From the NCBI RefSeq assembly GCF_024758505.1, contig NZ_CP077970.1, positions 6,200,001 through 6,264,000 of the forward strand: a DNA stretch of 64,000 bases, written 5' to 3'. Below, piece by piece: positions 1-64,000 of the stretch; position 1 is the stretch's first letter; each line of letters begins with the position of its first letter. Source of the DNA: Bradyrhizobium arachidis. GTDB lineage: Bacteria > Pseudomonadota > Alphaproteobacteria > Rhizobiales > Xanthobacteraceae. The notes beneath the pieces were generated by a model that saw only the letters and a list, made by a program, of their open reading frames with translations, did no database searches and was not told the DNA's origin. The translations under genes and the position numbers were made by a program.

Positions 1-201
1 CAGCAGGCGGTGCACGGTCGAGGCCGACAGGCCGGTGCGGACAGCTAGATCGCTGAGGCGATAGCCCTCGTCGTCTTCGGCCAATGTCTCGATGATCGAC
101 AGCGCGCGGTCGACGGACTGTACGCCGCCATCGCGCGAATCGTGATCGGCCTCCCCAGATTTGGGCTCGAGAGGTTTGCGCCGGATCACGTCTTTTTTCA
201 T
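1..201 (-). CDS. IclR-family transcriptional regulator, N-terminal part (cut by window edge)
   Basis: Only the first 67 codons are inside the window. The reverse strand reads MKKDVIRRKP and then a helix-turn-helix with VQSVDRALSIIETL, DEGYRLSDLAVRTGLSAST and VHRLL, the usual layout of an IclR DNA-binding domain (winged helix near residues 27-67). The effector-binding domain lies outside. The start is the ATG at 199-201, the first methionine ahead of the domain. IclR proteins often control aromatic or organic-acid catabolism, but nothing visible links this one to the oxalate genes beyond closeness. It is followed by the tail-to-head synthetase gene, separated by a palindromic repeat. Family assignment is firm; target is unknown. 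Confidence 0.8.
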   Translation of the reverse strand, partial: MKKDVIRRKPLEPKSGEADHDSRDGGVQSVDRALSIIETLAEDDEGYRLSDLAVRTGLSASTVHRLL

Positions 202-224
202 CGCGACCTGACCGTTCCGACTAC

Positions 225-304
225 GTCATTCCGGAATGGTCCGAAGGACCATATCCGGAATCTCGAGATCCCGGGTTCGATGCTTCGCATCGCCCCGGGA
301 TGAC
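225..304. repeat. Palindromic intergenic repeat
   Basis: Outer arms GTCATTCCGG (225-234) and CCCGGGATGAC (294-304) are imperfect inverted copies. Inside are smaller dyads such as GGTCCGAAGGACC and CGATGCTTCGCATCG. This is the REP-like type of element scattered between genes in Bradyrhizobium-like genomes. It sits just past the 3' end of the synthetase gene and could also act as its transcription end. Confidence 0.6.
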
Positions 305-318
305 AGGAGAGATAACGC

Positions 319-2448
319 TCAGAGCAGGCCCGCGCCGCGGGCCCACTTGTACTTGGCGCCGAGCACCTCGACCGGCAGCTCGGTCGAATAGGCGTAGGCC
401 GGGATGCCGTGCTGGTAGAGATATTCGGCGGCCTCCTCGACCTCGACGTCGCCGGCGAGCGAGGCGACCATCGGCTTCACAAAGCCCTTGGCCTCCATCT
501 CCTTCTTCACCTCGACCATGTTGCGGGCGAACACCATCGGCGGAGTGACGATCGTGTGCCAATAGCCGAGGATCAGCGCGTGGATGCGTTCGTCGGAGAG
601 CCCGAGCTTCACCGTGTTGACGTAGGTGATCGGCGGCTCACCGCCGGTGATATCCACAGGATTTCCCGCCGCACCGAACGGTGGGATGAACTTGCGGAAG
701 GCCGCATCCAGATCCGGCGGCATCGACATCAGCGACAGGCCGTTGTCGACGCAGGAGTCCGACAGCAGCACGCCCGAGCCGCCCGCACCGGTGATGATCA
801 GCACATTCTCGCCCTTCGGCGTCGGCAGCACCGGCACGCCGCGGGCGAATTCGAGCAGTTGACGCAAAGACCGCGCACGGATCACGCCGGACTGCTTGAA
901 CACGTCCTCATAGATCCGGTCGTTACCGGCGAGCGCGCCGGTGTGCGAGGATGCCGCCTTCGCGCCGGCCGAGGTGCGGCCGGCCTTGAGCACGACCACC
1001 GGCTTCTTCTTGGAGACGCGTTTTGCAGCCTCCGCAAAAGCACGGCCGTCCTTGAGGTCTTCGCAGTGCTGCGCGATCAAATTGGTGTTGGGATCCTGCT
1101 CGAAGAAGGCGAGCAGATCGTCCTCGTCGATGTCGGACTTGTTGCCGAGACCGACGATCGCCGACACGCCCATCTTGGCGGAGCGCGAGAAGCCGATGAT
1201 GGCCATGCCGATGCCGCCCGACTGCGACGACAGCGCCGCGTGGCCTTTGACGTCGTAGGCGGTGCAGAAGGTCGCGCAGAGGTTCGCCCACGTATAGTAG
1301 AAGCCGTAGATGTTCGGCCCCATCAGGCGGATGTCGTACTTCTTGCCGACCTCGACGATCTCGGCCTGGAGCTCGGGCGCGCCGGCTTCCGCAAAACCCG
1401 ACGGGATCAACACCGCACCGGGGATCTTCTTCTCACCGCATTCAGTGAGCGCCGCCGCCACGAACTTTGCGGGGATCGCGAACACAGCCGTATCGATCAC
1501 GCCCGGCACGTCCTTGACGCTCTTATAGGCCTTGTAGCCGAGGATCTCGGCGGCCTTCGGATGGATCGGGTAGATCTCGCCCTTGTAGCCGCCGTTGATG
1601 AGGTTCTTCATCACGGAGTTGCCGATCTTGCCGTCTTCGGCCGAGGCACCGACCACGGCAACCGCCTTCGGCTGCATGATGCGCTTCATGGCCGCGACGA
1701 TCTCTTCGGTCGGGCGCGGCTTGGGCTTCGGCTTGTAGGCGAAGTCGACGACGATGCGCACGTCGGCGGCGATCGCGTCCTTCGGAGTCGCGAAGACCGG
1801 GTTGAGGTCGAGCTCGACGATCTCCGGGAAGTCGGTGACGAGCTGCGACACCTTGACGATGACGTCGGAGAGCGCAGTGCGGTTCACCGGCTCGCTGCCA
1901 CGAACACCCTTCAAAATCTCATGCGCCTGGATGCCGTCGAGCATCGAGAGCGCGTCTTCCTTGGTCGCGGGCGCGAGACGGAAGGTGATGTCCTTCAGGA
2001 CTTCGACCAGCACGCCACCGAGGCCGAAGGCGACGAGCTTGCCGAACGAGGCGTCGGTGATGGAGCCGACGATGACCTCGGTGCCGCCGGCCAGCATCTG
2101 CTGCACCTGGATGCCCTCGATCTTGGCGTCGGCCTTGTATTTCTTGGCGTTGGAGAGAATGGTCTCGTAGGCCTTCTCGGCATCCTGCGCCGTTTTGACG
2201 CCGACGATGACGCCGCCAGCTTCGGTCTTGTGGAGAATGTCCGGCGAGACGATCTTCATCACGACCGGGAAACCCATCGAGGACGCCATCTTGCCGGCCT
2301 CGCCTGCCGACTTCGCAACCCCCTCCTTCGGCACCGGAATGCCATAGGCGTCGCAGACGACCTTGCCTTCGGGCGCCGTCAGGCTGGTGCGATTGTCCGC
2401 CTTGACCTGGTCAAGAACCTTGCGGACGACATCTTTGGAATTGGACAT
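319..2448 (-). CDS. ADP-forming acyl-CoA synthetase (acetate--CoA ligase family)
   Basis: A 709-residue protein of the NDP-forming acyl-CoA ligase superfamily, with the two halves of the enzyme fused. Residues about 1-235 form the ATP-grasp domain (KTEAGGV, GLGGVLVEV, ELDLNPV). A proline-rich linker (PKPKPRP) follows, then a CoA-binding Rossmann domain from about 257 (VGASAEDGKIGNSV) and the succinyl-CoA-synthetase-like domains. The loop SSHTGALAG with His502 matches the phosphohistidine of this family. It is transcribed away from gntR-oxc-frc, and the shared 310-bp intergenic region holds two copies of the 17-bp palindrome. The position suggests it makes the CoA ester that primes oxalate breakdown, or handles another short acid; the substrate is inference. 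The ATG at 2446-2448 directly precedes the ATP-grasp fold. Confidence 0.85.
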   Translation of the reverse strand: MSNSKDVVRKVLDQVKADNRTSLTAPEGKVVCDAYGIPVPKEGVAKSAGEAGKMASSMGFPVVMKIVSPDILHKTEAGGVIVGVKTAQDAEKAYETILSNAKKYKADAKIEGIQVQQMLAGGTEVIVGSITDASFGKLVAFGLGGVLVEVLKDITFRLAPATKEDALSMLDGIQAHEILKGVRGSEPVNRTALSDVIVKVSQLVTDFPEIVELDLNPVFATPKDAIAADVRIVVDFAYKPKPKPRPTEEIVAAMKRIMQPKAVAVVGASAEDGKIGNSVMKNLINGGYKGEIYPIHPKAAEILGYKAYKSVKDVPGVIDTAVFAIPAKFVAAALTECGEKKIPGAVLIPSGFAEAGAPELQAEIVEVGKKYDIRLMGPNIYGFYYTWANLCATFCTAYDVKGHAALSSQSGGIGMAIIGFSRSAKMGVSAIVGLGNKSDIDEDDLLAFFEQDPNTNLIAQHCEDLKDGRAFAEAAKRVSKKKPVVVLKAGRTSAGAKAASSHTGALAGNDRIYEDVFKQSGVIRARSLRQLLEFARGVPVLPTPKGENVLIITGAGGSGVLLSDSCVDNGLSLMSMPPDLDAAFRKFIPPFGAAGNPVDITGGEPPITYVNTVKLGLSDERIHALILGYWHTIVTPPMVFARNMVEVKKEMEAKGFVKPMVASLAGDVEVEEAAEYLYQHGIPAYAYSTELPVEVLGAKYKWARGAGLL

Positions 2449-2602
2449 GTGGCTTCCTCCTTGACCTCAAATTCTTGCTTTGCAGGGCGCGCATTGGGCT
2501 GCCCGTGACGCCTGCCATTCGCCGCGCCCTGTTCCCTCGGACGGAACGGAGTGGCATTTGCCTAACTCTCTTCCGCCGGCCTGGATCAAAAATGGCTGGC
2601 GA

Positions 2603-2619
2603 TGGCATTTGGTATGCCA
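2603..2619. promoter_or_regulatory. Predicted GntR operator, site A
   Basis: TGGCATTTGGTATGCCA is an interrupted palindrome (TGGCAT-N5-ATGCCA, with inner T/G variation). It lies in the divergent region between the acyl-CoA synthetase gene (start 154 bp away) and gntR. It differs from site B at one base in 17. Assignment to the adjacent GntR protein is inference from position and from the repeated occurrence near oxalate genes. Confidence 0.7.
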
Positions 2620-2674
2620 GAAGCCAACTTGTCAAGCGGCCGCATCGGGGGTAACGCCGCAAAAAATAGGCAGC

Positions 2675-2680
2675 TTGACA
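2675..2680 (+). promoter_or_regulatory. Possible -35 element ahead of gntR-oxc-frc
   Basis: TTGACA lies three bases before operator B. A perfect -35 hexamer just before the palindrome also occurs ahead of the CBS gene (27457-27462). No good -10 is found at the standard spacing, so the exact promoter is uncertain, but repression by a protein on the palindrome fits this layout. Confidence 0.4.
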
Positions 2681-2683
2681 TTC

Positions 2684-2700
2684 TGGCATGTGGTATGCCA
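2684..2700. promoter_or_regulatory. Predicted GntR operator, site B
   Basis: TGGCATGTGGTATGCCA, centred 81 bp from site A and ending 58 bp before the gntR start codon. The position would allow autoregulation of gntR-oxc-frc. The dyad of TGG..CCA half-sites is of the kind bound by FCD-type GntR proteins. Confidence 0.75.
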
Positions 2701-2758
2701 AAAACATTTCGGTAAATATTCCTGTAAAAGACGACTCCTTCATAGGAGGAGAATCGTC

Positions 2759-3490
2759 GTGTCCCTACGGAAACAGACCAAGGCGCCGTCCAACATGGCC
2801 GAGGCAGACATCGCAATCGTCCGCATTGCCCCGGAGAGCAGCTTCAAGAACAAGGCGTATGACGCCTTGAAGGAAGCGATCCTCAGGATGGACATCTATT
2901 CGACGCCCGAGCCGGTAATGCTCGACGAGCGCGCCCTCTCCGAACGACTTGGTGTCAGCCGCACGCCGATCCGCGAAGCGATCGCCATGCTCGAGCAGGA
3001 CGGCTTTGTGAAGACCGTGCCGCGCCGGGGCATCATGGTGGTGCGCCGGACCAAAAGCGAGATCGTCGACATGATCCGCGCCTGGGCGGCGCTGGAGAGC
3101 ATGGCCGCGCGCCTGATCACCACGACCGCGCGCAAGAAGGACATCTCGGCGCTGCGCGACTTCTTCAAGGATTTTGGCAAGGACCGCCTGCCCGAAGATC
3201 ACGTCGAGGAATATTCCAAGGCGAATATCGCGTTCCACCAGGCGCTGATCTCGCTGTCGGAATCGCCGATCCTGGTCGACCTGACCAACGATCTGCTGCT
3301 GCATGTGCGCGGCTACCGGCAACTGACCATCGGACGCAAGGATCGCACCGCGACCTCGCTGCCCGAGCATCTCGGCATCATCGAAGCGCTGGAAGCGCGC
3401 GACACCGAACTCGCCGAGAAGCGCGCGCGTGACCACACGCTGGGCCTTGCGGCCTACGTCGAGGCCCACGGCCAGGAACTTTTTACTTAG
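2759..3490 (+). CDS. GntR-family (FCD) transcriptional regulator of the oxalate operon
   Basis: I choose the GTG at 2759 because AGGAGGAG (2744-2751) sits seven bases before it; the in-frame ATG at 2795 has no comparable ribosome site. This gives 243 residues. After a short tail, a winged helix-turn-helix begins around residue 25 ([37 protein letters not shown]). The C-terminal helical FCD effector domain follows, with metal/ligand-type residues in [26 protein letters not shown] and [12 protein letters not shown]. It lies 62 bp upstream of oxc in the same direction and is probably co-transcribed with oxc-frc. Two palindromes lie in its promoter. Family assignment is sure. Control of oxalate genes and the inducer (oxalate, oxalyl-CoA or formyl-CoA) are inference. 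Confidence 0.88.
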
Positions 3491-3552
3491 CAACGTTCAC
3501 CAGAAGGACGAGCACTCGTCCCAACGACCTTGAGATCAGGGAGACAAGGCCC

Positions 3553-5286
3553 ATGCTGAATACCGCGACCAAGTCCGAAGCACCGGGCTCCGAGCAGGAA
3601 CTGACGGATGGTTTTCATCTCGTCATCGACGCGCTCAAGCTGAACGGCATCAACACCATCTATAATGTGCCGGGCATCCCGATCACGGATTTGGGCCGCA
3701 TGGCGCAGGCCGCCGGTATTCGCGTGATCTCCTTCCGCCACGAGCAGAACGCCGGCTACGCAGCAGCGATTGCCGGCTACCTCACCAAGAAGCCGGGCAT
3801 CTGCCTCACCGTGTCGGCGCCCGGCTTCCTCAACGGCCTCACCGCGCTCGCCCACGCCACCACCAATTGCTACCCGATGATCCTGATCTCGGGCTCGTCG
3901 GAGCGCGAGATCGTCGACCTCCAGCAGGGCGACTATGAAGAGATGGATCAGCTCGCGATTGCAAAACCGCTGTGCAAGGCGGCCTATCGCGTGCTGCACG
4001 CCCAGGACATCGGCATTGGTCTCGCCCGTGCGATCCGCGCCGCGGTCTCGGGCCGTCCCGGCGGCGTCTATCTCGACCTGCCGGCAAAACTGTTCGGCCA
4101 GGTGATGAACGCCGACGCCGGCCAGAAGTCGCTCGTCAAGGTGATCGACGCTGCGCCCGCGCAGATCCCCTCGCCCGCTTCGGTCAGGCGCGCGCTCGAC
4201 GTGCTCAAGGGCGCAAAGCGTCCCCTCATCATCCTCGGCAAGGGCGCGGCCTACGCGCAGGCCGACGAAGAGATCAAGACCTTCGTCGAGAAGAGCGGCG
4301 TGCCGTTCCTCCCGATGAGCATGGCCAAGGGCCTGTTGCCCGACAACCATCCGCAATGCGCCGGTGCGGCCCGCTCCACGGTGCTGAAGGACTCCGACGT
4401 CGTGATGCTGATCGGCGCGCGGCTGAATTGGCTGCTCTCGCACGGCAAGGGCAAGAGCTGGGGCGATGCGCCCAAGAAGTTCATCCAGGTCGATATCGAG
4501 CCGAAGGAAATGGACTCCAACATCGAGATCGTCGCCCCCGTGGTCGGCGACATCGGCTCCGTCGTTTCCGCTTTCGTCTCGGCGATGGGCGCAGGCTGGA
4601 CCGCGCCGCCGTCCGACTGGACCAAGGCCGTTGCGACCAAGCGCGAAGAGAACGTCGCCAAGATGGCGCCGAAGCTGATGAACAACAAGTCGCCGATGGA
4701 CTATCACGGCGCGCTCGGCGTCCTGAAGAACGTCATCAAGGATCGTCCCGACGCGATCCTTGTCAACGAGGGCGCCAACACGCTCGACCTCGCCCGCGGC
4801 GTCATCGACATGTACAAGCCGCGCAAGCGTCTCGACGTCGGCACCTGGGGCGTGATGGGCATCGGCATGGGCCAGGCGATCGCAGCCGCGCTCGAGACCG
4901 GCAATCCCGTGCTCGCGGTCGAAGGCGACAGCGCGTTCGGCTTCTCCGGCATGGAGGTCGAGACCATCTGCCGTTACAACCTTCCGGTCTGCGTCGTCAT
5001 CTTCAACAATGACGGCATCTATCGCGGCACCGACGTCAACAATGCCAACGCGGATCCCGCGACCACCGTGTTCGTCAAGGGCGCGCGCTACGACAAGATG
5101 ATGGAAGCTTTTGGCGGTGTCGGCGTGAACGCGACCTCGCCGGACGAGCTCAAGCGCGCCGTCAACGAAGCGATGGATTCACGCAGGCCCACGCTGATCA
5201 ACGCGGTGATCGATCCGGCGGCGGGCTCGGAGAGCGGCCGTATCGGCAATCTCAATCCGCAGAGCGTTTTGCAGAAGAAGAAGTAA
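3553..5286 (+). CDS. oxc: Oxalyl-CoA decarboxylase
   Basis: A thiamine-diphosphate enzyme of 577 residues, the usual length for Oxc. It converts oxalyl-CoA to formyl-CoA and CO2 in the cytoplasm. The N-terminal pyrimidine-binding domain carries [11 protein letters not shown] with the conserved glutamate (Glu64). A central domain ([12 protein letters not shown]) follows. The C-terminal pyrophosphate-binding domain carries the [12 protein letters not shown] to [12 protein letters not shown] motif (about residues 457-490), which binds Mg-ThDP. The start ATG is preceded by GGGAGACAAGG. It lies between gntR and frc, and with frc forms the catalytic cycle that releases formate while passing CoA to a new oxalate. 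The whole sequence matches Oxc better than acetolactate synthase or other ThDP relatives. Confidence 0.96.
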
Positions 5287-5359
5287 GCACCCCCTTCCAC
5301 CCATTATTCCCTGCGGTGAGCGGGGGCAGACAGACCAGATAGAGTACGGAGCAAATACG

Positions 5360-6637
5360 ATGACAAAGGCGCTTACGGGCGTTCGCATTCTCGACTTCAC
5401 CCACGTCCAGTCGGGCCCGACCTGCACGCAGTTGCTGGCGTGGTTCGGCGCCGACGTGATCAAGGTGGAGCGTCCGGGTGTCGGCGACATCACCCGCGGC
5501 CAGTTGCAGGACATCCCGAACGTGGACAGCCTGTATTTCACCATGCTCAACCACAACAAGCGCTCGATCACGCTCGACACCAAGAACCCCAAGGGCAAGG
5601 AAGTTCTCACCGAGCTGATCAAGAAGTGCGACGTGCTGGTCGAAAACTTCGGCCCCGGCGTGCTCGACCGCATGGGCTTCCCCTGGGAGAAGATCCACGC
5701 CATCAACCCGAAGATGATCGTCGCCTCGATCAAGGGCTTTGGCCCCGGACCGTACGAAGACTGCAAGGTCTATGAGAACGTCGCCCAGTGCACCGGCGGC
5801 GCCGCTTCCACCACCGGCTTCCGCGACGGCCTGCCGCTCGTCACCGGCGCGCAGATCGGCGATTCCGGCACCGGCCTGCATCTCGCGCTCGGCATCGTCA
5901 CCGCGCTCTACCAGCGCACGCATTCCGGCAAGGGTCAGAAGGTCACCGCCGCGATGCAGGACGGCGTGCTCAATCTCGCCCGCGTCAAGCTGCGCGACCA
6001 GCAGCGCCTCGCCCACGGTCCGCTCAAGGAATACAGCCAGTTCGGCGAAGGCATCCCGTTCGGCGATGCCGTGCCGCGCGCCGGCAACGATTCCGGCGGC
6101 GGCCAGCCCGGCCGCATCCTGAAGTGCAAGGGCTGGGAGACCGATCCCAACGCCTACATCTACTTCATCACCCAGGCCCCGGTCTGGGAGAAGATCTGCG
6201 ACGTGATCGGCGAGCCGACCTGGAAGACCGATCCGAACTACGCCAAGCCCCCGGCCCGCCTGCCGCGCTTGAACGAAATCTTCGCCCGCATCGAGAAGTG
6301 GACGATGACGAAGACGAAGTTCGAAGCGATGGAGATCCTCAACAAGGACGACATCCCCTGCGGCCCGATCCTGTCGATGAAGGAGATCGCGGAAGACCAG
6401 TCGCTGCGCGCCACCGGCACCGTGGTCGAGGTCGATCACCCGACTCGCGGCAAGTACATCTCGGTCGGCAACCCGATCAAGCTGTCGGACTCGGCCAGCG
6501 ACGTGACCCGCTCCCCGCTACTCGGCGAGCACACCGACGAGATTTTGCGCCAGGTGCTCGGCTTCTCCGACCATCAGGTCGCCGACATCCACGACTCCGG
6601 CGCGCTCGATCCGCCGCGCAAGCAGGCCGCGGAGTAA
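5360..6637 (+). CDS. frc: Formyl-CoA:oxalate CoA-transferase
   Basis: A class III CoA-transferase of 425 residues, the standard Frc length. It moves CoA from formyl-CoA to oxalate, giving formate and oxalyl-CoA for Oxc. The catalytic aspartate is Asp168 in [12 protein letters not shown], equivalent to the Asp169 that forms the aspartyl-CoA anhydride in the Oxalobacter enzyme. The glycine-rich active-site loop is seen as NDSGGGQPG. The N-terminus [20 protein letters not shown] is the signature CoA-transferase start. The gene lies 73 bp after oxc and is followed at once by a strong terminator, which closes the gntR-oxc-frc unit. Confidence 0.96.
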
Positions 6638-6656
6638 GGATCCGCATCAAAACGAC

Positions 6657-6686
6657 GAAAGGCCGCCGGTTTCGGCGGCTTTTTTC
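6657..6686 (+). terminator. Rho-independent terminator after frc
   Basis: GCCGCC-GGTTTC-GGCGGC stem-loop (6662-6679) preceded by A residues and followed by T6, 20 bp past the frc stop codon. Confidence 0.9.
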
Positions 6687-6731
6687 TTGCGCGACGAGGC
6701 GGGCGCTTGCGGGCCCGCCACCAAAACCTGA

Positions 6732-6814
6732 AAACAACCCCATGCACAGTAGCCGGTGGCCACCCGCACGACGCTACGGATTTTACGAAATTCGCTTGAC
6801 GCGTCGGGCAAATC
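6732..6814 (+). repeat. 83-bp dispersed repeat with promoter-like end, copy 1
   Basis: Two conserved blocks, 25 bp (starting AAACAACCCCATGCACAGTA) and 36 bp (ending CGTCGGGCAAATC), flank a 22-bp variable centre. A second copy of exactly the same length is at 50130-50212. The second block contains TTGACG (6796-6801), and 18 bp later comes TATAAG (6820-6825), which would make a credible sigma-70 promoter pointing right. Confidence 0.8.
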
Positions 6815-7092
6815 AGTGCTATAAGCAGATCATTCCACAGTTGGGCCTCCGGTCGGCGACGCTTCACGCAAGCGTGGAGATCGCGTTGATGCGAGTTGCG
6901 TCACGAGCGGGCCGTCGTCGCGAACAATTCACCCGACAGTCGGTTTTCTCCTCGTTAGCGTCGCTGACACGTGCAACTACCGCAGGCCACCGCCGGGCCG
7001 CGCTCCAAAGCGGTCGCGGCGCTGTTCCGAATCGATTAACCACCCCAACGACGATCCACATGTGCGCTCCCGTGGTTCGGTAGAGCTTCGCA
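6815..7092. other. Intergenic stretch without recognised gene
   Basis: After the promoter-like end of the repeat, 278 bp precede the next gene. A small dyad (GCTTCACGCAAGCG) is visible. The open frames here have no ribosome site and no recognisable product. Confidence 0.5.
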
Positions 7093-7929
7093 ATGCATGA
7101 CCTGCCATGGAGACATCCCTTGTACGCGGCCGCCACTCGTTCCCTGGCTATCGCAATCCTGCTCAGCACCGCCGTCCCTGACGCATCCGAAGCCGCCGGC
7201 CAGATTCCGTACGGCACGCGCGCCGGGATGTTGGTGACCATCAAGGCGATGGACGGCATCGATACCGAAAAGGCCTCGATCAAGGTCGAGCACACGCGGC
7301 AGAACGCCAAGGAATTCTGCGTCGAGTACTCCCTGGAACAGAGCGAGGCCTGCGTCGAGAGAACCCTGAAAGACGTCCGCATCAACGATGTGCTGATCGG
7401 CAACTGCCGCACCGCGCAGTTCACCAACCTTCGCGGCGAACAGCGGATTTTTGCGGGAGCGAACCTTGATCACGACGCCGTTCAGTACAGTCCCGAGTAC
7501 AGGATCTTCAAGAAGGGCGAGCGGGCCTACCTGGACGGCAGCTCGGGGTCCGGTTATCCGGTCGACCTCGAGCAATTCAAGGCACTCTGCCCTTCGGCGT
7601 ACGCGCAAGCGATGACGGCGTTCGAGACCAGACCGAAATTCATCGGGCGCTGGTACCTGGACGACAAGAAGATCTGCGGCAATCCCGACGGGGCCGCCGA
7701 GGGTCTGTTGACCTACACGTCGCGGGAGTTCCTCGCCATCGAAATGGCCTGCAAGTTTACGAACGTCCGCGCAGTGGGCGACCGCTACGAAATCTCCATG
7801 AACTGCGCCAGTGAGGGCCAGACTTCGAAGGAACGGGTCACGCTCGGGGTCAGCAAGGGCAAGCTCGTCCGGACGATCACCGTCGACCGAAAGCAGACGA
7901 CGTTCACCTACAACCGGTGTCCGTTCTGA
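7093..7929 (+). CDS. Uncharacterised exported protein
   Basis: A 278-residue protein. The N-terminus has basic residues, then a hydrophobic stretch (RSLAIAILLSTAVPDASEAAG, about residues 16-36) that reads as a signal peptide with cleavage after Ala-Ser-Glu-Ala. The mature part is soluble and has eight or more cysteines (for example FCVEYSLEQSEACVE, LIGNCRTAQF, KKICGNPDG, EMACKF, MNCASEG, YNRCPF), consistent with disulfides in the periplasm. No enzyme motif is recognised. It stands alone; the repeat copy upstream offers a possible promoter. I cannot assign a function. Confidence 0.7.
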   Translation: MHDLPWRHPLYAAATRSLAIAILLSTAVPDASEAAGQIPYGTRAGMLVTIKAMDGIDTEKASIKVEHTRQNAKEFCVEYSLEQSEACVERTLKDVRINDVLIGNCRTAQFTNLRGEQRIFAGANLDHDAVQYSPEYRIFKKGERAYLDGSSGSGYPVDLEQFKALCPSAYAQAMTAFETRPKFIGRWYLDDKKICGNPDGAAEGLLTYTSREFLAIEMACKFTNVRAVGDRYEISMNCASEGQTSKERVTLGVSKGKLVRTITVDRKQTTFTYNRCPF

Positions 7930-8051
7930 TATTTCATCAGCTGAATTTGGCGGGAGTTTAGAGGTTCCGGCCAGACGATCTTCCCGCCGGCACTCCCAAC
8001 ATGCGGCGGCCTTTTTTCATGGCGAGTTTTCATGGGAAGTGGCGTGCCTCG

Positions 8052-8438
8052 CTAGAGATCCCCGCCGAGCAGCTTCCTGCCCGCCGCGGCCCGGGACATC
8101 GCATCCCTGCAAGGCTCGCTCAGCTCTGCGATGTGCGATTTGATGCATGCCCTGATGCCGCCGGTACCAGGCCTGATACCGGCACACAGATTGGCGACAT
8201 CCGCCTTGCAGGTCTTTCCGGTCACCGCCACCGTGAGCAGGCGGTCCTGGCAGGCCTCCGACACGTCTTTCAAGTGAGACTTGATGCAGGCCTTGATCCG
8301 GCCCTCGCCGGGTCGAATGCCCGCACACAGCGTCTTGATGTCACCGGTGCAAGGTGGTCCCGTCTGCTGCGCCACCACGACGGAATCTGACAGCAACAAA
8401 GCTATCATGATGACGAGCCCGGATCGGATCCCTGCCAT
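8052..8438 (-). CDS. Exported cysteine-rich repeat protein (GLG1-type repeats)
   Basis: I choose the ATG at 8436-8438, which follows GAGGAC and opens a clear signal peptide (SGLVIMIALLLSDSVVVAQ). A longer frame reaching 8555 would begin inside a repeat. The 128-residue product has two similar units, each with C-x3-I/V-x2-LCAGIRPG-x-G-x-I-x-ACIKSH and a later C-x-D. This is the spacing of the cysteine-rich repeat of Golgi apparatus protein 1 (Pfam Cys_rich_FGFR), which is also found in bacterial secreted proteins. The cysteines are probably paired in the periplasm. Role unknown. Confidence 0.75.
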   Translation of the reverse strand: MAGIRSGLVIMIALLLSDSVVVAQQTGPPCTGDIKTLCAGIRPGEGRIKACIKSHLKDVSEACQDRLLTVAVTGKTCKADVANLCAGIRPGTGGIRACIKSHIAELSEPCRDAMSRAAAGRKLLGGDL

Positions 8439-8549
8439 TTTGATGTCCTCAGCGCGGACAGGATCATATCCGAACGCCGGCCGCGGCGCCAGAAAGACGA
8501 GCGGACCGCAAAATCCTTCCGCGCTCGCGCCCCGCCCGACAAACTTGAA

Positions 8550-8578
8550 AAACAACCCCTTGCAAGTAGCTGAGGATC
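8550..8578. repeat. Partial, diverged copy of the dispersed repeat
   Basis: AAACAACCCCTTGCAAGTAG resembles the first block of the 83-bp repeat (AAACAACCCCATGCACAGTA). The second block is missing. It lies directly after the point where the DUF2721-like gene stops. Confidence 0.45.
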
Positions 8579-8585
8579 ACCGGCA

Positions 8586-8828
8586 CTAGCCCTGCGATCG
8601 GTTCAGAAGCCTCGCCCTCTCTTGGAGCCGCGGCAGATCGGCTTTCACGAACGCCCTTGCGGAGTCGTTTGCGCCAATGCCGTGAATGAATTGCGCGCGG
8701 TCAATCACCCGGTTGATCCTGGAGATCAGTACGGAGATGAAGGCGGCGACGGCGCCGAGCAGGAACGCAGGCGCGGCGACGTTGGCGATGATCTGGCCGA
8801 GCTGGTCGATCGAAGGTGTGACCGGCAT
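8586..8828 (-). pseudogene. DUF2721-like membrane protein, 3'-truncated remnant
   Basis: The frame from the ATG at 8826-8828 gives 80 residues: one membrane helix (IIANVAAPAFLLGAVAAFISVL) followed by SRINRVIDRAQFI, the characteristic R-x-N-R-V-I-D-R stretch of DUF2721 proteins, and a helical segment ending RLLNRSQG. Family members continue past this point with further membrane helices, which are absent here. The stop falls within 10 bp of a repeat fragment, so loss of the 3' end by a rearrangement at the repeat is likely. It may still be expressed as a short protein. Confidence 0.55.
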
Positions 8829-8845
8829 TAGATCGGTTACGCTCG

Positions 8846-9115
8846 TCACCGAAGCGTCTCGACCTTGGCGGCCATGTCGGGCGCACGGCTTACTCGATAG
8901 CTCGCGTTGCTGCATTTCAGCACCCACACCGCGTGATCGGGCCTTGATCGTTGCCGATCCCTGACGGCGCCGAGTGGTTTGTCGCAGGCAAAACCCTGCA
9001 TGCGTATCTGTGCCGCGAGCATGCTCTGGGGCGTTTCCTGCGCGGTTTGGGCGCGGCCGACCGTCAGTCCGCCCATTGTGCCTGCCAGCACAAGTAAACC
9101 AAGCGTCTTGTACAT
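8846..9115 (-). CDS. Small exported protein, uncharacterised
   Basis: An 89-residue protein from the ATG at 9113-9115, chosen because it opens a signal peptide (YKTLGLLVLAGTMGGLTVGRAQ). The mature part has two cysteines (GFACDKP and VLKCSNAS), probably one disulfide, and ends RVSRAPDMAAKVETLR. The stop lies 17 bp before the DUF2721-like frame, so the two were probably one transcript. Similar small proteins are common in Bradyrhizobium-like genomes; function unknown. Confidence 0.65.
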   Translation of the reverse strand: MYKTLGLLVLAGTMGGLTVGRAQTAQETPQSMLAAQIRMQGFACDKPLGAVRDRQRSRPDHAVWVLKCSNASYRVSRAPDMAAKVETLR

Positions 9116-9462
9116 GTCATTTCCTCTCAACGCGACGGAGCTGCCTTGGGCTACCGCCCGCAAGATCGGGCCCCACGCGAACCATGACGGCCTAACGAAA
9201 AGGACAAGACCGGTCGCCCCGGCCTCGGCGGCCGCGGCGAGAACGGTCCATTGCGATCTCCATGCCTTTCCACATGCAGGTCTCTGCCGCCGACAGCGAA
9301 TTCATGCCACCCGCTTGATTGGAGGAATCTCATAGCTCCGTCGAGCAAAGGTTTGCTCGTATTCATTGCAGAATCCTCCTAGATGACGAAGTCCTCCGTA
9401 AACGCAGCCAGTTGCTATTTTCTTGTGGGCCGTCTCCGGCGGTCCCACTGTCCAGGACCTCC
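9116..9462. other. Intergenic stretch without recognised gene
   Basis: About 350 bp between two leftward genes. A dyad near 9342-9360 (GAGCAAAGGTTTGCTC) and the promoter of the small exported protein should lie here. The short open frames on either strand have no supported ribosome site. Confidence 0.4.
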
Positions 9463-10905
9463 CTATGACATCCGCTTCACCCCAGGAGGCTGCCATGTCT
9501 CCTGTCCGACGGGCAGGATCGATGGTGGCTCGGTTCTCGGCCAATAGAGCCGCATCGCGAGATAGATCGGACCGTCTGGCGCAGGCAGCCAGTTGGACTC
9601 CCTCTCGGCGCCAGGCGATTTGTTTTGGATGTAAATCGTCAGTGACCCGTCCGCGTTCTTCTTCAGGTTCGGGAGCATCGGCGCATTGATCAGATAGCGA
9701 TCGATGGGATTCTTGATCAGCAACTGCGTTTTGCCGTCATACATCGTCACTGACCAGAACGCTTTCACGGGCGGCAACTGACCTGACGGGAACGTGAGGG
9801 TGTAGTTGTGCTTGCTACCGTCCAGCGCCTGGCCGTCGCTATCGAGGCGCGTCATGGGATAGGTCGCCTCCTCCGCATCGTTGCCGTATATTCCAGCCTT
9901 CGCGCCGGCCGCGCGCTTCAGCCAGTCGCCATTGAAGAAGGCACTGTCACCGAACATCGAGCTGATCCGCCACCCATTGATCTCCTTGCCGGCACTGGCG
10001 ACAGCTTCGTCGATCTTGCGCTCACCTTCCTTCATGCCCAGGCCGATCTCCAGCTTGTCCTCAAGCGAGAGGTCCTTGAAGTTGACGGTCTTGCCCGGCC
10101 CGATGCCGATGCGCGCAAGCTGGGCGCGTATCTCCTTCTCGTTCTCCTGCGCCGGTGCGAACTGCAGCGCGAAGTCGAGATATTCGAAAAAGTTTGTTTT
10201 CACGAGCTCCTTGTCGATCTTGGGAAAGTCAATGGCCGCGGCGGCAGTCGTCGCCGGCTGATTCAGATAGGCGGAAAGCGTCTGGACCTTGTACCCGGCC
10301 TGCACCTTCCGGACGTTCTCGACGTCATCGGGATTGAAAAGCTGGGTACGATACGCTGCAGCCGAAAGTTGGGTGCTCGATCTGAATACCTTCTTGATCC
10401 CGGGCGGGATCGCTCCCTTCCAATCCGGCCCGACAACCATGTAGTCGCCCGGCTCGCTGCCGGTGGCGCGGCTGCCGATATAGCCGTAGTTGTAGGTATT
10501 GCCGTCGCAGAGCATGACCGAATAGTAGCGCTTCGGGTCCACCTCGGGCACAGAAAGGACGATCGGCTCGGCCCGCAGGTCCATCCACAGAAGCGAATAG
10601 GGCGTGTCGCTGTTCGGCGTGATGACCGCGGTGTCCTTGTAGGTGTAGACGTTGGGTTCGTTCTTGATCTGATTGAAGGGAGCCTTGAACTGACCCGAGT
10701 TACGGTCGACGGCGTATTCGTACATCACGGCGTAGTTCATCACGATTGGCAAGCCGTAGATGAAACCCGCCTCGGCAATGTCTTTAGCCGCGAAGAAACG
10801 GGGGCGGTCGGTGTTCGTCTGGGCGAACACCGGAATCGATTTCGTTGCCGCAGCAGTGATCGCAGCCAGCGCGGCCGAGCCAAGAAGTTCGCGTTTCGTC
10901 AACAT
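9463..10905 (-). CDS. DUF1254/DUF1214 domain protein, exported
   Basis: A 480-residue protein with an N-terminal signal region (RELLGSAALAAITAAATKSIPVFAQ). The DUF1254 part covers about residues 60-200 (AGFIYGLPIVMNYAVMYEYA, ITPNSDTPYSLLWMDLRAEP, YYSVMLCDGNTYNYGYIGSR). The DUF1214 part is in the C-terminal third (LPPVKAFWSVTMYDGKTQLL, ADGSLTIYIQ, NWLPAPDGPIYLAMRLYWP). These linked domains occur together in many proteobacterial periplasmic proteins of unknown activity. The gene follows the sulfatase gene in the same direction with a 136-bp gap, so a shared role or transcript is possible. No catalytic residues can be named. Confidence 0.85.
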   Translation of the reverse strand: MLTKRELLGSAALAAITAAATKSIPVFAQTNTDRPRFFAAKDIAEAGFIYGLPIVMNYAVMYEYAVDRNSGQFKAPFNQIKNEPNVYTYKDTAVITPNSDTPYSLLWMDLRAEPIVLSVPEVDPKRYYSVMLCDGNTYNYGYIGSRATGSEPGDYMVVGPDWKGAIPPGIKKVFRSSTQLSAAAYRTQLFNPDDVENVRKVQAGYKVQTLSAYLNQPATTAAAAIDFPKIDKELVKTNFFEYLDFALQFAPAQENEKEIRAQLARIGIGPGKTVNFKDLSLEDKLEIGLGMKEGERKIDEAVASAGKEINGWRISSMFGDSAFFNGDWLKRAAGAKAGIYGNDAEEATYPMTRLDSDGQALDGSKHNYTLTFPSGQLPPVKAFWSVTMYDGKTQLLIKNPIDRYLINAPMLPNLKKNADGSLTIYIQNKSPGAERESNWLPAPDGPIYLAMRLYWPRTEPPSILPVGQETWQPPGVKRMS

Positions 10906-11041
10906 TTTGCAGCACTCCCGTTTAGGGCACCTTTCCGCGATACTGAGTGAGGCAGCCGAGGGGCGCTGAGTTGTGCCGATCTTGATGTCGGCTTGAGCGC
11001 CCCTCCTCTGTTCGTCGCTTGAACTATTCGCGCGCCCAGCA

Positions 11042-13729
11042 TCACTGCTGGACGCATTGCTGGACGAACTTGACGCGGTCGACCATGCTCAGACCCTGGG
11101 CCTCGGCCTGCTTGCGGCAACCTTCTCGCTTGTCGATTCGGAGCTGGATCTTGTCGACAAGGCTCAGGCCGACGGTCCCGACTTGTGGTCCGGCCGAAGC
11201 GGTCTTTCCGTCGTCGGCCGATGGTCCATCGCCCGCCGCACGCGCGGTCTCCTGTAGGCGCTTGATGTCGTCCGGGCTCAGCTTGGGCCGGTCGATGTCG
11301 AGCGTGAGCCTGTTGATCTTGCCGGTGAAGGCGAACGGTGCCTGATAGTCGTTATCGTCGACCGGCGTGCCGGTGTCGGACCCGATGTCGAACGCCTCGT
11401 CCCATTGCAGGATGAACGGAAGCGTGTGCTCCATCTTCTCGGTCGCCGCCACCTTGCCGTCGACCTTGAGCGTTCCGGTGCCGCCTTGTCCGATGCCGGT
11501 ATAGTTGCCGAACACCATGGTGCCCGCACCAAGACCATCGTACTTGAAGTCAAACTCGATCAGGTGCTTGCCCGGCGTGAGTTCCGGCCCCTCCCAACGC
11601 ACGCGCTTGAGGTCGACGAGGTTCCACGTGAACACGGGCTTGTTCTTCAGGACATAGAGGCCATAGCCGCCAAACCGGCCGCCCTGGGTCACAAGTACGC
11701 CCTCGGCACCTCCTTGCGGAATGTCTACGTCGGCCTTGAAAGTGTAGGACGCGTTGAGAAGGCTCGGCGCGTCACCATTCGGCGTGCCGGTCATCGGGCG
11801 TGTCCAGGCGAAATTGGTGCGCCCCGCGCTGAGACTCGGACGCGGAGTGATCATGCGCGAAGCCACCGTCGAATCGAGCGGCAACACTTGATACTTTTCC
11901 GCCTCCTTCCAGAACAGCGCCTGCAATTCCTTCAGCTTGTCGGGATTCCCAGCGGCAACATCCTCGGCCTGCGTCCAGTCGTTTCGCAGGTCGTAAAGCT
12001 CCCAGGGGTAGTCGCCCGGGCTCGGCAGTTTCGCGACAGTCACCCACGGCGGCCGCAAAACCTTGGTGCTGGCGATCCAGCCGTCGTTATAGATGGCGCG
12101 ATCGGCAAACATCTCGAAATACTGCGTCGTGCGCGTTGAGGACGCGTTCGCGTTCTTGGCATCGAACGTGTACATCATGCTGACACCCTCGATCGGGCTC
12201 TGCTTGATGCCGTCGACGACTTCCGGCTGCTTGATCTGCGCAGCCTCGAGTATGGTCGGCACGACGTCGATGACGTGGTGGAACTGATTGCGGACGCCGC
12301 CCTTGTCCTTGATCACTTCCGGCCAGGAGATCGCCATACCCTGGCGCGTGCCGCCGAAGTGGGAGACGATCTGCTTGGTCCAGGAGAACGGCGTGTCGAA
12401 CGCCCAGGCCCAGCCGATCGACATGTGATTGTAGGTCTTGTCGGTGCCCCAGACGTCGTAGAAATATTTGAGCTGGTCCTCGACCGACGGGGTGATCTGG
12501 TTGAACATCGCCACTTCGTTCGGCGTGCCGTTGGGTTGCCCCTCCGCGCTCGTCCCGTTGTCGCCCTCGATATAGATGATGAGGGTATTGTCGAGCTTCC
12601 CCATGTCCTGGATGGACTGGATCACGCGGCCGATTTCATTGTCCGCGTATGCGACATAGGCGGCGAAGACATCCGCCTGGCGGATGAACAGCTTCTTCTC
12701 ATCGGCCGAGAGCTGATCCCACTCCTTGATCAGGTCTTTCGGCCATGGGGTCATCTTCGCATTCTGCGGAATGACGCCGAGCCGCTTCTGGTTCTCGAAG
12801 ATGGTGTCGCGCAGCTTGTTCCAGCCCTGGTCGAACAGATGCATGTCGCCGATCTTCTTGACCCACTCCGGCGTCGGGTGATGTGGGGCATGCGTTGCGC
12901 CAGGCGCGAATTTGACGAAGAACGGCGTATCCGGCGACAGCGCGTTCATGCGATTGACGTAGTCGATGGCCTCGTCGGCCATCGCCGTCACCAGATTCCA
13001 GCCGGGCTTCCCGACGTAGGGATAGATCGGCGTGGTGTTGCGGACGAGATTGCCGGGCTCCCATTGGTTGGTATCGCCACCCATGAAGCCATAGAAATAT
13101 TCGAAGCCCATGCCGGTCGGCCATTGGTCAAACGGACCTGCCTGGCTCGCTTGGTATTCCGGCGTATTGTGGTTCTTGCCAAACCACGCGGTGCGATAGC
13201 CGTTGTCCGACAGAATCCGGCCGATGGTGGCCTTGTCCTTGGTGATGATGCTGTCATAGCCGGGGAAGCCGGTGGCCTGCTCGGCGATCACGCCGTAGCC
13301 GACCGAGTGATGGTTGCGCCCGGTGATGAGTGCTGCGCGCGTCGGCGAGCACAGCGCAGTCGAGTGGAAATTCGTGTAGCGCAAGCCGTTCTGCGCGATG
13401 CGATCCAGCGCGGGCGTCGGGATAACGCCGCCGAACGTGCTCGGCACGCCGTAGCCTGCGTCATCCGTAATGATCAGCAGAACGTTCGGCGCGCCCTTCG
13501 GCGGAACCACGCGCGCCGGCCAATATGGCTTTGACTCTTTCGCGTCGCGTTCGATCTTGCCGCCGAATTTTTGCGGCGGGGGCGGAAGCTGGTCGCCGGG
13601 GATGGTGATGGTTGCAGCGGGTGAACCGGGTGGCGGTGCAGCTTGTTGCGTCTGCTGTGCGAATGCCGGCGCTGAAAGGATGAGTGTTAGTGCAAATGCG
13701 GAAACTGTGAAGGATCGGGAAGTGCTCAT
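11042..13729 (-). CDS. Periplasmic arylsulfatase with C-terminal extension
   Basis: The start is the ATG at 13727-13729, after GGGAGG and at the head of a signal peptide (FTVSAFALTLILSAPAFAQ); the frame is open further upstream but without support. The product has 895 residues. Asp89-Asp90 (LLIITDDAGYG) begin the metal site. CSPTR (127-131) is the formylglycine-forming motif, with Cys127 as the residue to be oxidised. LITGRNHHSVG follows. Beyond the alkaline-phosphatase-like core is a beta-rich domain (about 640-810) and a short tail with two spaced cysteines (GCRKQAEAQGLS ... FVQQCVQQ) that resembles a PsiF repeat. It should hydrolyse sulfate esters, substrate unknown. An FNR/FixK-like box lies 56 bp before the start. 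Confidence 0.9.
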   Translation of the reverse strand: MSTSRSFTVSAFALTLILSAPAFAQQTQQAAPPPGSPAATITIPGDQLPPPPQKFGGKIERDAKESKPYWPARVVPPKGAPNVLLIITDDAGYGVPSTFGGVIPTPALDRIAQNGLRYTNFHSTALCSPTRAALITGRNHHSVGYGVIAEQATGFPGYDSIITKDKATIGRILSDNGYRTAWFGKNHNTPEYQASQAGPFDQWPTGMGFEYFYGFMGGDTNQWEPGNLVRNTTPIYPYVGKPGWNLVTAMADEAIDYVNRMNALSPDTPFFVKFAPGATHAPHHPTPEWVKKIGDMHLFDQGWNKLRDTIFENQKRLGVIPQNAKMTPWPKDLIKEWDQLSADEKKLFIRQADVFAAYVAYADNEIGRVIQSIQDMGKLDNTLIIYIEGDNGTSAEGQPNGTPNEVAMFNQITPSVEDQLKYFYDVWGTDKTYNHMSIGWAWAFDTPFSWTKQIVSHFGGTRQGMAISWPEVIKDKGGVRNQFHHVIDVVPTILEAAQIKQPEVVDGIKQSPIEGVSMMYTFDAKNANASSTRTTQYFEMFADRAIYNDGWIASTKVLRPPWVTVAKLPSPGDYPWELYDLRNDWTQAEDVAAGNPDKLKELQALFWKEAEKYQVLPLDSTVASRMITPRPSLSAGRTNFAWTRPMTGTPNGDAPSLLNASYTFKADVDIPQGGAEGVLVTQGGRFGGYGLYVLKNKPVFTWNLVDLKRVRWEGPELTPGKHLIEFDFKYDGLGAGTMVFGNYTGIGQGGTGTLKVDGKVAATEKMEHTLPFILQWDEAFDIGSDTGTPVDDNDYQAPFAFTGKINRLTLDIDRPKLSPDDIKRLQETARAAGDGPSADDGKTASAGPQVGTVGLSLVDKIQLRIDKREGCRKQAEAQGLSMVDRVKFVQQCVQQ

Positions 13730-13784
13730 TGCAAGGCCTCCCTTCAAATGAAGAGAGATCATTTGCCAGCGACGGAAAAAGAAC

Positions 13785-13798
13785 TTGATATAGATCAA
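13785..13798. promoter_or_regulatory. FNR/FixK-like box ahead of the sulfatase gene
   Basis: TTGATATAGATCAA is a perfect dyad matching TTGA-N6-TCAA, the target of FNR/FixK proteins. It lies 56 bp upstream of the leftward sulfatase start. The regulator is not in the window. Confidence 0.55.
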
Positions 13799-14163
13799 AA
13801 TGACCCGATGACGGATCAAAAGCGGAAATGTTTTCCGCACGCGTGGTCACGACATCCCCGCATGGCACCACGATCGGAGCGGTCTTGCCGGAAACTCCCG
13901 GCTCCCTGTATCCGAAAAGGCGATACGATAGCGCTGCATCGTGCCCCTCCCACCACATCCTGCTGCCAAGTCGGCTGCTTCCGCTCGCAGGTTGCGGCAG
14001 CGGGCCCGCAGGTCGGCTTCGCCGGCGCCGCCGATGCCGATCGCGCCGCCGAAGCGGATGAGCGATCTCTCCGGAGGCCAGCGGCGGCTCTGTTGCGCCC
14101 TTGATCACGACTGATACCCATGGGCGATCGATCCTTCTCCCATTCAAAAAAAGCGCGAGTCAT
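13799..14163. other. Intergenic stretch, possible gene remnants
   Basis: No frame with a credible start and product. The stretch is GC-rich and shows no similarity I can name. It separates two FNR-like boxes. Confidence 0.4.
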
Positions 14164-14177
14164 TTGAGATGGATCAA
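14164..14177. promoter_or_regulatory. FNR/FixK-like box
   Basis: TTGAGATGGATCAA matches TTGA-N6-TCAA with a less symmetric centre. It lies 81 bp before the small rightward gene at 14259. Confidence 0.45.
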
Positions 14178-14258
14178 ACCGATCGATCGCGGCTCGTCTC
14201 TTACTGACGACGAGGACAAGAGGCATCCGGGTAGTGTACTGCTTCGAGGAGGCAGGCC

Positions 14259-14540
14259 ATGGTGCAACAAGCACTGGGTGGGATTGCCGCAGACTTCTGC
14301 CTTGACGTTAGTCAGGCAAAGTCGACTTTCGACCGCTTGTTGAGAGCCTATTTCGCAAGGTTCGCGGTCGGAGAGCCCCCGGTGATCGGTGATGTGAGCC
14401 ACGCGCTCGAGCTTCCTCTCGCAGACTGTTGCGCGAGCAGTCTGCCTGCACGCAAGACCTATTTGGTCACAACACCAGAAACGACCTGCGATCCGATTGG
14501 CCTGGCCCTCCAACTCAGCCAGGCCAGTTCTGACGCTTAG
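14259..14540 (+). CDS. Small protein of unknown function
   Basis: A 93-residue frame with a good ribosome site (GAGGAGG, spacing six) before its ATG. The sequence has no signal peptide or membrane helix. It contains four cysteines (DFCLDVS, LADCCASS, ETTCDPIG). I recognise no family. The ribosome site and the FNR-like box upstream are the main reasons to accept it as real. Confidence 0.45.
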   Translation: MVQQALGGIAADFCLDVSQAKSTFDRLLRAYFARFAVGEPPVIGDVSHALELPLADCCASSLPARKTYLVTTPETTCDPIGLALQLSQASSDA

Positions 14541-14586
14541 TGGCAGCTCAAGGTGGTTAGTTTGACAGGGCTTGAAGGAGCTCAAG

Positions 14587-14961
14587 ATGAAGATGGCAGC
14601 ATTATTTGCAGCACTCCTCGGAAGCCAATTGTTTGTGATCCCCGTTTCCGAGCGGGTCCCCGAATTGAAGGTCGAGGCGACGTGCAAGGCGACCACGGCT
14701 GACGACAAGGCAAATGGACTCGCCCTGCCACAGAGCTTTGCCGACTGCATGCGCGACGAGACGGCTGCACAGCAACAGCTCAACACGGTTTGGGGCGCGG
14801 CTCCCAATTCCCTTCGCGACAGCTGCGAAGGGGAAGCCACGAGCGGCGGAAGCCAGAGCTATGTTGATCTTCTCACCTGCATCCAGATGGCGGAGTGGGT
14901 GAAGTCGCCGTCAAGCGCGACGCGGTTGAGGGGAGCAAGCAAGACTCGAAATTCGCAGTGA
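14587..14961 (+). CDS. Exported protein with conserved cysteines
   Basis: A 124-residue protein. The ATG at 14587 follows GAAGGAG (14574-14580) and starts a short signal peptide (MAALFAALLGSQLFVIPVS). The mature part has the pattern DCMRDE-x2-AQQQL, SCEGE and SYVDLLTCIQMAEW, which occurs in a set of small Rhizobiales exported proteins with spaced cysteines. Function unknown. It stands 46 bp after the previous gene, in the same direction. Confidence 0.65.
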   Translation: MKMAALFAALLGSQLFVIPVSERVPELKVEATCKATTADDKANGLALPQSFADCMRDETAAQQQLNTVWGAAPNSLRDSCEGEATSGGSQSYVDLLTCIQMAEWVKSPSSATRLRGASKTRNSQ

Positions 14962-15031
14962 TCCGCCTCTCGTTTCGAGAACGCGGCGCGTTCTATTTGG
15001 CAATTCATCTGTGTAAGCAAAGGAGGTCGCT

Positions 15032-15319
15032 ATGAAAAATACCTGTATGAAATGGTGGCTTGGGGCAGCGATCATTGCCTGCTCCGCGATCGGCTCCGTG
15101 CAGTGGTCGCCGGAGCATGGGCTGTCAGTCTCGGTCGACAGCGCACAGGCAAGGGTTGGGCGACCGGCGACTCCCGCGAGCGTTGCGGGCGTCGCGCGCC
15201 GGACAACCCGCCGCGCAGTCGTGGGTGGAGCCGCCGTAGGTGCAGCGACCGTAGGAGCCGCTGTGGCGGCACCAACGTGCGCCCGTGTGCTGGTGAACGG
15301 AGTGTGGGTCTGTCGCTAA
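15032..15319 (+). CDS. Small exported or membrane-associated protein
   Basis: A 95-residue protein with a strong ribosome site (AAGGAGG) before the ATG. An N-terminal hydrophobic segment (WWLGAAIIACSAIGSV) is followed by an arginine-rich stretch (ARRTTRRAVV), an Ala/Gly/Val segment (GGAAVGAATVGAAVAA) that could be a second helix, and CARVLVNGVWVCR with a possible terminal disulfide. Proteins of this form are common in Bradyrhizobium-like genomes, without a known role. Confidence 0.65.
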   Translation: MKNTCMKWWLGAAIIACSAIGSVQWSPEHGLSVSVDSAQARVGRPATPASVAGVARRTTRRAVVGGAAVGAATVGAAVAAPTCARVLVNGVWVCR

Positions 15320-15446
15320 CCAGTCATCGCTGACGCCGACCTGATCATTCGGTCCACACTGAAGCTGTACGAGCGGCAAGACCCGAGAGTGAGCATGACC
15401 ACTTCTCGCGTGCTTGCCGCCGTACATCGGCTTGTCATCAGTTCTT

Positions 15447-15710
15447 CTAGTAGACACCGCCCTGGCGTCGTCGGGAATTGTGGCCCGGCGATCCCCGCCA
15501 ATATGGGTTCTCCAGGCACATGGCCGAGAGTCCCGAAGCCGTCATCCGGCACTGATCCATCGACGTATAGCTGCAGTCGACGATGATGAGGCCCCGCTTG
15601 TGCCACGACTGCAGGCAGACCGGGTAACGCGGGTCGTAGCGTTGAGCCGTGGCTGGGACGACCACGAGAATCGTCGCCCCCGCCAGGATCATCCAATAAA
15701 GCATGCGCAT
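15447..15710 (-). CDS. DUF3551 domain exported protein
   Basis: An 87-residue protein with a signal peptide (MLYWMILAGATILVVVPATAQ) followed by the DUF3551 pattern: YPVCLQSW, VDCSYTSMDQCRMTASGLSAMC and ENPYW. The four spaced cysteines fit two disulfides. The family is small, exported and almost confined to Bradyrhizobium and relatives. Function unknown. It is transcribed leftward, head-on to the preceding gene. Confidence 0.8.
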   Translation of the reverse strand: MRMLYWMILAGATILVVVPATAQRYDPRYPVCLQSWHKRGLIIVDCSYTSMDQCRMTASGLSAMCLENPYWRGSPGHNSRRRQGGVY

Positions 15711-15843
15711 CTCGTAGCCTTCCTTATTTCAGACCGAGCGGCCCATGCGAACGACGGCGGCGATTTGAGGAGCACCTTCACGCAATGCAACTGAACCGTC
15801 GGGCGCGCCTGACATCAGCAAGCGGCCTGGCGCCCCGTGGCTT

Positions 15844-16203
15844 TTACTGGATCGTTGCATTCACCGTGATGACTGACCTGCCCGAACCGTACGGACCTTG
15901 TCCTGAACCGTAGATGGCAAACGTATCGCTGCCCCTGTAGCCACGTGGAGCCGTGTAGGTGAAGGTCGTTATGTTGACCTGCCTTAGCGTTCCGCGCGCG
16001 GGCTTCTGCGAAATGCCGGAAGCCGCCATCATGCCTGGAATTCGGATCGGGAATTTGCAGGTTTCACCAGACCTGACGGCAAAGAAAGCCGTCATGTCGA
16101 CGCCGAAGCCGGAGGGCTCGCCGACGACCCGGCAATCGGCAGCTCGAGCTGAAACGGGCACCAAGCCAAGCGCAACTCCTGCCAGAACCGAGAACCGCCA
16201 CAT
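15844..16203 (-). CDS. Small exported protein with Ig-like fold
   Basis: A 119-residue protein from the ATG at 16201-16203, which follows AGGAGGTCAGC. The signal peptide is RFSVLAGVALGLVPVSARAA. The mature part has two cysteines (ADCRVV, ETCKFPI), and its C-terminal half (TTFTYTAPRGYRGSDTFAIYGSG ... VITVNATIQ, not contiguous) has the look of a cadherin/Ig-like beta domain. An FNR/FixK-like box lies 58 bp upstream. Role unknown. Confidence 0.7.
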   Translation of the reverse strand: MWRFSVLAGVALGLVPVSARAADCRVVGEPSGFGVDMTAFFAVRSGETCKFPIRIPGMMAASGISQKPARGTLRQVNITTFTYTAPRGYRGSDTFAIYGSGQGPYGSGRSVITVNATIQ

Positions 16204-16260
16204 GCTGACCTCCTGTGACGACATTGCCGAGGAAATGAAGTCGGATCACGGCTACCACCG

Positions 16261-16274
16261 TTGATTTGAGTCAA
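16261..16274. promoter_or_regulatory. FNR/FixK-like box
   Basis: TTGATTTGAGTCAA matches TTGA-N6-TCAA. It lies 58 bp before the leftward Ig-like protein gene and about 100 bp before the tiny rightward frame at 16378. Confidence 0.5.
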
Positions 16275-16377
16275 AGCGTCGAGGCCTCTGCGATTGGCTC
16301 AAAAAGCACCAATACAATCTGAGATTGGGACCATCGGGATGACGTAGTAAAAGGACTTCCCGGCCGGGGAAAAATTC

Positions 16378-16443
16378 ATGCATTGGGCGCTTAGGCTTTT
16401 CGGTTTCGTCGTCGGCATTCTGGCCTTGGCGATATTGGGCTAA
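16378..16443 (+). CDS. Possible 21-residue membrane peptide
   Basis: ATG at 16378 preceded by GGGGAA at suitable spacing. The product MHWALRLFGFVVGILALAIL-G is a single hydrophobic helix with a basic N-terminal side. Too short to judge by sequence alone. Confidence 0.3.
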   Translation: MHWALRLFGFVVGILALAILG

Positions 16444-16499
16444 GCGGTTGGATCCTCATCGCCCGTCACGATGAATTGCAGCTCGCCTCAAGATCGTAG

Positions 16500-16718
16500 G
16501 GCCGCGGTCCCGTCTATGGTCGCGGACAGGTTTGGTTGGCCCGAGGCCAAGGGCTCGATCTCCCCGCCGACACGTTCTTGTTGCAAGGGCACCTCCGCCA
16601 GGTGATAGCGGTCGTCCCCTCGCGCAAACTGGTGATCTTGCGCATGGGGACGACGCGGGAAGATATTGGTTATAGCTACGCGAGACTGTTACGCGCGATT
16701 GTGGCCGCAGGGCTTTGA
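16500..16718 (+). pseudogene. Remnant of a serine hydrolase (beta-lactamase family), C-terminal end only
   Basis: An open frame with no start, entered just after an in-frame TAG, reads GPVYGRGQVWLARGQGLDLP, then DTFLLQGHLRQVIAVVPSRKL and VILRMGTTREDI, ending LLRAIVAAGL. This is the C-terminal motif region of class C beta-lactamase-like serine hydrolases (the G-x-L/G-Q-x-I-x-VVPS stretch). The catalytic Ser-x-x-Lys part and about 300 residues upstream are missing, so this is a decayed fragment. Confidence 0.6.
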
Positions 16719-16849
16719 ATCCAGCGCCGAACTTTCACGCACACCTTGCGTCTGGACACAGCACATTCGCCCAAGATTTCTGCGCCTTGGCTTCACCCTA
16801 TACCTGGCATAGGATCGGCAGACATTGATGTCTCAGCGGGATAAGACAA

Positions 16850-17065
16850 ATGAGCCGCTTCCTGTTGATTTGCGTGGCCGCTACCTGCCTTGCGGGACCT
16901 CTGCTTTTCCATTCCTCTGAAGCGAATGCGGTCTTTTGGCGCGGCATAACCGCGCCAACAAATATCGACATTCACGGATGGCCGATCATCAAGGAGCCTC
17001 CCCCCAGTCGATGCCAATGGATACGAGTGAGCGGTGGCTACTGGGTCCGGCAATGCCTCTACTAG
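16850..17065 (+). CDS. Small exported protein, uncharacterised
   Basis: A 71-residue protein with a signal peptide (FLLICVAATCLAGPLLFHSS) and a short mature part ending RCQWIRVSGGYWVRQCLY, with two cysteines that could pair. The ribosome site is weak (GCGGGATAAGAC). The pattern of signal peptide plus C-x(n)-W-V-x-Q-C-x-Y matches several short Bradyrhizobium exported proteins. Function unknown. Confidence 0.55.
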   Translation: MSRFLLICVAATCLAGPLLFHSSEANAVFWRGITAPTNIDIHGWPIIKEPPPSRCQWIRVSGGYWVRQCLY

Positions 17066-17150
17066 GCCGATATGGACGGGATAGCTCCGCGGACGTTCAT
17101 AGCGATGGGCCTCATCATGACCGCGACTGTCGCTGGCTCGGGCCTTTGTG

Positions 17151-17822
17151 ATGCGTTTGCAGAGCCTCGCTTTTGATCGTTGGCTCGAACACTCGTTTGG
17201 ACGCGAAGTTCGCTTTCAGCAGACACCTTGGTACTTCGACCCGGACCATGATTGGTGGGATCCGCCGCCGATGGAAGCCGTATCTTATCTCACTCGACTG
17301 TTTGACGACCCGGAGCCAGCGTTACAGGGATTTGCTGACAGCCAAATAGCACAAGGCTTGACCTACCTCGTCAATACGAGCGCTTGCGGCGATAACAGAT
17401 GGCTTTGTTCAACTGATGTGCCGGTCGAAGACCGGATCCGCTGCGTTACTTCTGTCGCTAATCTATTTACGAAATTGTTTGAGCCTCGCTGCGTTTCCAG
17501 TTTGTCTCACCTGAGCGAAGCCGACGCCGGAACACTAAACTGTGTTTGCTACATGTGGTGGGACGTGTTTCCGAGCTTGGCGCTTTCTGGCGACCCAGAC
17601 CTTCCAACTCTCCACGATTGCGCGCTGCGTACCATGGAGCGCATCCTGCACCTCAACTCGCTTGCTTGCCAGGAGAGCGCTTTGCATGGGCTGGGACACT
17701 GGCAGCGAGACTACAGCGAGAAAGTCATCCGGATCATAGACCGCTTTTGCGAGGCGCACTCCAAGGCCGACCCCCGGCTGTTGGCCTATGCCCAATCGGC
17801 TCGCAGCGGATGCATCCTGTGA
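17151..17822 (+). CDS. Conserved protein of unknown function
   Basis: A 223-residue soluble protein. Clear conserved-looking blocks are WYFDPDHDWWDPPPMEAVSY, LTRLFDDP, DSQIAQGLTYLVN, LFTKLFEPRC, CYMWWDVFP and ALHGLGHWQRDY. No signal peptide or known catalytic motif is seen. I recall similar proteins in several bacterial groups without assigned roles. The ATG at 17151 directly follows an in-frame GTG at 17148, and neither has a strong ribosome site. A 34-residue frame (17072-17176) with a signal-like sequence overlaps the start in another frame. Confidence 0.7.
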   Translation: MRLQSLAFDRWLEHSFGREVRFQQTPWYFDPDHDWWDPPPMEAVSYLTRLFDDPEPALQGFADSQIAQGLTYLVNTSACGDNRWLCSTDVPVEDRIRCVTSVANLFTKLFEPRCVSSLSHLSEADAGTLNCVCYMWWDVFPSLALSGDPDLPTLHDCALRTMERILHLNSLACQESALHGLGHWQRDYSEKVIRIIDRFCEAHSKADPRLLAYAQSARSGCIL

Positions 17823-18203
17823 TGTTGGCCTACGCTTATCACGATGACAGGATCGAACACGCACTGCCATTGACCGATTGAGCGACGCTAGGAACCCGTC
17901 TGGAAAGACAATGAGCCCCTCAACGTTTCCGCGAAAGTGCGGCGGCACGATACACAGTGCCCCCGCTCGTGACCCGAAGGAAGATCGCAGCACGAGAAGT
18001 CAATCGGCCCCTCACCAACACGCGGGCGCATGCCTGCGGCAGTTTAGAAGCTTCGGCCACACCATCCGCGCCTGATGTTCCCGACACGGGTTGGCAAAAA
18101 ATCCGAGACGCGATGTCGGACCAGCCAGGTCTCGTTCGTCCTTAGGCCATGAATGGGCAATAGACCTCGATGTCAGGCCCATCAATTCATGAGGATGACG
18201 ATC
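17823..18203. other. Intergenic stretch without recognised gene
   Basis: 381 bp with only short unsupported frames. No clear dyad or terminator. Confidence 0.4.
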
Positions 18204-18647
18204 ATGCCCAGCACTGTGCGCCTGCACCGCGTTCTGACGACCAGCCCGGAGAAAGTCTATCGCGCCTTCCTCGAGGCGGACGCGCTGGCGAAATGGCTGC
18301 CGCCCAACGGCTTTGCCTGTACCGTTCATCATTTGGAGCCAAAGGTCGGCGGCACGTTCAAAATGTCGTTCCGGAACTTCACGACCGGCAACAGCCACGC
18401 CTTCGGCGGCGAATATGTCGAGCTCGTCCCCGGCGAACGTCTCCGCTACACCGACAAATTCGACGATCCCAATCTGCCGGGCGAGATCCAGGTGACCGTG
18501 ATCTTGAAGAAAGTATCCGTGGGCACCGAAGTGGACATCACGCAGGCCGGCATCCCGGACGTCATTCCGCCGGAAGCCTGTTATCTCGGCTGGCAGGAGT
18601 CGCTGCGGAATCTGGCAAGGCTCGTCGAACCCGAGATCAATCAATAG
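18204..18647 (+). CDS. SRPBCC (AHSA1-type) domain protein
   Basis: A 147-residue single-domain protein. It begins RLHRVLTTSPEKVYRAFLEADALAKWLPP, the standard opening of activator-of-Hsp90-ATPase-homologue / SRPBCC proteins, and continues with GGTFKMSFRNF, GGEYVELVPGERLRYTDKF, TEVDITQAGIPD and GWQESLRNLARLVE. The fold forms a hydrophobic ligand cavity. The start at 18204 follows GAGGA. It lies convergent with the Hsp70-like gene, 48 bp away. The ligand is unknown. Confidence 0.85.
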   Translation: MPSTVRLHRVLTTSPEKVYRAFLEADALAKWLPPNGFACTVHHLEPKVGGTFKMSFRNFTTGNSHAFGGEYVELVPGERLRYTDKFDDPNLPGEIQVTVILKKVSVGTEVDITQAGIPDVIPPEACYLGWQESLRNLARLVEPEINQ

Positions 18648-18695
18648 CGTGCGTAAATAGCGCGCGGATACTGAAGGCGGGCTCGTGACCTTGGG

Positions 18696-20027
18696 CTACG
18701 CACCCGCCTTCGACCTGAGTCCTCCGTCGGCAGTCCAGCGGTCCGGGTCGGGACTGTGTCCGATCAAGGCGAGGCCGTAAGCGATCGACTCGAACTGGTC
18801 GCCCGACATCAGCCGGTCGTTGCCAAACCGCTCGGCGAACAGTTTTCGGACGGCGGGCACGAACGAGGTCCCGCCGGTCAAGAACACCTTCTCCACCTCG
18901 CGCGCTGTGATGCGGGCCTCGCCCAGCACCTTGTCGACGGTGGCACCTAACCGGGCGATATCGTCGGCAATCCAGGCTTCAAAATTCTTCCGGGTGATGG
19001 TCGAGCCAATCTCGACGCCGCCGCCCTTAAAGCGGAAGTCCACCTGATCATTGGCCGACAGCGCGACCTTGGCGTCCGACACCGCGCGATACAGCGAGAA
19101 GCCGAGGTCGAGATCGACGATGGTGATGAAATCCCCAAGCAGAGCCGGCTTCAGCGCGGTGCGTGAAAGCTCGCGGAGCTCGCGCAGATCGCCGTTGCTC
19201 TTCATCATCGCGAGCTGATGCCAGCGCGCGAGGTTGGTGTAGTGGCTGTTGGGGACCGGCAGCACCTTGTCGAACGAGCGGAAGCTGGTGCCTTTGCCCA
19301 GCCGCGGGGAAACGACGTGATCGACGATGCGGTAGTCGAACGTGTCGCCGGCGATGCCGATGCCGGCATGCCCGAGCGGCTCCGCACGCAGCGTGCCGCC
19401 GGCACGCGAAAACCGCATCACGGAGAAGTCGCTTGTGCCGCCGCCGAAATCCGCCACCAGCACCGTGGCATCGCGCTCCAGCCGGCGGGCGAAGGAGAAC
19501 GCAGCGCCCACGGGCTCGTAGACATAGCGCGCGTGGCCGGCGCCCAGGCGCTCGAACGCGGCGCGATAGCGTTGCATTGCCAGCGCCTCGTCGGGATTGC
19601 CGCCGGCGAAGCGCACGGGGCGGCCGACCACGATGTTCGCCGCATCGAAGCCGAACTTGTCGCCGCCGTGACGCGCGAGTGTCCGCAGGAACGCCGCCAA
19701 AATATCCTCGAACTTGTAGCGCTGCCGGAACACCTGGGTGGTGTTGAAGCTGCTGCTCGCAGCAAAGGTCTTGAACGATTGCAGGAAGCGGTAGATGTGG
19801 CGCCCTTCGAGGAACTGCTCGATCGCCCACGGGCCGCCCTCCGCCTGGGCTCCGGCGCCCGGCCGATCCTCCCAGAAGCACAGGGCCGACACGTAGACGC
19901 TGTGCCTGTGCCCACCATGATCGAAGCGGATGGCCTCGACCCGGCGGTCGTCCGCCGCGAGCGCGACGACCGTGTTGCTGGTTCCAAAATCGATGCCGAT
20001 CGAGACGGCGGACGAGGCGCTCGACAT
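18696..20027 (-). CDS. Hsp70-family protein (short, YegD-like)
   Basis: A 443-residue actin-fold ATPase. The phosphate-1 loop is IGIDFGTSNTVVALA near the N-terminus, phosphate-2 is VADFGGGTSDFSVMRF, and the adenosine motif is VFLTGGTSFVPAVRKLF. The family's substrate-binding domain is absent, so it is about 200 residues shorter than DnaK and resembles YegD-type proteins. I choose the ATG at 20025-20027 because it directly precedes the phosphate loop. It has no grpE or dnaJ neighbours. The upstream region, which it shares with the 45-aa gene, contains predicted operator C. Role unknown. Confidence 0.85.
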   Translation of the reverse strand: MSSASSAVSIGIDFGTSNTVVALAADDRRVEAIRFDHGGHRHSVYVSALCFWEDRPGAGAQAEGGPWAIEQFLEGRHIYRFLQSFKTFAASSSFNTTQVFRQRYKFEDILAAFLRTLARHGGDKFGFDAANIVVGRPVRFAGGNPDEALAMQRYRAAFERLGAGHARYVYEPVGAAFSFARRLERDATVLVADFGGGTSDFSVMRFSRAGGTLRAEPLGHAGIGIAGDTFDYRIVDHVVSPRLGKGTSFRSFDKVLPVPNSHYTNLARWHQLAMMKSNGDLRELRELSRTALKPALLGDFITIVDLDLGFSLYRAVSDAKVALSANDQVDFRFKGGGVEIGSTITRKNFEAWIADDIARLGATVDKVLGEARITAREVEKVFLTGGTSFVPAVRKLFAERFGNDRLMSGDQFESIAYGLALIGHSPDPDRWTADGGLRSKAGA

Positions 20028-20246
20028 GAACCACTCTGACAGATGATTGGAAAAAGGGGGCAGACCTCTAACGGCTTTGAGTTGCCCTGCCAAGGCCCGG
20101 TCCGTTGCGTCGGCAACGGAATTCCGCCGGGAACGAACGTTTTGGCGCCCGTTTTGTATCTTTATGCCCGAAACGGCCGCGTTAAGGGAACATTATGTTG
20201 CAATGCAAGATATCAAATGCTGCTATGCAAACAAAACTGTAGTCCT

Positions 20247-20263
20247 TGGCATCTGGTATACAT
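20247..20263. promoter_or_regulatory. Predicted GntR operator, site C (one half weaker)
   Basis: TGGCATCTGGTATACAT matches the shared palindrome except in the last two or three bases. It lies 60 bp before the 45-residue gene and 219 bp from the Hsp70-like gene, which runs the other way. Confidence 0.55.
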
Positions 20264-20323
20264 AGATTGACTTTCGAAGACGGGGACGGCGACCGGCCCG
20301 TCCCCGCAAGAAAGGAAAGACCG

Positions 20324-20461
20324 ATGTCCAAAACTGCCTCCGTCGCGCTTGCGCCCTCCAGCTCCCTGCTCGCCCGCCTGATCGCCGCGGTCGACGGCCT
20401 GTTGATGGCGAGCGCCCAGATCTCGATCCGCAACGGCGACCTGCCCCGGTTCGGCCTGTAA
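20324..20461 (+). CDS. 45-residue protein downstream of an operator
   Basis: Product from ATG 20324, with GAAAGGAAAG upstream as ribosome site: MSKTASVALAPSS, then a mildly hydrophobic helix (LLARLIAAVDGLLMASAQ), then a conserved-looking end ISIRNGDLPRFGL. Similar short proteins ending IRNGD-x-P/S-R-x-G occur in Bradyrhizobium-like genomes. It has its own operator-like site upstream and a perfect terminator downstream, so it is a stand-alone transcript. No function known. Confidence 0.6.
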   Translation: MSKTASVALAPSSSLLARLIAAVDGLLMASAQISIRNGDLPRFGL

Positions 20462-20528
20462 GAAGGCCTTCCCCGCGCTGCCGAAACGGCGCGCCGGTTT
20501 TGGAACCCTGAAGCACTATGATTGTTGA

Positions 20529-20560
20529 ATGGCCCCGCACGGCGGGGCCATTTTCTTTTT
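20529..20560 (+). terminator. Rho-independent terminator
   Basis: ATGGCCCCGC-ACG-GCGGGGCCAT, ten perfect base pairs with a three-base loop, followed by TTTTCTTTTT. It closes the 45-residue gene unit. Confidence 0.9.
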
Positions 20561-20636
20561 GCCCTCGCAGCATCCCCGGTTGGAACTGCGACGATTGGTC
20601 CGCCGATGTGGCCCGCTGGTCCAATTGTTTGTCCAT

Positions 20637-20653
20637 TGGCATCTCGCATACCA
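20637..20653. promoter_or_regulatory. Predicted GntR operator, site D
   Basis: TGGCATCTCGCATACCA, a full TGGCAT-N5-ATACCA dyad. It is the only such site ahead of tctC, 277 bp from its start codon, which implies a long leader or a second function. Confidence 0.65.
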
Positions 20654-20930
20654 TTGGCCAATCGAGAAGGATTTGCACAACCAAAAGTGCAAGACGGGGA
20701 TGCATAACGCAGGACGGGAACGGCCAAGGGCGAGCCACGCACCGTGGTCCTTGGCGGAACCTTAGCCCAAAGGAGCGGATGCCGCGCCTTGTCCCCGCTC
20801 ATAAACTTCTGGTTGGTGAGGCTGCTGGGAGATCAGCCGTAAACGGTGACCCCCAGGCATTGAATCGGGATGGGCTGATGCGAGCTGCCAAAGAGCGGCC
20901 GTGTTCAAGGTTCGACAGGGAGAGAAACAA

Positions 20931-21938
20931 ATGAAGCCATTCGTTCTGAATGTCGCTTTGGCGGCAATCGCGATGTCGTGCGTCTGCAGCACCGCAAGCT
21001 CTGCGGCCTGGGAGCCGGTTCGTCCGGTCGAGTTCATCGTGCCCGCGGGCACCGGCGGCGGTGCCGATCAGATGGCGCGCACCATCCAGGGCATCGTCAC
21101 CAAACACAGTCTGATGAAGCAGCCGCTGGTCGTCATCAACAAGGCCGGCGGCGCCGGCGGTGAAGGCTTCCTCGATGTGAAGACGGCGTCGAACAACCCT
21201 CACAAGATCATTATCACGCTGTCGAACCTGTTCACGACGCCGCTGGCAACGGGGATTCCCTTCAACTGGAAGGACCTGACCCCGGTTGCAATGCTGGCTC
21301 TCGATGAATTCGTGCTCTGGGTGAATGCCGAGAAGCCGTACAACAGCGTCAAGGACTACGTCGAAGCCGCAAAGGCGGCACCGGGCGGCACCTTCAAGAT
21401 GGGCGGCACCGGCTCGAAGCAGGAGGATCAGATCATTACCGTCGGCATCGAGAAGGCGATCGATGCGAGGTTCACCTACATCCCCTACAAGGGCGGCGGC
21501 GAAGTCGCCGTCCAGCTCGTCGGCAATCACGTCGATTCGACCGTCAACAATCCGATCGAAGCGGTCGCGCAATGGCGCGGCGGCAAGCTCCGTCCGCTCT
21601 GCGTCTTCGACGCGCAGCCGATGGCCTATGACGAACCGATCGCCGACGGCAAGGCCTGGAAGGATATTCCAACCTGCAAGTCGCAGGGCCTCGCAATGGA
21701 ATATCTCATGCTGCGCGGCATCTTCATGTCGCCCAAAGCCACGAAGGACCAGGTCGAGTATTACGTCGAGCTGTTCAAGAAAGTCCGCGCCACGCCGGAG
21801 TGGCAGGACTTCATGAAGAGCGGCGCCTTCAACACGACCTTCCTGACCGGGGCCGACTACGCCAAGTGGATCGAAGCGGAGGAGAAGCGCCACGAGGGCT
21901 TGATGAAGGACGCCGGCTTCCTCGCGCCGGGGAATTGA
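20931..21938 (+). CDS. tctC: Tripartite tricarboxylate transporter, substrate-binding protein
   Basis: A 335-residue extracytoplasmic solute receptor of the TctC/Bug family. The ATG at 20931 follows AGGGAGAG and opens a signal peptide (NVALAAIAMSCVCSTASSAA). The mature protein begins WEPVRPVEFIVPAGTGGGADQMAR, the family signature, followed by VVINKAGGAGGEGFLD and FTYIPYKGGGEVAVQLVG. It delivers an organic anion to the TctAB membrane parts that follow (86 bp to tctB). The predicted oxalate-regulon operator upstream suggests oxalate or another dicarboxylate, but Bug-type specificity cannot be read from sequence. Confidence 0.92.
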   Translation: MKPFVLNVALAAIAMSCVCSTASSAAWEPVRPVEFIVPAGTGGGADQMARTIQGIVTKHSLMKQPLVVINKAGGAGGEGFLDVKTASNNPHKIIITLSNLFTTPLATGIPFNWKDLTPVAMLALDEFVLWVNAEKPYNSVKDYVEAAKAAPGGTFKMGGTGSKQEDQIITVGIEKAIDARFTYIPYKGGGEVAVQLVGNHVDSTVNNPIEAVAQWRGGKLRPLCVFDAQPMAYDEPIADGKAWKDIPTCKSQGLAMEYLMLRGIFMSPKATKDQVEYYVELFKKVRATPEWQDFMKSGAFNTTFLTGADYAKWIEAEEKRHEGLMKDAGFLAPGN

Positions 21939-22024
21939 CCCCTGACATCGGTGACGGCTGAGGACGCAGGTCGTCCTCCCGTCGGCCGCGACCGCGAAAC
22001 AGCGCGACTTTATCTGGAGGCCCC

Positions 22025-22522
22025 ATGACTGAACTACCCGGATCCGAATCTGGCCCGGCACACAAGACGCTGGAAATCGGCATGGCGCTGTTGATCGGCG
22101 CCTTCGGCCTGGTCGTGATCTTCGGCAGCCTGAAGGCCGGTATCAACTGGGGTGCGGAAGGCCCGCGTGCCGGCTTCTTCCCCTTCTATATCGGCACCGC
22201 CATCGTCGCCGCGAGCGCCATCAACCTTTGGAGCGCTCAACGCAACACCGACCGCCGGCTGTTCGCAGCATGGGGACAGCTTCGCCAGGTCATGAGCGTC
22301 GTCGTACCCACCGCGATCTATGTCGGCTCGATGCCGTTCATCGGCCTCTATGTCTCCTCGATGCTCTTTATCGCCTGGTTCATGCGCTGGCTCGGCGGCT
22401 ATCGCTGGCTGACCACCATCGCCGTGGCCGTCGGCATGCCGGTCCTGACCTACCTTGTTTTCGAACGCTGGTTCCTGGTCCCGCTTCCCAAGGGTCCGCT
22501 CGAGGAATGGCTTGGTCTGTAG
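22025..22522 (+). CDS. tctB: Tripartite tricarboxylate transporter, small membrane subunit
   Basis: A 165-residue protein with about four membrane helices (EIGMALLIGAFGLVVIFGSL, GFFPFYIGTAIVAASAINLW, VMSVVVPTAIYVGSMPFIG, YVSSMLFIAWFM and WLTTIAVAVGMPVLTYLVF). Length and topology are those of TctB. The ATG at 22025 follows CTGGAGG. It lies between tctC and tctA in the usual order. Confidence 0.9.
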   Translation: MTELPGSESGPAHKTLEIGMALLIGAFGLVVIFGSLKAGINWGAEGPRAGFFPFYIGTAIVAASAINLWSAQRNTDRRLFAAWGQLRQVMSVVVPTAIYVGSMPFIGLYVSSMLFIAWFMRWLGGYRWLTTIAVAVGMPVLTYLVFERWFLVPLPKGPLEEWLGL

Positions 22523-22581
22523 AAGGCTTGGCCTGCAAGGGCTGTGCCGTCAATTCAGTTGTTGTTGCAGGACGCATCGAT

Positions 22582-24081
22582 ATGGAAGAGTTAGCCAACC
22601 TGTTTCACGGCTTCGCGGTCGCCCTGCAGCCCTACAACATCATGCTGATGATCATCGGCATCACGCTCGGGGTGATCATCGGCGTGCTTCCGGGGCTCGG
22701 CGGTGCCAACGGCGTGGCGATCCTCCTGCCCCTCACCTTCAGCATGCCGCCGACATCGGCGATCATCATGCTGTCCTGCATCTATTGGGGCGCATTGTTC
22801 GGCGGCGCCATCACCTCGATCCTGTTCAACATACCCGGAGAGCCCTGGTCGGTGGCGACCACGTTCGACGGCTACCCGATGGCGCAACAGGGCAAACCCG
22901 GCGAAGCGCTGACGGCCGCCTTCACCTCCTCCTTCGTAGGCGCGCTGTTTGCGGTCATCATGATCACGCTCGTCGCCCCCCTGGTCGCAGGCTTCGCGCT
23001 GCGATTTGGTCCGGCGGAAAAGTTCGCCGTCTACTTCCTCGCCTTCTGCAGCTTCGTTGGCCTGAGCAAGGAGCCGCCGTTCAAGACCATCGCGGCGATG
23101 ATGATGGGTTTCGCGCTCGCGGCGGTCGGCCTGGATTCGATCACGGGGCAGTTGCGGCTGACCTTCGGCGTCACGGAGTTGCTCAACGGGTTCGATTTCC
23201 TGATCGCCGTGATTGGCCTGTTCGGGATCGGCGAGATCCTGCTGACCATGGAGGAAGGGCTGGCCTTCCGCGGCGGCAACGCGACGATCAACCTTCGGGT
23301 CGTGCTGCAAACATGGTGCGAACTGCCGAGCTACTGGATGACGTCGCTGCGCTCCTGCCTGATCGGGTGCTGGATGGGCGTGACCCCCGCCGGCGCAACG
23401 CCGGCCTCCTTCATGAGCTACGGCATCGCCAAGCGGCTGGCGCGGCGCGGCAACAACTTTGGCAAGGGCGAGATCGAAGGCGTGATCGCGCCGGAGACGG
23501 CCGCGCATGCTGCGGGCACCTCGGCGCTGCTGCCGATGCTGTCGCTCGGCGTGCCCGGCTCCCCGACAGCCGCGGTTCTGCTTGGCGGACTGTTGATATG
23601 GGGCCTGCAGCCCGGCCCCATGTTGTTCGTCGAGCAGAAGGAGTTCGTCTGGGGCCTGATCGCGTCGATGTATCTCGGCAACCTCGCGGGCCTCATCGTC
23701 GTGCTCACCTGCGTCCCGATCTTCGCTGCGATCCTGCGCGTGCCCTTCGGCATCATCGCGCCGCTCATCCTCGTGCTCTGTGCGATCGGCGCCTACTCGG
23801 TGCACAACAGCACCTTCGACGTGATGCTGATGCTGGTGTTCGGCGTGCTCGGCTATCTCCTGAAGAAGTGCAACTACCCGCTCGCGCCGCTGGTGCTCGC
23901 CATCGTGCTCGGCGACAAGGCGGAGGAAGCCTTCCGCCAATCGCTGCTGGGATCGCAGGGCTCGCTCGGTGTGTTCTTCTCCAACGGCCTCGTCAGCACG
24001 ATCATGGTGCTTGGCCTGGTCGCGTTGTTCTGGTCCGCGATCCAGGAAGGCTATAGCCGGCTGCGCACCGCGGCCGCGTGA
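22582..24081 (+). CDS. tctA: Tripartite tricarboxylate transporter, large membrane subunit
   Basis: A 499-residue protein with about 11-12 membrane helices, the normal TctA size. Signature parts include GVIIGVLPGLGGANGVAILLPLTF, CIYWGALFGGAITSILFNIPGEP and the second half-repeat with GVTPAGATPASFMSYGIAK, AAHAAGTSALLPMLSLGVPGSPTAA. The ATG at 22582 places the first helix correctly; the frame is open further upstream, overlapping tctB. With TctC and TctB it forms a secondary, ion-coupled importer in the inner membrane. Confidence 0.93.
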   Translation: MEELANLFHGFAVALQPYNIMLMIIGITLGVIIGVLPGLGGANGVAILLPLTFSMPPTSAIIMLSCIYWGALFGGAITSILFNIPGEPWSVATTFDGYPMAQQGKPGEALTAAFTSSFVGALFAVIMITLVAPLVAGFALRFGPAEKFAVYFLAFCSFVGLSKEPPFKTIAAMMMGFALAAVGLDSITGQLRLTFGVTELLNGFDFLIAVIGLFGIGEILLTMEEGLAFRGGNATINLRVVLQTWCELPSYWMTSLRSCLIGCWMGVTPAGATPASFMSYGIAKRLARRGNNFGKGEIEGVIAPETAAHAAGTSALLPMLSLGVPGSPTAAVLLGGLLIWGLQPGPMLFVEQKEFVWGLIASMYLGNLAGLIVVLTCVPIFAAILRVPFGIIAPLILVLCAIGAYSVHNSTFDVMLMLVFGVLGYLLKKCNYPLAPLVLAIVLGDKAEEAFRQSLLGSQGSLGVFFSNGLVSTIMVLGLVALFWSAIQEGYSRLRTAAA

Positions 24082-24419
24082 ATCGCGCGCACGCCAGCGC
24101 GCCGCGATACGCCCTCGCGCCTCGCTTCTGGAATAAAGAATTCCACGCCTTGCGCGATCGCCCGGCCGTCGCACCTCGACGCGCGCTGCCCTGCCCGCCC
24201 CAGCGGAAGCTGAAAAAGCCGTGGATGCGTGAGCTTCCCGCAGCAGGCGGACTGAGTGCAGCGAGGAATATTTCTTACGAAATCAAAGCATTAAGTGCGG
24301 AGCGGTGGCGGTTTCGGGCCGCGCATGGACGGGCTTTACAATTCCGCCGTCATGGGATGATGTGAGCATCTCCCGCGATATTTCGCCGCACCTCTCAGCC
24401 CCGCCCGTCGCTTGAATCT
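24082..24419. other. Intergenic stretch between tctA and the first OFA gene
   Basis: About 340 bp with no supported gene. An AT-rich patch (near 24266-24295) could hold a promoter. No terminator with a clear T-tract was found after tctA. Confidence 0.4.
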
Positions 24420-24436
24420 TGGCATAATGAATACCA
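24420..24436. promoter_or_regulatory. Predicted GntR operator, site E
   Basis: TGGCATAATGAATACCA, a full dyad, 58 bp before the first OFA transporter gene. The flanking bases extend the symmetry (CT before, AG after). Confidence 0.7.
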
Positions 24437-24494
24437 AGATGCCCGCCGCGCATTCGGGAATGATAAGAGATAAGCAAGGCGCGTCGGAGGATTC

Positions 24495-25784
24495 ATGACG
24501 GATATGGTGCAGGCAACAGCGGCCCCCACTGCCGCGCGCGTGAGCGATGCCTATCGCTGGACGCAATTGGCGGTGGGCGTTCTGGCGATGGTGATGATCG
24601 CCAATTACCAATACGGATGGACGTTCTTCGTCCCCGACATCCAGAAAAAGTTCGGCTGGGATCGCGCGTCGATCCAGTGGGCGTTCACGCTCTTCGTGCT
24701 GTTCGAGACCTGGCTCGTGCCGGTCGAAGGATGGTTCGTCGACAAATACGGCCCGCGCATCGTCGTGCTCGTCGGCGGCGTGCTCTGCGCCATCGGCTGG
24801 GCGATCAACGCCCAGGCCACCTCGCTCAACGGCTACTATCTCGGCATGATCATCGCGGGTATCGGCGCCGGCGGCGTCTACGGCACCTGCGTCGGCAATG
24901 CGCTGAAATGGTTCCCCGACAAGCGCGGTCTGGCCGCCGGCATCACGGCCGCCGGTTTCGGCGCGGGCTCTGCGCTCACGGTTGCGCCGATCCAGGCAAT
25001 GATCAAGGACTCCGGCTTCCAGACCACCTTCCTCTATTTCGGTCTCGGTCAGGGCATCATCATCTGCATCCTCGCCTTCTTCCTGCTCGCGCCGAAGGCC
25101 GGCCAGGTGCCGAACGTGGTGGCGAATGCCGCGCTGGTGCAGAGCCGCCGCAACTACCAGCCGACCGAAGTTCTGCGTCAGCCGATCTTCTGGCTGATGT
25201 ACTTCATGTTCGTGATCGTCGGCGCCGGCGGACTGATGGTGACGGCGAACCTGAAGCCGATCGCGGCCGACTGGAAGGTCGACAACGTGCCGGTCACGCT
25301 GATGGCGGTGACGATGACCGCGGTGACCTTCGCAGCCACGATCGACCGCGTGCTCAACGGCCTGACGCGTCCGTTCTTCGGCTGGATCTCCGACATGATC
25401 GGCCGCGAGAACACGATGTTCATCGCCTTCGGCATGGAAGGCTTCGGCATCTGGATGCTCTACCTTTGGGGCCACGATCCGGTGTGGTTCGTGCTGCTCT
25501 CGGGCTTCGTGTTCTTCGCCTGGGGTGAGATCTACTCGCTGTTCCCCTCGACCTGCACCGACACGTTCGGCGCCAAGTTCGCGACCACAAATGCGGGCCT
25601 GCTCTACACCGCAAAGGGCACGGCCGCGCTGCTGGTCCCCATCGCCAACTACATGCAGCAGTCGTCGGGCACCTGGGACAGCGTGTTCATCATCGCGGCC
25701 GGCGCCAACATCCTGGCCTCGGCGCTGGCGATCGCGGTGCTCAAGCCCTGGCGCAAGGTCGTGGTCGCCAAATCCACGCTCTGA
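24495..25784 (+). CDS. MFS transporter, oxalate/formate antiporter family (first copy)
   Basis: A 429-residue, 12-helix carrier of the major facilitator superfamily. Features of the OFA family are NYQYGWTFFVPDIQKKFGWDRASIQWAF, WFVDKYGPRIVVLVGG in the loop between helices 2 and 3, GAGGVYGTCVGNALKWFPDKRGLA, and the mirrored second-half motif NGLTRPFFGWISDMIGREN. GGAGG precedes the ATG. With Oxc/Frc nearby, oxalate uptake, possibly in exchange for formate, is the likely job; this is inferred from family and context. It has its own operator and terminator, and a close paralogue follows. Confidence 0.9.
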   Translation: MTDMVQATAAPTAARVSDAYRWTQLAVGVLAMVMIANYQYGWTFFVPDIQKKFGWDRASIQWAFTLFVLFETWLVPVEGWFVDKYGPRIVVLVGGVLCAIGWAINAQATSLNGYYLGMIIAGIGAGGVYGTCVGNALKWFPDKRGLAAGITAAGFGAGSALTVAPIQAMIKDSGFQTTFLYFGLGQGIIICILAFFLLAPKAGQVPNVVANAALVQSRRNYQPTEVLRQPIFWLMYFMFVIVGAGGLMVTANLKPIAADWKVDNVPVTLMAVTMTAVTFAATIDRVLNGLTRPFFGWISDMIGRENTMFIAFGMEGFGIWMLYLWGHDPVWFVLLSGFVFFAWGEIYSLFPSTCTDTFGAKFATTNAGLLYTAKGTAALLVPIANYMQQSSGTWDSVFIIAAGANILASALAIAVLKPWRKVVVAKSTL

Positions 25785-25810
25785 CGCGACCCAAATTACT
25801 GACGAAAATC

Positions 25811-25840
25811 GCGCTCGGCCCCTCGGGGCCGGGCGCTTTT
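25811..25840 (+). terminator. Rho-independent terminator after the first OFA gene
   Basis: GCGCTCGGCCCC-TC-GGGGCCGGGCGC stem with one T-G pair, followed by T4, 27 bp after the stop codon. Confidence 0.85.
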
Positions 25841-25913
25841 CGTTGGCGATTCTGCTTTCACGAAACAGAGTAGCGGATTTGATGGAGGTTCCCTCAAGAT
25901 TGGGCTTGCATTC

Positions 25914-25930
25914 TGGAATATGGTATACCA
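25914..25930. promoter_or_regulatory. Predicted GntR operator, site F
   Basis: TGGAATATGGTATACCA, 81 bp before the second OFA gene. The flanks TC and GA extend the symmetry. Confidence 0.7.
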
Positions 25931-26011
25931 GATTGCCCGATGCGCTTGCGACAATACGCCACAACCTTGCGACACTAGGTCACAACCGGCGAGCGCGTTG
26001 GGAGGACATTG

Positions 26012-27340
26012 ATGATGACCGATACGGACGGCGCCGTTACGGCCGCGCCCCTGCGAAGTGGTTACCGTTGGCTCCAGCTCGCGATGGGCATCGTCTGCAT
26101 GGCGATGATCGCCAACCTGCAATATGGCTGGACGCTGTTCGTCGATCCGATCGATGCCGCCCATCACTGGGGCCGTGCCGCGATCCAGCTCGCCTTCACC
26201 ATCTTCGTCGTCACCGAGACCTGGCTCGTGCCGGTCGAGGCCTGGTTCGTCGACAAATACGGCCCGCGCATCGTCATCATGTTCGGCGGCGTGATGATCG
26301 CGCTCTCCTGGATTCTCAACTCCTACGCCGACTCGCTCACCCTGCTCTATGCGGCTGCGATCGTCGGCGGCATGGGCGCGGGCGCCGTGTACGGCACCTG
26401 CGTCGGCAACGCGCTGAAGTGGTTTCCGGACCGCCGCGGCCTCGCCGCCGGCGCGACCGCGGCCGGCTTCGGCGCCGGCGCAGCGCTCACCATCGTGCCG
26501 ATCGCGAGCATGATCGCCTCCAGCGGCTATGAGAGCGCGTTCCTCAAATTCGGCATCGGCCAGGGCCTGATAGTCTTCGCGCTCGCCTTCTTCATCAGCC
26601 CGCCGCAGGTCTCGATCCCGCCGCGGAAGAAGAAGCTCAATCTGCCGCAGACCAAGATCGACTTCACCCCGCCGCAGGTGCTGCGCAGCCCTATTTTCTG
26701 GGTGATGTACCTGGTTTTCGTGATGGTCGCCTCCGGCGGCCTGATGACGGCGGCGCAGATCGCCCCGATCGCGCACGACTTCAAGATCGCCGACACGCCC
26801 GTCACGCTGGCCGGCTTCCAGATGGCGGCGCTGACCTTCGCGATCTCGCTCGATCGCATCTTCGACGGCTTTGGGCGTCCGTTCTTCGGCTGGGTCTCCG
26901 ACACGATCGGCCGCGAGCACACCATGTTCATCGCGTTCGGAACGGCAGCGCTCATGCTGCTGACCCTGTCGGCTTACGGGCATGTGCCTATCGTCTTCGT
27001 GCTGGCGACCGCGATCTATTTCGGTGTGTTCGGCGAGATCTACTCGCTGTTCCCCGCGACCTGCGGCGACACTTTCGGTTCCAAGTTCGCGACCACCAAC
27101 AACGGCATGCTCTATACCGCAAAGGGCACCGCTTCCCTGCTGGTCCCGCTCGCAAGCGTGATCTCGACCACCTATGGCTGGAAGGCCGTGTTCGTCGTGG
27201 CGGTGGCGCTGAACGCGACGGCAGCGCTGATGGCGCTGTTCGTCATCAAGCCGCTACGGCGTTCCTTCATCCTCGGCCACGAGGCGATCGAGACGGACAC
27301 CGCGACTGGCAAGGCGACGAGCAAGCCCAAGACGGCTTGA
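26012..27340 (+). CDS. MFS transporter, oxalate/formate antiporter family (second copy)
   Basis: A 442-residue carrier closely related to the preceding gene: NLQYGWTLFVDPIDAAHHWGR, WFVDKYGPRIVIMFGG, GAGAVYGTCVGNALKWFPDRRGLA and DGFGRPFFGWVSDTIGRE line up block by block. It has a longer C-terminal cytoplasmic tail (IETDTATGKATSKPKTA) and a slightly more divergent central loop with a basic run (PPRKKKLNLPQTK). I choose ATG 26012, after GGAGGACATT. It looks like a tandem duplication that has diverged, perhaps to a second substrate or to the opposite direction of transport. Confidence 0.9.
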   Translation: MMTDTDGAVTAAPLRSGYRWLQLAMGIVCMAMIANLQYGWTLFVDPIDAAHHWGRAAIQLAFTIFVVTETWLVPVEAWFVDKYGPRIVIMFGGVMIALSWILNSYADSLTLLYAAAIVGGMGAGAVYGTCVGNALKWFPDRRGLAAGATAAGFGAGAALTIVPIASMIASSGYESAFLKFGIGQGLIVFALAFFISPPQVSIPPRKKKLNLPQTKIDFTPPQVLRSPIFWVMYLVFVMVASGGLMTAAQIAPIAHDFKIADTPVTLAGFQMAALTFAISLDRIFDGFGRPFFGWVSDTIGREHTMFIAFGTAALMLLTLSAYGHVPIVFVLATAIYFGVFGEIYSLFPATCGDTFGSKFATTNNGMLYTAKGTASLLVPLASVISTTYGWKAVFVVAVALNATAALMALFVIKPLRRSFILGHEAIETDTATGKATSKPKTA

Positions 27341-27366
27341 GCGCCGCAAAATCCGCAATACCTGAG

Positions 27367-27391
27367 AGGGGCGCTTAACGGCGCCCCTTTT
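27367..27391 (+). terminator. Rho-independent terminator after the second OFA gene
   Basis: GGGGCGC-TTAACG-GCGCCCC followed by T4, 27 bp after the stop codon. Confidence 0.9.
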
Positions 27392-27456
27392 CATTTCCGG
27401 ATCGGGAACGTCAGCAACCCTGCCGTTTAAATTTTCGGCCAAACCGCATCTTGGGT

Positions 27457-27462
27457 TTGACA
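27457..27462 (+). promoter_or_regulatory. Possible -35 element ahead of the CBS gene
   Basis: TTGACA two bases before operator G, the same arrangement as at the gntR promoter. Confidence 0.4.
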
Positions 27463-27464
27463 AT

Positions 27465-27481
27465 TGGCATAATGTATACCA
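27465..27481. promoter_or_regulatory. Predicted GntR operator, site G
   Basis: TGGCATAATGTATACCA, 35 bp before the start codon of the CBS-domain gene. It differs from site E at one base. Confidence 0.7.
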
Positions 27482-27516
27482 GACTTATCCTGCACGATTG
27501 ATCCAGGGAGGTTGCA

Positions 27517-27942
27517 ATGCTGGTCGGAGACATTCTGAGCAAGAAGACGTCGCGCGTTGTAACGGTGCGGATGAACGAGACGGTCGAAATCGCCGCCAAG
27601 CTGATGCGCGCCAACAACATCAGCGCGCTGGTGGTGAAGGACGTCGTCCGCTCCGAGGGCAATACCGCGGTCGGCATGTTCACCGAGCGCGACGTGGTGC
27701 GCGCGATCGCCGAGCACGGCGCGAACGGCGTCAACGTCAAGATCTCGCAGCTCGTCTCGGTGCAGCAGCTCGTCTCCTGCTCGACCACTGATACCCTCGA
27801 GCATGTCCGCCACCTGATGAAGCGGCATCACATCCGGCATCTGCCGATCATCGACAATTACAGCCTGGTCGGCGTCGTCAGCATGCGCGACGTCTCGGCC
27901 GCCTTCGACGAGATCACCGCGAGCACACCGCACGCGGCCTAG
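27517..27942 (+). CDS. CBS-domain protein
   Basis: A 141-residue protein made of a CBS pair (Bateman module). The first CBS covers about residues 1-65 (VGDILSKKTSRVVTVRMNETVEIAAKLM, NISALVVKD, AVGMFTERDVVRAIAEHG). The second covers about 75-135 (VSCSTTDTLEHVRHLMKRHHIRHLPII, LVGVVSMRDVSAAF). Such modules bind AMP, ATP, NADH or similar ligands. There is no attached enzyme, so it probably acts in trans. AGGGAGG precedes the ATG. Operator G upstream puts it in the predicted oxalate regulon, which suggests sensing of energy or CoA/NADH state during oxalate growth (inference). Confidence 0.9.
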   Translation: MLVGDILSKKTSRVVTVRMNETVEIAAKLMRANNISALVVKDVVRSEGNTAVGMFTERDVVRAIAEHGANGVNVKISQLVSVQQLVSCSTTDTLEHVRHLMKRHHIRHLPIIDNYSLVGVVSMRDVSAAFDEITASTPHAA

Positions 27943-27943
27943 C

Positions 27944-27988
27944 GCATGATCCGGAAAAGTGTGCAGCGGTTTTCCGGAAAGATCATGC
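27944..27988. repeat. 45-bp palindromic repeat (GCATGATC type), copy 1
   Basis: Arms GCATGATC and GATCATGC enclose GGAAAA and TTTTCC, with GTGTGCAGCGG as loop. The same element is at 40053-40101. It directly follows the CBS gene and may serve as its transcription end. This is a well-spread Rhizobiales intergenic palindrome. Confidence 0.8.
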
Positions 27989-28104
27989 TCAAGAAATAAG
28001 ACTTAAAGCCACTTCCCCTGCGACTGCCGGCCCCGGCTCGGATGCGTCCGAGCCGGACCGGATCTTTCGTCCCAAAATCTGGCTTCTGGCCGCGAGGAAT
28101 TTCC

Positions 28105-29121
28105 ATGAAGATCTGCATCTACGGCGCCGGCGCGATCGGCGGATATCTCGGTGTGCAGTTGGCGCGCGCCGGTGCTGATATCAGCCTGGTCGCCCGCGGC
28201 GCCCATCTCGCCGCCATGCGCGAGCGCGGCCTGACGCTGCTGATGGGCGATGAGGAGCACACCGTGCATCCGCGCTGCACGGACGATGCCGCCGAGCTCG
28301 GCGTGCAGGACTACGTCATCATCACGCTAAAGGCGCATTCCATTACTGGCGTGATCGAAAAGATGCAGCCGCTGCTCGGGCCCCGCACCCGCATCATCAC
28401 CGCCGTCAACGGCATCCCCTATTGGTATTTCTACAAGCACGGCGGTGCCTACGAGAACTCGACGCTGGAGAGCATCGACCCCGGCGGCCGGCAGTGGCGC
28501 GAGCTGGGCGCCGAGCGCGCCATCGGTTGCATCGTCTATCCCGCCACCGAGATCGAGGCGCCCGGCGTGATCCGCCATGTCTACGGCAACAATTTCCCGC
28601 TCGGCGAGCCCTCCGGCGAGATCACCGGCGACGTGCAGCGCCTCGCCGATCTCTTCGTCCATGCCGGCATGAAGGCACCGGTGCTCGACCGCATCCGCGA
28701 CGAGATCTGGCTCAAGCTCTGGGGCAATGTCTGCTTCAACCCGATCAGCGCGCTGTCGCATGCGACGCTGGACGTGATCTGCACCGATCCGGCCACGCGC
28801 GCGCTGTCGCGGGCGATCATGCTGGAGACGCAAAGCATTGCCGAAAGCTTTGGCGTAAAATTCCGCGTCGACGTCGAGCGCCGCATCGAGGGCGCCCGCA
28901 AGGTCGGCGCGCACAAGACCTCGATGCTCCAGGATCTCGAGCGCGGCCGGCCCATGGAGATCGACCCGCTCGTCACCGTGGTGCAGGAGATGGGCCGTCT
29001 GACCGGCATTGCCACGCCCGCGCTCGACTCCGTGCTGGCGCTGGTGGCGCAGCGTGCCCGTATCGCCGGCCTCTACGATGGCGCGACGGTCTCCGCCGGC
29101 CTCACGCGGGCGGTGGCGTGA
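28105..29121 (+). CDS. 2-dehydropantoate 2-reductase family protein
   Basis: A 338-residue protein of the ketopantoate reductase (ApbA/PanE) family. The NADP-binding loop is at the very N-terminus (ICIYGAGAIGGYLGVQL), then LVARGAHLAAMRERGL, AVNGIPYWYF, the conserved lysine helix region (DEIWLKLWGNVCFNPISALSHAT) and the C-terminal KTSMLQDLERGRPMEID. The ATG at 28105 follows GAGGAA. A role in pantothenate synthesis is possible, but its translational coupling to a fumarylacetoacetase-like gene and its location suggest reduction of some other 2-oxo acid. Substrate not determinable. Confidence 0.85.
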   Translation: MKICIYGAGAIGGYLGVQLARAGADISLVARGAHLAAMRERGLTLLMGDEEHTVHPRCTDDAAELGVQDYVIITLKAHSITGVIEKMQPLLGPRTRIITAVNGIPYWYFYKHGGAYENSTLESIDPGGRQWRELGAERAIGCIVYPATEIEAPGVIRHVYGNNFPLGEPSGEITGDVQRLADLFVHAGMKAPVLDRIRDEIWLKLWGNVCFNPISALSHATLDVICTDPATRALSRAIMLETQSIAESFGVKFRVDVERRIEGARKVGAHKTSMLQDLERGRPMEIDPLVTVVQEMGRLTGIATPALDSVLALVAQRARIAGLYDGATVSAGLTRAVA

Positions 29122-29909
29122 TGGCGGCCGGTGAAGTCATTAAATGGCTGCGTTTCCGGCACGGCGGCAAAACCGGCTTCGGAACGCTGGAGGCTTCCCG
29201 CATCGCCGTGCATGACGGCGAGATGTTCGGCACATCAGCGCCGAACGGCAAGGTGTTGGCGCTGTCGGAGGTCGAGCTGCTCGCGCCCAGCGCGCCGAGC
29301 AAGATCGTCGCGCTCTGGAATAATTTTCACGCGCTCGCCGCCAAACTCAACCAGCCCGAGCCGGCGGAGCCGCTTTATCTGCTGAAAGCCACGACCAGCG
29401 TCGCCGCGCCCGGCGCGGTGATCCGCCGCCCCTCCTCCTATGACGGCAAGACCACCTATGAAGGCGAGCTTGGCATCGTCATCGGCAAGACCTGCAGCCG
29501 CGTCGCGCCGTCGGAGGCCGGCCGATTCATCTTCGGGTACACCTGCGTCAACGACATCACCGCCAACGACATCCTCACCCGCGATCCGACCTTCCCGCAA
29601 TGGGCTCGCGCCAAGGGCATTGATGATTACGGCCCGTTCGGCCCGGTGATCGCGACAGGCCTCGATCCTGCAAAACTCGTGGTGCGCACCATCCTCAACG
29701 GCGCGGAGCGGCAGAACTATCCGATCTCCGACATGATCTTCAGCGCCGAGGAGCTGGTCAGCAAGATCTCGCACGACATGACACTGCTGCCTGGCGATCT
29801 CATCGCCGTCGGCACCTCGGTCGGCGTCGGCGTGATGAAAGAGCCGGTCAACACCGTCACCGTCGCGATCCACGGCATCGGCGAGCTCACCAACGAGTTT
29901 CGGCTGTAG
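29121..29909 (+). CDS. Fumarylacetoacetate hydrolase family protein
   Basis: A 262-residue protein with the FAH fold. The metal-binding acidic residues are in YEGELGIVIGK (E-x-E) and in NDITANDIL. Other family parts are FGYTCVND, WARAKGIDDYGPFGPVIAT, the LVSKISHDMTLLPGDLIAVGTSVGVG segment and a C-terminal IHGIGELTNEF. The family cleaves C-C bonds in, or decarboxylates, acylpyruvate-like compounds. It starts within the stop codon of the reductase gene (TGATG), so the two are translated together. The compound handled is unknown. Confidence 0.88.
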   Translation: MAAGEVIKWLRFRHGGKTGFGTLEASRIAVHDGEMFGTSAPNGKVLALSEVELLAPSAPSKIVALWNNFHALAAKLNQPEPAEPLYLLKATTSVAAPGAVIRRPSSYDGKTTYEGELGIVIGKTCSRVAPSEAGRFIFGYTCVNDITANDILTRDPTFPQWARAKGIDDYGPFGPVIATGLDPAKLVVRTILNGAERQNYPISDMIFSAEELVSKISHDMTLLPGDLIAVGTSVGVGVMKEPVNTVTVAIHGIGELTNEFRL

Positions 29910-29928
29910 CGCTTCCACGCCTCTCCGG

Positions 29929-29988
29929 TCATTCCGGGGCGCGACAAAGTCGCGAGCTATGATGCGCAATTGCGCATCTGAGAATCCG
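29929..29988. repeat. Intergenic palindromic element
   Basis: CATTCCGGGG followed by a GCGCGACAAAGTCGCG hairpin and the perfect 18-bp palindrome GATGCGCAATTGCGCATC (29961-29978). This belongs to the mosaic of short palindromes common between genes in this type of genome. Confidence 0.6.
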
Positions 29989-30211
29989 TACCGACAGGGT
30001 CCAGTTGTCGGGCGAGATGTCAATTGCCCGCCTTCGCCAAACACGATCCTGTGGTTTTGGATTCCGAACTCGCCGCTTCGCTCCGCCGATTCTGGGTACT
30101 CGACATCGCCTGCGCAGAGACGACCATTCGTCGCCGACCACCTTAGCCGCTCGTGCCGCTTTCGGCAGCCGCGCGATGGATGTCGCGAGACCTCAATCCA
30201 TCATGCACACG
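29989..30211. other. Intergenic stretch, repeat-rich
   Basis: Contains fragments such as CCGAACTCGCCGCTTCGCTC that resemble dispersed intergenic repeats. No gene supported. Confidence 0.4.
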
Positions 30212-30445
30212 TCACGCGACAGCAATCGCGGTCAACCCGCTGTCGTTTGCGTTGGCAATTGGTCGTGACGGCATCGCGTCAAGCGAGCTGGCGGTGCACT
30301 CCTTGAAGTGCTCAAGGAGTGCCGCATCGGCCAGGTGCTCCCAGAACTCCGCCTCGGCGAGCAGCTTCCAGCTTCTGTCGGGACGATAAGCGGCCGTCTG
30401 TCGGCAGAGCGACGCCATCGCACGCAAGCGGCGTACTGTGTCCAT
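30212..30445 (-). CDS. Small soluble protein, unknown function
   Basis: A 77-residue product with a good ribosome site (GGGAGG, seven bases before the ATG at 30443-30445). It begins MDTVRRLRAMASLCRQTAAY and contains SWKLLAEAEFWEHLADAALLEHF, two amphipathic helices. Short proteins of this form are widespread in Bradyrhizobium-like genomes. Function unknown. Confidence 0.6.
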   Translation of the reverse strand: MDTVRRLRAMASLCRQTAAYRPDRSWKLLAEAEFWEHLADAALLEHFKECTASSLDAMPSRPIANANDSGLTAIAVA

Positions 30446-30879
30446 TCCCCAACCTCCCGTTGGTTCCGTTTATTTGTTTCTTGTTTTTGTCGAGCAGGAT
30501 CATGTGGCTTGACGTTCTCAGGCGGGAAACGCCGGCCTCGTCGTCGCGCCAGATCGGTTGTTCTCACTTCGCGATCTGCCCGTTATTCACAGACGCAGTA
30601 AACATACGATCGTGTATATTGACAATCTAAAAATATTCTTCGCGAGAGTCGCAAACCGAACCAACAATTCGGCTTGTGTCGGACATAGTCCTGTCAGGCA
30701 GGGATTGAAACTCATCAAAAAGCAGATCGCACATCGAGCAAGAGCTCTCGTGACATTAGCGAGCGTGGCAGCAACGCTTTCGCTTGAGACGCGAGATCAA
30801 ACCGCGAGTGAAAGCAAAAGCAAAAGTCATATTAAATGGCCAGCGTCGCGGTGCTCACGTCACGTTAGGGGATTCGTAC
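30446..30879. other. Long intergenic stretch, AT-richer than the rest
   Basis: No supported gene in about 430 bp. AT-rich patches at 30590-30650 and 30805-30838 (AAAGCAAAAGCAAAAGTCAT) are plausible promoter regions for the RNA candidate that follows. A TTGA-N6-TCAA match (30705-30718) is present but poorly symmetric. Confidence 0.4.
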
Positions 30880-31018
30880 AAGGAGGGATCCGGCCGGTTG
30901 GAAAGAAGAGCTAGCCCCGAGCGGCCCCCCCAGGCGCTCGAACACGGCTTGAAGGTGCATGCCCCCCCAAGTCAACCGCACCGACACGACGCTCAAATTC
31001 CAACCGGCCGGTTTTTTT
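30880..31018 (+). ncRNA. Candidate structured RNA with two C7 loops
   Basis: A 14-bp closing stem pairs CCGGCCGGTTGGAA (30890-30903) with TTCCAACCGGCCGG (30998-31011), followed by T7. Inside are two hairpins. CGAGCG/CGCTCG (30918-30923 with 30935-30940) has a loop holding seven C residues. GGTGC/GCACC (30954-30958 with 30978-30982) has a loop again holding seven C residues. C-rich loops ending in a terminator are typical of regulatory small RNAs that pair with Shine-Dalgarno sequences. It could instead be the leader of the small gene at 31053. The 5' end is not defined. Confidence 0.5.
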
Positions 31019-31052
31019 CGACGCAGTTCTGTGATCGCGATGGAGGGACACC

Positions 31053-31256
31053 ATGGCGCAAGTGCAGACTTCAACCGAACCGTCCACCTGGCTGATGCAG
31101 GCAAGGGAATTTCTCAACGATGCACGACGGCTGAAGCCGGGCGCCGCGCGTAACGAACTGCGCGAGACAGCTAAAGTACTGCGCGAGCTTGCGAGGCTCG
31201 ACGCGGAATCAGAGTCCGGCACCGCCCCGGATAGCTTCCCCCGATTCAATTCCTGA
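31053..31256 (+). CDS. Small helical protein, unknown function
   Basis: A 67-residue product starting at an ATG with GGAGGG upstream. The middle (WLMQAREFLNDARRL ... ELRETAKVLRELARLDAE) is predicted helical and charged. The T-tract of the candidate RNA ends 34 bases before the start codon, so the gene is either read through that hairpin or belongs to its regulatory leader. It overlaps the 3' end of the Crp-type gene by 11 bp on the opposite strand. Confidence 0.55.
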   Translation: MAQVQTSTEPSTWLMQAREFLNDARRLKPGAARNELRETAKVLRELARLDAESESGTAPDSFPRFNS

Positions 31257-32016
31257 GGCAGCCCGCCGCCGTGCGGCGCTGGTCCGTATGCGCCGGGTAG
31301 ATCTCTTCGACTTCGAGACGCATGGTGTCGTGACACTCGCACGCCACCGCCTCGAGCCGGGACCTGTCGATTTCGATCCGACCTCGCTGATCGGACCTGA
31401 TCGCTCCGCGCATGCGCAGATTGCGCATCAGGAGCGTCACCGTCGTGCGCCGCACACCGAGTATTTCCGACAAGGCCTGCTGGGTGAGCGGAAGCATGTC
31501 ATGGTCGGTGCGGTCCCGCAGCTGGAGCAACCAGCGGGCCATGCGCGCTTCGACCGGGTGCAGCGCGTTGCAGGCCGAGCCGCGCTGGAGCTGCGTCAGC
31601 ATCGCCCTGACATGGTTCTGGACAGCGTGCCTGATCGCTGGACTCCGGTTGAACGCGGCGTGGAAGCGCGACGCCGGGACCCGCGAGCCGGTGCCTGCCG
31701 CACGAACGACCGCGGTGATGGATGAAGGTGCCGGCCCAAGCACTGAAAGAATGCCCACGGCCCCGTCGCGCCCGACGACCGCGGTGGCAACCGTGTGTCC
31801 GTCCGCCATATCGACCATCAGCGAAACGGCGCCGCTATCGGGGAACAAGACATGTTCGATCCGGTCGCCCGCACGCGAAATCACGGCGTCCTGATCGAGC
31901 GTGACCGTCTCCAGGTCGGGCAGCAGCAGGTCGAGGTCCGGTGCCGGCAGTGCTGCAAGGAGGTAATTTCCGAACCGGCCGGGAGGCGTCACTGGCGCGC
32001 CCCTGCGGCAGGGCAT
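31246..32016 (-). CDS. Crp/Fnr-family transcriptional regulator
   Basis: A 256-residue protein. The cyclic-nucleotide-like beta-roll covers about residues 18-130 (LPDLETVTLDQDAVISRAGD, VLFPDSGAVSLMVDMADGHTVATAVVGRDGAVG). The dimer helix is AIRHAVQNHVRAMLTQLQRGSACNALHPVEARMARWLLQLRD. The C-terminal winged helix has LTQQALSEILGVRRTTVTLLMRNLRMRGAI. It lacks the N-terminal cysteine cluster of FNR and the canonical cAMP-binding residues. The recognition helix (VRRTTVTLLMRNL) differs from the E-x-x-S-R of FNR/FixK, so it is unlikely to bind the FixK-like boxes in this window. Target unknown. Confidence 0.85.
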   Translation of the reverse strand: MPCRRGAPVTPPGRFGNYLLAALPAPDLDLLLPDLETVTLDQDAVISRAGDRIEHVLFPDSGAVSLMVDMADGHTVATAVVGRDGAVGILSVLGPAPSSITAVVRAAGTGSRVPASRFHAAFNRSPAIRHAVQNHVRAMLTQLQRGSACNALHPVEARMARWLLQLRDRTDHDMLPLTQQALSEILGVRRTTVTLLMRNLRMRGAIRSDQRGRIEIDRSRLEAVACECHDTMRLEVEEIYPAHTDQRRTAAGCLRN

Positions 32017-32430
32017 GCGCCGCGATCTCTACTCGGGCCGTCGCGGAGCAGCGATCCTAACATAGGTTCAAATCGGTTCTTTCGAACTGCATTGAAATTG
32101 AAGTCATTGGATTTCGCCCGCAACAACGCACCCCACACACTTGATGGCAGCGGCGTTTTCTTCTCGCCGCGCTGAGATACTTAGATGCAAATGCGTTTTC
32201 AGGTGCAACTGCAAAATGCGAATGGGTAACACCGTATGGCTGCGGGCGATGCCGAGTTCCAATTTCCGGCCTACGGCAAACCACGTTGTGACACCATGAC
32301 GCGCGCTGGCAGCAGCCTTGCGGGCATGTGGCTAACGGCCGTTAACCAGCGTTGCGCCAGCCGATTTGCGCCGGCGAAAGCGGCGAGCGCGACTTACGGG
32401 CTGGCACTACCTGAGCGTGTAAATTCCCGC
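32017..32430. other. Intergenic stretch with a hairpin
   Basis: No supported gene. A GCGGCG/CGCCGC stem with a T-rich nine-base loop lies at 32150-32170, and a short GTTC-TTTC-GAAC dyad lies near 32078. Confidence 0.4.
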
Positions 32431-32601
32431 ATGGCCACCAGTATCTGGACGGTCGACGAATTCGCCTGCCCCAGTTGCGCAATGAACTACTCCGCAACAC
32501 CAGAAGAACACTCGGACGAGCGGTCCGGCCAATTCAAATGCAGCAATGCCGACGTCCATGCCAGAGGGGCTTATTTGACCCTCGCAGCGCAGCAAAATTG
32601 A
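32431..32601 (+). CDS. Short zinc-ribbon-like protein, probably degraded
   Basis: A 56-residue product with FACPSCAMNYSATPEEHSDERS and GQFKCSNADVHARGAY. The first C-x-x-C and a later cysteine resemble small zinc-ribbon proteins of the type C-P-S-C ... F-x-C-x-x-C-x-x-E-V-H. Here the second C-x-x-C is incomplete and the C-terminus is short, which suggests a small deletion. No good ribosome site. Confidence 0.35.
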   Translation: MATSIWTVDEFACPSCAMNYSATPEEHSDERSGQFKCSNADVHARGAYLTLAAQQN

Positions 32602-32681
32602 TCCAGCGCAAATCCGCCGTCGCGGTCACCGTTATCCTCTCGCAGCAAGAAAGTTCATTTCTGGGTGCAAGGGAGGACGCC

Positions 32682-32798
32682 ATGACGAATGCCGGCAATG
32701 CTCTTTTGTGGACGGGCCTGTACTTTGCTCTCTCGTTTGCTGCGATCTTCGTGGTCTGGTTCGCCGACAAGATGCGCTCGAATTTCCTGGGGAAGTGA
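32682..32798 (+). CDS. 38-residue single-helix membrane protein
   Basis: ATG preceded by GGGAGG at seven bases. The product has one membrane helix (ALLWTGLYFALSFAAIFVVWF) followed by a basic end (ADKMRSNFLGK). The strong ribosome site supports expression. Function unknown. Confidence 0.6.
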   Translation: MTNAGNALLWTGLYFALSFAAIFVVWFADKMRSNFLGK

Positions 32799-32902
32799 GT
32801 GCCGGACGCGCGCTGGCTCTCTTGGCATGCGCCTGCTAGCCTTGCATGAGGCGGGGTGACGCGACACGCGTCGTCTCGCAACCGGCTACGCTCCTCGCCT
32901 TC

Positions 32903-33604
32903 ATGCGCGTCATCCTCAGCCTTCTCTCGGGTCTCGTCGGCGCGCTTGCCGGCTGGCTCGGGCTTGCCCTCCTGGCCGCGAGCATCGCGGGCCCGGACCG
33001 CGATGGCGGCATCGCCATGGGCGCGTTCTTCGACATCGGGCCGATCGGCGGTCTCGTCGGCTTTGCCGCCGGTGTGTGGCTGTTTGTCAGGACTGGCGTG
33101 GTCCGCGACAGCACGGCGTCGCCTGATGCCGCAACGGCGCCACGCACGCGCATCTCGCGTCCCTATGCTGTCGTCCTGTTGCTTCTGGTCGGCGGCATCG
33201 CATGGTGGACCTGGTACGAGTTCATCCGCTCGCCCTACCTCACCCACGGCTTCATGACGCTCGAGCTCCAGTTTCGGCTACCAGCCGGCATGACATTGCC
33301 GCCGAAGAAGGAAGAAGTGCAGATCGAGGTCAGCGAAGGACAGGGACACGCGATCGTCGATCTCACCGACCGCTGGCGCGGCCATGACGGCGAGCGGCAG
33401 GCGATCCTCGCAACCGCCTCGCTCATGTACAAGACAAGCAATCGCATCGTTACTCTGGTGGTGCCCGACATCCCCAAGCAGACCTGGCGCCTCGATCTCA
33501 CATCCGATCCCGATCCGACACCGGGCTTTTCAGGCTGGCGCCTTCCGAGCGGCGCGCCCGCCGGCAGCATCGAGCTGAACTACCGCTTGAGGGCGGACCG
33601 CTGA
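32903..33604 (+). CDS. Membrane protein of unknown function
   Basis: A 233-residue product with three membrane helices in the first half (VILSLLSGLVGALAGWLGLALLAA, IGPIGGLVGFAAGVWLFV, YAVVLLLLVGGIAWWTWYEF) and a soluble C-terminal domain of beta character (LTHGFMTLELQFRLPAGMTLP, EVQIEVSEGQGHAIVDLTDRW, IPKQTWRLDLTSDPDP). An upstream ATG at 32846 is also possible; neither has a clear ribosome site. No family recognised. Confidence 0.6.
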   Translation: MRVILSLLSGLVGALAGWLGLALLAASIAGPDRDGGIAMGAFFDIGPIGGLVGFAAGVWLFVRTGVVRDSTASPDAATAPRTRISRPYAVVLLLLVGGIAWWTWYEFIRSPYLTHGFMTLELQFRLPAGMTLPPKKEEVQIEVSEGQGHAIVDLTDRWRGHDGERQAILATASLMYKTSNRIVTLVVPDIPKQTWRLDLTSDPDPTPGFSGWRLPSGAPAGSIELNYRLRADR

Positions 33605-33708
33605 AGGCGCACGGCCGATTGAATGCGATGGTGTGTTTGCGATTGAGATCAGCATTGGGTGTGGAGGCTCCTCCTCTCCGTCATTGGGGGCGCTCAGCCG
33701 CCATCTAA

Positions 33709-34872
<1,164 letters not shown>

Positions 34873-34918
34873 GTGCAAGAGCGACTAAATCATGCGCATC
34901 AAGTTGCAGAGGTGAAAC

Positions 34919-35887
34919 ATGAAGGCCTACGTCTATGGCCCTAACGGAGCAGCGATTTCCGATGTCGCTCAACCAACACCTAAGGGCGCGCAGGTGCTCG
35001 TACGTGTGCGTGCCTGCGGACTGAACCGCGCCGACACCGGCATGCGAAAAGGCCACGCCCATGGCTCAGCGGGCGGCGCCGGCACCGTGCTCGGCATGGA
35101 ATGGGCCGGCGAAGTTGCCGCACTCGGCCCCGATGCAAAAGGCGTCAAGGTCGGCGACCGCATCATGGGCTCGGGCGCCGCGGCCTTCGCCGAGTACACG
35201 CTGGCCGATCATGGCCGGCTGTTCCGCGCGCCCTCCAACATGAATTTTGAGGAAGCGGCCACCCTGCCCGTGGCGCTCGCGACCATGCACAACGCGGTCG
35301 TCACCGCGGGCGCCCTGCAACCCGGCCAGACCGTCCTGATCCAGGGCGCCAGTTCCGGCGTCGGCCTGATGGCGATGCAGATCGCCAAGCTCAAGGGTGC
35401 AAAGCTCGTGGTGGGATCCTCGACCGACGCCACCCGCCGCGGCCGGCTCAAGGAGTTTGGCGCCGACCTCGCCGTCGATTCCTCCGATCCCGGCTGGGTC
35501 GAGGAGGTGCTGAAGGCGACGGGCGGCGAAGGCGTCGACCTCATCGTCGACCAGGTCTCGGGCAAGGTCGCCAACCAGAACCTGGCGGCCACCAAGGTCA
35601 AGGGCCGCATCGTCAACGTCGGCCGGCTCGGCGGCACCCACGCCGACTTCAACTTCGACCTGCATGCGGCCCGCCGCATCAACTATATCGGCGTCACCTT
35701 CCGCACCCGCACCATCGAGGAGGTCCGCGAGATCTTCGACGGGGTCAGGAAGGACATCTGGGGCGCGGTCGAGCAGCGCAAGCTGCAACTGCCGATCGAC
35801 AGGGTGTTTGCCTTTGCCGATATCGACCAGGCGTTCGAGCACATGGAGGCCAACAAGCACCTCGGCAAGATCGTCGTGACGATGTGA
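34919..35887 (+). CDS. MDR-family oxidoreductase (quinone-oxidoreductase-like)
   Basis: A 322-residue NADPH-binding medium-chain reductase. The N-terminal GroES-like domain starts KAYVYGPNGAAISDVAQPTP. The nucleotide loop is VLIQGASSGVGLMAMQIAKLKGAKLVVGSS. The zinc ligands of true alcohol dehydrogenases are absent (GMEWAGEV in place of the G-H-E motif), so it is the zinc-free type that reduces quinones or enones. A reaction linked to the preceding flavoenzyme is possible. Confidence 0.85.
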   Translation: MKAYVYGPNGAAISDVAQPTPKGAQVLVRVRACGLNRADTGMRKGHAHGSAGGAGTVLGMEWAGEVAALGPDAKGVKVGDRIMGSGAAAFAEYTLADHGRLFRAPSNMNFEEAATLPVALATMHNAVVTAGALQPGQTVLIQGASSGVGLMAMQIAKLKGAKLVVGSSTDATRRGRLKEFGADLAVDSSDPGWVEEVLKATGGEGVDLIVDQVSGKVANQNLAATKVKGRIVNVGRLGGTHADFNFDLHAARRINYIGVTFRTRTIEEVREIFDGVRKDIWGAVEQRKLQLPIDRVFAFADIDQAFEHMEANKHLGKIVVTM

Positions 35888-35938
35888 GGCCTTTGACCGC
35901 CGCGGAGTAGTGTCTCCTGAGGCACTACCCTCATCGCT

Positions 35939-36024
35939 CGTCATGGCCGGGCTTGACCCGGCCATCCACGCCTTAGCGCCCGGCACGAAGATCGTGGATG
36001 CCCGGGACAAGCCCGGGCATGACG
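35939..36024. repeat. 86-bp palindromic intergenic element
   Basis: Two 32-bp arms (35939-35970 and 35993-36024) are inverted copies with three mismatches, separated by 22 bp. The arms start CGTCATGGCCGGGCTTG and end GCCATCCACG. This is a common dispersed element of the group and produces spurious reading frames. Confidence 0.8.
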
Positions 36025-36114
36025 GAAATTGAGGACCTGCTCCTGCAAATCAGTCGCGTCTACGGCTGTGGATGGTCGCTTGATGTTCAGACCGGGCCTG
36101 CTAAATCCCCGGCC

Positions 36115-37488
36115 ATGACCACCGAAACCTCAAAAACCTCGGTCGCGGCGATCTCGATCTTCGCCAGCGGCGGCATGGCGATTGCCAAATTCGTCGTCGG
36201 CGTCGCCATCGGCTCGCTGGCGCTGATCTCGGAGGCGCTGCACTCCTCGATCGACCTGGTCGCGACCATCATCACCTGGGCGGTGGTCCGGGTCTCCGAC
36301 AAGCCGGCGGACGAGGAGCACCATTATGGGCACGGCAAGCTCGAAAGCATCTCCGCGCTCGGCGTTACCGCGCTGCTCTACGTGCTCGCGGGCGGCATCC
36401 TGGTCGAGGCCTATAGCCGGATCCGCGAGGGCACGCCGCCGCCGATCATCTCGGCCGTGCCGTTCGTCGTGCTGGTCATCGACATCGTCGTCAATCTCTG
36501 GCGCGCCCGTGCGCTGCATCGCGCCGCGCGGGCGACCAAGAGCCAGGCGCTCGCCGCCGATGCGCTCCACTTCGCCTCCGACGTCATGGGCTCGTTCGCC
36601 GTCATCGCCGGCCTCATCCTCGCCGCGCTCGGCTTCTGGTGGGGCGACGCCGCCGCGGCCGCAGCCGTTGCCGTGATGATCGCCCTGCTCGGGCTTAGGA
36701 TGGCGGGCTCGACCGTGGAGACGCTGGTCGACCGGGCCCCGGACGGGGTCGCCGAGCGCGCCACCGCCGCGATCCGCAGCGTGCCGGGCGTGGTCGACGT
36801 CGAACGGCTGCGTGCGCGCATGGTCGGTGCGACCTATTTCATCGACGCCATCGTGCAGGTGCCCCGCACTTACCCGATCGACCGGATCGACGGCATCAAG
36901 CAACAGTCACAGGAGGCCGTGAGCAAGGCGCTCGGCGATGCCGACCTCACCTTCGCGGCCGTGCCGGTCGCGCGCAACAACGAGACCGTGCGCGACCGCA
37001 TCATGGTGATCGCGCGCAATTCCGGCCTCGCCGTGCATCACGTCACGGTGCACGACCTCGGCGACAAGCTGATCGTCAGCCTCGACCTCGAAGTCGCCGG
37101 CGACATGGCGCTGACCGCCGCCCATGACGTCGCAAACGCGCTGGAGCGCAACGTCACCGACGAATTCGGCGAGGATGTGGAGGTCGACGTCCATATCGAA
37201 CCGCTCGAACCGGAACTGCCGCACGGCATCGATGCGCCCGCCGAGCGGGTCGAGGCCATTGCCGCGGCGCTCCGGGGTTTTGCCGACGGCTCCGACATCC
37301 ACGACGTCCACAATGTGCGCGTCCGCAACACCGAGGCCGGCGAGATCGTCAACTTCCATTGCCGCGCCGCGCCGTCGATGAGCGTGATCCGCGTGCACGA
37401 GCGTGTCGACGAGATCGAGCGCGCGCTGCGCCGCGCGTTCCCCAGCGTGAAGCGCGTCATCAGTCATGCCGAGCCGCCGCGCGCGTGA
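36115..37488 (+). CDS. Cation diffusion facilitator family metal transporter
   Basis: A 457-residue inner-membrane exporter. The six-helix CDF core carries the paired metal sites EALHSSIDLV in helix 2 and ADALHFASDVMGS in helix 5, plus a histidine-rich loop (EEHHYGHGK). The expected cytoplasmic ZT-dimer domain follows (VDVERLRARMVGATYFIDAIVQVP). It is then extended by about 150 residues with a second similar unit (DKLIVSLDLEVAGDMAL ... EVDVHIEPLE) and a third part, longer than the usual 300 residues. The ATG at 36115 lies beyond the palindromic element. It probably exports Zn, Fe or Mn. Confidence 0.9.
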   Translation: MTTETSKTSVAAISIFASGGMAIAKFVVGVAIGSLALISEALHSSIDLVATIITWAVVRVSDKPADEEHHYGHGKLESISALGVTALLYVLAGGILVEAYSRIREGTPPPIISAVPFVVLVIDIVVNLWRARALHRAARATKSQALAADALHFASDVMGSFAVIAGLILAALGFWWGDAAAAAAVAVMIALLGLRMAGSTVETLVDRAPDGVAERATAAIRSVPGVVDVERLRARMVGATYFIDAIVQVPRTYPIDRIDGIKQQSQEAVSKALGDADLTFAAVPVARNNETVRDRIMVIARNSGLAVHHVTVHDLGDKLIVSLDLEVAGDMALTAAHDVANALERNVTDEFGEDVEVDVHIEPLEPELPHGIDAPAERVEAIAAALRGFADGSDIHDVHNVRVRNTEAGEIVNFHCRAAPSMSVIRVHERVDEIERALRRAFPSVKRVISHAEPPRA

Positions 37489-37595
37489 GCAAAGGGAGCC
37501 GGACTCGTCATACGTTCTCGTTTCGGACTCACGCTTCGCGTCATTTTTCGGAACGCCGTAAGGCACAGACTCCATTGGACAAGATTTATTTCGTA

Positions 37596-37610
37596 TTAAC
37601 GAATCGTTGA
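37596..37610. promoter_or_regulatory. Possible CtrA-type site ahead of the PleC-like kinase
   Basis: TTAACGAATCGTTGA matches TTAA-N7-TTAA with one change in the second half. It lies in the 237-bp region before the kinase gene, in an AT-richer patch. Confidence 0.3.
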
Positions 37611-37725
37611 CTCTCGACAGGCCGGGAAAACTGGATTCAAATCGCTGTGATTCGGAAGCGAGCTGGGGCTCTTCCGAACCGGGTAGAGCGAAGTTTTTTC
37701 TGAGTCTTTTTAGGGGGCCGAAGGC

Positions 37726-40053
37726 ATGGCGCGCGCAGACGCCGCGAACGCGTGCGTCCAATCCGATTCGATCAAAGGATTGGCGCAGTCGATCGCGAAA
37801 CCTGCCTACCACCGGCTCCTGGTTGCAGAGCCGGCGCTGAGGCGCGCTGTGCCCACGCTCATCATCGCCTTCCTCATCACGATCTGCCTCGGTGCGCTCG
37901 TGCAAGTCGTCGATCAGACGCGGCAGAAGCGCGGCGTGATGCAGCGTGACATCTCCGCGCTCGCCGACTTGCTCGCCGAGCGCATCGACCGCCTCACCTC
38001 GATGCGCATCGAGCGTCTGAAGAACATCGAGCATTTGCCTACCCTGCTGCCGGACCTGTTCCCGTCCTGGGGCACGGCGAACGGCCGCCACGTGATCGTC
38101 ACCTCGGCCGGCGCCGAGCGCCGCATCCTCGCGCGTGTTCCCGTCGACACCGACATCGGCGGCAACGATCGCCTGCTCGACGCCATCACGACCGCGCAAT
38201 TGCTCACTGCCCCGCCGCAGCAGGGCAGCGTCTCCGAGCTGACGCTGCCGAACGGCAACAGCGCGATGGTGACGTCGCGCAGCATCAAGTCGCTGCCCGG
38301 CCAGGTCACCGTCATCCAGGAGAGGATCGAGCCGATCTGGGGCTCGGACGCCGCGCTCTCGGTGACGCTGTCGGCGACGACCGGCTTCGTCGTCCTGATC
38401 CTCGGCTTCGCCTTCCACTGGCAATCGACCCGTGCTCGCGAGGGCGACCTGATCAACGACGCCGTGCGCGGGCGCATCGACACCGCACTCAATCGCGGCC
38501 GCTGCGGCCTGTGGGACTGGGACCTTTCGCGCGGCCGCATCTTCTGGTCGCAGTCGATGTTCTCGATGCTCGGGCTGGACGGCCGCAACGAGCTGCTTAC
38601 CTTCGGCGAGGTCAACGCGCTGGTGAAATCCGACGACATCGACCTGTTCGCGATCGCCGACCAGCTCATCTCCGAGGAGATCGACCACATCGACCAGACT
38701 TTCCGCATGCAGCATGTCGACGGCCATTGGATCTGGCTGCGCGTGCGCTGCGAGCTCACCGCTGCTGCCGATTCCGGCAAGCACCTGATCGGCATCGCCG
38801 TCGACATCACCGAGCAGAAGAGCCTCGCTGAAAAGACTGTCGAAGCCGATCTGCGGCTGCGCGACGCCATCGAGACCATCCCCGAGGCGTTCGTGCTGTG
38901 GGACGCCAGCGACCGCCTGGTGCTCTGCAATTCGCACTTCCAGCGCCTGCATAGGCTGCCGGACACCGCCGTCATCCCCGGTACGTCCTACGAGACCGTG
39001 CTCGAGGTCGGCCGCATGCCGGAGGTGCGCACCCGCCACAACGAAACCGCCAATCCGTCGCCGGGCGCCCGCACCTTCGAGGCGCAGCTCGACGACGGAA
39101 GCTGGCTGCACATCAGCGAGCGCCGCACCAAAGACGGCGGCTACGTCTCGGTCGGCACCGACATCACCCGTATCAAGGAGCACGAGCAGAAGCTCGTCGA
39201 CAACGACCTGCGCCTGCGCGCGACCGTAATCGACCTCAAGCGCTCACAGGCCGCGCTGGAGCGCCAGACCAACGAGCTTGCCGACCTCGCCGAAAAGTAT
39301 CAGCGCGAGAAGACCCGCGCCGAGGAAGCCAACCAGACCAAATCGAAATTCCTCGCCAATATGAGCCATGAGCTGCGCACGCCGCTCAACGCCATCATCG
39401 GCTTCTCCGAGATCATGGGCTCCGGCATGTTCGGCGAGCTCGGAAGCGAGAAGTACCAGGAATACTGCCAGGACATCCTCACCAGCGGCCACTATCTGCT
39501 CGAAGTCATCAACGACATCCTCGATATGTCCAAGATCGAGGCCGGCCGCATGAAGCTCGACATGGAGTCGCTCGACCTGTCACGGACGCTCGCGGAATCC
39601 TTGCGCGTCGTCTCCGGCCGCGCCGAGGACAAGCATCTCACGCTCGACGCCGAGATCGACAACACCATCTCCGTCGTCGCCGACCGCCGCGCCACCAAGC
39701 AGATCATCGTCAACCTGCTCTCCAACGCCGTGAAGTTCACACCCGACGGCGGCCGCATCGTGGTGCGCGGCCGACAGCTCGAGGACAGGATCGTGCTGAT
39801 GATCGCCGACACCGGCATCGGCATCGCGCCGCATTCGCTGGCGCGGCTCGGCCGCCCGTTCGAGCAGGTCGAGAGCCAACTCACCAAGACCTATCACGGC
39901 TCGGGACTGGGACTTGCGATCGCCCGCTCGCTGGCGCAGCTCCACGGCGGTTCGATGCGGTTGCGCTCGAAGATCGACGTCGGCACTGTCGTGCGCGTGA
40001 CGCTGCCGCGCGATTCCAACAAGACGATGCCCAGGATTTCCGCGGCGGCCTAG
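37726..40053 (+). CDS. PAS-domain sensor histidine kinase, PleC-like
   Basis: A 775-residue membrane kinase. The first helix is about residues 43-62 ([22 protein letters not shown]). An extracytoplasmic segment follows, then the second helix at about 210-230 ([20 protein letters not shown]), two PAS domains (about 255-365 and 375-490), a coiled-coil linker, HisKA with His548 ([23 protein letters not shown]), and HATPase motifs N ([16 protein letters not shown]), G1 (IADTGIGIA) and G2 ([13 protein letters not shown]). The HisKA region ([22 protein letters not shown]) is very like PleC of the cell-cycle phosphorelay. A TTAA-N7-TTGA sequence 116 bp upstream resembles a CtrA site. The role is inferred. 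Confidence 0.85.
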
Positions 40054-40101
40054 AGCACGATCCGAAAAAGTGTGCAGCGGTTTTCCGAAGAGATCGTGCT
40101 C
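40053..40101. repeat. Palindromic repeat (GCATGATC type), copy 2
   Basis: Arms GAGCACGATC and GATCGTGCTC with the same internal sequence as copy 1 (AAAAGTGTGCAGCGGTTTT). It lies between the convergent kinase and LysR genes and overlaps the end of the kinase stop codon. Confidence 0.8.
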
Positions 40102-40115
40102 AAATAAAGCTCCCC

Positions 40116-41009
40116 TCAGGACTGCAGTGTCGGTGCGACCTCGCGCGCGGTGTTGACCAGCGCGGCAATCAGCGGCGTCATCGGATCGCGCTGTGGGATC
40201 ACCAGGCCGATGCTGTAGTTGACGTGCGGGTCGACGATCGGGATCGAACGCACGGTGTCCGAAAGGCCCAGCGTCTCCGCAAGCTTCGCCGGCATCACGC
40301 TCGCCCAGCGCCCCGTCTTGACGTGGGTAAAGAGCACCAGCAGCGAGTTCGAGGTCAGCGTCGGCGTCGCCTCCGCACCGACCGAGCGCAGTGCGCGGTC
40401 GATGATGCGGCGGTTCTGCATGTCTGGGGTCAGCAGGCACAGCGGCACCTGCCCCACTTCCTTCCACGTCACCGTCTCACGATCGCCAAACATCGCGTCC
40501 GGCGCGGTCAGGAGGCGATAGCTCTCGTTGTAGAGCGGAATGGTGCGTACCTTGCCGATCGGCTCGTTCTCGATATAGGTCAGCCCCGCATCGACCTCGA
40601 GATTTTCGAGCAGTCCCAGCACCTCCGATGAGGTCGTGGACTGGATGCGGAAGCGCACGTCGGGATGTTTTGCGCGGAACGGCGTCGTCAATGAGGCCAC
40701 CATGCCGAGCACGGTCGGGATCGCCGCGATCCTGATCTCGCCAGAGAGCTTGTGCCTCAACCCGTTGATCTCATCGCGCATGGCGCGAGTGTCGCCGACG
40801 ATGCGACGCGCCCAGTCGAGCGCTCGCTCGCCTTCCGGCGTAAAGCCCTGGAAACGGGAACCGCGCTGAACCAGCATCACGCCGAGGATCTCCTCGAGCT
40901 GCTTCAACCCCGTCGACATCGTCGGCTGGGTGACGCCGCAGGCCTCCGCCGCCCGTCCAAAATGCCGCTCCTTGGCCAGCGCCAGCAACAGTTCAAGCTT
41001 GTCGATCAA
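40116..41009 (-). CDS. LysR-family regulator divergent from the formate dehydrogenase operon
   Basis: A 297-residue LysR-type protein. The winged helix is at residues 1-60 (LLLALAKERHFGRAAEACGVTQPTMSTGLKQLEEILGVMLVQR). The co-inducer domain follows (SGEIRIAAIPTVLGMVASL, DVRFRIQSTTSSEVLGLLEN, VDAGLTYIENEP). It is transcribed away from fdsG with a 214-bp shared region that holds an ATCGGAC-N9-GTCCGAT dyad. This layout is typical of a LysR activator of the divergent operon, so control of fds by formate or a related signal is likely. Confidence 0.88.
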   Translation of the reverse strand: MIDKLELLLALAKERHFGRAAEACGVTQPTMSTGLKQLEEILGVMLVQRGSRFQGFTPEGERALDWARRIVGDTRAMRDEINGLRHKLSGEIRIAAIPTVLGMVASLTTPFRAKHPDVRFRIQSTTSSEVLGLLENLEVDAGLTYIENEPIGKVRTIPLYNESYRLLTAPDAMFGDRETVTWKEVGQVPLCLLTPDMQNRRIIDRALRSVGAEATPTLTSNSLLVLFTHVKTGRWASVMPAKLAETLGLSDTVRSIPIVDPHVNYSIGLVIPQRDPMTPLIAALVNTAREVAPTLQS

Positions 41010-41088
41010 GCGTCGGTCCCCTTGCGTAGTCTCACGCCGTGCAAGCTATCACGCTCCGCCCCCTCCAACACGCGAAAACACAACGATT

Positions 41089-41111
41089 ATCGGACTTTCC
41101 TATTGTCCGAT
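41089..41111. promoter_or_regulatory. Inverted repeat between lysR and fdsG, likely LysR site
   Basis: ATCGGAC and GTCCGAT, seven perfect base pairs separated by nine bases, in the divergent promoter region, 112 bp from fdsG and 80 bp from the lysR start. Confidence 0.55.
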
Positions 41112-41223
41112 TGCAGATCCATATCGATCCGGATTCGCTATCGCAGCATGAGACAGCTTTATTGATTTTCGAATGATTCCAACTCTCATAGGGAGATCGG
41201 TCACCCTCTGGTTGAGAACGAGA

Positions 41224-41700
41224 ATGACAGCGGTCAGTGAACCTTGGAGCGAAGCGCGCGGCGCTGAAATCATCGCCGAACATGCGGGACAGGAGGGCGC
41301 GACGCTGGTCATCCTCCACGCCCTGCAGGAGGCCTTCGGATACGTGCCGGAGCCGGCGATCCCGATGGTAGCGCAGGCGCTCAGCCTGTCGCGCGCCGAG
41401 GTTCATGGCGTGTTTACCTTCTACCATGATTTCCGGCACAAGCCGGCCGGCCGCCATGTGCTCAAGCTGTGCCGCGCGGAAGCCTGCCAGGCCGCTGGCG
41501 GCGACCGGCTTGCGGCGCGCGCTGAAGCAAAACTCGGCGTGTCGCTGGGCCACACCACCGCCGATGAGCGCGTCACGCTGGAGCCGATCTACTGCCTCGG
41601 GCTGTGCGCCACCGCCCCGTCCGCGATGCTCGATGGCCGCCTCGTCGGCCGGCTCGATGAAACGCGCCTCGATGCGCTGGTCGCGGAGGCGCAGCGATGA
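41224..41700 (+). CDS. fdsG: Formate dehydrogenase, gamma subunit (NuoE-like)
   Basis: A 158-residue thioredoxin-like [2Fe-2S] protein, the expected FdsG length from ATG 41224 (an upstream frame extension is unsupported). It has LVILHALQEAFGYVPEPAIPMVAQAL, HGVFTFYHDFRHKP, then the cluster cysteines in LCRAEACQAAGG and YCLGLCATAP. It passes electrons between the iron-sulfur chain of FdsA and the FMN/NAD site of FdsB. The fdsB start overlaps its stop by four bases. Confidence 0.93.
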   Translation: MTAVSEPWSEARGAEIIAEHAGQEGATLVILHALQEAFGYVPEPAIPMVAQALSLSRAEVHGVFTFYHDFRHKPAGRHVLKLCRAEACQAAGGDRLAARAEAKLGVSLGHTTADERVTLEPIYCLGLCATAPSAMLDGRLVGRLDETRLDALVAEAQR

Positions 41701-43250
41701 CGATGCGTTTCTTCGTCCCACGCGATGCCGGCGCGGTGGCCGTCGGTGCCGATGACGTCGCGCTCGCGCTGGAACAGGCGGCCGCCAAGCGCGGCCTCGC
41801 GGTCGAAATCATCCGCACCGGTTCCCGCGGCCTCTATTGGCTGGAGCCGATGGTCGAAGCGGCGACGCCCGCGGGCCGGATCGCTTTCGGACCGGTCACG
41901 CCTGCCGATGTGCCGTCCCTGCTGGATGCCGTCGCTGCTGGAACGACACACCCGCTCGCACTCGGTGCGACCGACGAGATCCCCTGGCTGAAGCGGCAGA
42001 CCCGGCTCACCTTCGCGCGCTGCGGCGTGATCGATCCACGTTCGCTTGACGACTACCGCGCTCATGGCGGCTACAGGGGTTTTGAGCGCGCCTTGTCGCT
42101 CGGCCCCGAGGGCATCCTCAACGAGGTCACCGCCTCCGGCCTACGCGGCCGCGGCGGCGCGGGCTTCCCGACCGGGATCAAGTGGAAGACGGTTGCGCAA
42201 GCCAAGGCCGATCGCAAATTCATCGTCTGCAACGCCGACGAAGGCGACAGCGGCACCTTTGCCGACCGCATGATCATGGAAGGCGATCCCTTCCTCGTCA
42301 TCGAAGGCATGACGATCGCTGCGATCACGGTCGGCGCGACCAAGGGCTACATCTACATCCGCAGTGAATATCCGCACGCGGTCGAGGTGATGAATGCAGC
42401 CATCGTTGCCGCCAAGCGCGGCGGTTATCTCGGCAGCAATATCGGCGGCTCCACGCACAGCTTCGATTTGGAAGTGCGCGTCGGCGCCGGCGCCTATGTC
42501 TGCGGCGAGGAGACCTCTCTGCTGGAGAGCCTCGAAGGCCGCCGCGGCATCGTGCGCGCAAAGCCGCCCCTGCCGGCGCATCACGGCCTGTTCGGCAAGC
42601 CGACCGTCATCAACAACGTGCTGTCCTTCGCGGCGGCGCCGTTCGTCATGGCTGAAGGCGCGAAAGCCTATGCCGATTTCGGCATGGGCCGTTCGCGCGG
42701 CACCATGCCGATCCAGCTCGCCGGCAACATCCGCCATGGCGGGCTGTTCGAGACCGCCTTCGGCGTCACGCTCGGCGAGCTCGTCGACGACATCGGCGGC
42801 GGCACGTTTACGGGACGCCCGGTTCGCGCCGTGCAGGTCGGCGGCCCCTTGGGCGCCTATTTCCCGCGCGCGCTGTTCGACACGCCGTTCGACTACGAGG
42901 CCTTTGCGGCGCGCGACGGCCTGATCGGCCATGGCGGCATCGTCGTGTTCGACGACAGCGTCGACATGCGCCGGCAGGCTCGCTTCGCGATGGAGTTCTG
43001 CGCCATCGAGTCCTGCGGCAAGTGCACGCCGTGCCGGATCGGCTCGACCCGCGGCGTCGAGACCATCGAAAAGATCATCAACGGCGAGCGCGTGGCGGAA
43101 AACCTCGCACTGGTCGAGGACCTCTGCAACACCATGAAATTCGGCTCGCTCTGCGCACTCGGCGGCTTCACGCCCTACCCGGTGCTCAGTGCATTGAAGC
43201 ATTTCCGGGAGGATTTTGTCCCGGCCCCGATGCTTCAGGCCGCGGAATAG
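41697..43250 (+). CDS. fdsB: Formate dehydrogenase, beta subunit (NuoF-like, NAD-reducing)
   Basis: A 517-residue flavoprotein. An N-terminal thioredoxin-like part (about 1-100) is followed by the NuoF core: GLRGRGGAGFPTGIKW, VCNADEGDSGTFADR, AYVCGEETSLLESLEGRRG, KPTVINNV, and the C-terminal [4Fe-4S] site ESCGKCTPCRIGSTRG. It holds FMN, binds NAD and reduces it with electrons from formate. This is the standard soluble bidirectional formate dehydrogenase layout. Confidence 0.95.
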   Translation: MTMRFFVPRDAGAVAVGADDVALALEQAAAKRGLAVEIIRTGSRGLYWLEPMVEAATPAGRIAFGPVTPADVPSLLDAVAAGTTHPLALGATDEIPWLKRQTRLTFARCGVIDPRSLDDYRAHGGYRGFERALSLGPEGILNEVTASGLRGRGGAGFPTGIKWKTVAQAKADRKFIVCNADEGDSGTFADRMIMEGDPFLVIEGMTIAAITVGATKGYIYIRSEYPHAVEVMNAAIVAAKRGGYLGSNIGGSTHSFDLEVRVGAGAYVCGEETSLLESLEGRRGIVRAKPPLPAHHGLFGKPTVINNVLSFAAAPFVMAEGAKAYADFGMGRSRGTMPIQLAGNIRHGGLFETAFGVTLGELVDDIGGGTFTGRPVRAVQVGGPLGAYFPRALFDTPFDYEAFAARDGLIGHGGIVVFDDSVDMRRQARFAMEFCAIESCGKCTPCRIGSTRGVETIEKIINGERVAENLALVEDLCNTMKFGSLCALGGFTPYPVLSALKHFREDFVPAPMLQAAE

Positions 43251-43260
43251 GAGAACAACG

Positions 43261-46134
43261 ATGTCTCTGATCGAAGAAATCGACTTCGGCACACCGGCCT
43301 CGAAATCGGCAACGATGGTCACGCTGACCATTGACGGCAAGGAGATCTCGGTGCCAGAGGGCACCTCGATCATGCGCGCCGCGATGGACGCCGGCCACCA
43401 GATCCCGAAACTTTGCGCGACCGACATGGTCGACGCCTTCGGCTCCTGCCGCCTCTGCCTCGTCGAGATCGAGGGACGCGCCGGCACGCCGGCCTCCTGC
43501 ACCACTCCCGTGATGCCCGGCCTCGTCGTCCACACCCAGACCGATCGGCTGAAGAAGCTGCGCAAGGGCGTGATGGAGCTCTACATCTCCGACCATCCGC
43601 TCGACTGCCTGACTTGCGGCGCCAACGGCGATTGCGAATTGCAGGACATGGCGGGTGCCGTGGGCTTGCGCGACGTCCGCTACGGCTATGAGGGCGAGAA
43701 CCACGTCTTCGCCAAGTCGCACGGCTGCGACAACGACCATTGGATGCCGAAGGACGAGTCGAACCCGTACTTCACCTACGATCCCTCAAAATGCATCGTC
43801 TGCTCGCGCTGCGTCCGCGCCTGCGAGGAGGTGCAAGGCACCTTTGCGCTGACGATCTCGGGCCGCGGCTTTGACAGCCGCGTCTCGCCCGGCATGAGCG
43901 AGAGTTTCCTCGGCTCCGAATGCGTCTCCTGCGGCGCCTGCGTGCAGGCATGCCCGACCGCGACGCTGACGGAAAAATCGGTCATCGAGATCGGTCAGCC
44001 CGAGCATTCCGTGGTGACCACCTGCGCCTATTGCGGCGTCGGCTGTGCCTTCAAGGCCGAGATGCGCGGCGAGGAAGTGGTGCGTATGGTGCCGTACAAG
44101 GACGGCAAGGCCAATCGCGGCCATTCCTGCGTCAAGGGCCGCTTTGCCTGGGGCTACACCAACCACAAGGAGCGTATCCTCAAGCCGATGATCCGCGAAC
44201 GGATCGAGGATCCCTGGCGCGAAGTCTCCTGGGACGAGGCATTCTCGTTTGCCGCCACGAAGATGCGCGGCATCCAGAAGAAGTACGGCCGCGACGCGAT
44301 CGGCGGCATCACCTCGTCTCGCTGCACCAATGAAGAAACCTATCTGGTGCAAAAACTGATCCGCGCCGGTTTCGGCAACAACAATGTCGATACCTGCGCC
44401 CGCGTCTGTCATTCCCCGACCGGCTATGGGCTGTCGCAGACCTTTGGCACCTCGGCCGGCACGCAAGATTTCGACTCGGTGGAGCACACCGACGTTGCGG
44501 TCGTGATCGGCGCCAATCCGGCCTCAGCGCACCCCGTGTTCGCCTCGCGCCTGAAGAAGCGGCTGCGCCAGGGTGCAAAGCTGATCGTGATCGATCCGCG
44601 CCGCACCGAGATGGTTGAGGCACCGCATGTCAGGGCGTTGCACCTGCCGCTGATGCCCGGCACCAACGTCGCTGTAGTCACGGCGCTCGCCCATGTCATC
44701 GTCACCGAAGGCCTCGTCAACGAAGCCTTCGTTCGCGAGCGCTGCGACTGGGCCGAGTTCGAGGAATGGGCGGCGTTCGTCGCCCAGTCCAAGCACAGCC
44801 CGGAATCCACTGCGATTCTCACCGGCGTCGATCCAAAAGTGCTGCGCGAGGCGGCGCGGACCTATGCGACCGGCGGCAACGGCGCGATCTATTACGGCCT
44901 CGGCGTCACCGAGCACAGCCAGGGTTCCACGACCGTGATCGCGATCGCCAACCTCGCGATGGCAACCGGCAATATCGGGCGGCCCGGCGTCGGCGTGAAC
45001 CCGCTGCGCGGCCAGAACAACGTGCAGGGCTCCTGTGACATGGGCTCGTTCCCGCACGAACTGCCGGGCTATCGCCATATCTCGGGCGATGCGGTGCGCG
45101 ACCAGTTCGAGGCGCTATGGAGCGTCAAGCTCAATCCTGAGCCGGGCCTGCGCATTCCCAACATGTTCGATGCCGCGATCGAAGGCACGTTCATGGGTAT
45201 CTATGTGCAGGGCGAGGACATCCTGCAATCCGATCCCAACACGTCGCATGTGGTGGCGGCGCTGTCGGCGATGGAATGCGTCATCGTCCACGATCTGTTC
45301 CTGAACGAGACCGCGAACTACGCCCACGTCTTCCTGCCGGGATCGAGCTTCCTGGAGAAGGACGGCACCTTCACCAACGCCGAGCGCCGCATCCAGCGCG
45401 TGCGCAAGGTGATGACGCCGAAGAACGGCATGGCGGACTGGGAGGTCACCATCGGCCTCGCCAAGGCCATGGGCTTGGAGATGAACTACAGCCATCCGTC
45501 CGAGATCATGGACGAGATCGCTGCGCTGACGCCGACCTTTGCCGGCGTCTCCTACGCACGGCTCGACGAGCTCGGCTCGGTGCAGTGGCCCTGCAACGAG
45601 AAGGCGCCCGAGGGCACGCCGGTGATGCACATCGACGGTTTTGTCCGCGGCAAGGGTAAGTTCGTGGTCACCGAATATGTCGCGACCGACGAACGCACCG
45701 GCCCGCGCTATCCGCTGCTGCTCACCACGGGCCGCATCCTCAGCCAGTACAATGTCGGCGCGCAGACCCGTCGCACCGACAACGTCGTCTGGCACAGTGA
45801 GGATCGGCTCGAAATCCATCCGCACGACGCCGAGCAGCGCGGCGTGCGCGACGGCGATTGGGTGCGGCTGAAGAGCCGGGCCGGCGAAACCACGCTGCGC
45901 GCGGAGATCACCGATCGCGTCGCGCCGGGCGTGGTCTACACCACCTTCCACCACCCGGACACGCAGGCCAACGTGATCACGACCGAGTATTCGGACTGGG
46001 CGACCAACTGCCCCGAATACAAGGTCACGGCGGTGCAGATCTCGCCGTCGAACGGGCCGTCGGACTGGCAGAAGGCCTATGACGCGCAGGCGCGGCACTC
46101 CCGCCGCATCGCGCCCGCTGAAGCCGCGGAGTGA
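43261..46134 (+). CDS. fdsA: Formate dehydrogenase, alpha (catalytic molybdo/tungsto) subunit
   Basis: A 957-residue protein; ATG 43261 after AGGAGAACA. The N-terminal NuoG-like part has a [2Fe-2S] set (Cys52, 63, 66, 80), a His-Cys3 cluster (His112, Cys115, 118, 124) and two [4Fe-4S] sets (Cys178, 181, 184, 188 and Cys221, 224, 227, 231). The catalytic part starts with a further [4Fe-4S] cluster (Cys255, 258, 262, 290) and carries DTCARVCHSPTGYG with Cys383 as the expected Mo/W ligand; it is cysteine, not selenocysteine. The bis-pyranopterin guanine dinucleotide domains follow. It oxidises formate to CO2 in the cytoplasm. It is complete and intact. Confidence 0.97.
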   Translation: MSLIEEIDFGTPASKSATMVTLTIDGKEISVPEGTSIMRAAMDAGHQIPKLCATDMVDAFGSCRLCLVEIEGRAGTPASCTTPVMPGLVVHTQTDRLKKLRKGVMELYISDHPLDCLTCGANGDCELQDMAGAVGLRDVRYGYEGENHVFAKSHGCDNDHWMPKDESNPYFTYDPSKCIVCSRCVRACEEVQGTFALTISGRGFDSRVSPGMSESFLGSECVSCGACVQACPTATLTEKSVIEIGQPEHSVVTTCAYCGVGCAFKAEMRGEEVVRMVPYKDGKANRGHSCVKGRFAWGYTNHKERILKPMIRERIEDPWREVSWDEAFSFAATKMRGIQKKYGRDAIGGITSSRCTNEETYLVQKLIRAGFGNNNVDTCARVCHSPTGYGLSQTFGTSAGTQDFDSVEHTDVAVVIGANPASAHPVFASRLKKRLRQGAKLIVIDPRRTEMVEAPHVRALHLPLMPGTNVAVVTALAHVIVTEGLVNEAFVRERCDWAEFEEWAAFVAQSKHSPESTAILTGVDPKVLREAARTYATGGNGAIYYGLGVTEHSQGSTTVIAIANLAMATGNIGRPGVGVNPLRGQNNVQGSCDMGSFPHELPGYRHISGDAVRDQFEALWSVKLNPEPGLRIPNMFDAAIEGTFMGIYVQGEDILQSDPNTSHVVAALSAMECVIVHDLFLNETANYAHVFLPGSSFLEKDGTFTNAERRIQRVRKVMTPKNGMADWEVTIGLAKAMGLEMNYSHPSEIMDEIAALTPTFAGVSYARLDELGSVQWPCNEKAPEGTPVMHIDGFVRGKGKFVVTEYVATDERTGPRYPLLLTTGRILSQYNVGAQTRRTDNVVWHSEDRLEIHPHDAEQRGVRDGDWVRLKSRAGETTLRAEITDRVAPGVVYTTFHHPDTQANVITTEYSDWATNCPEYKVTAVQISPSNGPSDWQKAYDAQARHSRRIAPAEAAE

Positions 46135-46138
46135 ACCC

Positions 46139-46966
46139 ATGCACGTCCCGGTGCAAGCCATCGACCGCGAGATCTGGCGCGACGGCGCGGCCTCCGAGGG
46201 CGCACGGCTGATCCCCGAGGAGACGCCGATCGCGCTGACCTATAATGGCGGCACCTATGCCGTCATGATGGGGACGCCGCAAAACCTCGAGGATTTTGCT
46301 GTTGGATTCAGCCTCAGCGAGGGCATCGTCACATCTGTGGATGAGATCCAGTCGCTCGAGGTGGTACGCCTCGACGACGGCATCGAGCTTCGGATGTGGC
46401 TCGCGGCCGAGACCGCGGGTCTGATCAGCGAGCGGCGGCGACACATCGCGGGCCCGACGGGTTGCGGGATCTGCGGCGTCGAGTCGATTGCGGAGGCGAT
46501 CCGGCCCGCTGCGATCGTGCCGCAAGGACAGACTTTTTCGCCCGATCAGGTCATGGCGGCGATGCAGGCCATCGCGCCGCTGCAATCAATCAATCTGCAG
46601 ACCCGCGCGGTGCACGCTGCCGCGTTCTGGTCCCCTGCCCGCGGCATCGTTGCGCTGCGCGAGGACGTCGGCCGCCATAACGCGCTCGACAAGCTCGCGG
46701 GCGCGCTTGCGCGCAGCCGGACTGATGCGCGCAACGGCATGGTGCTGCTGACGAGCCGCGTCTCCGTCGAGTTGGTACAGAAGACGGCTGCGATCGGCGC
46801 GCCGGTGATGGTTGCCGTCTCCGCCCCGACCGCACTCGCCGTTCGCACCGCGGAGGCCGCCGGCATTACGCTGGTTGCAATCGCCCGCAGCGACGGATTT
46901 GAAGTTTTTACGCATGGCGGCCGCGTGGCGGCCTGCGTCACCACAGAGGTTGCCAATGTCGCCTGA
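46139..46966 (+). CDS. fdhD: Formate dehydrogenase accessory sulfurtransferase (FdhD/FdsC)
   Basis: A 275-residue protein. GPTGCGICGVES contains the conserved C-x-x-C (Cys109, Cys112), which carries sulfur to the Mo cofactor. RLIPEETPIALTYNG, EDFAVGFSLSEGIV, ALREDVGRHNALDKLAGAL and LTSRVSVELVQKTA are the family's other blocks. It activates FdsA by inserting the sulfido ligand. It starts four bases after fdsA and overlaps fdsD by 11 bp. Confidence 0.95.
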   Translation: MHVPVQAIDREIWRDGAASEGARLIPEETPIALTYNGGTYAVMMGTPQNLEDFAVGFSLSEGIVTSVDEIQSLEVVRLDDGIELRMWLAAETAGLISERRRHIAGPTGCGICGVESIAEAIRPAAIVPQGQTFSPDQVMAAMQAIAPLQSINLQTRAVHAAAFWSPARGIVALREDVGRHNALDKLAGALARSRTDARNGMVLLTSRVSVELVQKTAAIGAPVMVAVSAPTALAVRTAEAAGITLVAIARSDGFEVFTHGGRVAACVTTEVANVA

Positions 46967-47171
46967 CCGATTGATCTACATGGCCAACCAGATCGGGACG
47001 TTCTTCCGCAGTCAGGGCCATGACAAGGCGGTGCCGGGGATCGCCGAGCACATCAAAAAATTCTGGGATCCGCGCATGAAGCGCGCGATCTTCGCCCACA
47101 TCGATACCGGCGGGGCGGGGCTCGACTCCAACGTCCGTGAGGCCCTCGAAACGCTGAAGAAGGCGGCCTAG
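46956..47171 (+). CDS. fdsD: Formate dehydrogenase, delta subunit
   Basis: A 71-residue protein with RLIYMANQIGTFFRSQGHDK, GIAEHIKKFWDPRMKRAIFAHI and NVREALETLKKAA, the characteristic FdsD sequence. It is a small subunit needed for assembly or stability of the complex. It starts inside the end of fdhD. Confidence 0.93.
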   Translation: MSPDRLIYMANQIGTFFRSQGHDKAVPGIAEHIKKFWDPRMKRAIFAHIDTGGAGLDSNVREALETLKKAA

Positions 47172-47194
47172 CTCACCTCCCCAACGCATCCGGA

Positions 47195-47214
47195 GCATGG
47201 CGCGCATGCCATGC
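47195..47214. other. Short hairpin between fdsD and the ABC transporter
   Basis: GCATGGC-GCGCAT-GCCATGC, seven perfect pairs, no T-tract. It is in the 105-bp gap and may affect readthrough from fds into the transporter genes. No known riboswitch motif is seen. Confidence 0.35.
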
Positions 47215-47276
47215 CTACCCGCAGACGGTCATTGCAGCCTCGTCAGGCGGCCTTATACAGGTCGGGCAATGATCTG

Positions 47277-48308
47277 ATGGGGATGACGATGGGCCTGACG
47301 CGCCGGACGCTGCTAGCCGCACCTAGCCTCCTGCTCGGAACCGCCCGCGTACGCGCGGCTGCCGTCACCGATGCCACCGGCCGCGCGCTTGAAATCCCCG
47401 CAACCGTTGCCCGCGTGTTTCCGGCGGGGCCCCCCGCGGCGATCCTGCTCTACACGCTTGCGCCGGAGCTGCTGCTCGGCTGGCCGCGCGCCAACCGCGC
47501 CGAGGAATGCGCGTTCCTGCTGCCGGACATCTGCGCGCGTCCCGAGGTCGGCCGGCTCACCGGCCGCGGCAACACCGCGAACCTGGAATCGGTCATCGCA
47601 CTGAAGCCTGACCTGATCCTCGACGTCGGCTCGACCGCGCCGACCTTTGCCTCGCTCGCCGCACGCGTGCAGGAGCAGACCGGCATCCCCTATGCCCTGC
47701 TCGACGGTCGCTTTGACGCGACGGCTGCGACCTACCGCCTGCTGGGCGCGCTCACGCGGCGCGATGCCGAACCGCTCGCGACCTACGCCGAAGCGACGCT
47801 CACAACCATCCAGGGGCGCGTCAACCGTGTCCCCGAGAATGAGCGGCCACGCGTCTATTACGCGCGCGGGCCGCGCGGGCTGGAGACCGGGCTCGGCGGC
47901 TCGATCAATGTCGAAACGCTGGAATTTCTGGGTGCACGCAACGTCGCGGCCGAGCAGAAGGGCGGCCTTGCCACCGTCTCGGTCGAGCAGGTGCTGGCGT
48001 GGAATCCCGCTGTCATCGTCACCATCGATCGCGACTTCGCTGCCAACGTCCGCAGCGATCCGCAATGGGCCGGTGTCACCGCGGTACGCGACGGTCGCGT
48101 GCATTTGTCGCCAAAACTGCCATTCGGCTGGGTCGACTTCCCGCCCTCCGTCAATCGGCTGATCGGACTGTGGTGGCTAGCAAAGATCCTCTATCCCCAG
48201 CACTTCTCCGAGGACATGCGCGAGCTGACGCGGGACTTCTATTGGCGATTCTACCACGTCAAACCGTCGGACGCCGATATCGACCGTGTGCACGCCGGGC
48301 GGGACTGA
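47277..48308 (+). CDS. ABC transporter substrate-binding protein, FecB/BtuF type
   Basis: A 343-residue exported binding protein of the periplasmic type III (two-lobe, rigid helix) class. Signal region: TRRTLLAAPSLLLGTARVRAA. The N-lobe has VTDATGRALEIPATVARVFPAGPP and SVIALKPDLILDVG. The C-lobe has RVYYARGPRGLETGLGGSINVETLEFLGARNVA and SVEQVLAWNPAVIVTID. Such proteins carry iron chelates, cobalamin, or in the MolA type molybdate/tungstate. It lies in the direction of fds, 105 bp after fdsD, so metal supply for FdsA is an attractive guess; no ligand residues prove it. Confidence 0.85.
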   Translation: MGMTMGLTRRTLLAAPSLLLGTARVRAAAVTDATGRALEIPATVARVFPAGPPAAILLYTLAPELLLGWPRANRAEECAFLLPDICARPEVGRLTGRGNTANLESVIALKPDLILDVGSTAPTFASLAARVQEQTGIPYALLDGRFDATAATYRLLGALTRRDAEPLATYAEATLTTIQGRVNRVPENERPRVYYARGPRGLETGLGGSINVETLEFLGARNVAAEQKGGLATVSVEQVLAWNPAVIVTIDRDFAANVRSDPQWAGVTAVRDGRVHLSPKLPFGWVDFPPSVNRLIGLWWLAKILYPQHFSEDMRELTRDFYWRFYHVKPSDADIDRVHAGRD

Positions 48309-48321
48309 TAGTCTCCGCCCG

Positions 48322-49341
48322 ATGTCCCGCTCGCCCCTCCCCGGTCTTTTGATCTCGTTCGCCGTCCTGCTCGCGGGACTGCTGCTTGCGTTCACGGTCG
48401 GGCGCTATCCGGTTGGACTCGGCGACCTCTTCGCCGTGCTCGCGGCAAAGCTGTCCGGCCATGCGTCGAGCACGCCGGCCGCCGTCGAGACCGTAATCTG
48501 GCAGGTGCGGGGCCCGCGCGTGATCGCGGCGAGCCTCGTCGGCGCGGCGCTCGCGGTCGCCGGCACCGCATTCCAGGGGCTGTTCCGCAATCCGCTGGTG
48601 TCGCCAGACATCCTCGGGGCGTCCTCGGGCGCTGCGCTCGGCGCCGTGCTTGGTATCTATTTTTCGCTCGGCGTATTCGCGATCCAGGCGCTGGCCTTCG
48701 CGGGCGGTCTGGCCGCGGTGGCGATGGTCTATGCGGTCGGCTCCGCGGTTGCCGCGCGCGATCCTGTTTTGGTGCTGGTGCTCGCGGGCGTCGTGATCGG
48801 TGCGCTGCTCGGCGCCGGCGTCGGCCTGATCAAATATCTCGCCGATCCCTACAACCAGTTGCCGGCGATGACGTTCTGGCTGCTCGGCAGTCTTGCATCC
48901 ACGAACCCATCCGATCTCATCCCGCTGCTCGGTCCCGTGATGATCGGCACGCTGATCCTGCTGGCGCTGCGCTGGCGCATGAACGTGATGTCGCTGCCCG
49001 ACGAGGAGGCACGCGCGCTCGGCGTCTCCACCGGGCCGCTGCGCATCGCGATCGTCGCGGCAGCGACGCTCGTGACATCCGCGAGCGTTGCGACCGCCGG
49101 CATCATCGGCTGGGTCGGCCTTGTGGTGCCGCATATCGCGCGTACGCTGGTCGGCCCGGATTTCGGGCGATTGATCCCGGCGGCGGCGCTGATGGGGGGC
49201 GGCTTCCTGCTCCTGATCGATACGCTGGCGCGCACCGCGGCACAGGTCGAAATTCCGCTCGGCATCCTCACCGCTTTCGTCGGCACGCCGTTCTTCATCT
49301 GGCTGCTCGCCAGCGTCTCCAAGACCTGGTCCGCGCCGTGA
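48322..49341 (+). CDS. ABC transporter permease, FecCD/BtuC type
   Basis: A 339-residue inner-membrane protein with about ten helices. Family marks are WQVRGPRVIAASLVGAALAVAGTAFQGLFRNPLVSPDILG near residues 60-100 and the coupling region GWVGLVVPHIARTLVGPDF. The start 13 bp after the binding-protein gene and the four-base overlap with the ATPase gene show a tight operon. Confidence 0.92.
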   Translation: MSRSPLPGLLISFAVLLAGLLLAFTVGRYPVGLGDLFAVLAAKLSGHASSTPAAVETVIWQVRGPRVIAASLVGAALAVAGTAFQGLFRNPLVSPDILGASSGAALGAVLGIYFSLGVFAIQALAFAGGLAAVAMVYAVGSAVAARDPVLVLVLAGVVIGALLGAGVGLIKYLADPYNQLPAMTFWLLGSLASTNPSDLIPLLGPVMIGTLILLALRWRMNVMSLPDEEARALGVSTGPLRIAIVAAATLVTSASVATAGIIGWVGLVVPHIARTLVGPDFGRLIPAAALMGGGFLLLIDTLARTAAQVEIPLGILTAFVGTPFFIWLLASVSKTWSAP

Positions 49342-50105
49342 TCCTGTCGGGGCACGCTCTCTCCATCGGCTATCGCGACCGCGTGGTCGGAAGCCACCTC
49401 GACGTTCAGCTCGCGACCGGCGAAGTGCTGGCGCTGCTCGGCCCCAATGGCGGCGGCAAGACCACGCTGCTGAAGACGCTGATCGGCCTGCTGCCGCCCA
49501 AGGCCGGAGACGTCAGGCTCGGCGAGCGCAAGCTCGCGGGCCTCACCAGCCGCGAGCGTGCAAAACTGATCGCCTATGTGCCGCAGTCGCATGCGGCCAC
49601 CTTCGCCTTCACGGTCGAGACCGTCGTGCTGATGGGACGGACCGCGCACGGCGGCCTGTTCAGCCGGCCGACCTCGGCCGATCGCGCGATTGCGGCGCGC
49701 ATGCTCGATCGCTTCGGCATCGCGCACCTTGCGGAACGTCCCTACACCATGCTGTCGGGCGGCGAGCGCCAGTTGACCCTGCTGGCCCGCGCGCTGGCGC
49801 AGGAGCCGCAATTCGTCGTGCTGGACGAGCCGACCTCGAGCCTCGATTTCGGCAATCAGGGGCGCGTGATCCGCGAGCTGCGTAGCTTAAGCGCCTCCGG
49901 TCATGGCGTGCTGTTCACGACGCACGATCCCAACCACGCGATGGCGGCCGCCAGCCGCGCCTATCTCTTGCGCAACGGTACGCGGGTCGACGAAGGGCCG
50001 GTCGCGGACGTGCTGACACTCGAAAGACTGTCGGCGCTCTACGGCGCCAGCGTCAGGCAGATGACGGATGCTGCGACCGGCGCGGCGGCGTTCTTGCCGG
50101 ACTAA
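49338..50105 (+). CDS. ABC transporter ATP-binding protein
   Basis: A 255-residue ATPase starting at GTG 49338. Walker A is LGPNGGGKTTLLKTL, the signature is MLSGGERQLTLLARAL, Walker B is FVVLDEPTSSLD, and the switch is FTTHDPNHA. It belongs to the FecE/BtuD group and powers the preceding permease. Confidence 0.93.
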   Translation: MILSGHALSIGYRDRVVGSHLDVQLATGEVLALLGPNGGGKTTLLKTLIGLLPPKAGDVRLGERKLAGLTSRERAKLIAYVPQSHAATFAFTVETVVLMGRTAHGGLFSRPTSADRAIAARMLDRFGIAHLAERPYTMLSGGERQLTLLARALAQEPQFVVLDEPTSSLDFGNQGRVIRELRSLSASGHGVLFTTHDPNHAMAAASRAYLLRNGTRVDEGPVADVLTLERLSALYGASVRQMTDAATGAAAFLPD

Positions 50106-50129
50106 GGCCGCCGCTTAGCAAAAGTATCG

Positions 50130-50212
50130 AAACAACCCCATGCACAGTAGCCGGACGCGCCGACCGGCGATTTGCTGATTTTACGAATTTCGCTTGACGC
50201 GTCGGGCAAATC
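50130..50212 (+). repeat. 83-bp dispersed repeat with promoter-like end, copy 2
   Basis: Same length and block order as the copy at 6732-6814, with one mismatch in the second block and an unrelated 22-bp centre. TTGACG (50194-50199) and TATATT (50218-50223) are 18 bp apart. The only gene to the right, glnE, runs in the opposite direction, so the promoter-like end does not serve a sense gene here. Confidence 0.8.
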
Positions 50213-50245
50213 GGGGGTATATTCCCATCATCGCGGGATTTGGCT

Positions 50246-53206
50246 TCACCCGACGATCGCCCTAAACACGCGCCGGACCTCGGCCTGCGTTTCGCGCACA
50301 CGCGCTTCGAGCGCGGAAAAGTCCGGTGTATCCCCTGCCCGTGCCATCACCCGCTGAAGGTCGATGCCCGCGGTCTCCGGATGGAATTTTCCGATCACGC
50401 AGAGCCGCAGGATCTGCGTCAGGTCGTGATAGAGCCGCGCGGCGGATCGCAAGATCTCCGCTTCCGAGGTGTCGAGAACGCCGAGTTTTGCGGCATTCTC
50501 CAGCACCTGGAGCGTCGAGACGCTGAGGATCTCCGGCTTGTCGGCGGCGTGGACGAGCTGGAGATATTGCGCGATGAAGTCGATATCGACGAGGCCGCCG
50601 GCCGCAAGCTTGAGGTCCCAAACGTCGTCCTCGCCCTTCTCCAGCGCGATCGCCCGTCGCATCTCGGCGACGTCGTTGGCGATGATCGCGCGGTCGCGCC
50701 GCCGCGTCAGCACCTGGCGAATGACGCCTTCGATCTTGTCGCGGAACGCAGGCGAGGCAGAGACGACGCGCGCGCGCGTCAGCGCCATGTGCTCCCAGGT
50801 CCAGGCTTCATGCTCCTGGTAGTCGGCGAAGGACTGGATGTGGGAGGCCACGGGACCTGCGCGGCCCGACGGCCGCAGCCGCATGTCGATCTCGTAGAGC
50901 ACGCCGTAATTGGTCCGCGTCGTGAACGCGCTGATCAGACGCTGCGTGAAACGCGCGAAATAATGCGCGCCTTGCAGGGATTTTTCGCCGTCGGAGTCCG
51001 GATCGTCAGCGTCGAAATCATAGAGCAGGATCAGGTCGAGATCGGAGGACGCCGTCATCTCGCGGCTGCCGAGCCGGCCCATGGCGATGATCGCCGTCTC
51101 CTGCCCCTTGATCCGCCCGTGCTGGGCGGCAAAGCGATCGGCCACCAGCCCATGCACGGTGTGGACGATGCCCTCGGCGACATCGGCAAACGCCGTGCCC
51201 GCCTGCTGCGCCGAGACGGTGCCGGAGAGAATGCGCGTGCCGATCAGGAACAGGCTCTCCTGCCCGAACAGGCGGAGCCGGTCGAGAAATTCTTCGTATG
51301 AATCTGCGTCGCGCACGGTGGTCGCCAGGCGCGCCGACAGTTCCTGCCGGTCCGGCATCGCGCCGAAGAAGCGCGGGTCGATCAGGCCGTCCATGAGCTG
51401 CGGCTGCCGCGCCAGCATCTCGCCGAGCCGTGGGGCTGCGCCGAGCACCAGCGCCACCAGTTCGACGAGATCGCGGTTCTGGCTGAGCAGCGTGATCAGG
51501 CGGCCACCGCGCTGCAGCGCCTGCAAAAACTGGTCGAAGGCGACGACGGCGCGGTCCGGATCCTCGGCATGCGCGAGGCCGTCGATCAGCGCCGGCACGA
51601 ACTCGACGAAGGCGTTCCGCGTCGCCTTGTTGCGGAATACGCGGTAGTGGCCGGTCATCCAGTCACGCACCGTCTGGGCCAGTGCGGCGGGTTTCTTGAA
51701 GCCGAGCGTCGTGAGATGCTGCAACAGCCGCTGGTCGTCGGGGCCGGCGCCATAGTCGACCGCGGGCAGCTTCTCGGTGCCGGTCGGGTCGCCCTCAAAC
51801 AGCTTTTCGTAATGGCCCTGGACGATTTCGAGCTGGCGCAGGAGGTCGCGCGCAAAAGCTTCGCGGCTCGCATAGCCGAAGAACCACGCTAAGCGCTCGA
51901 CCGCCTCCTTGTCGTCGGGCAGCGTGTGGGTCTGCTCGTCGGCAATCATCTGCAGGCGGTGCTCGACCCGGCGCAAAAATTCATAGGCCGCCGTGAGCTC
52001 GTCGCGGGCCTGATAGGTGATCCAGTTGCTGGTGGCGAGCACGTCGAGCGCAACCAGCGTCGGCCGCACCCGCAGAGCCGGATGCCGCCCGCCGGCGATC
52101 AATTGCTGAGTCTGGGCGAAGAACTCGATCTCGCGGATACCGCCGCGGCCGACCTTGACATTATGGCCTTCGACGGAGACGTCGGTCTGGCCGCGATAGG
52201 TCTGCATCTGCCGCTTCATGTCGTGGACGTCGGCAAGCGCCGCAAAATCCAGATGCTTGCGCCAGACGAAGGGCGAGATTTCGGAAAGCAGCGCCTCGCC
52301 GGCTTTGATGTCGCCGGCGCAGGCGCACGCCTTGATCATGGCGGCGCGCTCCCAGGTGCGCCCCTCCCGCTCGTAGTAATGCAGCGCCGCGTCGCGCGAG
52401 ATCGCAACTTGCGTCGAGGACGGATCGGGCCGCAGCCGCAGGTCTACGCGGAACACATAGCCGTCATAGGTCCGTTGCTGCAGCAGGCGCGACATTCCCT
52501 GCGTGACCCGGACGAAGAACGGCTGCGGCTCGATATCGTCTGCCAGCGTCGTCATGTCCGGATCGAAGAACACGATCAGGTCGATGTCGCTGGAGTAGTT
52601 CAGTTCGCCCGCGCCCATCTTGCCCATCGCGAGCACGATCAGGCCGGAGCCTTCCTCCGGCGCATCGGGATTTGGTGGCGAAATGCGGCCACGTGCGGCT
52701 TCCTGTCGCAGCAGATATTGGAGAGCCGTCTGCACCGACGACACGGCGAGATCGGTCAGCGCCGCCGTCACCCGCATCACCGGCCAGACGCCGCCGATGT
52801 CGCACAGCGCGGTCAGGAGCGCGGCTTCCGATTTCATGCGGCGAAGCAGCCGGATCACCTCGGCTTCGTCTGACGCGGCGAAGACGGCGTGTCTGGTGTG
52901 CTCGATCAGCGATGCGAGATGCGTGTCGGGATCGCGCTGGAGCAGCCGGATGAAGCGCGCCGCATCGGCACGAACCAGCTCGAACAGATATGGCGAAAAC
53001 TCCGCGATCCCGGTCAGGATGTCCCGGGCGAAGGGATGCAGCAATTGCGCCTCGATCGCAGCCGCGGCTTGCGGATCGAGCTCGGTCAGCCAGTCGCGAA
53101 GGCGTTGTTCGGCGGTGGTGGAAGCGGCAACATGAGGCGCTTCCGCAAACCGTGCGGCGAGAGCGACACCATGCTTGTCCGCGTTTCCCGGCGCGGAGGT
53201 GGTCAT
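50246..53206 (-). CDS. glnE: Bifunctional glutamine synthetase adenylyltransferase/deadenylase
   Basis: A 986-residue protein of normal GlnE length. Two nucleotidyltransferase domains are visible. The first (GAGELNYSSDIDLIVFFDPD, G-x11-D-x-D type) is expected to remove AMP. The second (LGSREMTASSDLDLILLYDFD) is expected to add it. The C-terminal part has LTRARVVSASPAFRDKIEG, DVWDLKLAAGGLVDIDFIAQYLQLVHA and ends RVFRAIVG. It adjusts glutamine synthetase activity in response to PII. It overlaps the upstream sensor kinase gene by four bases and is probably the last gene of that transcript. Confidence 0.96.
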   Translation of the reverse strand: MTTSAPGNADKHGVALAARFAEAPHVAASTTAEQRLRDWLTELDPQAAAAIEAQLLHPFARDILTGIAEFSPYLFELVRADAARFIRLLQRDPDTHLASLIEHTRHAVFAASDEAEVIRLLRRMKSEAALLTALCDIGGVWPVMRVTAALTDLAVSSVQTALQYLLRQEAARGRISPPNPDAPEEGSGLIVLAMGKMGAGELNYSSDIDLIVFFDPDMTTLADDIEPQPFFVRVTQGMSRLLQQRTYDGYVFRVDLRLRPDPSSTQVAISRDAALHYYEREGRTWERAAMIKACACAGDIKAGEALLSEISPFVWRKHLDFAALADVHDMKRQMQTYRGQTDVSVEGHNVKVGRGGIREIEFFAQTQQLIAGGRHPALRVRPTLVALDVLATSNWITYQARDELTAAYEFLRRVEHRLQMIADEQTHTLPDDKEAVERLAWFFGYASREAFARDLLRQLEIVQGHYEKLFEGDPTGTEKLPAVDYGAGPDDQRLLQHLTTLGFKKPAALAQTVRDWMTGHYRVFRNKATRNAFVEFVPALIDGLAHAEDPDRAVVAFDQFLQALQRGGRLITLLSQNRDLVELVALVLGAAPRLGEMLARQPQLMDGLIDPRFFGAMPDRQELSARLATTVRDADSYEEFLDRLRLFGQESLFLIGTRILSGTVSAQQAGTAFADVAEGIVHTVHGLVADRFAAQHGRIKGQETAIIAMGRLGSREMTASSDLDLILLYDFDADDPDSDGEKSLQGAHYFARFTQRLISAFTTRTNYGVLYEIDMRLRPSGRAGPVASHIQSFADYQEHEAWTWEHMALTRARVVSASPAFRDKIEGVIRQVLTRRRDRAIIANDVAEMRRAIALEKGEDDVWDLKLAAGGLVDIDFIAQYLQLVHAADKPEILSVSTLQVLENAAKLGVLDTSEAEILRSAARLYHDLTQILRLCVIGKFHPETAGIDLQRVMARAGDTPDFSALEARVRETQAEVRRVFRAIVG

Positions 53207-54663
53207 GCCACCTTCTGTGGCACATCCTGCGCTGGGGGAGCAACCCTGTCGCTGGCGCCCGCGCGCGCGGGCAGCACCAGCGTGGCGACGAGGCCGGGAT
53301 GGGCGTCGCCGAGTTTCAATTCACCGGCGTGCAAGGTGGCGACGGCCGAAGCGAGGCTCAACCCCAGACCGGAGCCGGGGAGTGTCCGGCTCGCCTCCAG
53401 CCGCACGAATCGCTCGACCGCGTGCTTGCGATCGCCTTCGGGAATGCCGGGCCCGCGATCGGTGACGCTGAGCAGCACGGAATCGCCTTCACGCCGCGAC
53501 TCGATCAGGATCTGGCGGCTGTCCATGCTGACCACGGTTCCAGCGGTCTGCGCAACGGGCTTGCCATATTTGATGGCATTTTCGACAAGATTGGCGAGAG
53601 CCTGACTGATCAGCTCGCGATTGGCGTGAACGGGCGTGGACTCCGTCTTCACCTTGAGCGTCATGCCGTCGTCTTCGGCGAGCGGCTCGTAGAGCTCGTG
53701 AATGCCATTGGCGACATCGGCGGCGTCAAAATCGTCCATGTTGCCGCGCGCCTGTCCGGACTCGGCGCGCGCGATCATCAGCAGCGCGTTGAAGGTGCGG
53801 ATCAGTCCGTCTGACTCTTCGATGGTGCGTTCCAGCGCCGCGCGATATTCGCCCTCGCTGCCCGATTTCGCCAACGCCTCCTCGGCGCGGTTACGCAGCC
53901 GCGTCAGCGGTGTCTTGAGGTCGTGGGCGATGTTGTCAGAGACTTCCTTCAGCCCGGCCATCAGCGCCTCGATACGCTCGAGCATGGCGTTGAGGTTTTC
54001 GGCGAGACGATCCAGCTCGTCGCCGCTGCGCCCGACCGGCAGACGCTCGCTGAGATCGCCGGTCATGATGCGCTGGGCGGTACCGGTCATCGCATCGATC
54101 CGGCGCAGCACCCTGCGCGCGACGAACACGCCGCCGCCGAGGCCGAGCACCACGACGATGAGGATCGACCATTGCGCGGCCTTGGCCACGATACCGACCA
54201 GGCGGCGCCGTTCGTCGAGATCCCTGCCGATCAGCAGGCGAAAACCATTCGGCAGCTCGCTGACGTAAACCAGCGCGCGATGATCGCGGCTGTCGGCCTC
54301 CTCCATCCGCCGGTAGGCCGTTTCGATCCAGCCGCGCGTCGCCATCACGCCGGGCGCGAGCGAGCCGACATTGCCGGCAATGGCCTGTCCGGACGGGTTG
54401 GTCACGAGATAGAGGTTGGCGTTCGGCCGCAGCGACCGGTATTCGATCGCGCGCGCAAGGCCGTACAGGCCACGGCCGATGTAGATGTCGTTGATCTCCG
54501 CGGTTTCGACGTTGACCGTCTGCGTGATCTCTTCGGTGATCAGCCGGCGCGTGTTCCAGGCGAAATAGGCGAGCAGCGAGGCCGCGAACATCGCAAACAA
54601 GAACAGATAGACCAGCGTCAGCCGGAACGCCGTGGTGCGGACGAGTTTACCGAATGCCGTCAC
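53203..54663 (-). CDS. Two-component sensor histidine kinase
   Basis: A 486-residue membrane kinase. Helix 1 is about residues 13-33 (RLTLVYLFLFAMFAASLLAYFAW), a periplasmic loop follows to about 165, and helix 2 is WSILIVVVLGLGGGVFVARRVL. HAMP follows (about 185-240), then HisKA (SDNIAHDLKTPLTRLRNRAEEAL, His in IAHDL), and HATPase with NLVENAIKYG and LPGSGLGLSLASAVATLH. The C-terminus is short of additional domains. It overlaps its response regulator gene by 17 bp and glnE by four. The stimulus is unknown. Confidence 0.9.
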   Translation of the reverse strand: MTAFGKLVRTTAFRLTLVYLFLFAMFAASLLAYFAWNTRRLITEEITQTVNVETAEINDIYIGRGLYGLARAIEYRSLRPNANLYLVTNPSGQAIAGNVGSLAPGVMATRGWIETAYRRMEEADSRDHRALVYVSELPNGFRLLIGRDLDERRRLVGIVAKAAQWSILIVVVLGLGGGVFVARRVLRRIDAMTGTAQRIMTGDLSERLPVGRSGDELDRLAENLNAMLERIEALMAGLKEVSDNIAHDLKTPLTRLRNRAEEALAKSGSEGEYRAALERTIEESDGLIRTFNALLMIARAESGQARGNMDDFDAADVANGIHELYEPLAEDDGMTLKVKTESTPVHANRELISQALANLVENAIKYGKPVAQTAGTVVSMDSRQILIESRREGDSVLLSVTDRGPGIPEGDRKHAVERFVRLEASRTLPGSGLGLSLASAVATLHAGELKLGDAHPGLVATLVLPARAGASDRVAPPAQDVPQKVA

Positions 54664-55327
54664 GGATCATGTACCCGGCGCCGCGGATCGTGTGCAGCAG
54701 CGGCCGCTCAAAACCCTTGTCGATCTTGGAGCGCAGCCGCGAAATGTGCACGTCGATCACGTTGGTCTGCGGATCGAAATGATAGTCCCAGACGTTCTCC
54801 AAGAGCATCGTGCGCGTCACCACCTGTCCGGCATGCTTCATGAGATATTCGAGCAGGCGGAATTCGCGCGGCTGCAGCGTCAGCTCGTCCTTGCCGCGGG
54901 CGACGCGGTGGGACAGACGGTCGAGCTCGAGATCGCCGACCTTGTAGACGGTGTCCTCGGCCGGCGCGCCGCGGCGGCGCGACAGCACCTCCACGCGCGC
55001 CAGAAGCTCGGCGAACGAATACGGTTTTGGCAGATAGTCGTCGCCTCCAGCCCGCAGGCCCTTGATGCGGTCGTCGACCTGCCCGAGTGCGGAGAGAATC
55101 AGGACCGGCGTCGCATCGCTCTTGTCGCGCAGCGCTCCGATCAGCGACAGGCCGTCGCGCTTGGGCAGCATGCGGTCCACCACCAGCACGTCGTAATCGC
55201 CGCTCTCGGCCATGACGAGGCCTTCCTCGCCGTCGGCGGCGTGGTCGGCAATGTGTCCGACTTCGCGAAACGCCTTCACGAGGTAATCGGCGGATTCGCG
55301 GTCGTCTTCGATGATGAGGAGGCGCAT
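54647..55327 (-). CDS. OmpR-family response regulator
   Basis: A 226-residue protein from ATG 55325-55327, where the receiver domain starts (MRLLIIEDDRESADYLVKAF). The phospho-acceptor is Asp51 in VLVVDRMLPKRDG, with the conserved lysine in YLPKPYSFAELLAR. The winged-helix output domain has LTLQPREFRLLEYLMKHAGQVVTRTMLLENVW and a GAGYMIRDG end. It pairs with the kinase that overlaps it. Position next to degP suggests an envelope-stress link. Confidence 0.92.
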   Translation of the reverse strand: MRLLIIEDDRESADYLVKAFREVGHIADHAADGEEGLVMAESGDYDVLVVDRMLPKRDGLSLIGALRDKSDATPVLILSALGQVDDRIKGLRAGGDDYLPKPYSFAELLARVEVLSRRRGAPAEDTVYKVGDLELDRLSHRVARGKDELTLQPREFRLLEYLMKHAGQVVTRTMLLENVWDYHFDPQTNVIDVHISRLRSKIDKGFERPLLHTIRGAGYMIRDGIR

Positions 55328-55600
55328 CGTGCGTTCGGCGGCGGTCAAGGAGGTCAACCCTTCTGGCAACATGGCGCGGGCAACTCACGCTTGCAAGCCG
55401 AGCCGGAGAGACTCGGCCGGGGAAAAAGAGCGGGCGGTGAAGCTGGGGGACCTCACCGCCCTTAGGCCCTTCCGACGGAGGGGGGCGTATTCCACCGGAA
55501 GGTAGGCTGGGGAAGCGGGCGTTGCTCGCTCCCCGGAAGGGGGCCGGCGGCGGGGGCGACTGATGCCGGCGGCTCCCTTCATCTCGTAAGCGCCTCGCCG

Positions 55601-57181
55601 TTAACCTTTGGCGAGGGGGATGGCGACGAAGCGCGACTGTCCGCCGCTCTTCACGCGCATCAGAACGCTGTTCTTGTTGTCGGTGCGCGCCGTGTTGATC
55701 GCTTCGCGCACGTCACCGGCGGTCGCCACGCTCTTGCCGGCGACTTCGAGAATCACGTCGCCTTCCTTGAAGCCGCGTTCGGCCGCGGCGCTCTTCGGAT
55801 CGACCTGGGTGACCACGACGCCGTCCTTGCCGGCGCCGGCCACGCTGTTGGCGGGAGCGACCGTCATGCCGAGCTTCGGCACGTCGGTGCCGCGCTGTTC
55901 AGCACCCTTGTCGCTGTCCTCGGTATTGGCCTTGGCCTCGACCGTGTTCGGCAACTGGCCGAGCGTCAGGTTCACGACCTTGTCCTGGCCCTTGCTCAGC
56001 ACGTTGAGCTTCACGCTCGCGCCCGGCGCCATGCCGCCGATGGTACGGGCGAGCTCGCGCGCATCCTTCACCGGCTCGCCATTCACCGAGGTGATGACGT
56101 CACCGGACTGGATGCCGGCCTTGGCAGCCGGACCGTTGGCCTGCGGCTCAGCGACCAGCGCGCCTTCGGCCTTCTTCATGCCGAGGCTGTCGGCGATGTC
56201 TGACGTGACGGGCTGGATCTGCACACCGATCCAGCCGCGGCTGACCGAGCCCTTGTCCTTGAGCTGGGCAACGACCGTCTTCACCGTGGAAGAGGGAATC
56301 GAGAACGCGATGCCGACGCTGCCGCCGGACGGCGAATAGATCGCGGTGTTCACGCCCATCACGTCGCCGTCGATGTTGAAGGCCGGACCGCCGGAATTGC
56401 CCTTGTTCACGGGCGCGTCGATCTGGATGAAATCGTCATACGGACCGTTGCCGATGTCGCGGCCGACGGCCGAGACGATGCCGGCGGTCACGGTGCCGCC
56501 CAGGCCGAAGGGATTGCCGACCGCGAGCACCCAGTCGCCGATGCGCGGCTTGCCGTCGGCAAGCTTTGCAAACGGGAAGTTCGAGCTGCCCTCGACCTTG
56601 ATCAGCGCGAGGTCGGTGCGCTGGTCGGTGCCGATCACCTTCGCGGTGTAGGTCTTGCCGTCGTCGGTCGTGACTTCGACCTTGTCGGCGCCGTCGACGA
56701 CGTGGTTGTTGGTCACGGCAAAGCCGTCAGCGGAAATGAAGAATCCCGAGCCCTGGCCGGTGACGGCACGTCCGCCGCCGCGCGGGCCACCGCGCAGGCC
56801 GGGAACGCCGTCCGGTCCGCCGAATCTGCGGAAGAAGCGTTCCATCGGGGAACCCGGCTGGAACGGCGAGTCCTCATTGTCGTCGTTGCTGGCAGTCTTT
56901 TCCTTGATGTTGACCTTCACCGACATCACCGAGGGCTTTACGCGCTCGACCACATCGGCAAAGCCGATGGGACGCTCGACCTTGCGAACCTCGGTGTTGA
57001 CCTGCGCATGCGCCGGGCTCGAGAACAGGTCCGACGGCGACGTTGACGGACTGAAGCCGTACACGGCGACGCCCAGGCCGGCCGCAACCGAAGCCATCAG
57101 CGCAAACTTGCGGGCAGAGACCAACGACCGGCGGGACTGCCGGTAGGACGGGAGGTTCGAAAGATCGGGACGATCGGTCAT
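55601..57181 (-). CDS. Periplasmic serine protease of the DegP/HtrA family
   Basis: A 526-residue protease/chaperone. A cytoplasmic tail and an N-terminal helix (FALMASVAAGLGVAVYGFS) precede the trypsin-like domain with the triad His160 (VTNNHVVDGAD), Asp190 (RTDLALIKVEG) and Ser263 (NKGNSGGPAFN). A glycine-rich stretch (GLRGGPRGGGRAV) precedes it. Two PDZ domains follow (about 305-400 and 430-520). It degrades or refolds damaged envelope proteins. It lies upstream of the response regulator, kinase and glnE, all in one direction, with a 273-bp gap to the regulator. Confidence 0.95.
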   Translation of the reverse strand: MTDRPDLSNLPSYRQSRRSLVSARKFALMASVAAGLGVAVYGFSPSTSPSDLFSSPAHAQVNTEVRKVERPIGFADVVERVKPSVMSVKVNIKEKTASNDDNEDSPFQPGSPMERFFRRFGGPDGVPGLRGGPRGGGRAVTGQGSGFFISADGFAVTNNHVVDGADKVEVTTDDGKTYTAKVIGTDQRTDLALIKVEGSSNFPFAKLADGKPRIGDWVLAVGNPFGLGGTVTAGIVSAVGRDIGNGPYDDFIQIDAPVNKGNSGGPAFNIDGDVMGVNTAIYSPSGGSVGIAFSIPSSTVKTVVAQLKDKGSVSRGWIGVQIQPVTSDIADSLGMKKAEGALVAEPQANGPAAKAGIQSGDVITSVNGEPVKDARELARTIGGMAPGASVKLNVLSKGQDKVVNLTLGQLPNTVEAKANTEDSDKGAEQRGTDVPKLGMTVAPANSVAGAGKDGVVVTQVDPKSAAAERGFKEGDVILEVAGKSVATAGDVREAINTARTDNKNSVLMRVKSGGQSRFVAIPLAKG

Positions 57182-57485
57182 GCAGAGGTCTCCAAGGCCA
57201 TGAATTCTTTGGTGCGAATTCTTTGGTGCGGATTGCCAGCACCTTACGGACGTGAAGATGGGGACTTGCGCCTTACCGTGCGCTGGCGGCGGGGTTAAAG
57301 TTTTGTAATAAAGGGCTGCGGCGGATGCGGCAGTTTAGCGCAGGCTAAAGGTCGTGGTTCCACAGGGGCTTAATTGGGTTCCCGAACGTGGCGGAAACGT
57401 GCGCCGTTCTCTCCCGCCACACCGCGAAAGCGGGTGATAATCTCGTGGTTCTACCCGCCGATAATCAGCAGTCTGGAACAGAAGC
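57182..57485. other. Divergent region between degP and the GH105-like gene
   Basis: Contains the degP promoter and a perfect tandem repeat of GAATTCTTTGGTGC (57202-57215 and 57216-57229) 20 bp upstream of the degP start. No further gene seen. Confidence 0.5.
57202..57229. repeat. 14-bp tandem duplication in the degP leader
   Basis: Two adjacent identical copies of GAATTCTTTGGTGC. It looks like a replication-slippage duplication in the 5' untranslated region. Confidence 0.7.
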
Positions 57486-58556
57486 ATGAAGGCAGTTGCA
57501 CTGACGGCCATCCTGCTCACCGCTCCGCTCGCACCGGCAACCGTGCGCAATACGGCCCAGCAAGTTGCGAGCTGGCAGGTGTCATATCTCCATGAAGCGC
57601 CCCATGCGCCTGAAACGGATTGGACACGCGCCGCCTTCTATATCGGTCTCGCAAGATGGGCCGCGACACCAGGTCAGAGGAAATACTTCGACGCGATCCG
57701 AGAGCTTGGAGAACGCACCGGCTGGCAGATCGCCAACAGCGACGGGACACTCCCGATCTACTCAGCGGACGATCATGCCATCGGGCAGGTCTACATCGCG
57801 GCCTACGATCGTTTCGGCGACCGACGCATGATCGAGGCGACCGTGCAGCGGCTGGAATATATCCTCCAGCACCCGCCACAGGTCTCGCTCGAGTTCGACA
57901 ACGCGGAGTGCATGCGGCGATGGTGCTGGTCCGACGCCATCTTCATGGGGCCAGCCACATGGTTCGGCATTGCCCGCATCCAGAAGGACCGGCGCTTCCG
58001 TGACTATGCCGACAGGGAATTCTGGGCCACGAAAGACGTCCTGTTCGATAGCCAGGAGCACCTGTTCTACCGCGACAGCCGCTTTATCGGGAAAACTGGT
58101 GAGCATGGCGAAAAGATACTGTGGGGCCGCGGTAACGGCTGGGTGCTCGCCGGGCTTGCCAACATCCTGCGCGAGCTTCGCTCCGGCGACCCGCTGCGCG
58201 AGAAATACGTCAAACTGTTCGTCGAGATCGCCGATCGCGTAGCGAGCCTCCAGCGCCCGGATGGCTTCTGGTCCACGTCGCTACTCGCTCCGCACGACAC
58301 AGGCACTCCAGAATCCAGTTGCACCGGTCTCCTGACCTACGGCCTTGCCGCAGGGATGCGGATGGGACTTCTCGACGCAAAGCGGTTTAGTCCAGTGGTC
58401 AAACGAGGCTGGCAGGCTCTGGCATCGGCGACGACCAACGGCAGGCTCGGCCGCGTGCAGCCGATCGGCGACAGGCCGGACGCCGTTCAGATCACGGACA
58501 CCCAGCTCTACGGATCTGGCGCTCTCTTGCTGGCCGCGTCCGAACTCGTCCACTAA
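57486..58556 (+). CDS. GH105-family unsaturated rhamnogalacturonyl/glucuronyl hydrolase-like protein
   Basis: A 356-residue (alpha/alpha)6-barrel protein. Conserved parts of GH105/GH88 are seen: YSADDHAIGQVYIAAYDRF, RRWCWSDAIFMGPATWFGIARI with Asp150 as the likely catalytic acid, LFYRDSRFIG, WGRGNGWVLAGLANILREL and GFWSTSLLAPHDTGTPES. An N-terminal hydrophobic start (AVALTAILLTAPLAPAT) suggests export. The family removes unsaturated uronic acids left by pectin lyases or similar enzymes. No other polysaccharide gene is nearby, and it interrupts the degP-ccm neighbourhood. Its stop overlaps ccmH by four bases, tail to tail. Confidence 0.85.
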   Translation: MKAVALTAILLTAPLAPATVRNTAQQVASWQVSYLHEAPHAPETDWTRAAFYIGLARWAATPGQRKYFDAIRELGERTGWQIANSDGTLPIYSADDHAIGQVYIAAYDRFGDRRMIEATVQRLEYILQHPPQVSLEFDNAECMRRWCWSDAIFMGPATWFGIARIQKDRRFRDYADREFWATKDVLFDSQEHLFYRDSRFIGKTGEHGEKILWGRGNGWVLAGLANILRELRSGDPLREKYVKLFVEIADRVASLQRPDGFWSTSLLAPHDTGTPESSCTGLLTYGLAAGMRMGLLDAKRFSPVVKRGWQALASATTNGRLGRVQPIGDRPDAVQITDTQLYGSGALLLAASELVH

Positions 58557-59095
58557 CGTGCGGACGCGCCTGGTCCGGCCCCACAGATGGAGTCCGGTCG
58601 CACGGATGCATCTTTTGCAACGGCAGTTGGCGTATCGGACATCAACGCAGCCAGCCTCGCCTCTTCCTCGGGCGTCAGCGGCAGCGATACCTCGCCGTCG
58701 CCTCCTGCGCGGCGCCGGATTTGTAGCCACAGTGCCAGACCGCCCGCAATCAGCGCCAGCGGCGTCAGCAGCCACAGCAGCATGGTCTGGCGTTCGAAGC
58801 GCGGCTTCAGCAGCACGAACTCGCCGTAGCGTGCAACGAGGAAATCGATCACCTGCGAATTGCTGTCACCGGCGGAGATGCGCTCGCGCACCAACAGCCG
58901 CAGATCGCGCGCCAGCGGCGCCTCGGAATCGTCGATCGACTGGTTCTGGCAGACCATGCAGCGCAGTTCGCGCGACAATTCGCGTGCGCGGGCTTCCTTG
59001 GCGGGATCGGCCATGATCTCGTCGGGCTGCACGGCGTGCACGGCCGGAAGCCCGAGCAGCACGAGCGCGAAGATCGCCGCCATCATCCGACGCAT
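58553..59095 (-). CDS. ccmH: Cytochrome c maturation protein CcmH (CycL)
   Basis: A 180-residue membrane-anchored thiol protein. Signal segment: MAAIFALVLLGLPAVHAVQ. The redox motif is LRCMVCQNQSIDDS with Cys46 and Cys49. Then RDLRLLVRERISAGDSNSQVIDFLVARYGEFVLLKP and a C-terminal helix (TMLLWLLTPLALIAGGLALWL). It keeps apocytochrome cysteines reduced for haem attachment. The start is five bases after the ccmF stop, at the end of the ccmI-E-F-H operon. Confidence 0.93.
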   Translation of the reverse strand: MRRMMAAIFALVLLGLPAVHAVQPDEIMADPAKEARARELSRELRCMVCQNQSIDDSEAPLARDLRLLVRERISAGDSNSQVIDFLVARYGEFVLLKPRFERQTMLLWLLTPLALIAGGLALWLQIRRRAGGDGEVSLPLTPEEEARLAALMSDTPTAVAKDASVRPDSICGAGPGASAR

Positions 59096-59100
59096 CAAAA

Positions 59101-61083
59101 TCACTCCGCCGGCTGGAGGCGCTGCTGCGCCCGCGCCGGCTTTGGCGCGCCGACCCGCAGCCGCCGATCCGAGAGCGACAGCATGCCGCCAAAGGCCATC
59201 AGCACCGGCCCCCACCAGATCAGCAGCACCAGCGGCTTGTGATAGATGCGCACCGCGATGGCGCCCTCGGCCGTGACATCGCCGAGCGAAACGTAGAGCT
59301 GGCTCGCGCCGCGGGTCAGCAGTGCTGCTTCCGTGGTTGACGAACCGCGCGTGGTGAAGCTGCGCTTCGACGGCGCCAATTTGCTGAGCGTCTCACCATC
59401 GCGACTGATGTTGAACTCGGCGATCATCTCGCGGTAGTTCGGACCTTGGCGCTGAAACAGGCCGTCGAGCTTCAACTCGTAGCCGGCGACCTTGGCGACG
59501 TCGTCGGGCTTCATGGTGCCGATATATTCGCTGTTCCAGGTGGTCTCGCAGACGATCCCGATCAGGGCTATGCCGAGGCCGGCATGCGCGAACGCCGTGC
59601 CCCAGACCGAGCGCGGCAATCCGCGCGCGCGGCGCAGCGCCGTCGCGACGGGCACGCGGAAGAGGCCCGTGCGCTCGACGAGGTCGGTGAGCGCGCCCAG
59701 GATGACGAAGACGGCGAGTGCGATCGCGGGCGCCGCCAGCGCGCTGCCGCCGCGCGCCCAGGCCCACACCAGAGCGAGCACGAATAGCGCGCCGATGCCG
59801 GCCGCAATCAGCCGCTGCGCCGCGCCAAGCAGATCGCCGCGCTTCCAGGCCAGCATCGGTCCGAACGGCACCGCAATCAGGAGCGGCACGAACAGCGGGC
59901 CAAAGGTCAGGTTGAAGAACGGCGCGCCGACCGAAATCTTCTCGTGGGTCAACACCTCGAGCCCGAGCGGATAGAGCGTTCCGACCAGCACGGTTGCACA
60001 GGCCGTGGTGAGGAAGAGGTTGTTCAGCACCAGCGCGCCCTCGCGCGAAATCGGCGCGAACAGCCCGCCCTGCTTCAACGACGAGGCGCGCGCGGCATAG
60101 AGGCTGAGGCTGCCGCCGATGAAGACGCAGAGAATGAGCAGGATGAACACGCCGCGGGTGGGATCACTGGCAAAGGCGTGCACCGAGGTGAGCACGCCCG
60201 AGCGCACCAGGAAGGTGCCGAGCAGCGACAGCGAGAAGGTCAGGATCGACAGCAAGATGGTCCAGACTTTTAGCGCGTTGCGCTTCTCCATCACCAGCGC
60301 CGAATGCAACAGCGCCGTGCCGGCAAGCCAGGGCATCAGCGAGGCGTTCTCGACCGGATCCCAGAACCACCAGCCGCCCCAGCCGAGCTCGTAATAGGCC
60401 CAGTACGAGCCCATGGCGATGCCGAGCGTGAGGAAGATCCACGCCATCAGCGTCCACGGCCGCACCCAGCGCGCCCAGGCCGCGTCGATCCGGCCCTCCA
60501 GTAGCGCCGCGATCGCAAAGGAGAACGAGATCGAGAAGCCGACATAGCCGAGATAGAGCATCGGCGGATGCACGGCCAGGCCAATGTCCTGCAGCACCGG
60601 ATTGAGATCGCGCCCCTCGATCGGCGGATTGGCGATGCGCAGGAACGGGTTCGATGTCATCAGGATGAAGAGATAGAAGGCGCTGGCGACCCAGGCCTGC
60701 ACGGCAAGCACATGCGCGCGCAGCGACAGCGGCAGATTGTTGCCGAAGGCCGCGACGAGGCCGCCGAACAGCGCCAGGATCGACACCCACAGCAGCATCG
60801 AGCCTTCATGGTTTCCCCACACGCCGGTAATCTTGTAGATCAGCGGCTTCATGGAGTGGGAGTTCTCATAGACGTTGGCGACGGAGAAGTCCGAGGCGAC
60901 GTGCAGCGTCACGAGCGCGACAAAGGACGCGCCGACGAACAGGAGCTGCGCCAGCGCGGTCGAGCGCGCGACATTCATCAGCGCAGCGTCCTGCAGGCGC
61001 GCGCCGATCAGGGGAACGATCGATTGGATCAGCGCCAGCGCAAGCGCGAGCACCAGCGCGTAATGTCCCGATTCCGCGATCAC
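59101..61083 (-). CDS. ccmF: Cytochrome c haem lyase subunit CcmF (CycK)
   Basis: A 660-residue protein with about 15 membrane helices, the family's normal length. The haem-handling WWD motif is [38 protein letters not shown] and [15 protein letters not shown] segments with conserved histidines are present. It attaches haem, received from CcmE, to apocytochrome c in the periplasm. Its start overlaps the ccmE stop by four bases. Confidence 0.96.
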
Positions 61084-61568
61084 CGCACGGCTCCCTTCGG
61101 ATCGCCCTGCGCGGTCACCCCTGGTTTTGCGCCGTAATCGTCCTTCCAGTGCCCCTGCTTCTTCAGGGCGTCGGCGACTTCCTTGGGCATGTAGGTCTCG
61201 TCGTGCTTGGCCAGCACCGTGTCGGCCTTGAAGACGCCGTTGGCATCGAGCGCACCTTCGGCGACGACGCCCTGCCCTTCGCGGAACAGGTCGGGCAAAA
61301 TGCCCTTGTAGGCAACCGGCAGTTTTGCATTGCCGTCAGCGACCTCGAAGCTCACCGCGAGATTGTCGCCGCGCTGGAGCGAGCCGGGCTGCACCAGGCC
61401 GCCGAGGCGGAACCGCTTGCCGGGCTCGACGTGCTTCTCGGCCACCATGGTCGGGGTCGAGAAGAACACGATGGAGTCGCGAAGCGCGTTCAGCACCAGC
61501 GCGGCCGCGAGCGCGAGCACCGCGAGCGATCCGCCGATGATTGTCATACGTCGCTGCTTGCGCGTCAT
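61080..61568 (-). CDS. ccmE: Haem chaperone CcmE (CycJ)
   Basis: A 162-residue protein with an N-terminal anchor ([19 protein letters not shown]) and a periplasmic OB-fold. The haem-binding histidine is His122 in [13 protein letters not shown], with Tyr126 as axial partner. It carries haem covalently to CcmF. It lies between ccmI and ccmF. Confidence 0.96.
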
Positions 61569-61605
61569 GGCAGATCTCTTCCCGAGCTAAATCGTCCCGC
61601 GATCG

Positions 61606-62724
61606 TCATCCATCGAGCCCCATATTCTTCAGGCCCTCGTTGAGCTGGCGCAACCGGTCCGAATCGTTGGCAACCGCCTGGCGCGCATCTGAGAGCGCCG
61701 CCTTCGCCTTGTCGCGCTCGCCCATCACGAGATAGGCGCGCACCAGGCGCAGCCAGCCGTCGACGTCGTCGCCATTCTGCTTGAGCCGCGTCGCAAGCCG
61801 CTCGACCATGCCGCGCACCATCGCTCCGCGGTCGCCCTCGCTCAAATCCTTGGCCGCCGCGAGCGTCTCGTCCGAGAGCGCAGGCACAGCGCTGCCGCCG
61901 ACCCGCACCAGCGACGACGCTACCAGTGGACGCCACGGCGCGTCGGCCGGCGCCTTCGCCAGCAGCGTGCGCCAGATCTTTGCCGCATCGTCCTTGCGGC
62001 CGTCCTGCTCGGCCGCAAGGCCGAGAAAATAGTTCGCCTTCGGCTCCTCGGCGTTGAGCGCGAGCGCGCGCTCGAACTCGCCCTTGGCTTCCGCCGTCAC
62101 CACGCCGCCCGCGGCCGCCGACAGCGCCTCGCCGAGATCGGAGTGACGCTCGGCGTTCTCGCCGCTATAGGTCAGCACGTTGCGATAGGCGCGCACCGCG
62201 TCGTCGTAGCGGCCGAGCCGTTCGAGAACCGGCGCGAGAACGTTCCAGCCGCGGCCGTCGGTCGGGTTCTTCTCCAGATGCTGCTCGACCTGCGTCACGA
62301 GGTTTTCGAGCGACTGCGCCATGTTGGGCGCGCGGCTGCGCTCGGCGAGCGGAGCGTCGTGAAGCCGGGGCGAGCCCAGGGGCGCATAGACACCGATGGC
62401 GACGAGCGGCAATCCGACCAGCGCCAGCACCGCCGCGGCACGTCGCCATGTCACGTTGGACCGGCCGGCGGACGCCTGTTCCGCACCTGCGGCCGCCAGC
62501 AGCCGGCGGCCGATCTCGACCCGCGCGGCTTCGGCCTCAGGTGCGGCGATCAGGCCGGAGGCGAGATCCCGCTCGATCTCGGCGAGTTGGTCCTTGTAGA
62601 CCGCAGTCTCGCTGCCTTGACCTTCAAGGTCTTGGCTGGCCGCGCGACCGCCACGGCCGAGCGGCCAGAGCACGGCGAAGATCGCCGCGACCGTCATCAG
62701 CGCGAACACGAACCAAAGCGTCAT
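61606..62724 (-). CDS. ccmI: Cytochrome c maturation protein CcmI (CycH)
   Basis: A 372-residue protein. Two membrane helices (LWFVFALMTVAAIFAVLWPL at the N-terminus and AAAVLALVGLPLVAIGVYAP near residue 95) flank a cytoplasmic loop with a leucine-zipper-like part (YKDQLAEIERDLASGLI). Periplasmic TPR units follow (LEKNPTDGRGWNVLAPVLERLGRYDDAVRAYRNV, ALALNAEEPKANYFLG and more). It holds the apocytochrome C-terminus for the lyase. First gene of the operon; a 22-bp palindrome with an FNR-like core lies about 70 bp upstream. Confidence 0.94.
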   Translation of the reverse strand: MTLWFVFALMTVAAIFAVLWPLGRGGRAASQDLEGQGSETAVYKDQLAEIERDLASGLIAAPEAEAARVEIGRRLLAAAGAEQASAGRSNVTWRRAAAVLALVGLPLVAIGVYAPLGSPRLHDAPLAERSRAPNMAQSLENLVTQVEQHLEKNPTDGRGWNVLAPVLERLGRYDDAVRAYRNVLTYSGENAERHSDLGEALSAAAGGVVTAEAKGEFERALALNAEEPKANYFLGLAAEQDGRKDDAAKIWRTLLAKAPADAPWRPLVASSLVRVGGSAVPALSDETLAAAKDLSEGDRGAMVRGMVERLATRLKQNGDDVDGWLRLVRAYLVMGERDKAKAALSDARQAVANDSDRLRQLNEGLKNMGLDG

Positions 62725-62793
62725 CAGGCAGGTTTCCGGCAGGCGCGTGACCCGCGCCGTTACCGTCGCTTTACACCACGCCTAGGCGGGGCG

Positions 62794-62815
62794 CCAATTG
62801 ACAATTGTCAATTGG
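62794..62815. promoter_or_regulatory. 22-bp perfect palindrome upstream of the ccm operon
   Basis: The core TTGACAATTGTCAA (62798-62811) fits TTGA-N6-TCAA, and the symmetry extends four bases on each side. It lies 70 bp before the ccmI start. It could bind FNR/FixK or a MarR-type protein. Confidence 0.5.
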
Positions 62816-62858
62816 GCGCGACGGCAATCCGGGGCCGAAATGGTTCTGATACAACGGC

Positions 62859-63128
62859 TTAGCCGACCTCAAACTCGATGCTTCGCGCGGCGTCCTCGCC
62901 ATGGCCGTTGAGGGCTTTCAGAAAATAGGTTCCCGGCCTGATCGTATCGGGCAGCCGGATGCGCAGCGCGCCGACGGGAACGGGGGACGCAATGGTCGTG
63001 ACGGGCTCGACGAGTTGTCGGCCGCTCGCCTTCTCAACCAGCACGACCTTGGCCCTGATCATCAAGCTGCGATAGGTCGCCGAGATGACGCGGTTCTCAA
63101 TTTCCACGAAGCTGATGATGGGTTTCAT
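62859..63128 (-). CDS. Small protein of unknown function
   Basis: An 89-residue product from ATG 63126-63128. It reads IISFVEIENRVISATYRSLM, IRAKVVLVEKASGRQLVEPV, GALRIRLPDTIRPGTYFLKAL and ends SIEFEVG, an all-beta pattern without signal peptide. A frame extension to 63185 is possible but less likely. No family recognised. It lies 135 bp upstream of ccmI in the same direction. Confidence 0.5.
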   Translation of the reverse strand: MKPIISFVEIENRVISATYRSLMIRAKVVLVEKASGRQLVEPVTTIASPVPVGALRIRLPDTIRPGTYFLKALNGHGEDAARSIEFEVG

Positions 63129-63219
63129 GCGCGAGTTTGTCCCGAACTGCGCGCGGACCGTACGTTGCGCTATGAACAACGTCAACTATAACTTGTAGGC
63201 GGAAATTTTTCGCGTGATG

Positions 63220-64000
63220 TCAGCCGGCGCGCGACGATTTGCGCTCGCCGGTCAGCGCATTCTCGGCCGCCCGGCTCATCAGCGAGGCGTAGTCGTCGCC
63301 GAACAGCACCTCGCAGAAGCGGATGGCGGCGGACATCTGCTGCTGCCGGTAGGTGCGGACCTTGAGGTCGGCGGCACGCAGCGATTGCACCAGCGATTCC
63401 GTGGACCGCTCGACATATTGCTGGAGGTCGGAATAGGTGCGCAGCGTCACCTCGTTGATCGCGAGCTCGCTCGCATAGTTGCGGCAGGTCGCGACGAAAT
63501 CGATCAACGCCACGGTCTCTTCCACCTCGGTGGTGTCGATCCGCGCGCCCGGCGGGATGTCCTTCTCGGCGCGCTGGCGCAGGATGCGGCGAACGCGGCC
63601 GGGAACGCTGTCGATCTCGGATTGCAGGGCGTTGGAAATGTCGGCGCGGATCGAGGTGAGCTGCTTGCCCCAGGCGGAATCGTTGCGCAGGTCGAGCTCG
63701 GTGCGAAGGCCGCGCACGCCGTCGTGCAGCGCCTTCAGGTTCTCGCCGATATTGTCGAAGCGGCCGCGCTTGATGTCCATGCGCAGCATCGCGGCCAGAC
63801 AGGACAGATCGTGCAGCGCGATGGTGACGGCCACGCCGAACGGCGTCGCCGCGACGCGGATCTCATCGTCGGAGGCTGCCATCTTGATGGCGAGGCGGAT
63901 GATCTGCCAGGGCGCCGTCATGCGCTGGATCACCATGGTCAGCGCGAACGGCAGCATCTGCGGCGTCTGCAAGGCGGGAACGTTGAGCGCCGCCGTCACC
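63220..64000 (-). CDS. Uncharacterised protein, cut by window edge (C-terminal part)
   Basis: The reverse frame is open from the window edge to the stop at 63220, giving about 260 residues. They are largely helical and charged (QIIRLAIKMAASDDEIRVA, LHDLSCLAAMLRMDIKRGRFDNIGENLKAL, VEETVALIDFVATCRNYASELAINEVTLRTYSDLQQYVE) and end NALTGERKSSRAG. The first GTG in view is at the very edge, so the true start is probably outside. No domain recognised. Confidence 0.7.
   Translation of the reverse strand, partial: VTAALNVPALQTPQMLPFALTMVIQRMTAPWQIIRLAIKMAASDDEIRVAATPFGVAVTIALHDLSCLAAMLRMDIKRGRFDNIGENLKALHDGVRGLRTELDLRNDSAWGKQLTSIRADISNALQSEIDSVPGRVRRILRQRAEKDIPPGARIDTTEVEETVALIDFVATCRNYASELAINEVTLRTYSDLQQYVERSTESLVQSLRAADLKVRTYRQQQMSAAIRFCEVLFGDDYASLMSRAAENALTGERKSSRAG

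Follow-up and report, generated by a model that had tools for sequence, protein, structure and literature searches.

A GntR-family protein as probable local repressor of an oxalate regulon with recurrent operators in Bradyrhizobium arachidis and its relatives

The regulators closest to the one considered here are DgoR, CitO and NanR, FCD-type repressors with carboxylate effectors which, in the parts of their published descriptions used here, share with it a wHTH plus FCD organization, an N/D-H-H-H residue set, a site at their own operon, a GT..AC core and an operator lying over the promoter. LldR is another FCD-type local repressor with a carboxylate-type effector. Unlike these four systems, the present one concerns an oxalate pathway, includes unlinked formate dehydrogenase (fds) and succinyl-CoA synthetase (sucCD) genes, and has an extra half-site in most of its operators. 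Additional half-sites 7-12 nt from the operator centre, in the form of weaker boxes, are reported for the GntR family in the sections of Suvorova et al. (2015; PMC4494728) used here; the box described below lies 9 nt from the centre, within that range, and is present in most sites, though the sites were found using the box. In the accounts consulted in part, the NanR operator is (GGTATA)3, all direct repeats (PMC8012715; PMC4494728), and it resembles the present sites in having TGGTAT-type half-sites at a short direct step. It differs in that the three direct GGTATA repeats are replaced here by two direct half-sites 7 bp apart plus one inverted.

Koch et al. reportedly described arabinose-linked oxalotrophy in B. 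diazoefficiens in 2014. That species has the same oxalate enzymes, encoded by frc (bll3156) and oxc (bll3157), and the text of PMC5996035 contains no mention of GntR. We found no regulator together with its operator for bacterial oxalate catabolism in the open-licence PMC literature, and the regulon presented here is well supported as a new one of a known kind (FCD-GntR). It appears to cover oxalate from uptake and breakdown to oxidation of the resulting formate, under one repressor and about nine copies of one operator, and dozens of relatives share this arrangement. We put at roughly 0.87 the probability that the FCD-type GntR protein encoded at 2759-3490 is a local repressor of its own operon and of a complete oxalate-to-CO2 programme, a reading in which the sites, their specificity across the genome, their recurrence at the various promoters, their geometry and their co-occurrence with gntR are observed, and we infer the binding, the repression and the inducer.

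The window, that is, the whole 64,000-nt stretch of DNA analysed, contains the following genes, candidate operators and -35-like elements.

319..2448, minus strand: acs, single-chain acyl-CoA synthetase of the ATP-grasp/Succ_CoA_lig type (PF13549, PF13607, PF19045)
2603..2619, plus strand: distal operator in the acs/gntR intergenic region, exact; recurs in relatives
2610..2626, minus strand: overlapping operator facing acs, one mismatch; present in loci L075-L077 too
2630-2635, minus strand: TTGACA, -35-like, 9 bp upstream of the acs-facing operator
2675..2680, plus strand: TTGACA, -35-like, 9 bp ahead of the operator at 2684
2684..2700, plus strand: operator of gntR-oxc-frc, exact; recurs in relatives
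2759..3490, plus strand: gntR, FCD-type GntR regulator, proposed binder (PF00392 and PF07729)
3553..5286, plus strand: oxc, oxalyl-CoA decarboxylase (TIGR03254, above cut-off)
5360..6637, plus strand: frc, formyl-CoA transferase (TIGR03253, above cut-off)
20247..20263, plus strand: operator of the 45-aa gene, two mismatches to TGGYAT-N5-ATRCCA
20324..20461, plus strand: conserved 45-aa protein, with relatives in other loci
20637..20653, plus strand: operator of tctCBA, 277 bp ahead of tctC, exact
20931..24081, plus strand: tctC, tctB and tctA, tripartite tricarboxylate-type transporter (PF03401, PF07331, PF01970)
24412..24417, plus strand: TTGAAT, -35-like, 8 bp ahead of the OFA1 operator
24420..24436, plus strand: operator of OFA carrier 1, exact; recurs in relatives
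24495..25784, plus strand: OFA1, oxalate/formate antiporter family (TIGR04259, above cut-off)
25906..25911, plus strand: TTGCAT, -35-like, 8 bp ahead of the OFA2 operator
25914..25930, plus strand: operator of OFA carrier 2, TGGAAT variant, one mismatch
26009..27340, plus strand: OFA2, oxalate/formate antiporter family (TIGR04259, above cut-off)
27457..27462, plus strand: TTGACA, -35-like, 8 bp ahead of the CBS operator
27465..27481, plus strand: operator of the CBS gene, probably of panE-FAA too, exact
27517..27942, plus strand: CBS-domain protein (PF00571 twice)
28105..29121, plus strand: PanE-like reductase (PF02558/PF08546)
29118..29909, plus strand: FAA-hydrolase family protein (PF01557), same direction as panE

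The earlier note had counted seven copies of the palindrome TGGYAT-N5-ATRCCA. Five sites (2603, 2684, 20637, 24420 and 27465) match it exactly, compared with a mean of 0.02 exact matches in 100 shuffles of the window, none of which reached five. The site at 20247, already flagged as weaker, has two mismatches, and the site at 25914 (TGGAAT) has one that had gone unflagged. What had been said of their placement stands. All seven are intergenic, judging from the sequence and the gene calls, with five of them within the claimed 35-81 bp of a start codon (CBS, 35 bp; gntR and OFA1, 58 bp each; 45-aa gene, 60 bp; OFA2, 78 bp), and the 15-kb stretch of exported proteins has no site at ≤2 mismatches between 2700 and 20247. 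The corresponding distance is 154 bp for acs, taken from the distal site. The minus-strand site facing acs, which overlaps that at 2603, had been overlooked, as had two exact sites outside the window. The tct leader gave no Rfam match at the gathering threshold when examined for an RNA element.

Matches to hundreds of unrelated promoters had been named as the outcome that would speak against the regulon; the whole genome (9.43 Mb) has seven exact sites, all at oxalate- or formate-linked genes or sucCD. Five are those in the window, and the two outside it stand ahead of the fds operon and ahead of sucCD. A refined pattern, fitted to the window sites and related sites, has eight matches in the genome, 8/8 of them at regulon promoters and all oriented toward the downstream gene. 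Allowing ≤1 mismatch, the genome has 44 sites, versus 14 for the reversed pattern. Among the 35 one-mismatch sites outside the window, 24 were classified by an ORF/GC3 rule, which is weak because some loci are short, and 14 of these lie inside likely genes and 10 outside. The two classified sites nearest to starts do not look like members of the regulon: that at 5633223 runs across a frame's start, and that at 8097293 is 135 bp ahead of an inositol-monophosphatase-like frame, named by eye.

Most operators appear, from their sequences, to be better described as a TGGNAT box combined with a core of the FadR type (GYATRC) than as the plain 17-bp palindrome of the earlier note, a description that is less probable for most sites in view of positions 8 and 10. 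The core, TNGYATRCCA, occupies positions 8-17, and the TGGNAT half-site, 7 bp upstream, positions 1-6. GYATRC is found at positions 10-15 on one strand or the other in most classes and matches the FadR/FCD core GT-x-AC, with x = 2-3; in the part of PMC4494728 used, GT-x-AC is the core consensus and FadR-type operator cores resemble one another. In a hand-typed class set, for which looser distant sites were chosen by eye, second-copy sucC sites were reversed and the L111-L113 panE sites were omitted, position 10 was G in 88% and position 8 was C in 10%; a scripted recount along the downstream gene, with none reversed, gave 64% G and 35% C. Sites at acs, at second-copy sucC and at L111-L113 panE run opposite to the downstream gene. 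Only positions 7-11 allow a fair test, since picking sites with the search pattern itself imposes conservation on its fixed positions, and the conservation of the TGGNAT box is likewise biased because the sites were picked with a pattern containing it. The core is weaker in OFA1 (G10 in 7/11) and OFA2 (G10 in 3/5), and TGGAAT occurs in 9/9 OFA2-class sites among those listed. In second-copy sucC sites it is the box that is degraded, whereas some distant gntR sites are degraded at the core's far end.

In five promoter classes a TTG, -35-like, lies 8-9 bp upstream of the operator in 103 of 105 sites, including 37/39 gntR-class sites and, at 8 bp, all 15 tctC-class sites, the window's among them. 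An operator directly behind a -35-like TTG is where a blocker would be expected to sit, not an activator, and the arrangement fits repression. Judged by eye, the TTG is mostly only 1 bp upstream in the fds and 45-aa-gene sites and about 14 bp upstream in sucC; in the panE class it is at -8/-9 in one of four sites.

We also followed the sites promoter by promoter through related genomes. A site stands ahead of gntR in 39/40 nearer loci (missing in L110) and, at ≤1 mismatch, in 11/20 distant ones, the other nine having ≥2 mismatches; it is seen in relatives down to ~50% identity. With the window included, it is present at every OFA1 (21), OFA2 (9) and CBS (21) gene that was found complete with its start and oriented like gntR, and ahead of tctC in 15/20; the five missing are a 25% relative (L076) and four behind gntR-frc. 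Divergence of acs from the adjoining gntR is seen in 23/24 loci (L075-L098). L099, in which no CBS gene turned up, has a site ahead of panE, and the panE and FAA genes are probably under the CBS promoter. The PanE-like protein is itself a probable oxalyl-CoA reductase, by analogy with C. necator ApbA2 as presented in the portion of PMC7486775 used. The 45-aa protein has gapless full-length relatives in 17/60 loci (44-87% identity) and 591 relatives in the protein database, and matches no family in Pfam; its operator, in the form TGGYATCTGGTATACNT, is present in 17/17 relatives' loci holding the gene.

The mean number of exact sites is 6.0 in the 26 genomes that have gntR next to an oxc-like gene (≥78% and oxc), among them G040, where that gene shows just 25% identity and which is listed without oxc elsewhere, versus 0.29 in 28 genomes without gntR; G050, with oxc ~10.5 kb from a second gntR copy (L262), was counted outside the 26. 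An oxc gene was found in 102/149 genomes, 102/102 with a gntR match, and in 0/28 gntR-less genomes (Fisher p 4.5e-18, a value that overstates the association, the genomes being related and hence no independent samples).

The fds and sucC sites extend the gene list of the earlier note, which had the oxalate genes right and was short of fds, sucCD and, probably, panE and FAA. Where fds is at least 79% identical, its promoter (300 bp) carries a site at ≤2 mismatches in 17/17 gntR-bearing genomes, and no such site in G075, the one gntR-less genome read. In more distant fds (67-69%), even a two-mismatch site is found in only 2/12 loci. The distant group has 43 genomes with fds, of which 23 have it ≤30 kb from gntR, 19 have the two on different contigs and one (G027) has them 2.7 Mb apart; with both genes on one contig, 23/24 thus have them ≤30 kb apart. 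The occurrence of fds in 19/20 distant loci studied is no test, because those loci, 20 of the 23, were picked for gntR-fds proximity. For B. diazoefficiens on arabinose, Table 2 of PMC5996035, consulted in part, has Frc and Oxc rising and the NuoF-like blr2316 seen only there, and we infer blr2316 to be the fds orthologue. For sucC, 25 genomes were tallied, with G040 left out: single-copy genomes with gntR beside oxc have the site in 14/16 (missing in G005 and G114), and two-copy genomes have it, with 1-2 mismatches, on the second copy in 9/9 and on the other copy in 0/9. The sucC promoters of 10 gntR-less genomes have no site, nor does that of G067 in the 161 bp covered. We give about an even chance to the proposal that succinyl-CoA synthetase is core to oxalate use, the repressor capturing it by routes mutually exclusive in the genomes seen, with the operator either on housekeeping sucCD or on a second sucC, mostly inside the oxalate cluster; the enzyme would supply or recover CoA thioesters to prime Frc, and the widespread 45-aa protein, whose own operator is slightly imperfect in every case, would belong to that programme as a small protein.

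The protein encoded by gntR has both expected domains above cut-off (PF00392, 47.2 bits; PF07729, 77.9 bits) and matches the NanR model weakly, far below cut-off. N156, H160, H204 and H226 are invariant in 72/72 orthologues and align with the D and three H of 3sxy/3fms, as putative ligands of an FCD metal pocket. GntR would bind the FadR-type core together with the TGGNAT half-site and, from the promoter spacer just behind the -35-like box in the five classes, block RNA polymerase. Its targets would be gntR-oxc-frc, the divergent acs, the 45-aa gene, tctCBA, both OFA genes and CBS-panE-FAA within the cluster, and the fds operon and sucCD far off in the genome. Oxalate or a product (oxalyl-CoA, formyl-CoA or glyoxylate) may fill the metal-type pocket, upon which the repressor would release the DNA.

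Other readings of the same sites have to be weighed against this one. Sequence by itself does not reveal the direction of control, and the -8/-9 geometry is lacking at fds, sucC and the 45-aa gene, as might be expected if GntR bound the sites but activated, or only modulated, while a further regulator did the main work; we consider this unlikely, since the 103 of 105 operators that start 8-9 bp past the TTG are in a blocker's position. It is rather less probable that the sites are those of a different FCD-GntR paralogue whose operator is similar, and that the oxc-adjacent GntR is one binder of several or not the main one. First-look lists of loose GntR relatives hold 35-52 candidates per genome in seven same-genus genomes, this one included, and FadR-type cores look alike in the part of PMC4494728 used. 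However, site counts track the oxc-adjacent gntR, the fds and sucC sites are absent from the gntR-less genomes read, a site precedes that gntR itself down to ~50% identity, and 0/149 genomes have oxc without gntR. Co-occurrence, sites at its own promoter and the absence of the fds and sucC sites where gntR is absent support the GntR protein as putative binder, as the earlier note proposed.

The least probable alternative is that the fds and sucC sites are chance matches and the regulon is the cluster alone. Scaling from the window shuffles, 2-3 exact matches would be expected by chance in 9.4 Mb, and in ten relatives 11 of 68 exact sites lie in no recognised promoter. In all of those 11, judged by eye, positions 10-11 read as something other than GY on both strands, and the fds and sucC sites recur ahead of the same genes in other genomes, fds lies ≤30 kb from gntR in 23 more distant genomes, and the second sucC copy bears a site in nine.

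Oxalate is a major carbon acid of plants and soil, and for its use the analysis supplies a named candidate protein, an exact operator and a gene list that would run from uptake to formate oxidation. Using nothing but sequence, it links oxalate use with formate dehydrogenase and succinyl-CoA synthetase, and brings a conserved 45-aa small protein into view.

The window was scanned for TGGYAT-N5-ATRCCA, which the earlier note had described as seven copies of one palindrome. Five copies are exact (2603, 2684, 20637, 24420 and 27465) where shuffled sequence would give 0.02; the copy at 25914 has one mismatch and that at 20247, already described as weaker, has two. The stretch between the two halves of the cluster had been said to carry no site, and from 2700 to 20247 the pattern scan detected none even when up to two mismatches were allowed. 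The genes concerned are:

319-2448, minus strand: acyl-CoA synthetase gene (acs)
start 2759: GntR-FCD regulator gene (gntR)
start 3553: oxalyl-CoA decarboxylase gene (oxc)
start 5360: formyl-CoA transferase gene (frc)
20931-24081: tctCBA, tripartite tricarboxylate-type transporter
starts 24495 and 26009: two oxalate/formate antiporter-family carriers (OFA1, OFA2)
start 27517: CBS-domain protein gene
start 28105: PanE-like gene
start 29118: FAA-hydrolase family gene

A second site in the window faces acs, and TTGACA lies 9 bp upstream of it. The operator-free block at 6640-20180, between the cluster halves, encodes one protein each of the DUF1254/DUF1214, sulfatase-like and Hsp70-like kinds, and three further frames tested there had no Pfam match. 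In most relatives' loci the halves are nearer each other, with tctC or OFA1 starting ∼0.5-7 kb past frc; neither was present within the stretch examined in L092 and L097. Between operator and tctC is a 277-bp leader (20654-20930; 274-394 bp in relatives), for which an Rfam search gave no match. Elsewhere, 55426-55584 on the minus strand matches BjrC80, a Bradyrhizobiaceae sRNA (RF02354, 122 bits).

A genome-wide search had been proposed with the concern that hundreds of unrelated promoters might match. In the 9.43-Mb chromosome, of which the window is 6200001-6264000, the exact pattern occurs at only seven places, five of them in the window, and the reversed pattern, used as a control, at none; with one mismatch allowed, there were 44 matches vs. 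14 for the reversed pattern. The two outside exact sites, at chromosome positions 2284959 and 402658, lie upstream of genes, with 46 and 56 bp, respectively, between site end and start codon. The former precedes a gene for a NuoF-like subunit and then that of formate dehydrogenase alpha (TIGR01591, above cut-off), and the latter precedes sucC and sucD, which come after mdh. A refined pattern, TKGNATNNNGYATRCMW, gave eight matches, every one a regulon promoter, and its reversed controls gave 0 and 1; since these sites and others akin to them were used to build it, the absence of extra matches is informative and its recall is not. The OFA1 site was the sole regulon site that it missed.

When sites are typed by class and some are reoriented to agree with the rest, they give the motif TGGNATNTNGTATRCCA. 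A scripted count in gene direction, with none turned, gave for free positions 7-11 A (65%), T (50%) or C (35%), a mixed position, G (64%) and T (58%). GYATRC lies on the gene side in most classes, and on the opposite side in the sites of acs and of the second sucC copy and in some of those of panE. Five promoter classes share one geometry, with TTG starting 8-9 bp upstream of the site before gntR (37/39), tctC (15/15), OFA1 (21/21), OFA2 (9/9) and the CBS gene (21/21). This spacing was seen in just one of four panE sites, and was absent, as read by eye, from the sites of sucC, the 45-aa gene and fds, the formate dehydrogenase operon.

The sites recur in relatives. With at most one mismatch, a site precedes the main gntR in 39 of 40 nearer loci (the exception is L110), and, window included, sites precede OFA1 in 21/21, OFA2 in 9/9, the CBS gene in 21/21 and tctC in 15/20 loci. 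Four of the five site-less tctC genes are directly behind gntR-frc, and the fifth is a 25% relative. In L099 the site precedes panE, and the CBS gene was not found there. Among 20 distant loci (gntR ∼50% identical), which were selected for fds near gntR, gntR adjoins oxc and frc (in L200, just a 24% oxc relative), and a site with at most one mismatch lies directly before gntR in 11, with looser forms in the rest. In the 43 fds-bearing genomes of the distant group, fds and gntR were within 30 kb in 23, on different contigs in 19 and far apart in 1. Ten relatives together have 68 exact sites, 11 of which fall outside any promoter that we recognise, and G095 has one more exact site roughly 250 bp ahead of OFA2.

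Several loci depart from the usual arrangement. In L200 and L096 the locus is of the usual kind except that the gene in the oxc position is just 24-25% identical to oxc. L100-L108 have gntR-frc-panE, some with tctCBA, lack oxc and have few sites left; in these genomes oxalyl-CoA may just be reduced to glyoxylate. L089 has short, deletion-like remnants of oxc similarity between gntR and frc, and oxc (78%) is elsewhere in that genome (L262). In L215 and L216, from another family, a 63-64% GntR relative lies ahead of a sucC-like gene (38-39% identical), and an exact site, TGGCATTAGTTATACCA, ends ∼57 bp before the match, perhaps marking a related regulon.

The 45-aa gene (20324-20461) was found, full-length and gapless, in 17 of 60 loci searched, and an imperfect operator of the form TGGYATCTGGTATACNT precedes it in all 17. 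A Pfam search placed its product in no family; it has 591 database relatives, every named one among the 120 listed being hypothetical, and its C-terminus reads NGD(L/V)P and then FGL, the latter almost invariant.

We compared site number with the presence of the regulator in 149 family genomes, 121 of which had a gntR match (E ≤1e-40). Exact sites averaged 6.0 per genome where gntR was at least 78% identical and adjoined an oxc-like gene (n = 26; reversed-pattern total 6), 1.27 where oxc did not adjoin (n = 11, with just 1-2 sites each; total 0), 3.4 with gntR matches of 57-59% (n = 8; total 1) and 0.29 with no match (n = 28; total 1). Other matches, of 48-57% (n = 76), averaged 0.66, or 50 sites vs. 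17 reversed, and the excess over control is therefore much smaller there; many sites of this group are a TGGAAT variant, invisible to the exact pattern. Site counts in the 26 and 28 genomes differed with a Mann-Whitney p of 3.7e-11, a statistic that ignores shared descent. oxc was present in 102 genomes, all with a gntR match, and in none of the 28 without.

Among 18 fds loci at least 79% identical, a site lies within 300 bp upstream in all 17 with gntR (13 exact, one with one mismatch, three with two), and the promoter in the gntR-less genome, G075, has none in 300 bp. Of 12 more distant fds loci (67-69% identity), two have a site, with two mismatches. sucC promoters were examined in all 37 genomes with gntR at least 78% identical (161 bp only in G067) and in 10 lacking gntR. 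The housekeeping sucC bears a site in 14/37 (13 exact, one with one mismatch) vs. 0/10. A second sucC copy is present in nine of the 37 genomes and has a site 34-80 bp upstream in every case (five with one mismatch, four with two); in these nine the housekeeping sucC has none. The second copy mostly sits within the oxalate cluster; in G112 it is on a separate contig, adjoining a CBS gene, and in G095 it is ∼40 kb from gntR, adjoining CBS and OFA2. Where a single sucC accompanies gntR adjoining oxc (n = 16), 14 have the site and G005 and G114 do not. The other 12 genomes have no site at sucC and no oxc adjoining gntR (in G040, a 25% relative only).

By its domains and the operator core, the regulator belongs to the FCD group of GntR/FadR proteins, and DNA binding is predicted. 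The ten bases holding the GYATRC core agree with the FadR-subfamily consensus as given in section 5 of PMC4494728, and the other box of the operator falls at the place of the 'additional half-site' of its section 17; the system is not of the direct-repeat operator type of NanR. FCD residues N156, H160, H204 and H226 are invariant in 72/72 GntR orthologues, a set that would suit a small metal-bound carboxylate. Beside the observed sites, with their specificity, recurrence, five-class geometry and co-occurrence with gntR, stands a putative mechanism in which the GntR protein would bind the sites and repress the regulon promoters, and an oxalate-derived ligand would release it. PanE may be an oxalyl-CoA reductase, judging by its likeness to C. 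necator ApbA2 as presented in passages of PMC7486775. In B. diazoefficiens, the proteomics in section 15 of PMC5996035 shows Frc and Oxc up on arabinose and NuoF-like blr2316 detected only on arabinose; we infer that blr2316 is the fds subunit. Our search of open-licence PMC literature found neither a GntR protein regulating oxalate genes nor an operator for them, and an earlier prediction may exist. The evidence strongly supports a regulon that is new and of a known type, and its link to sucCD was unexpected.
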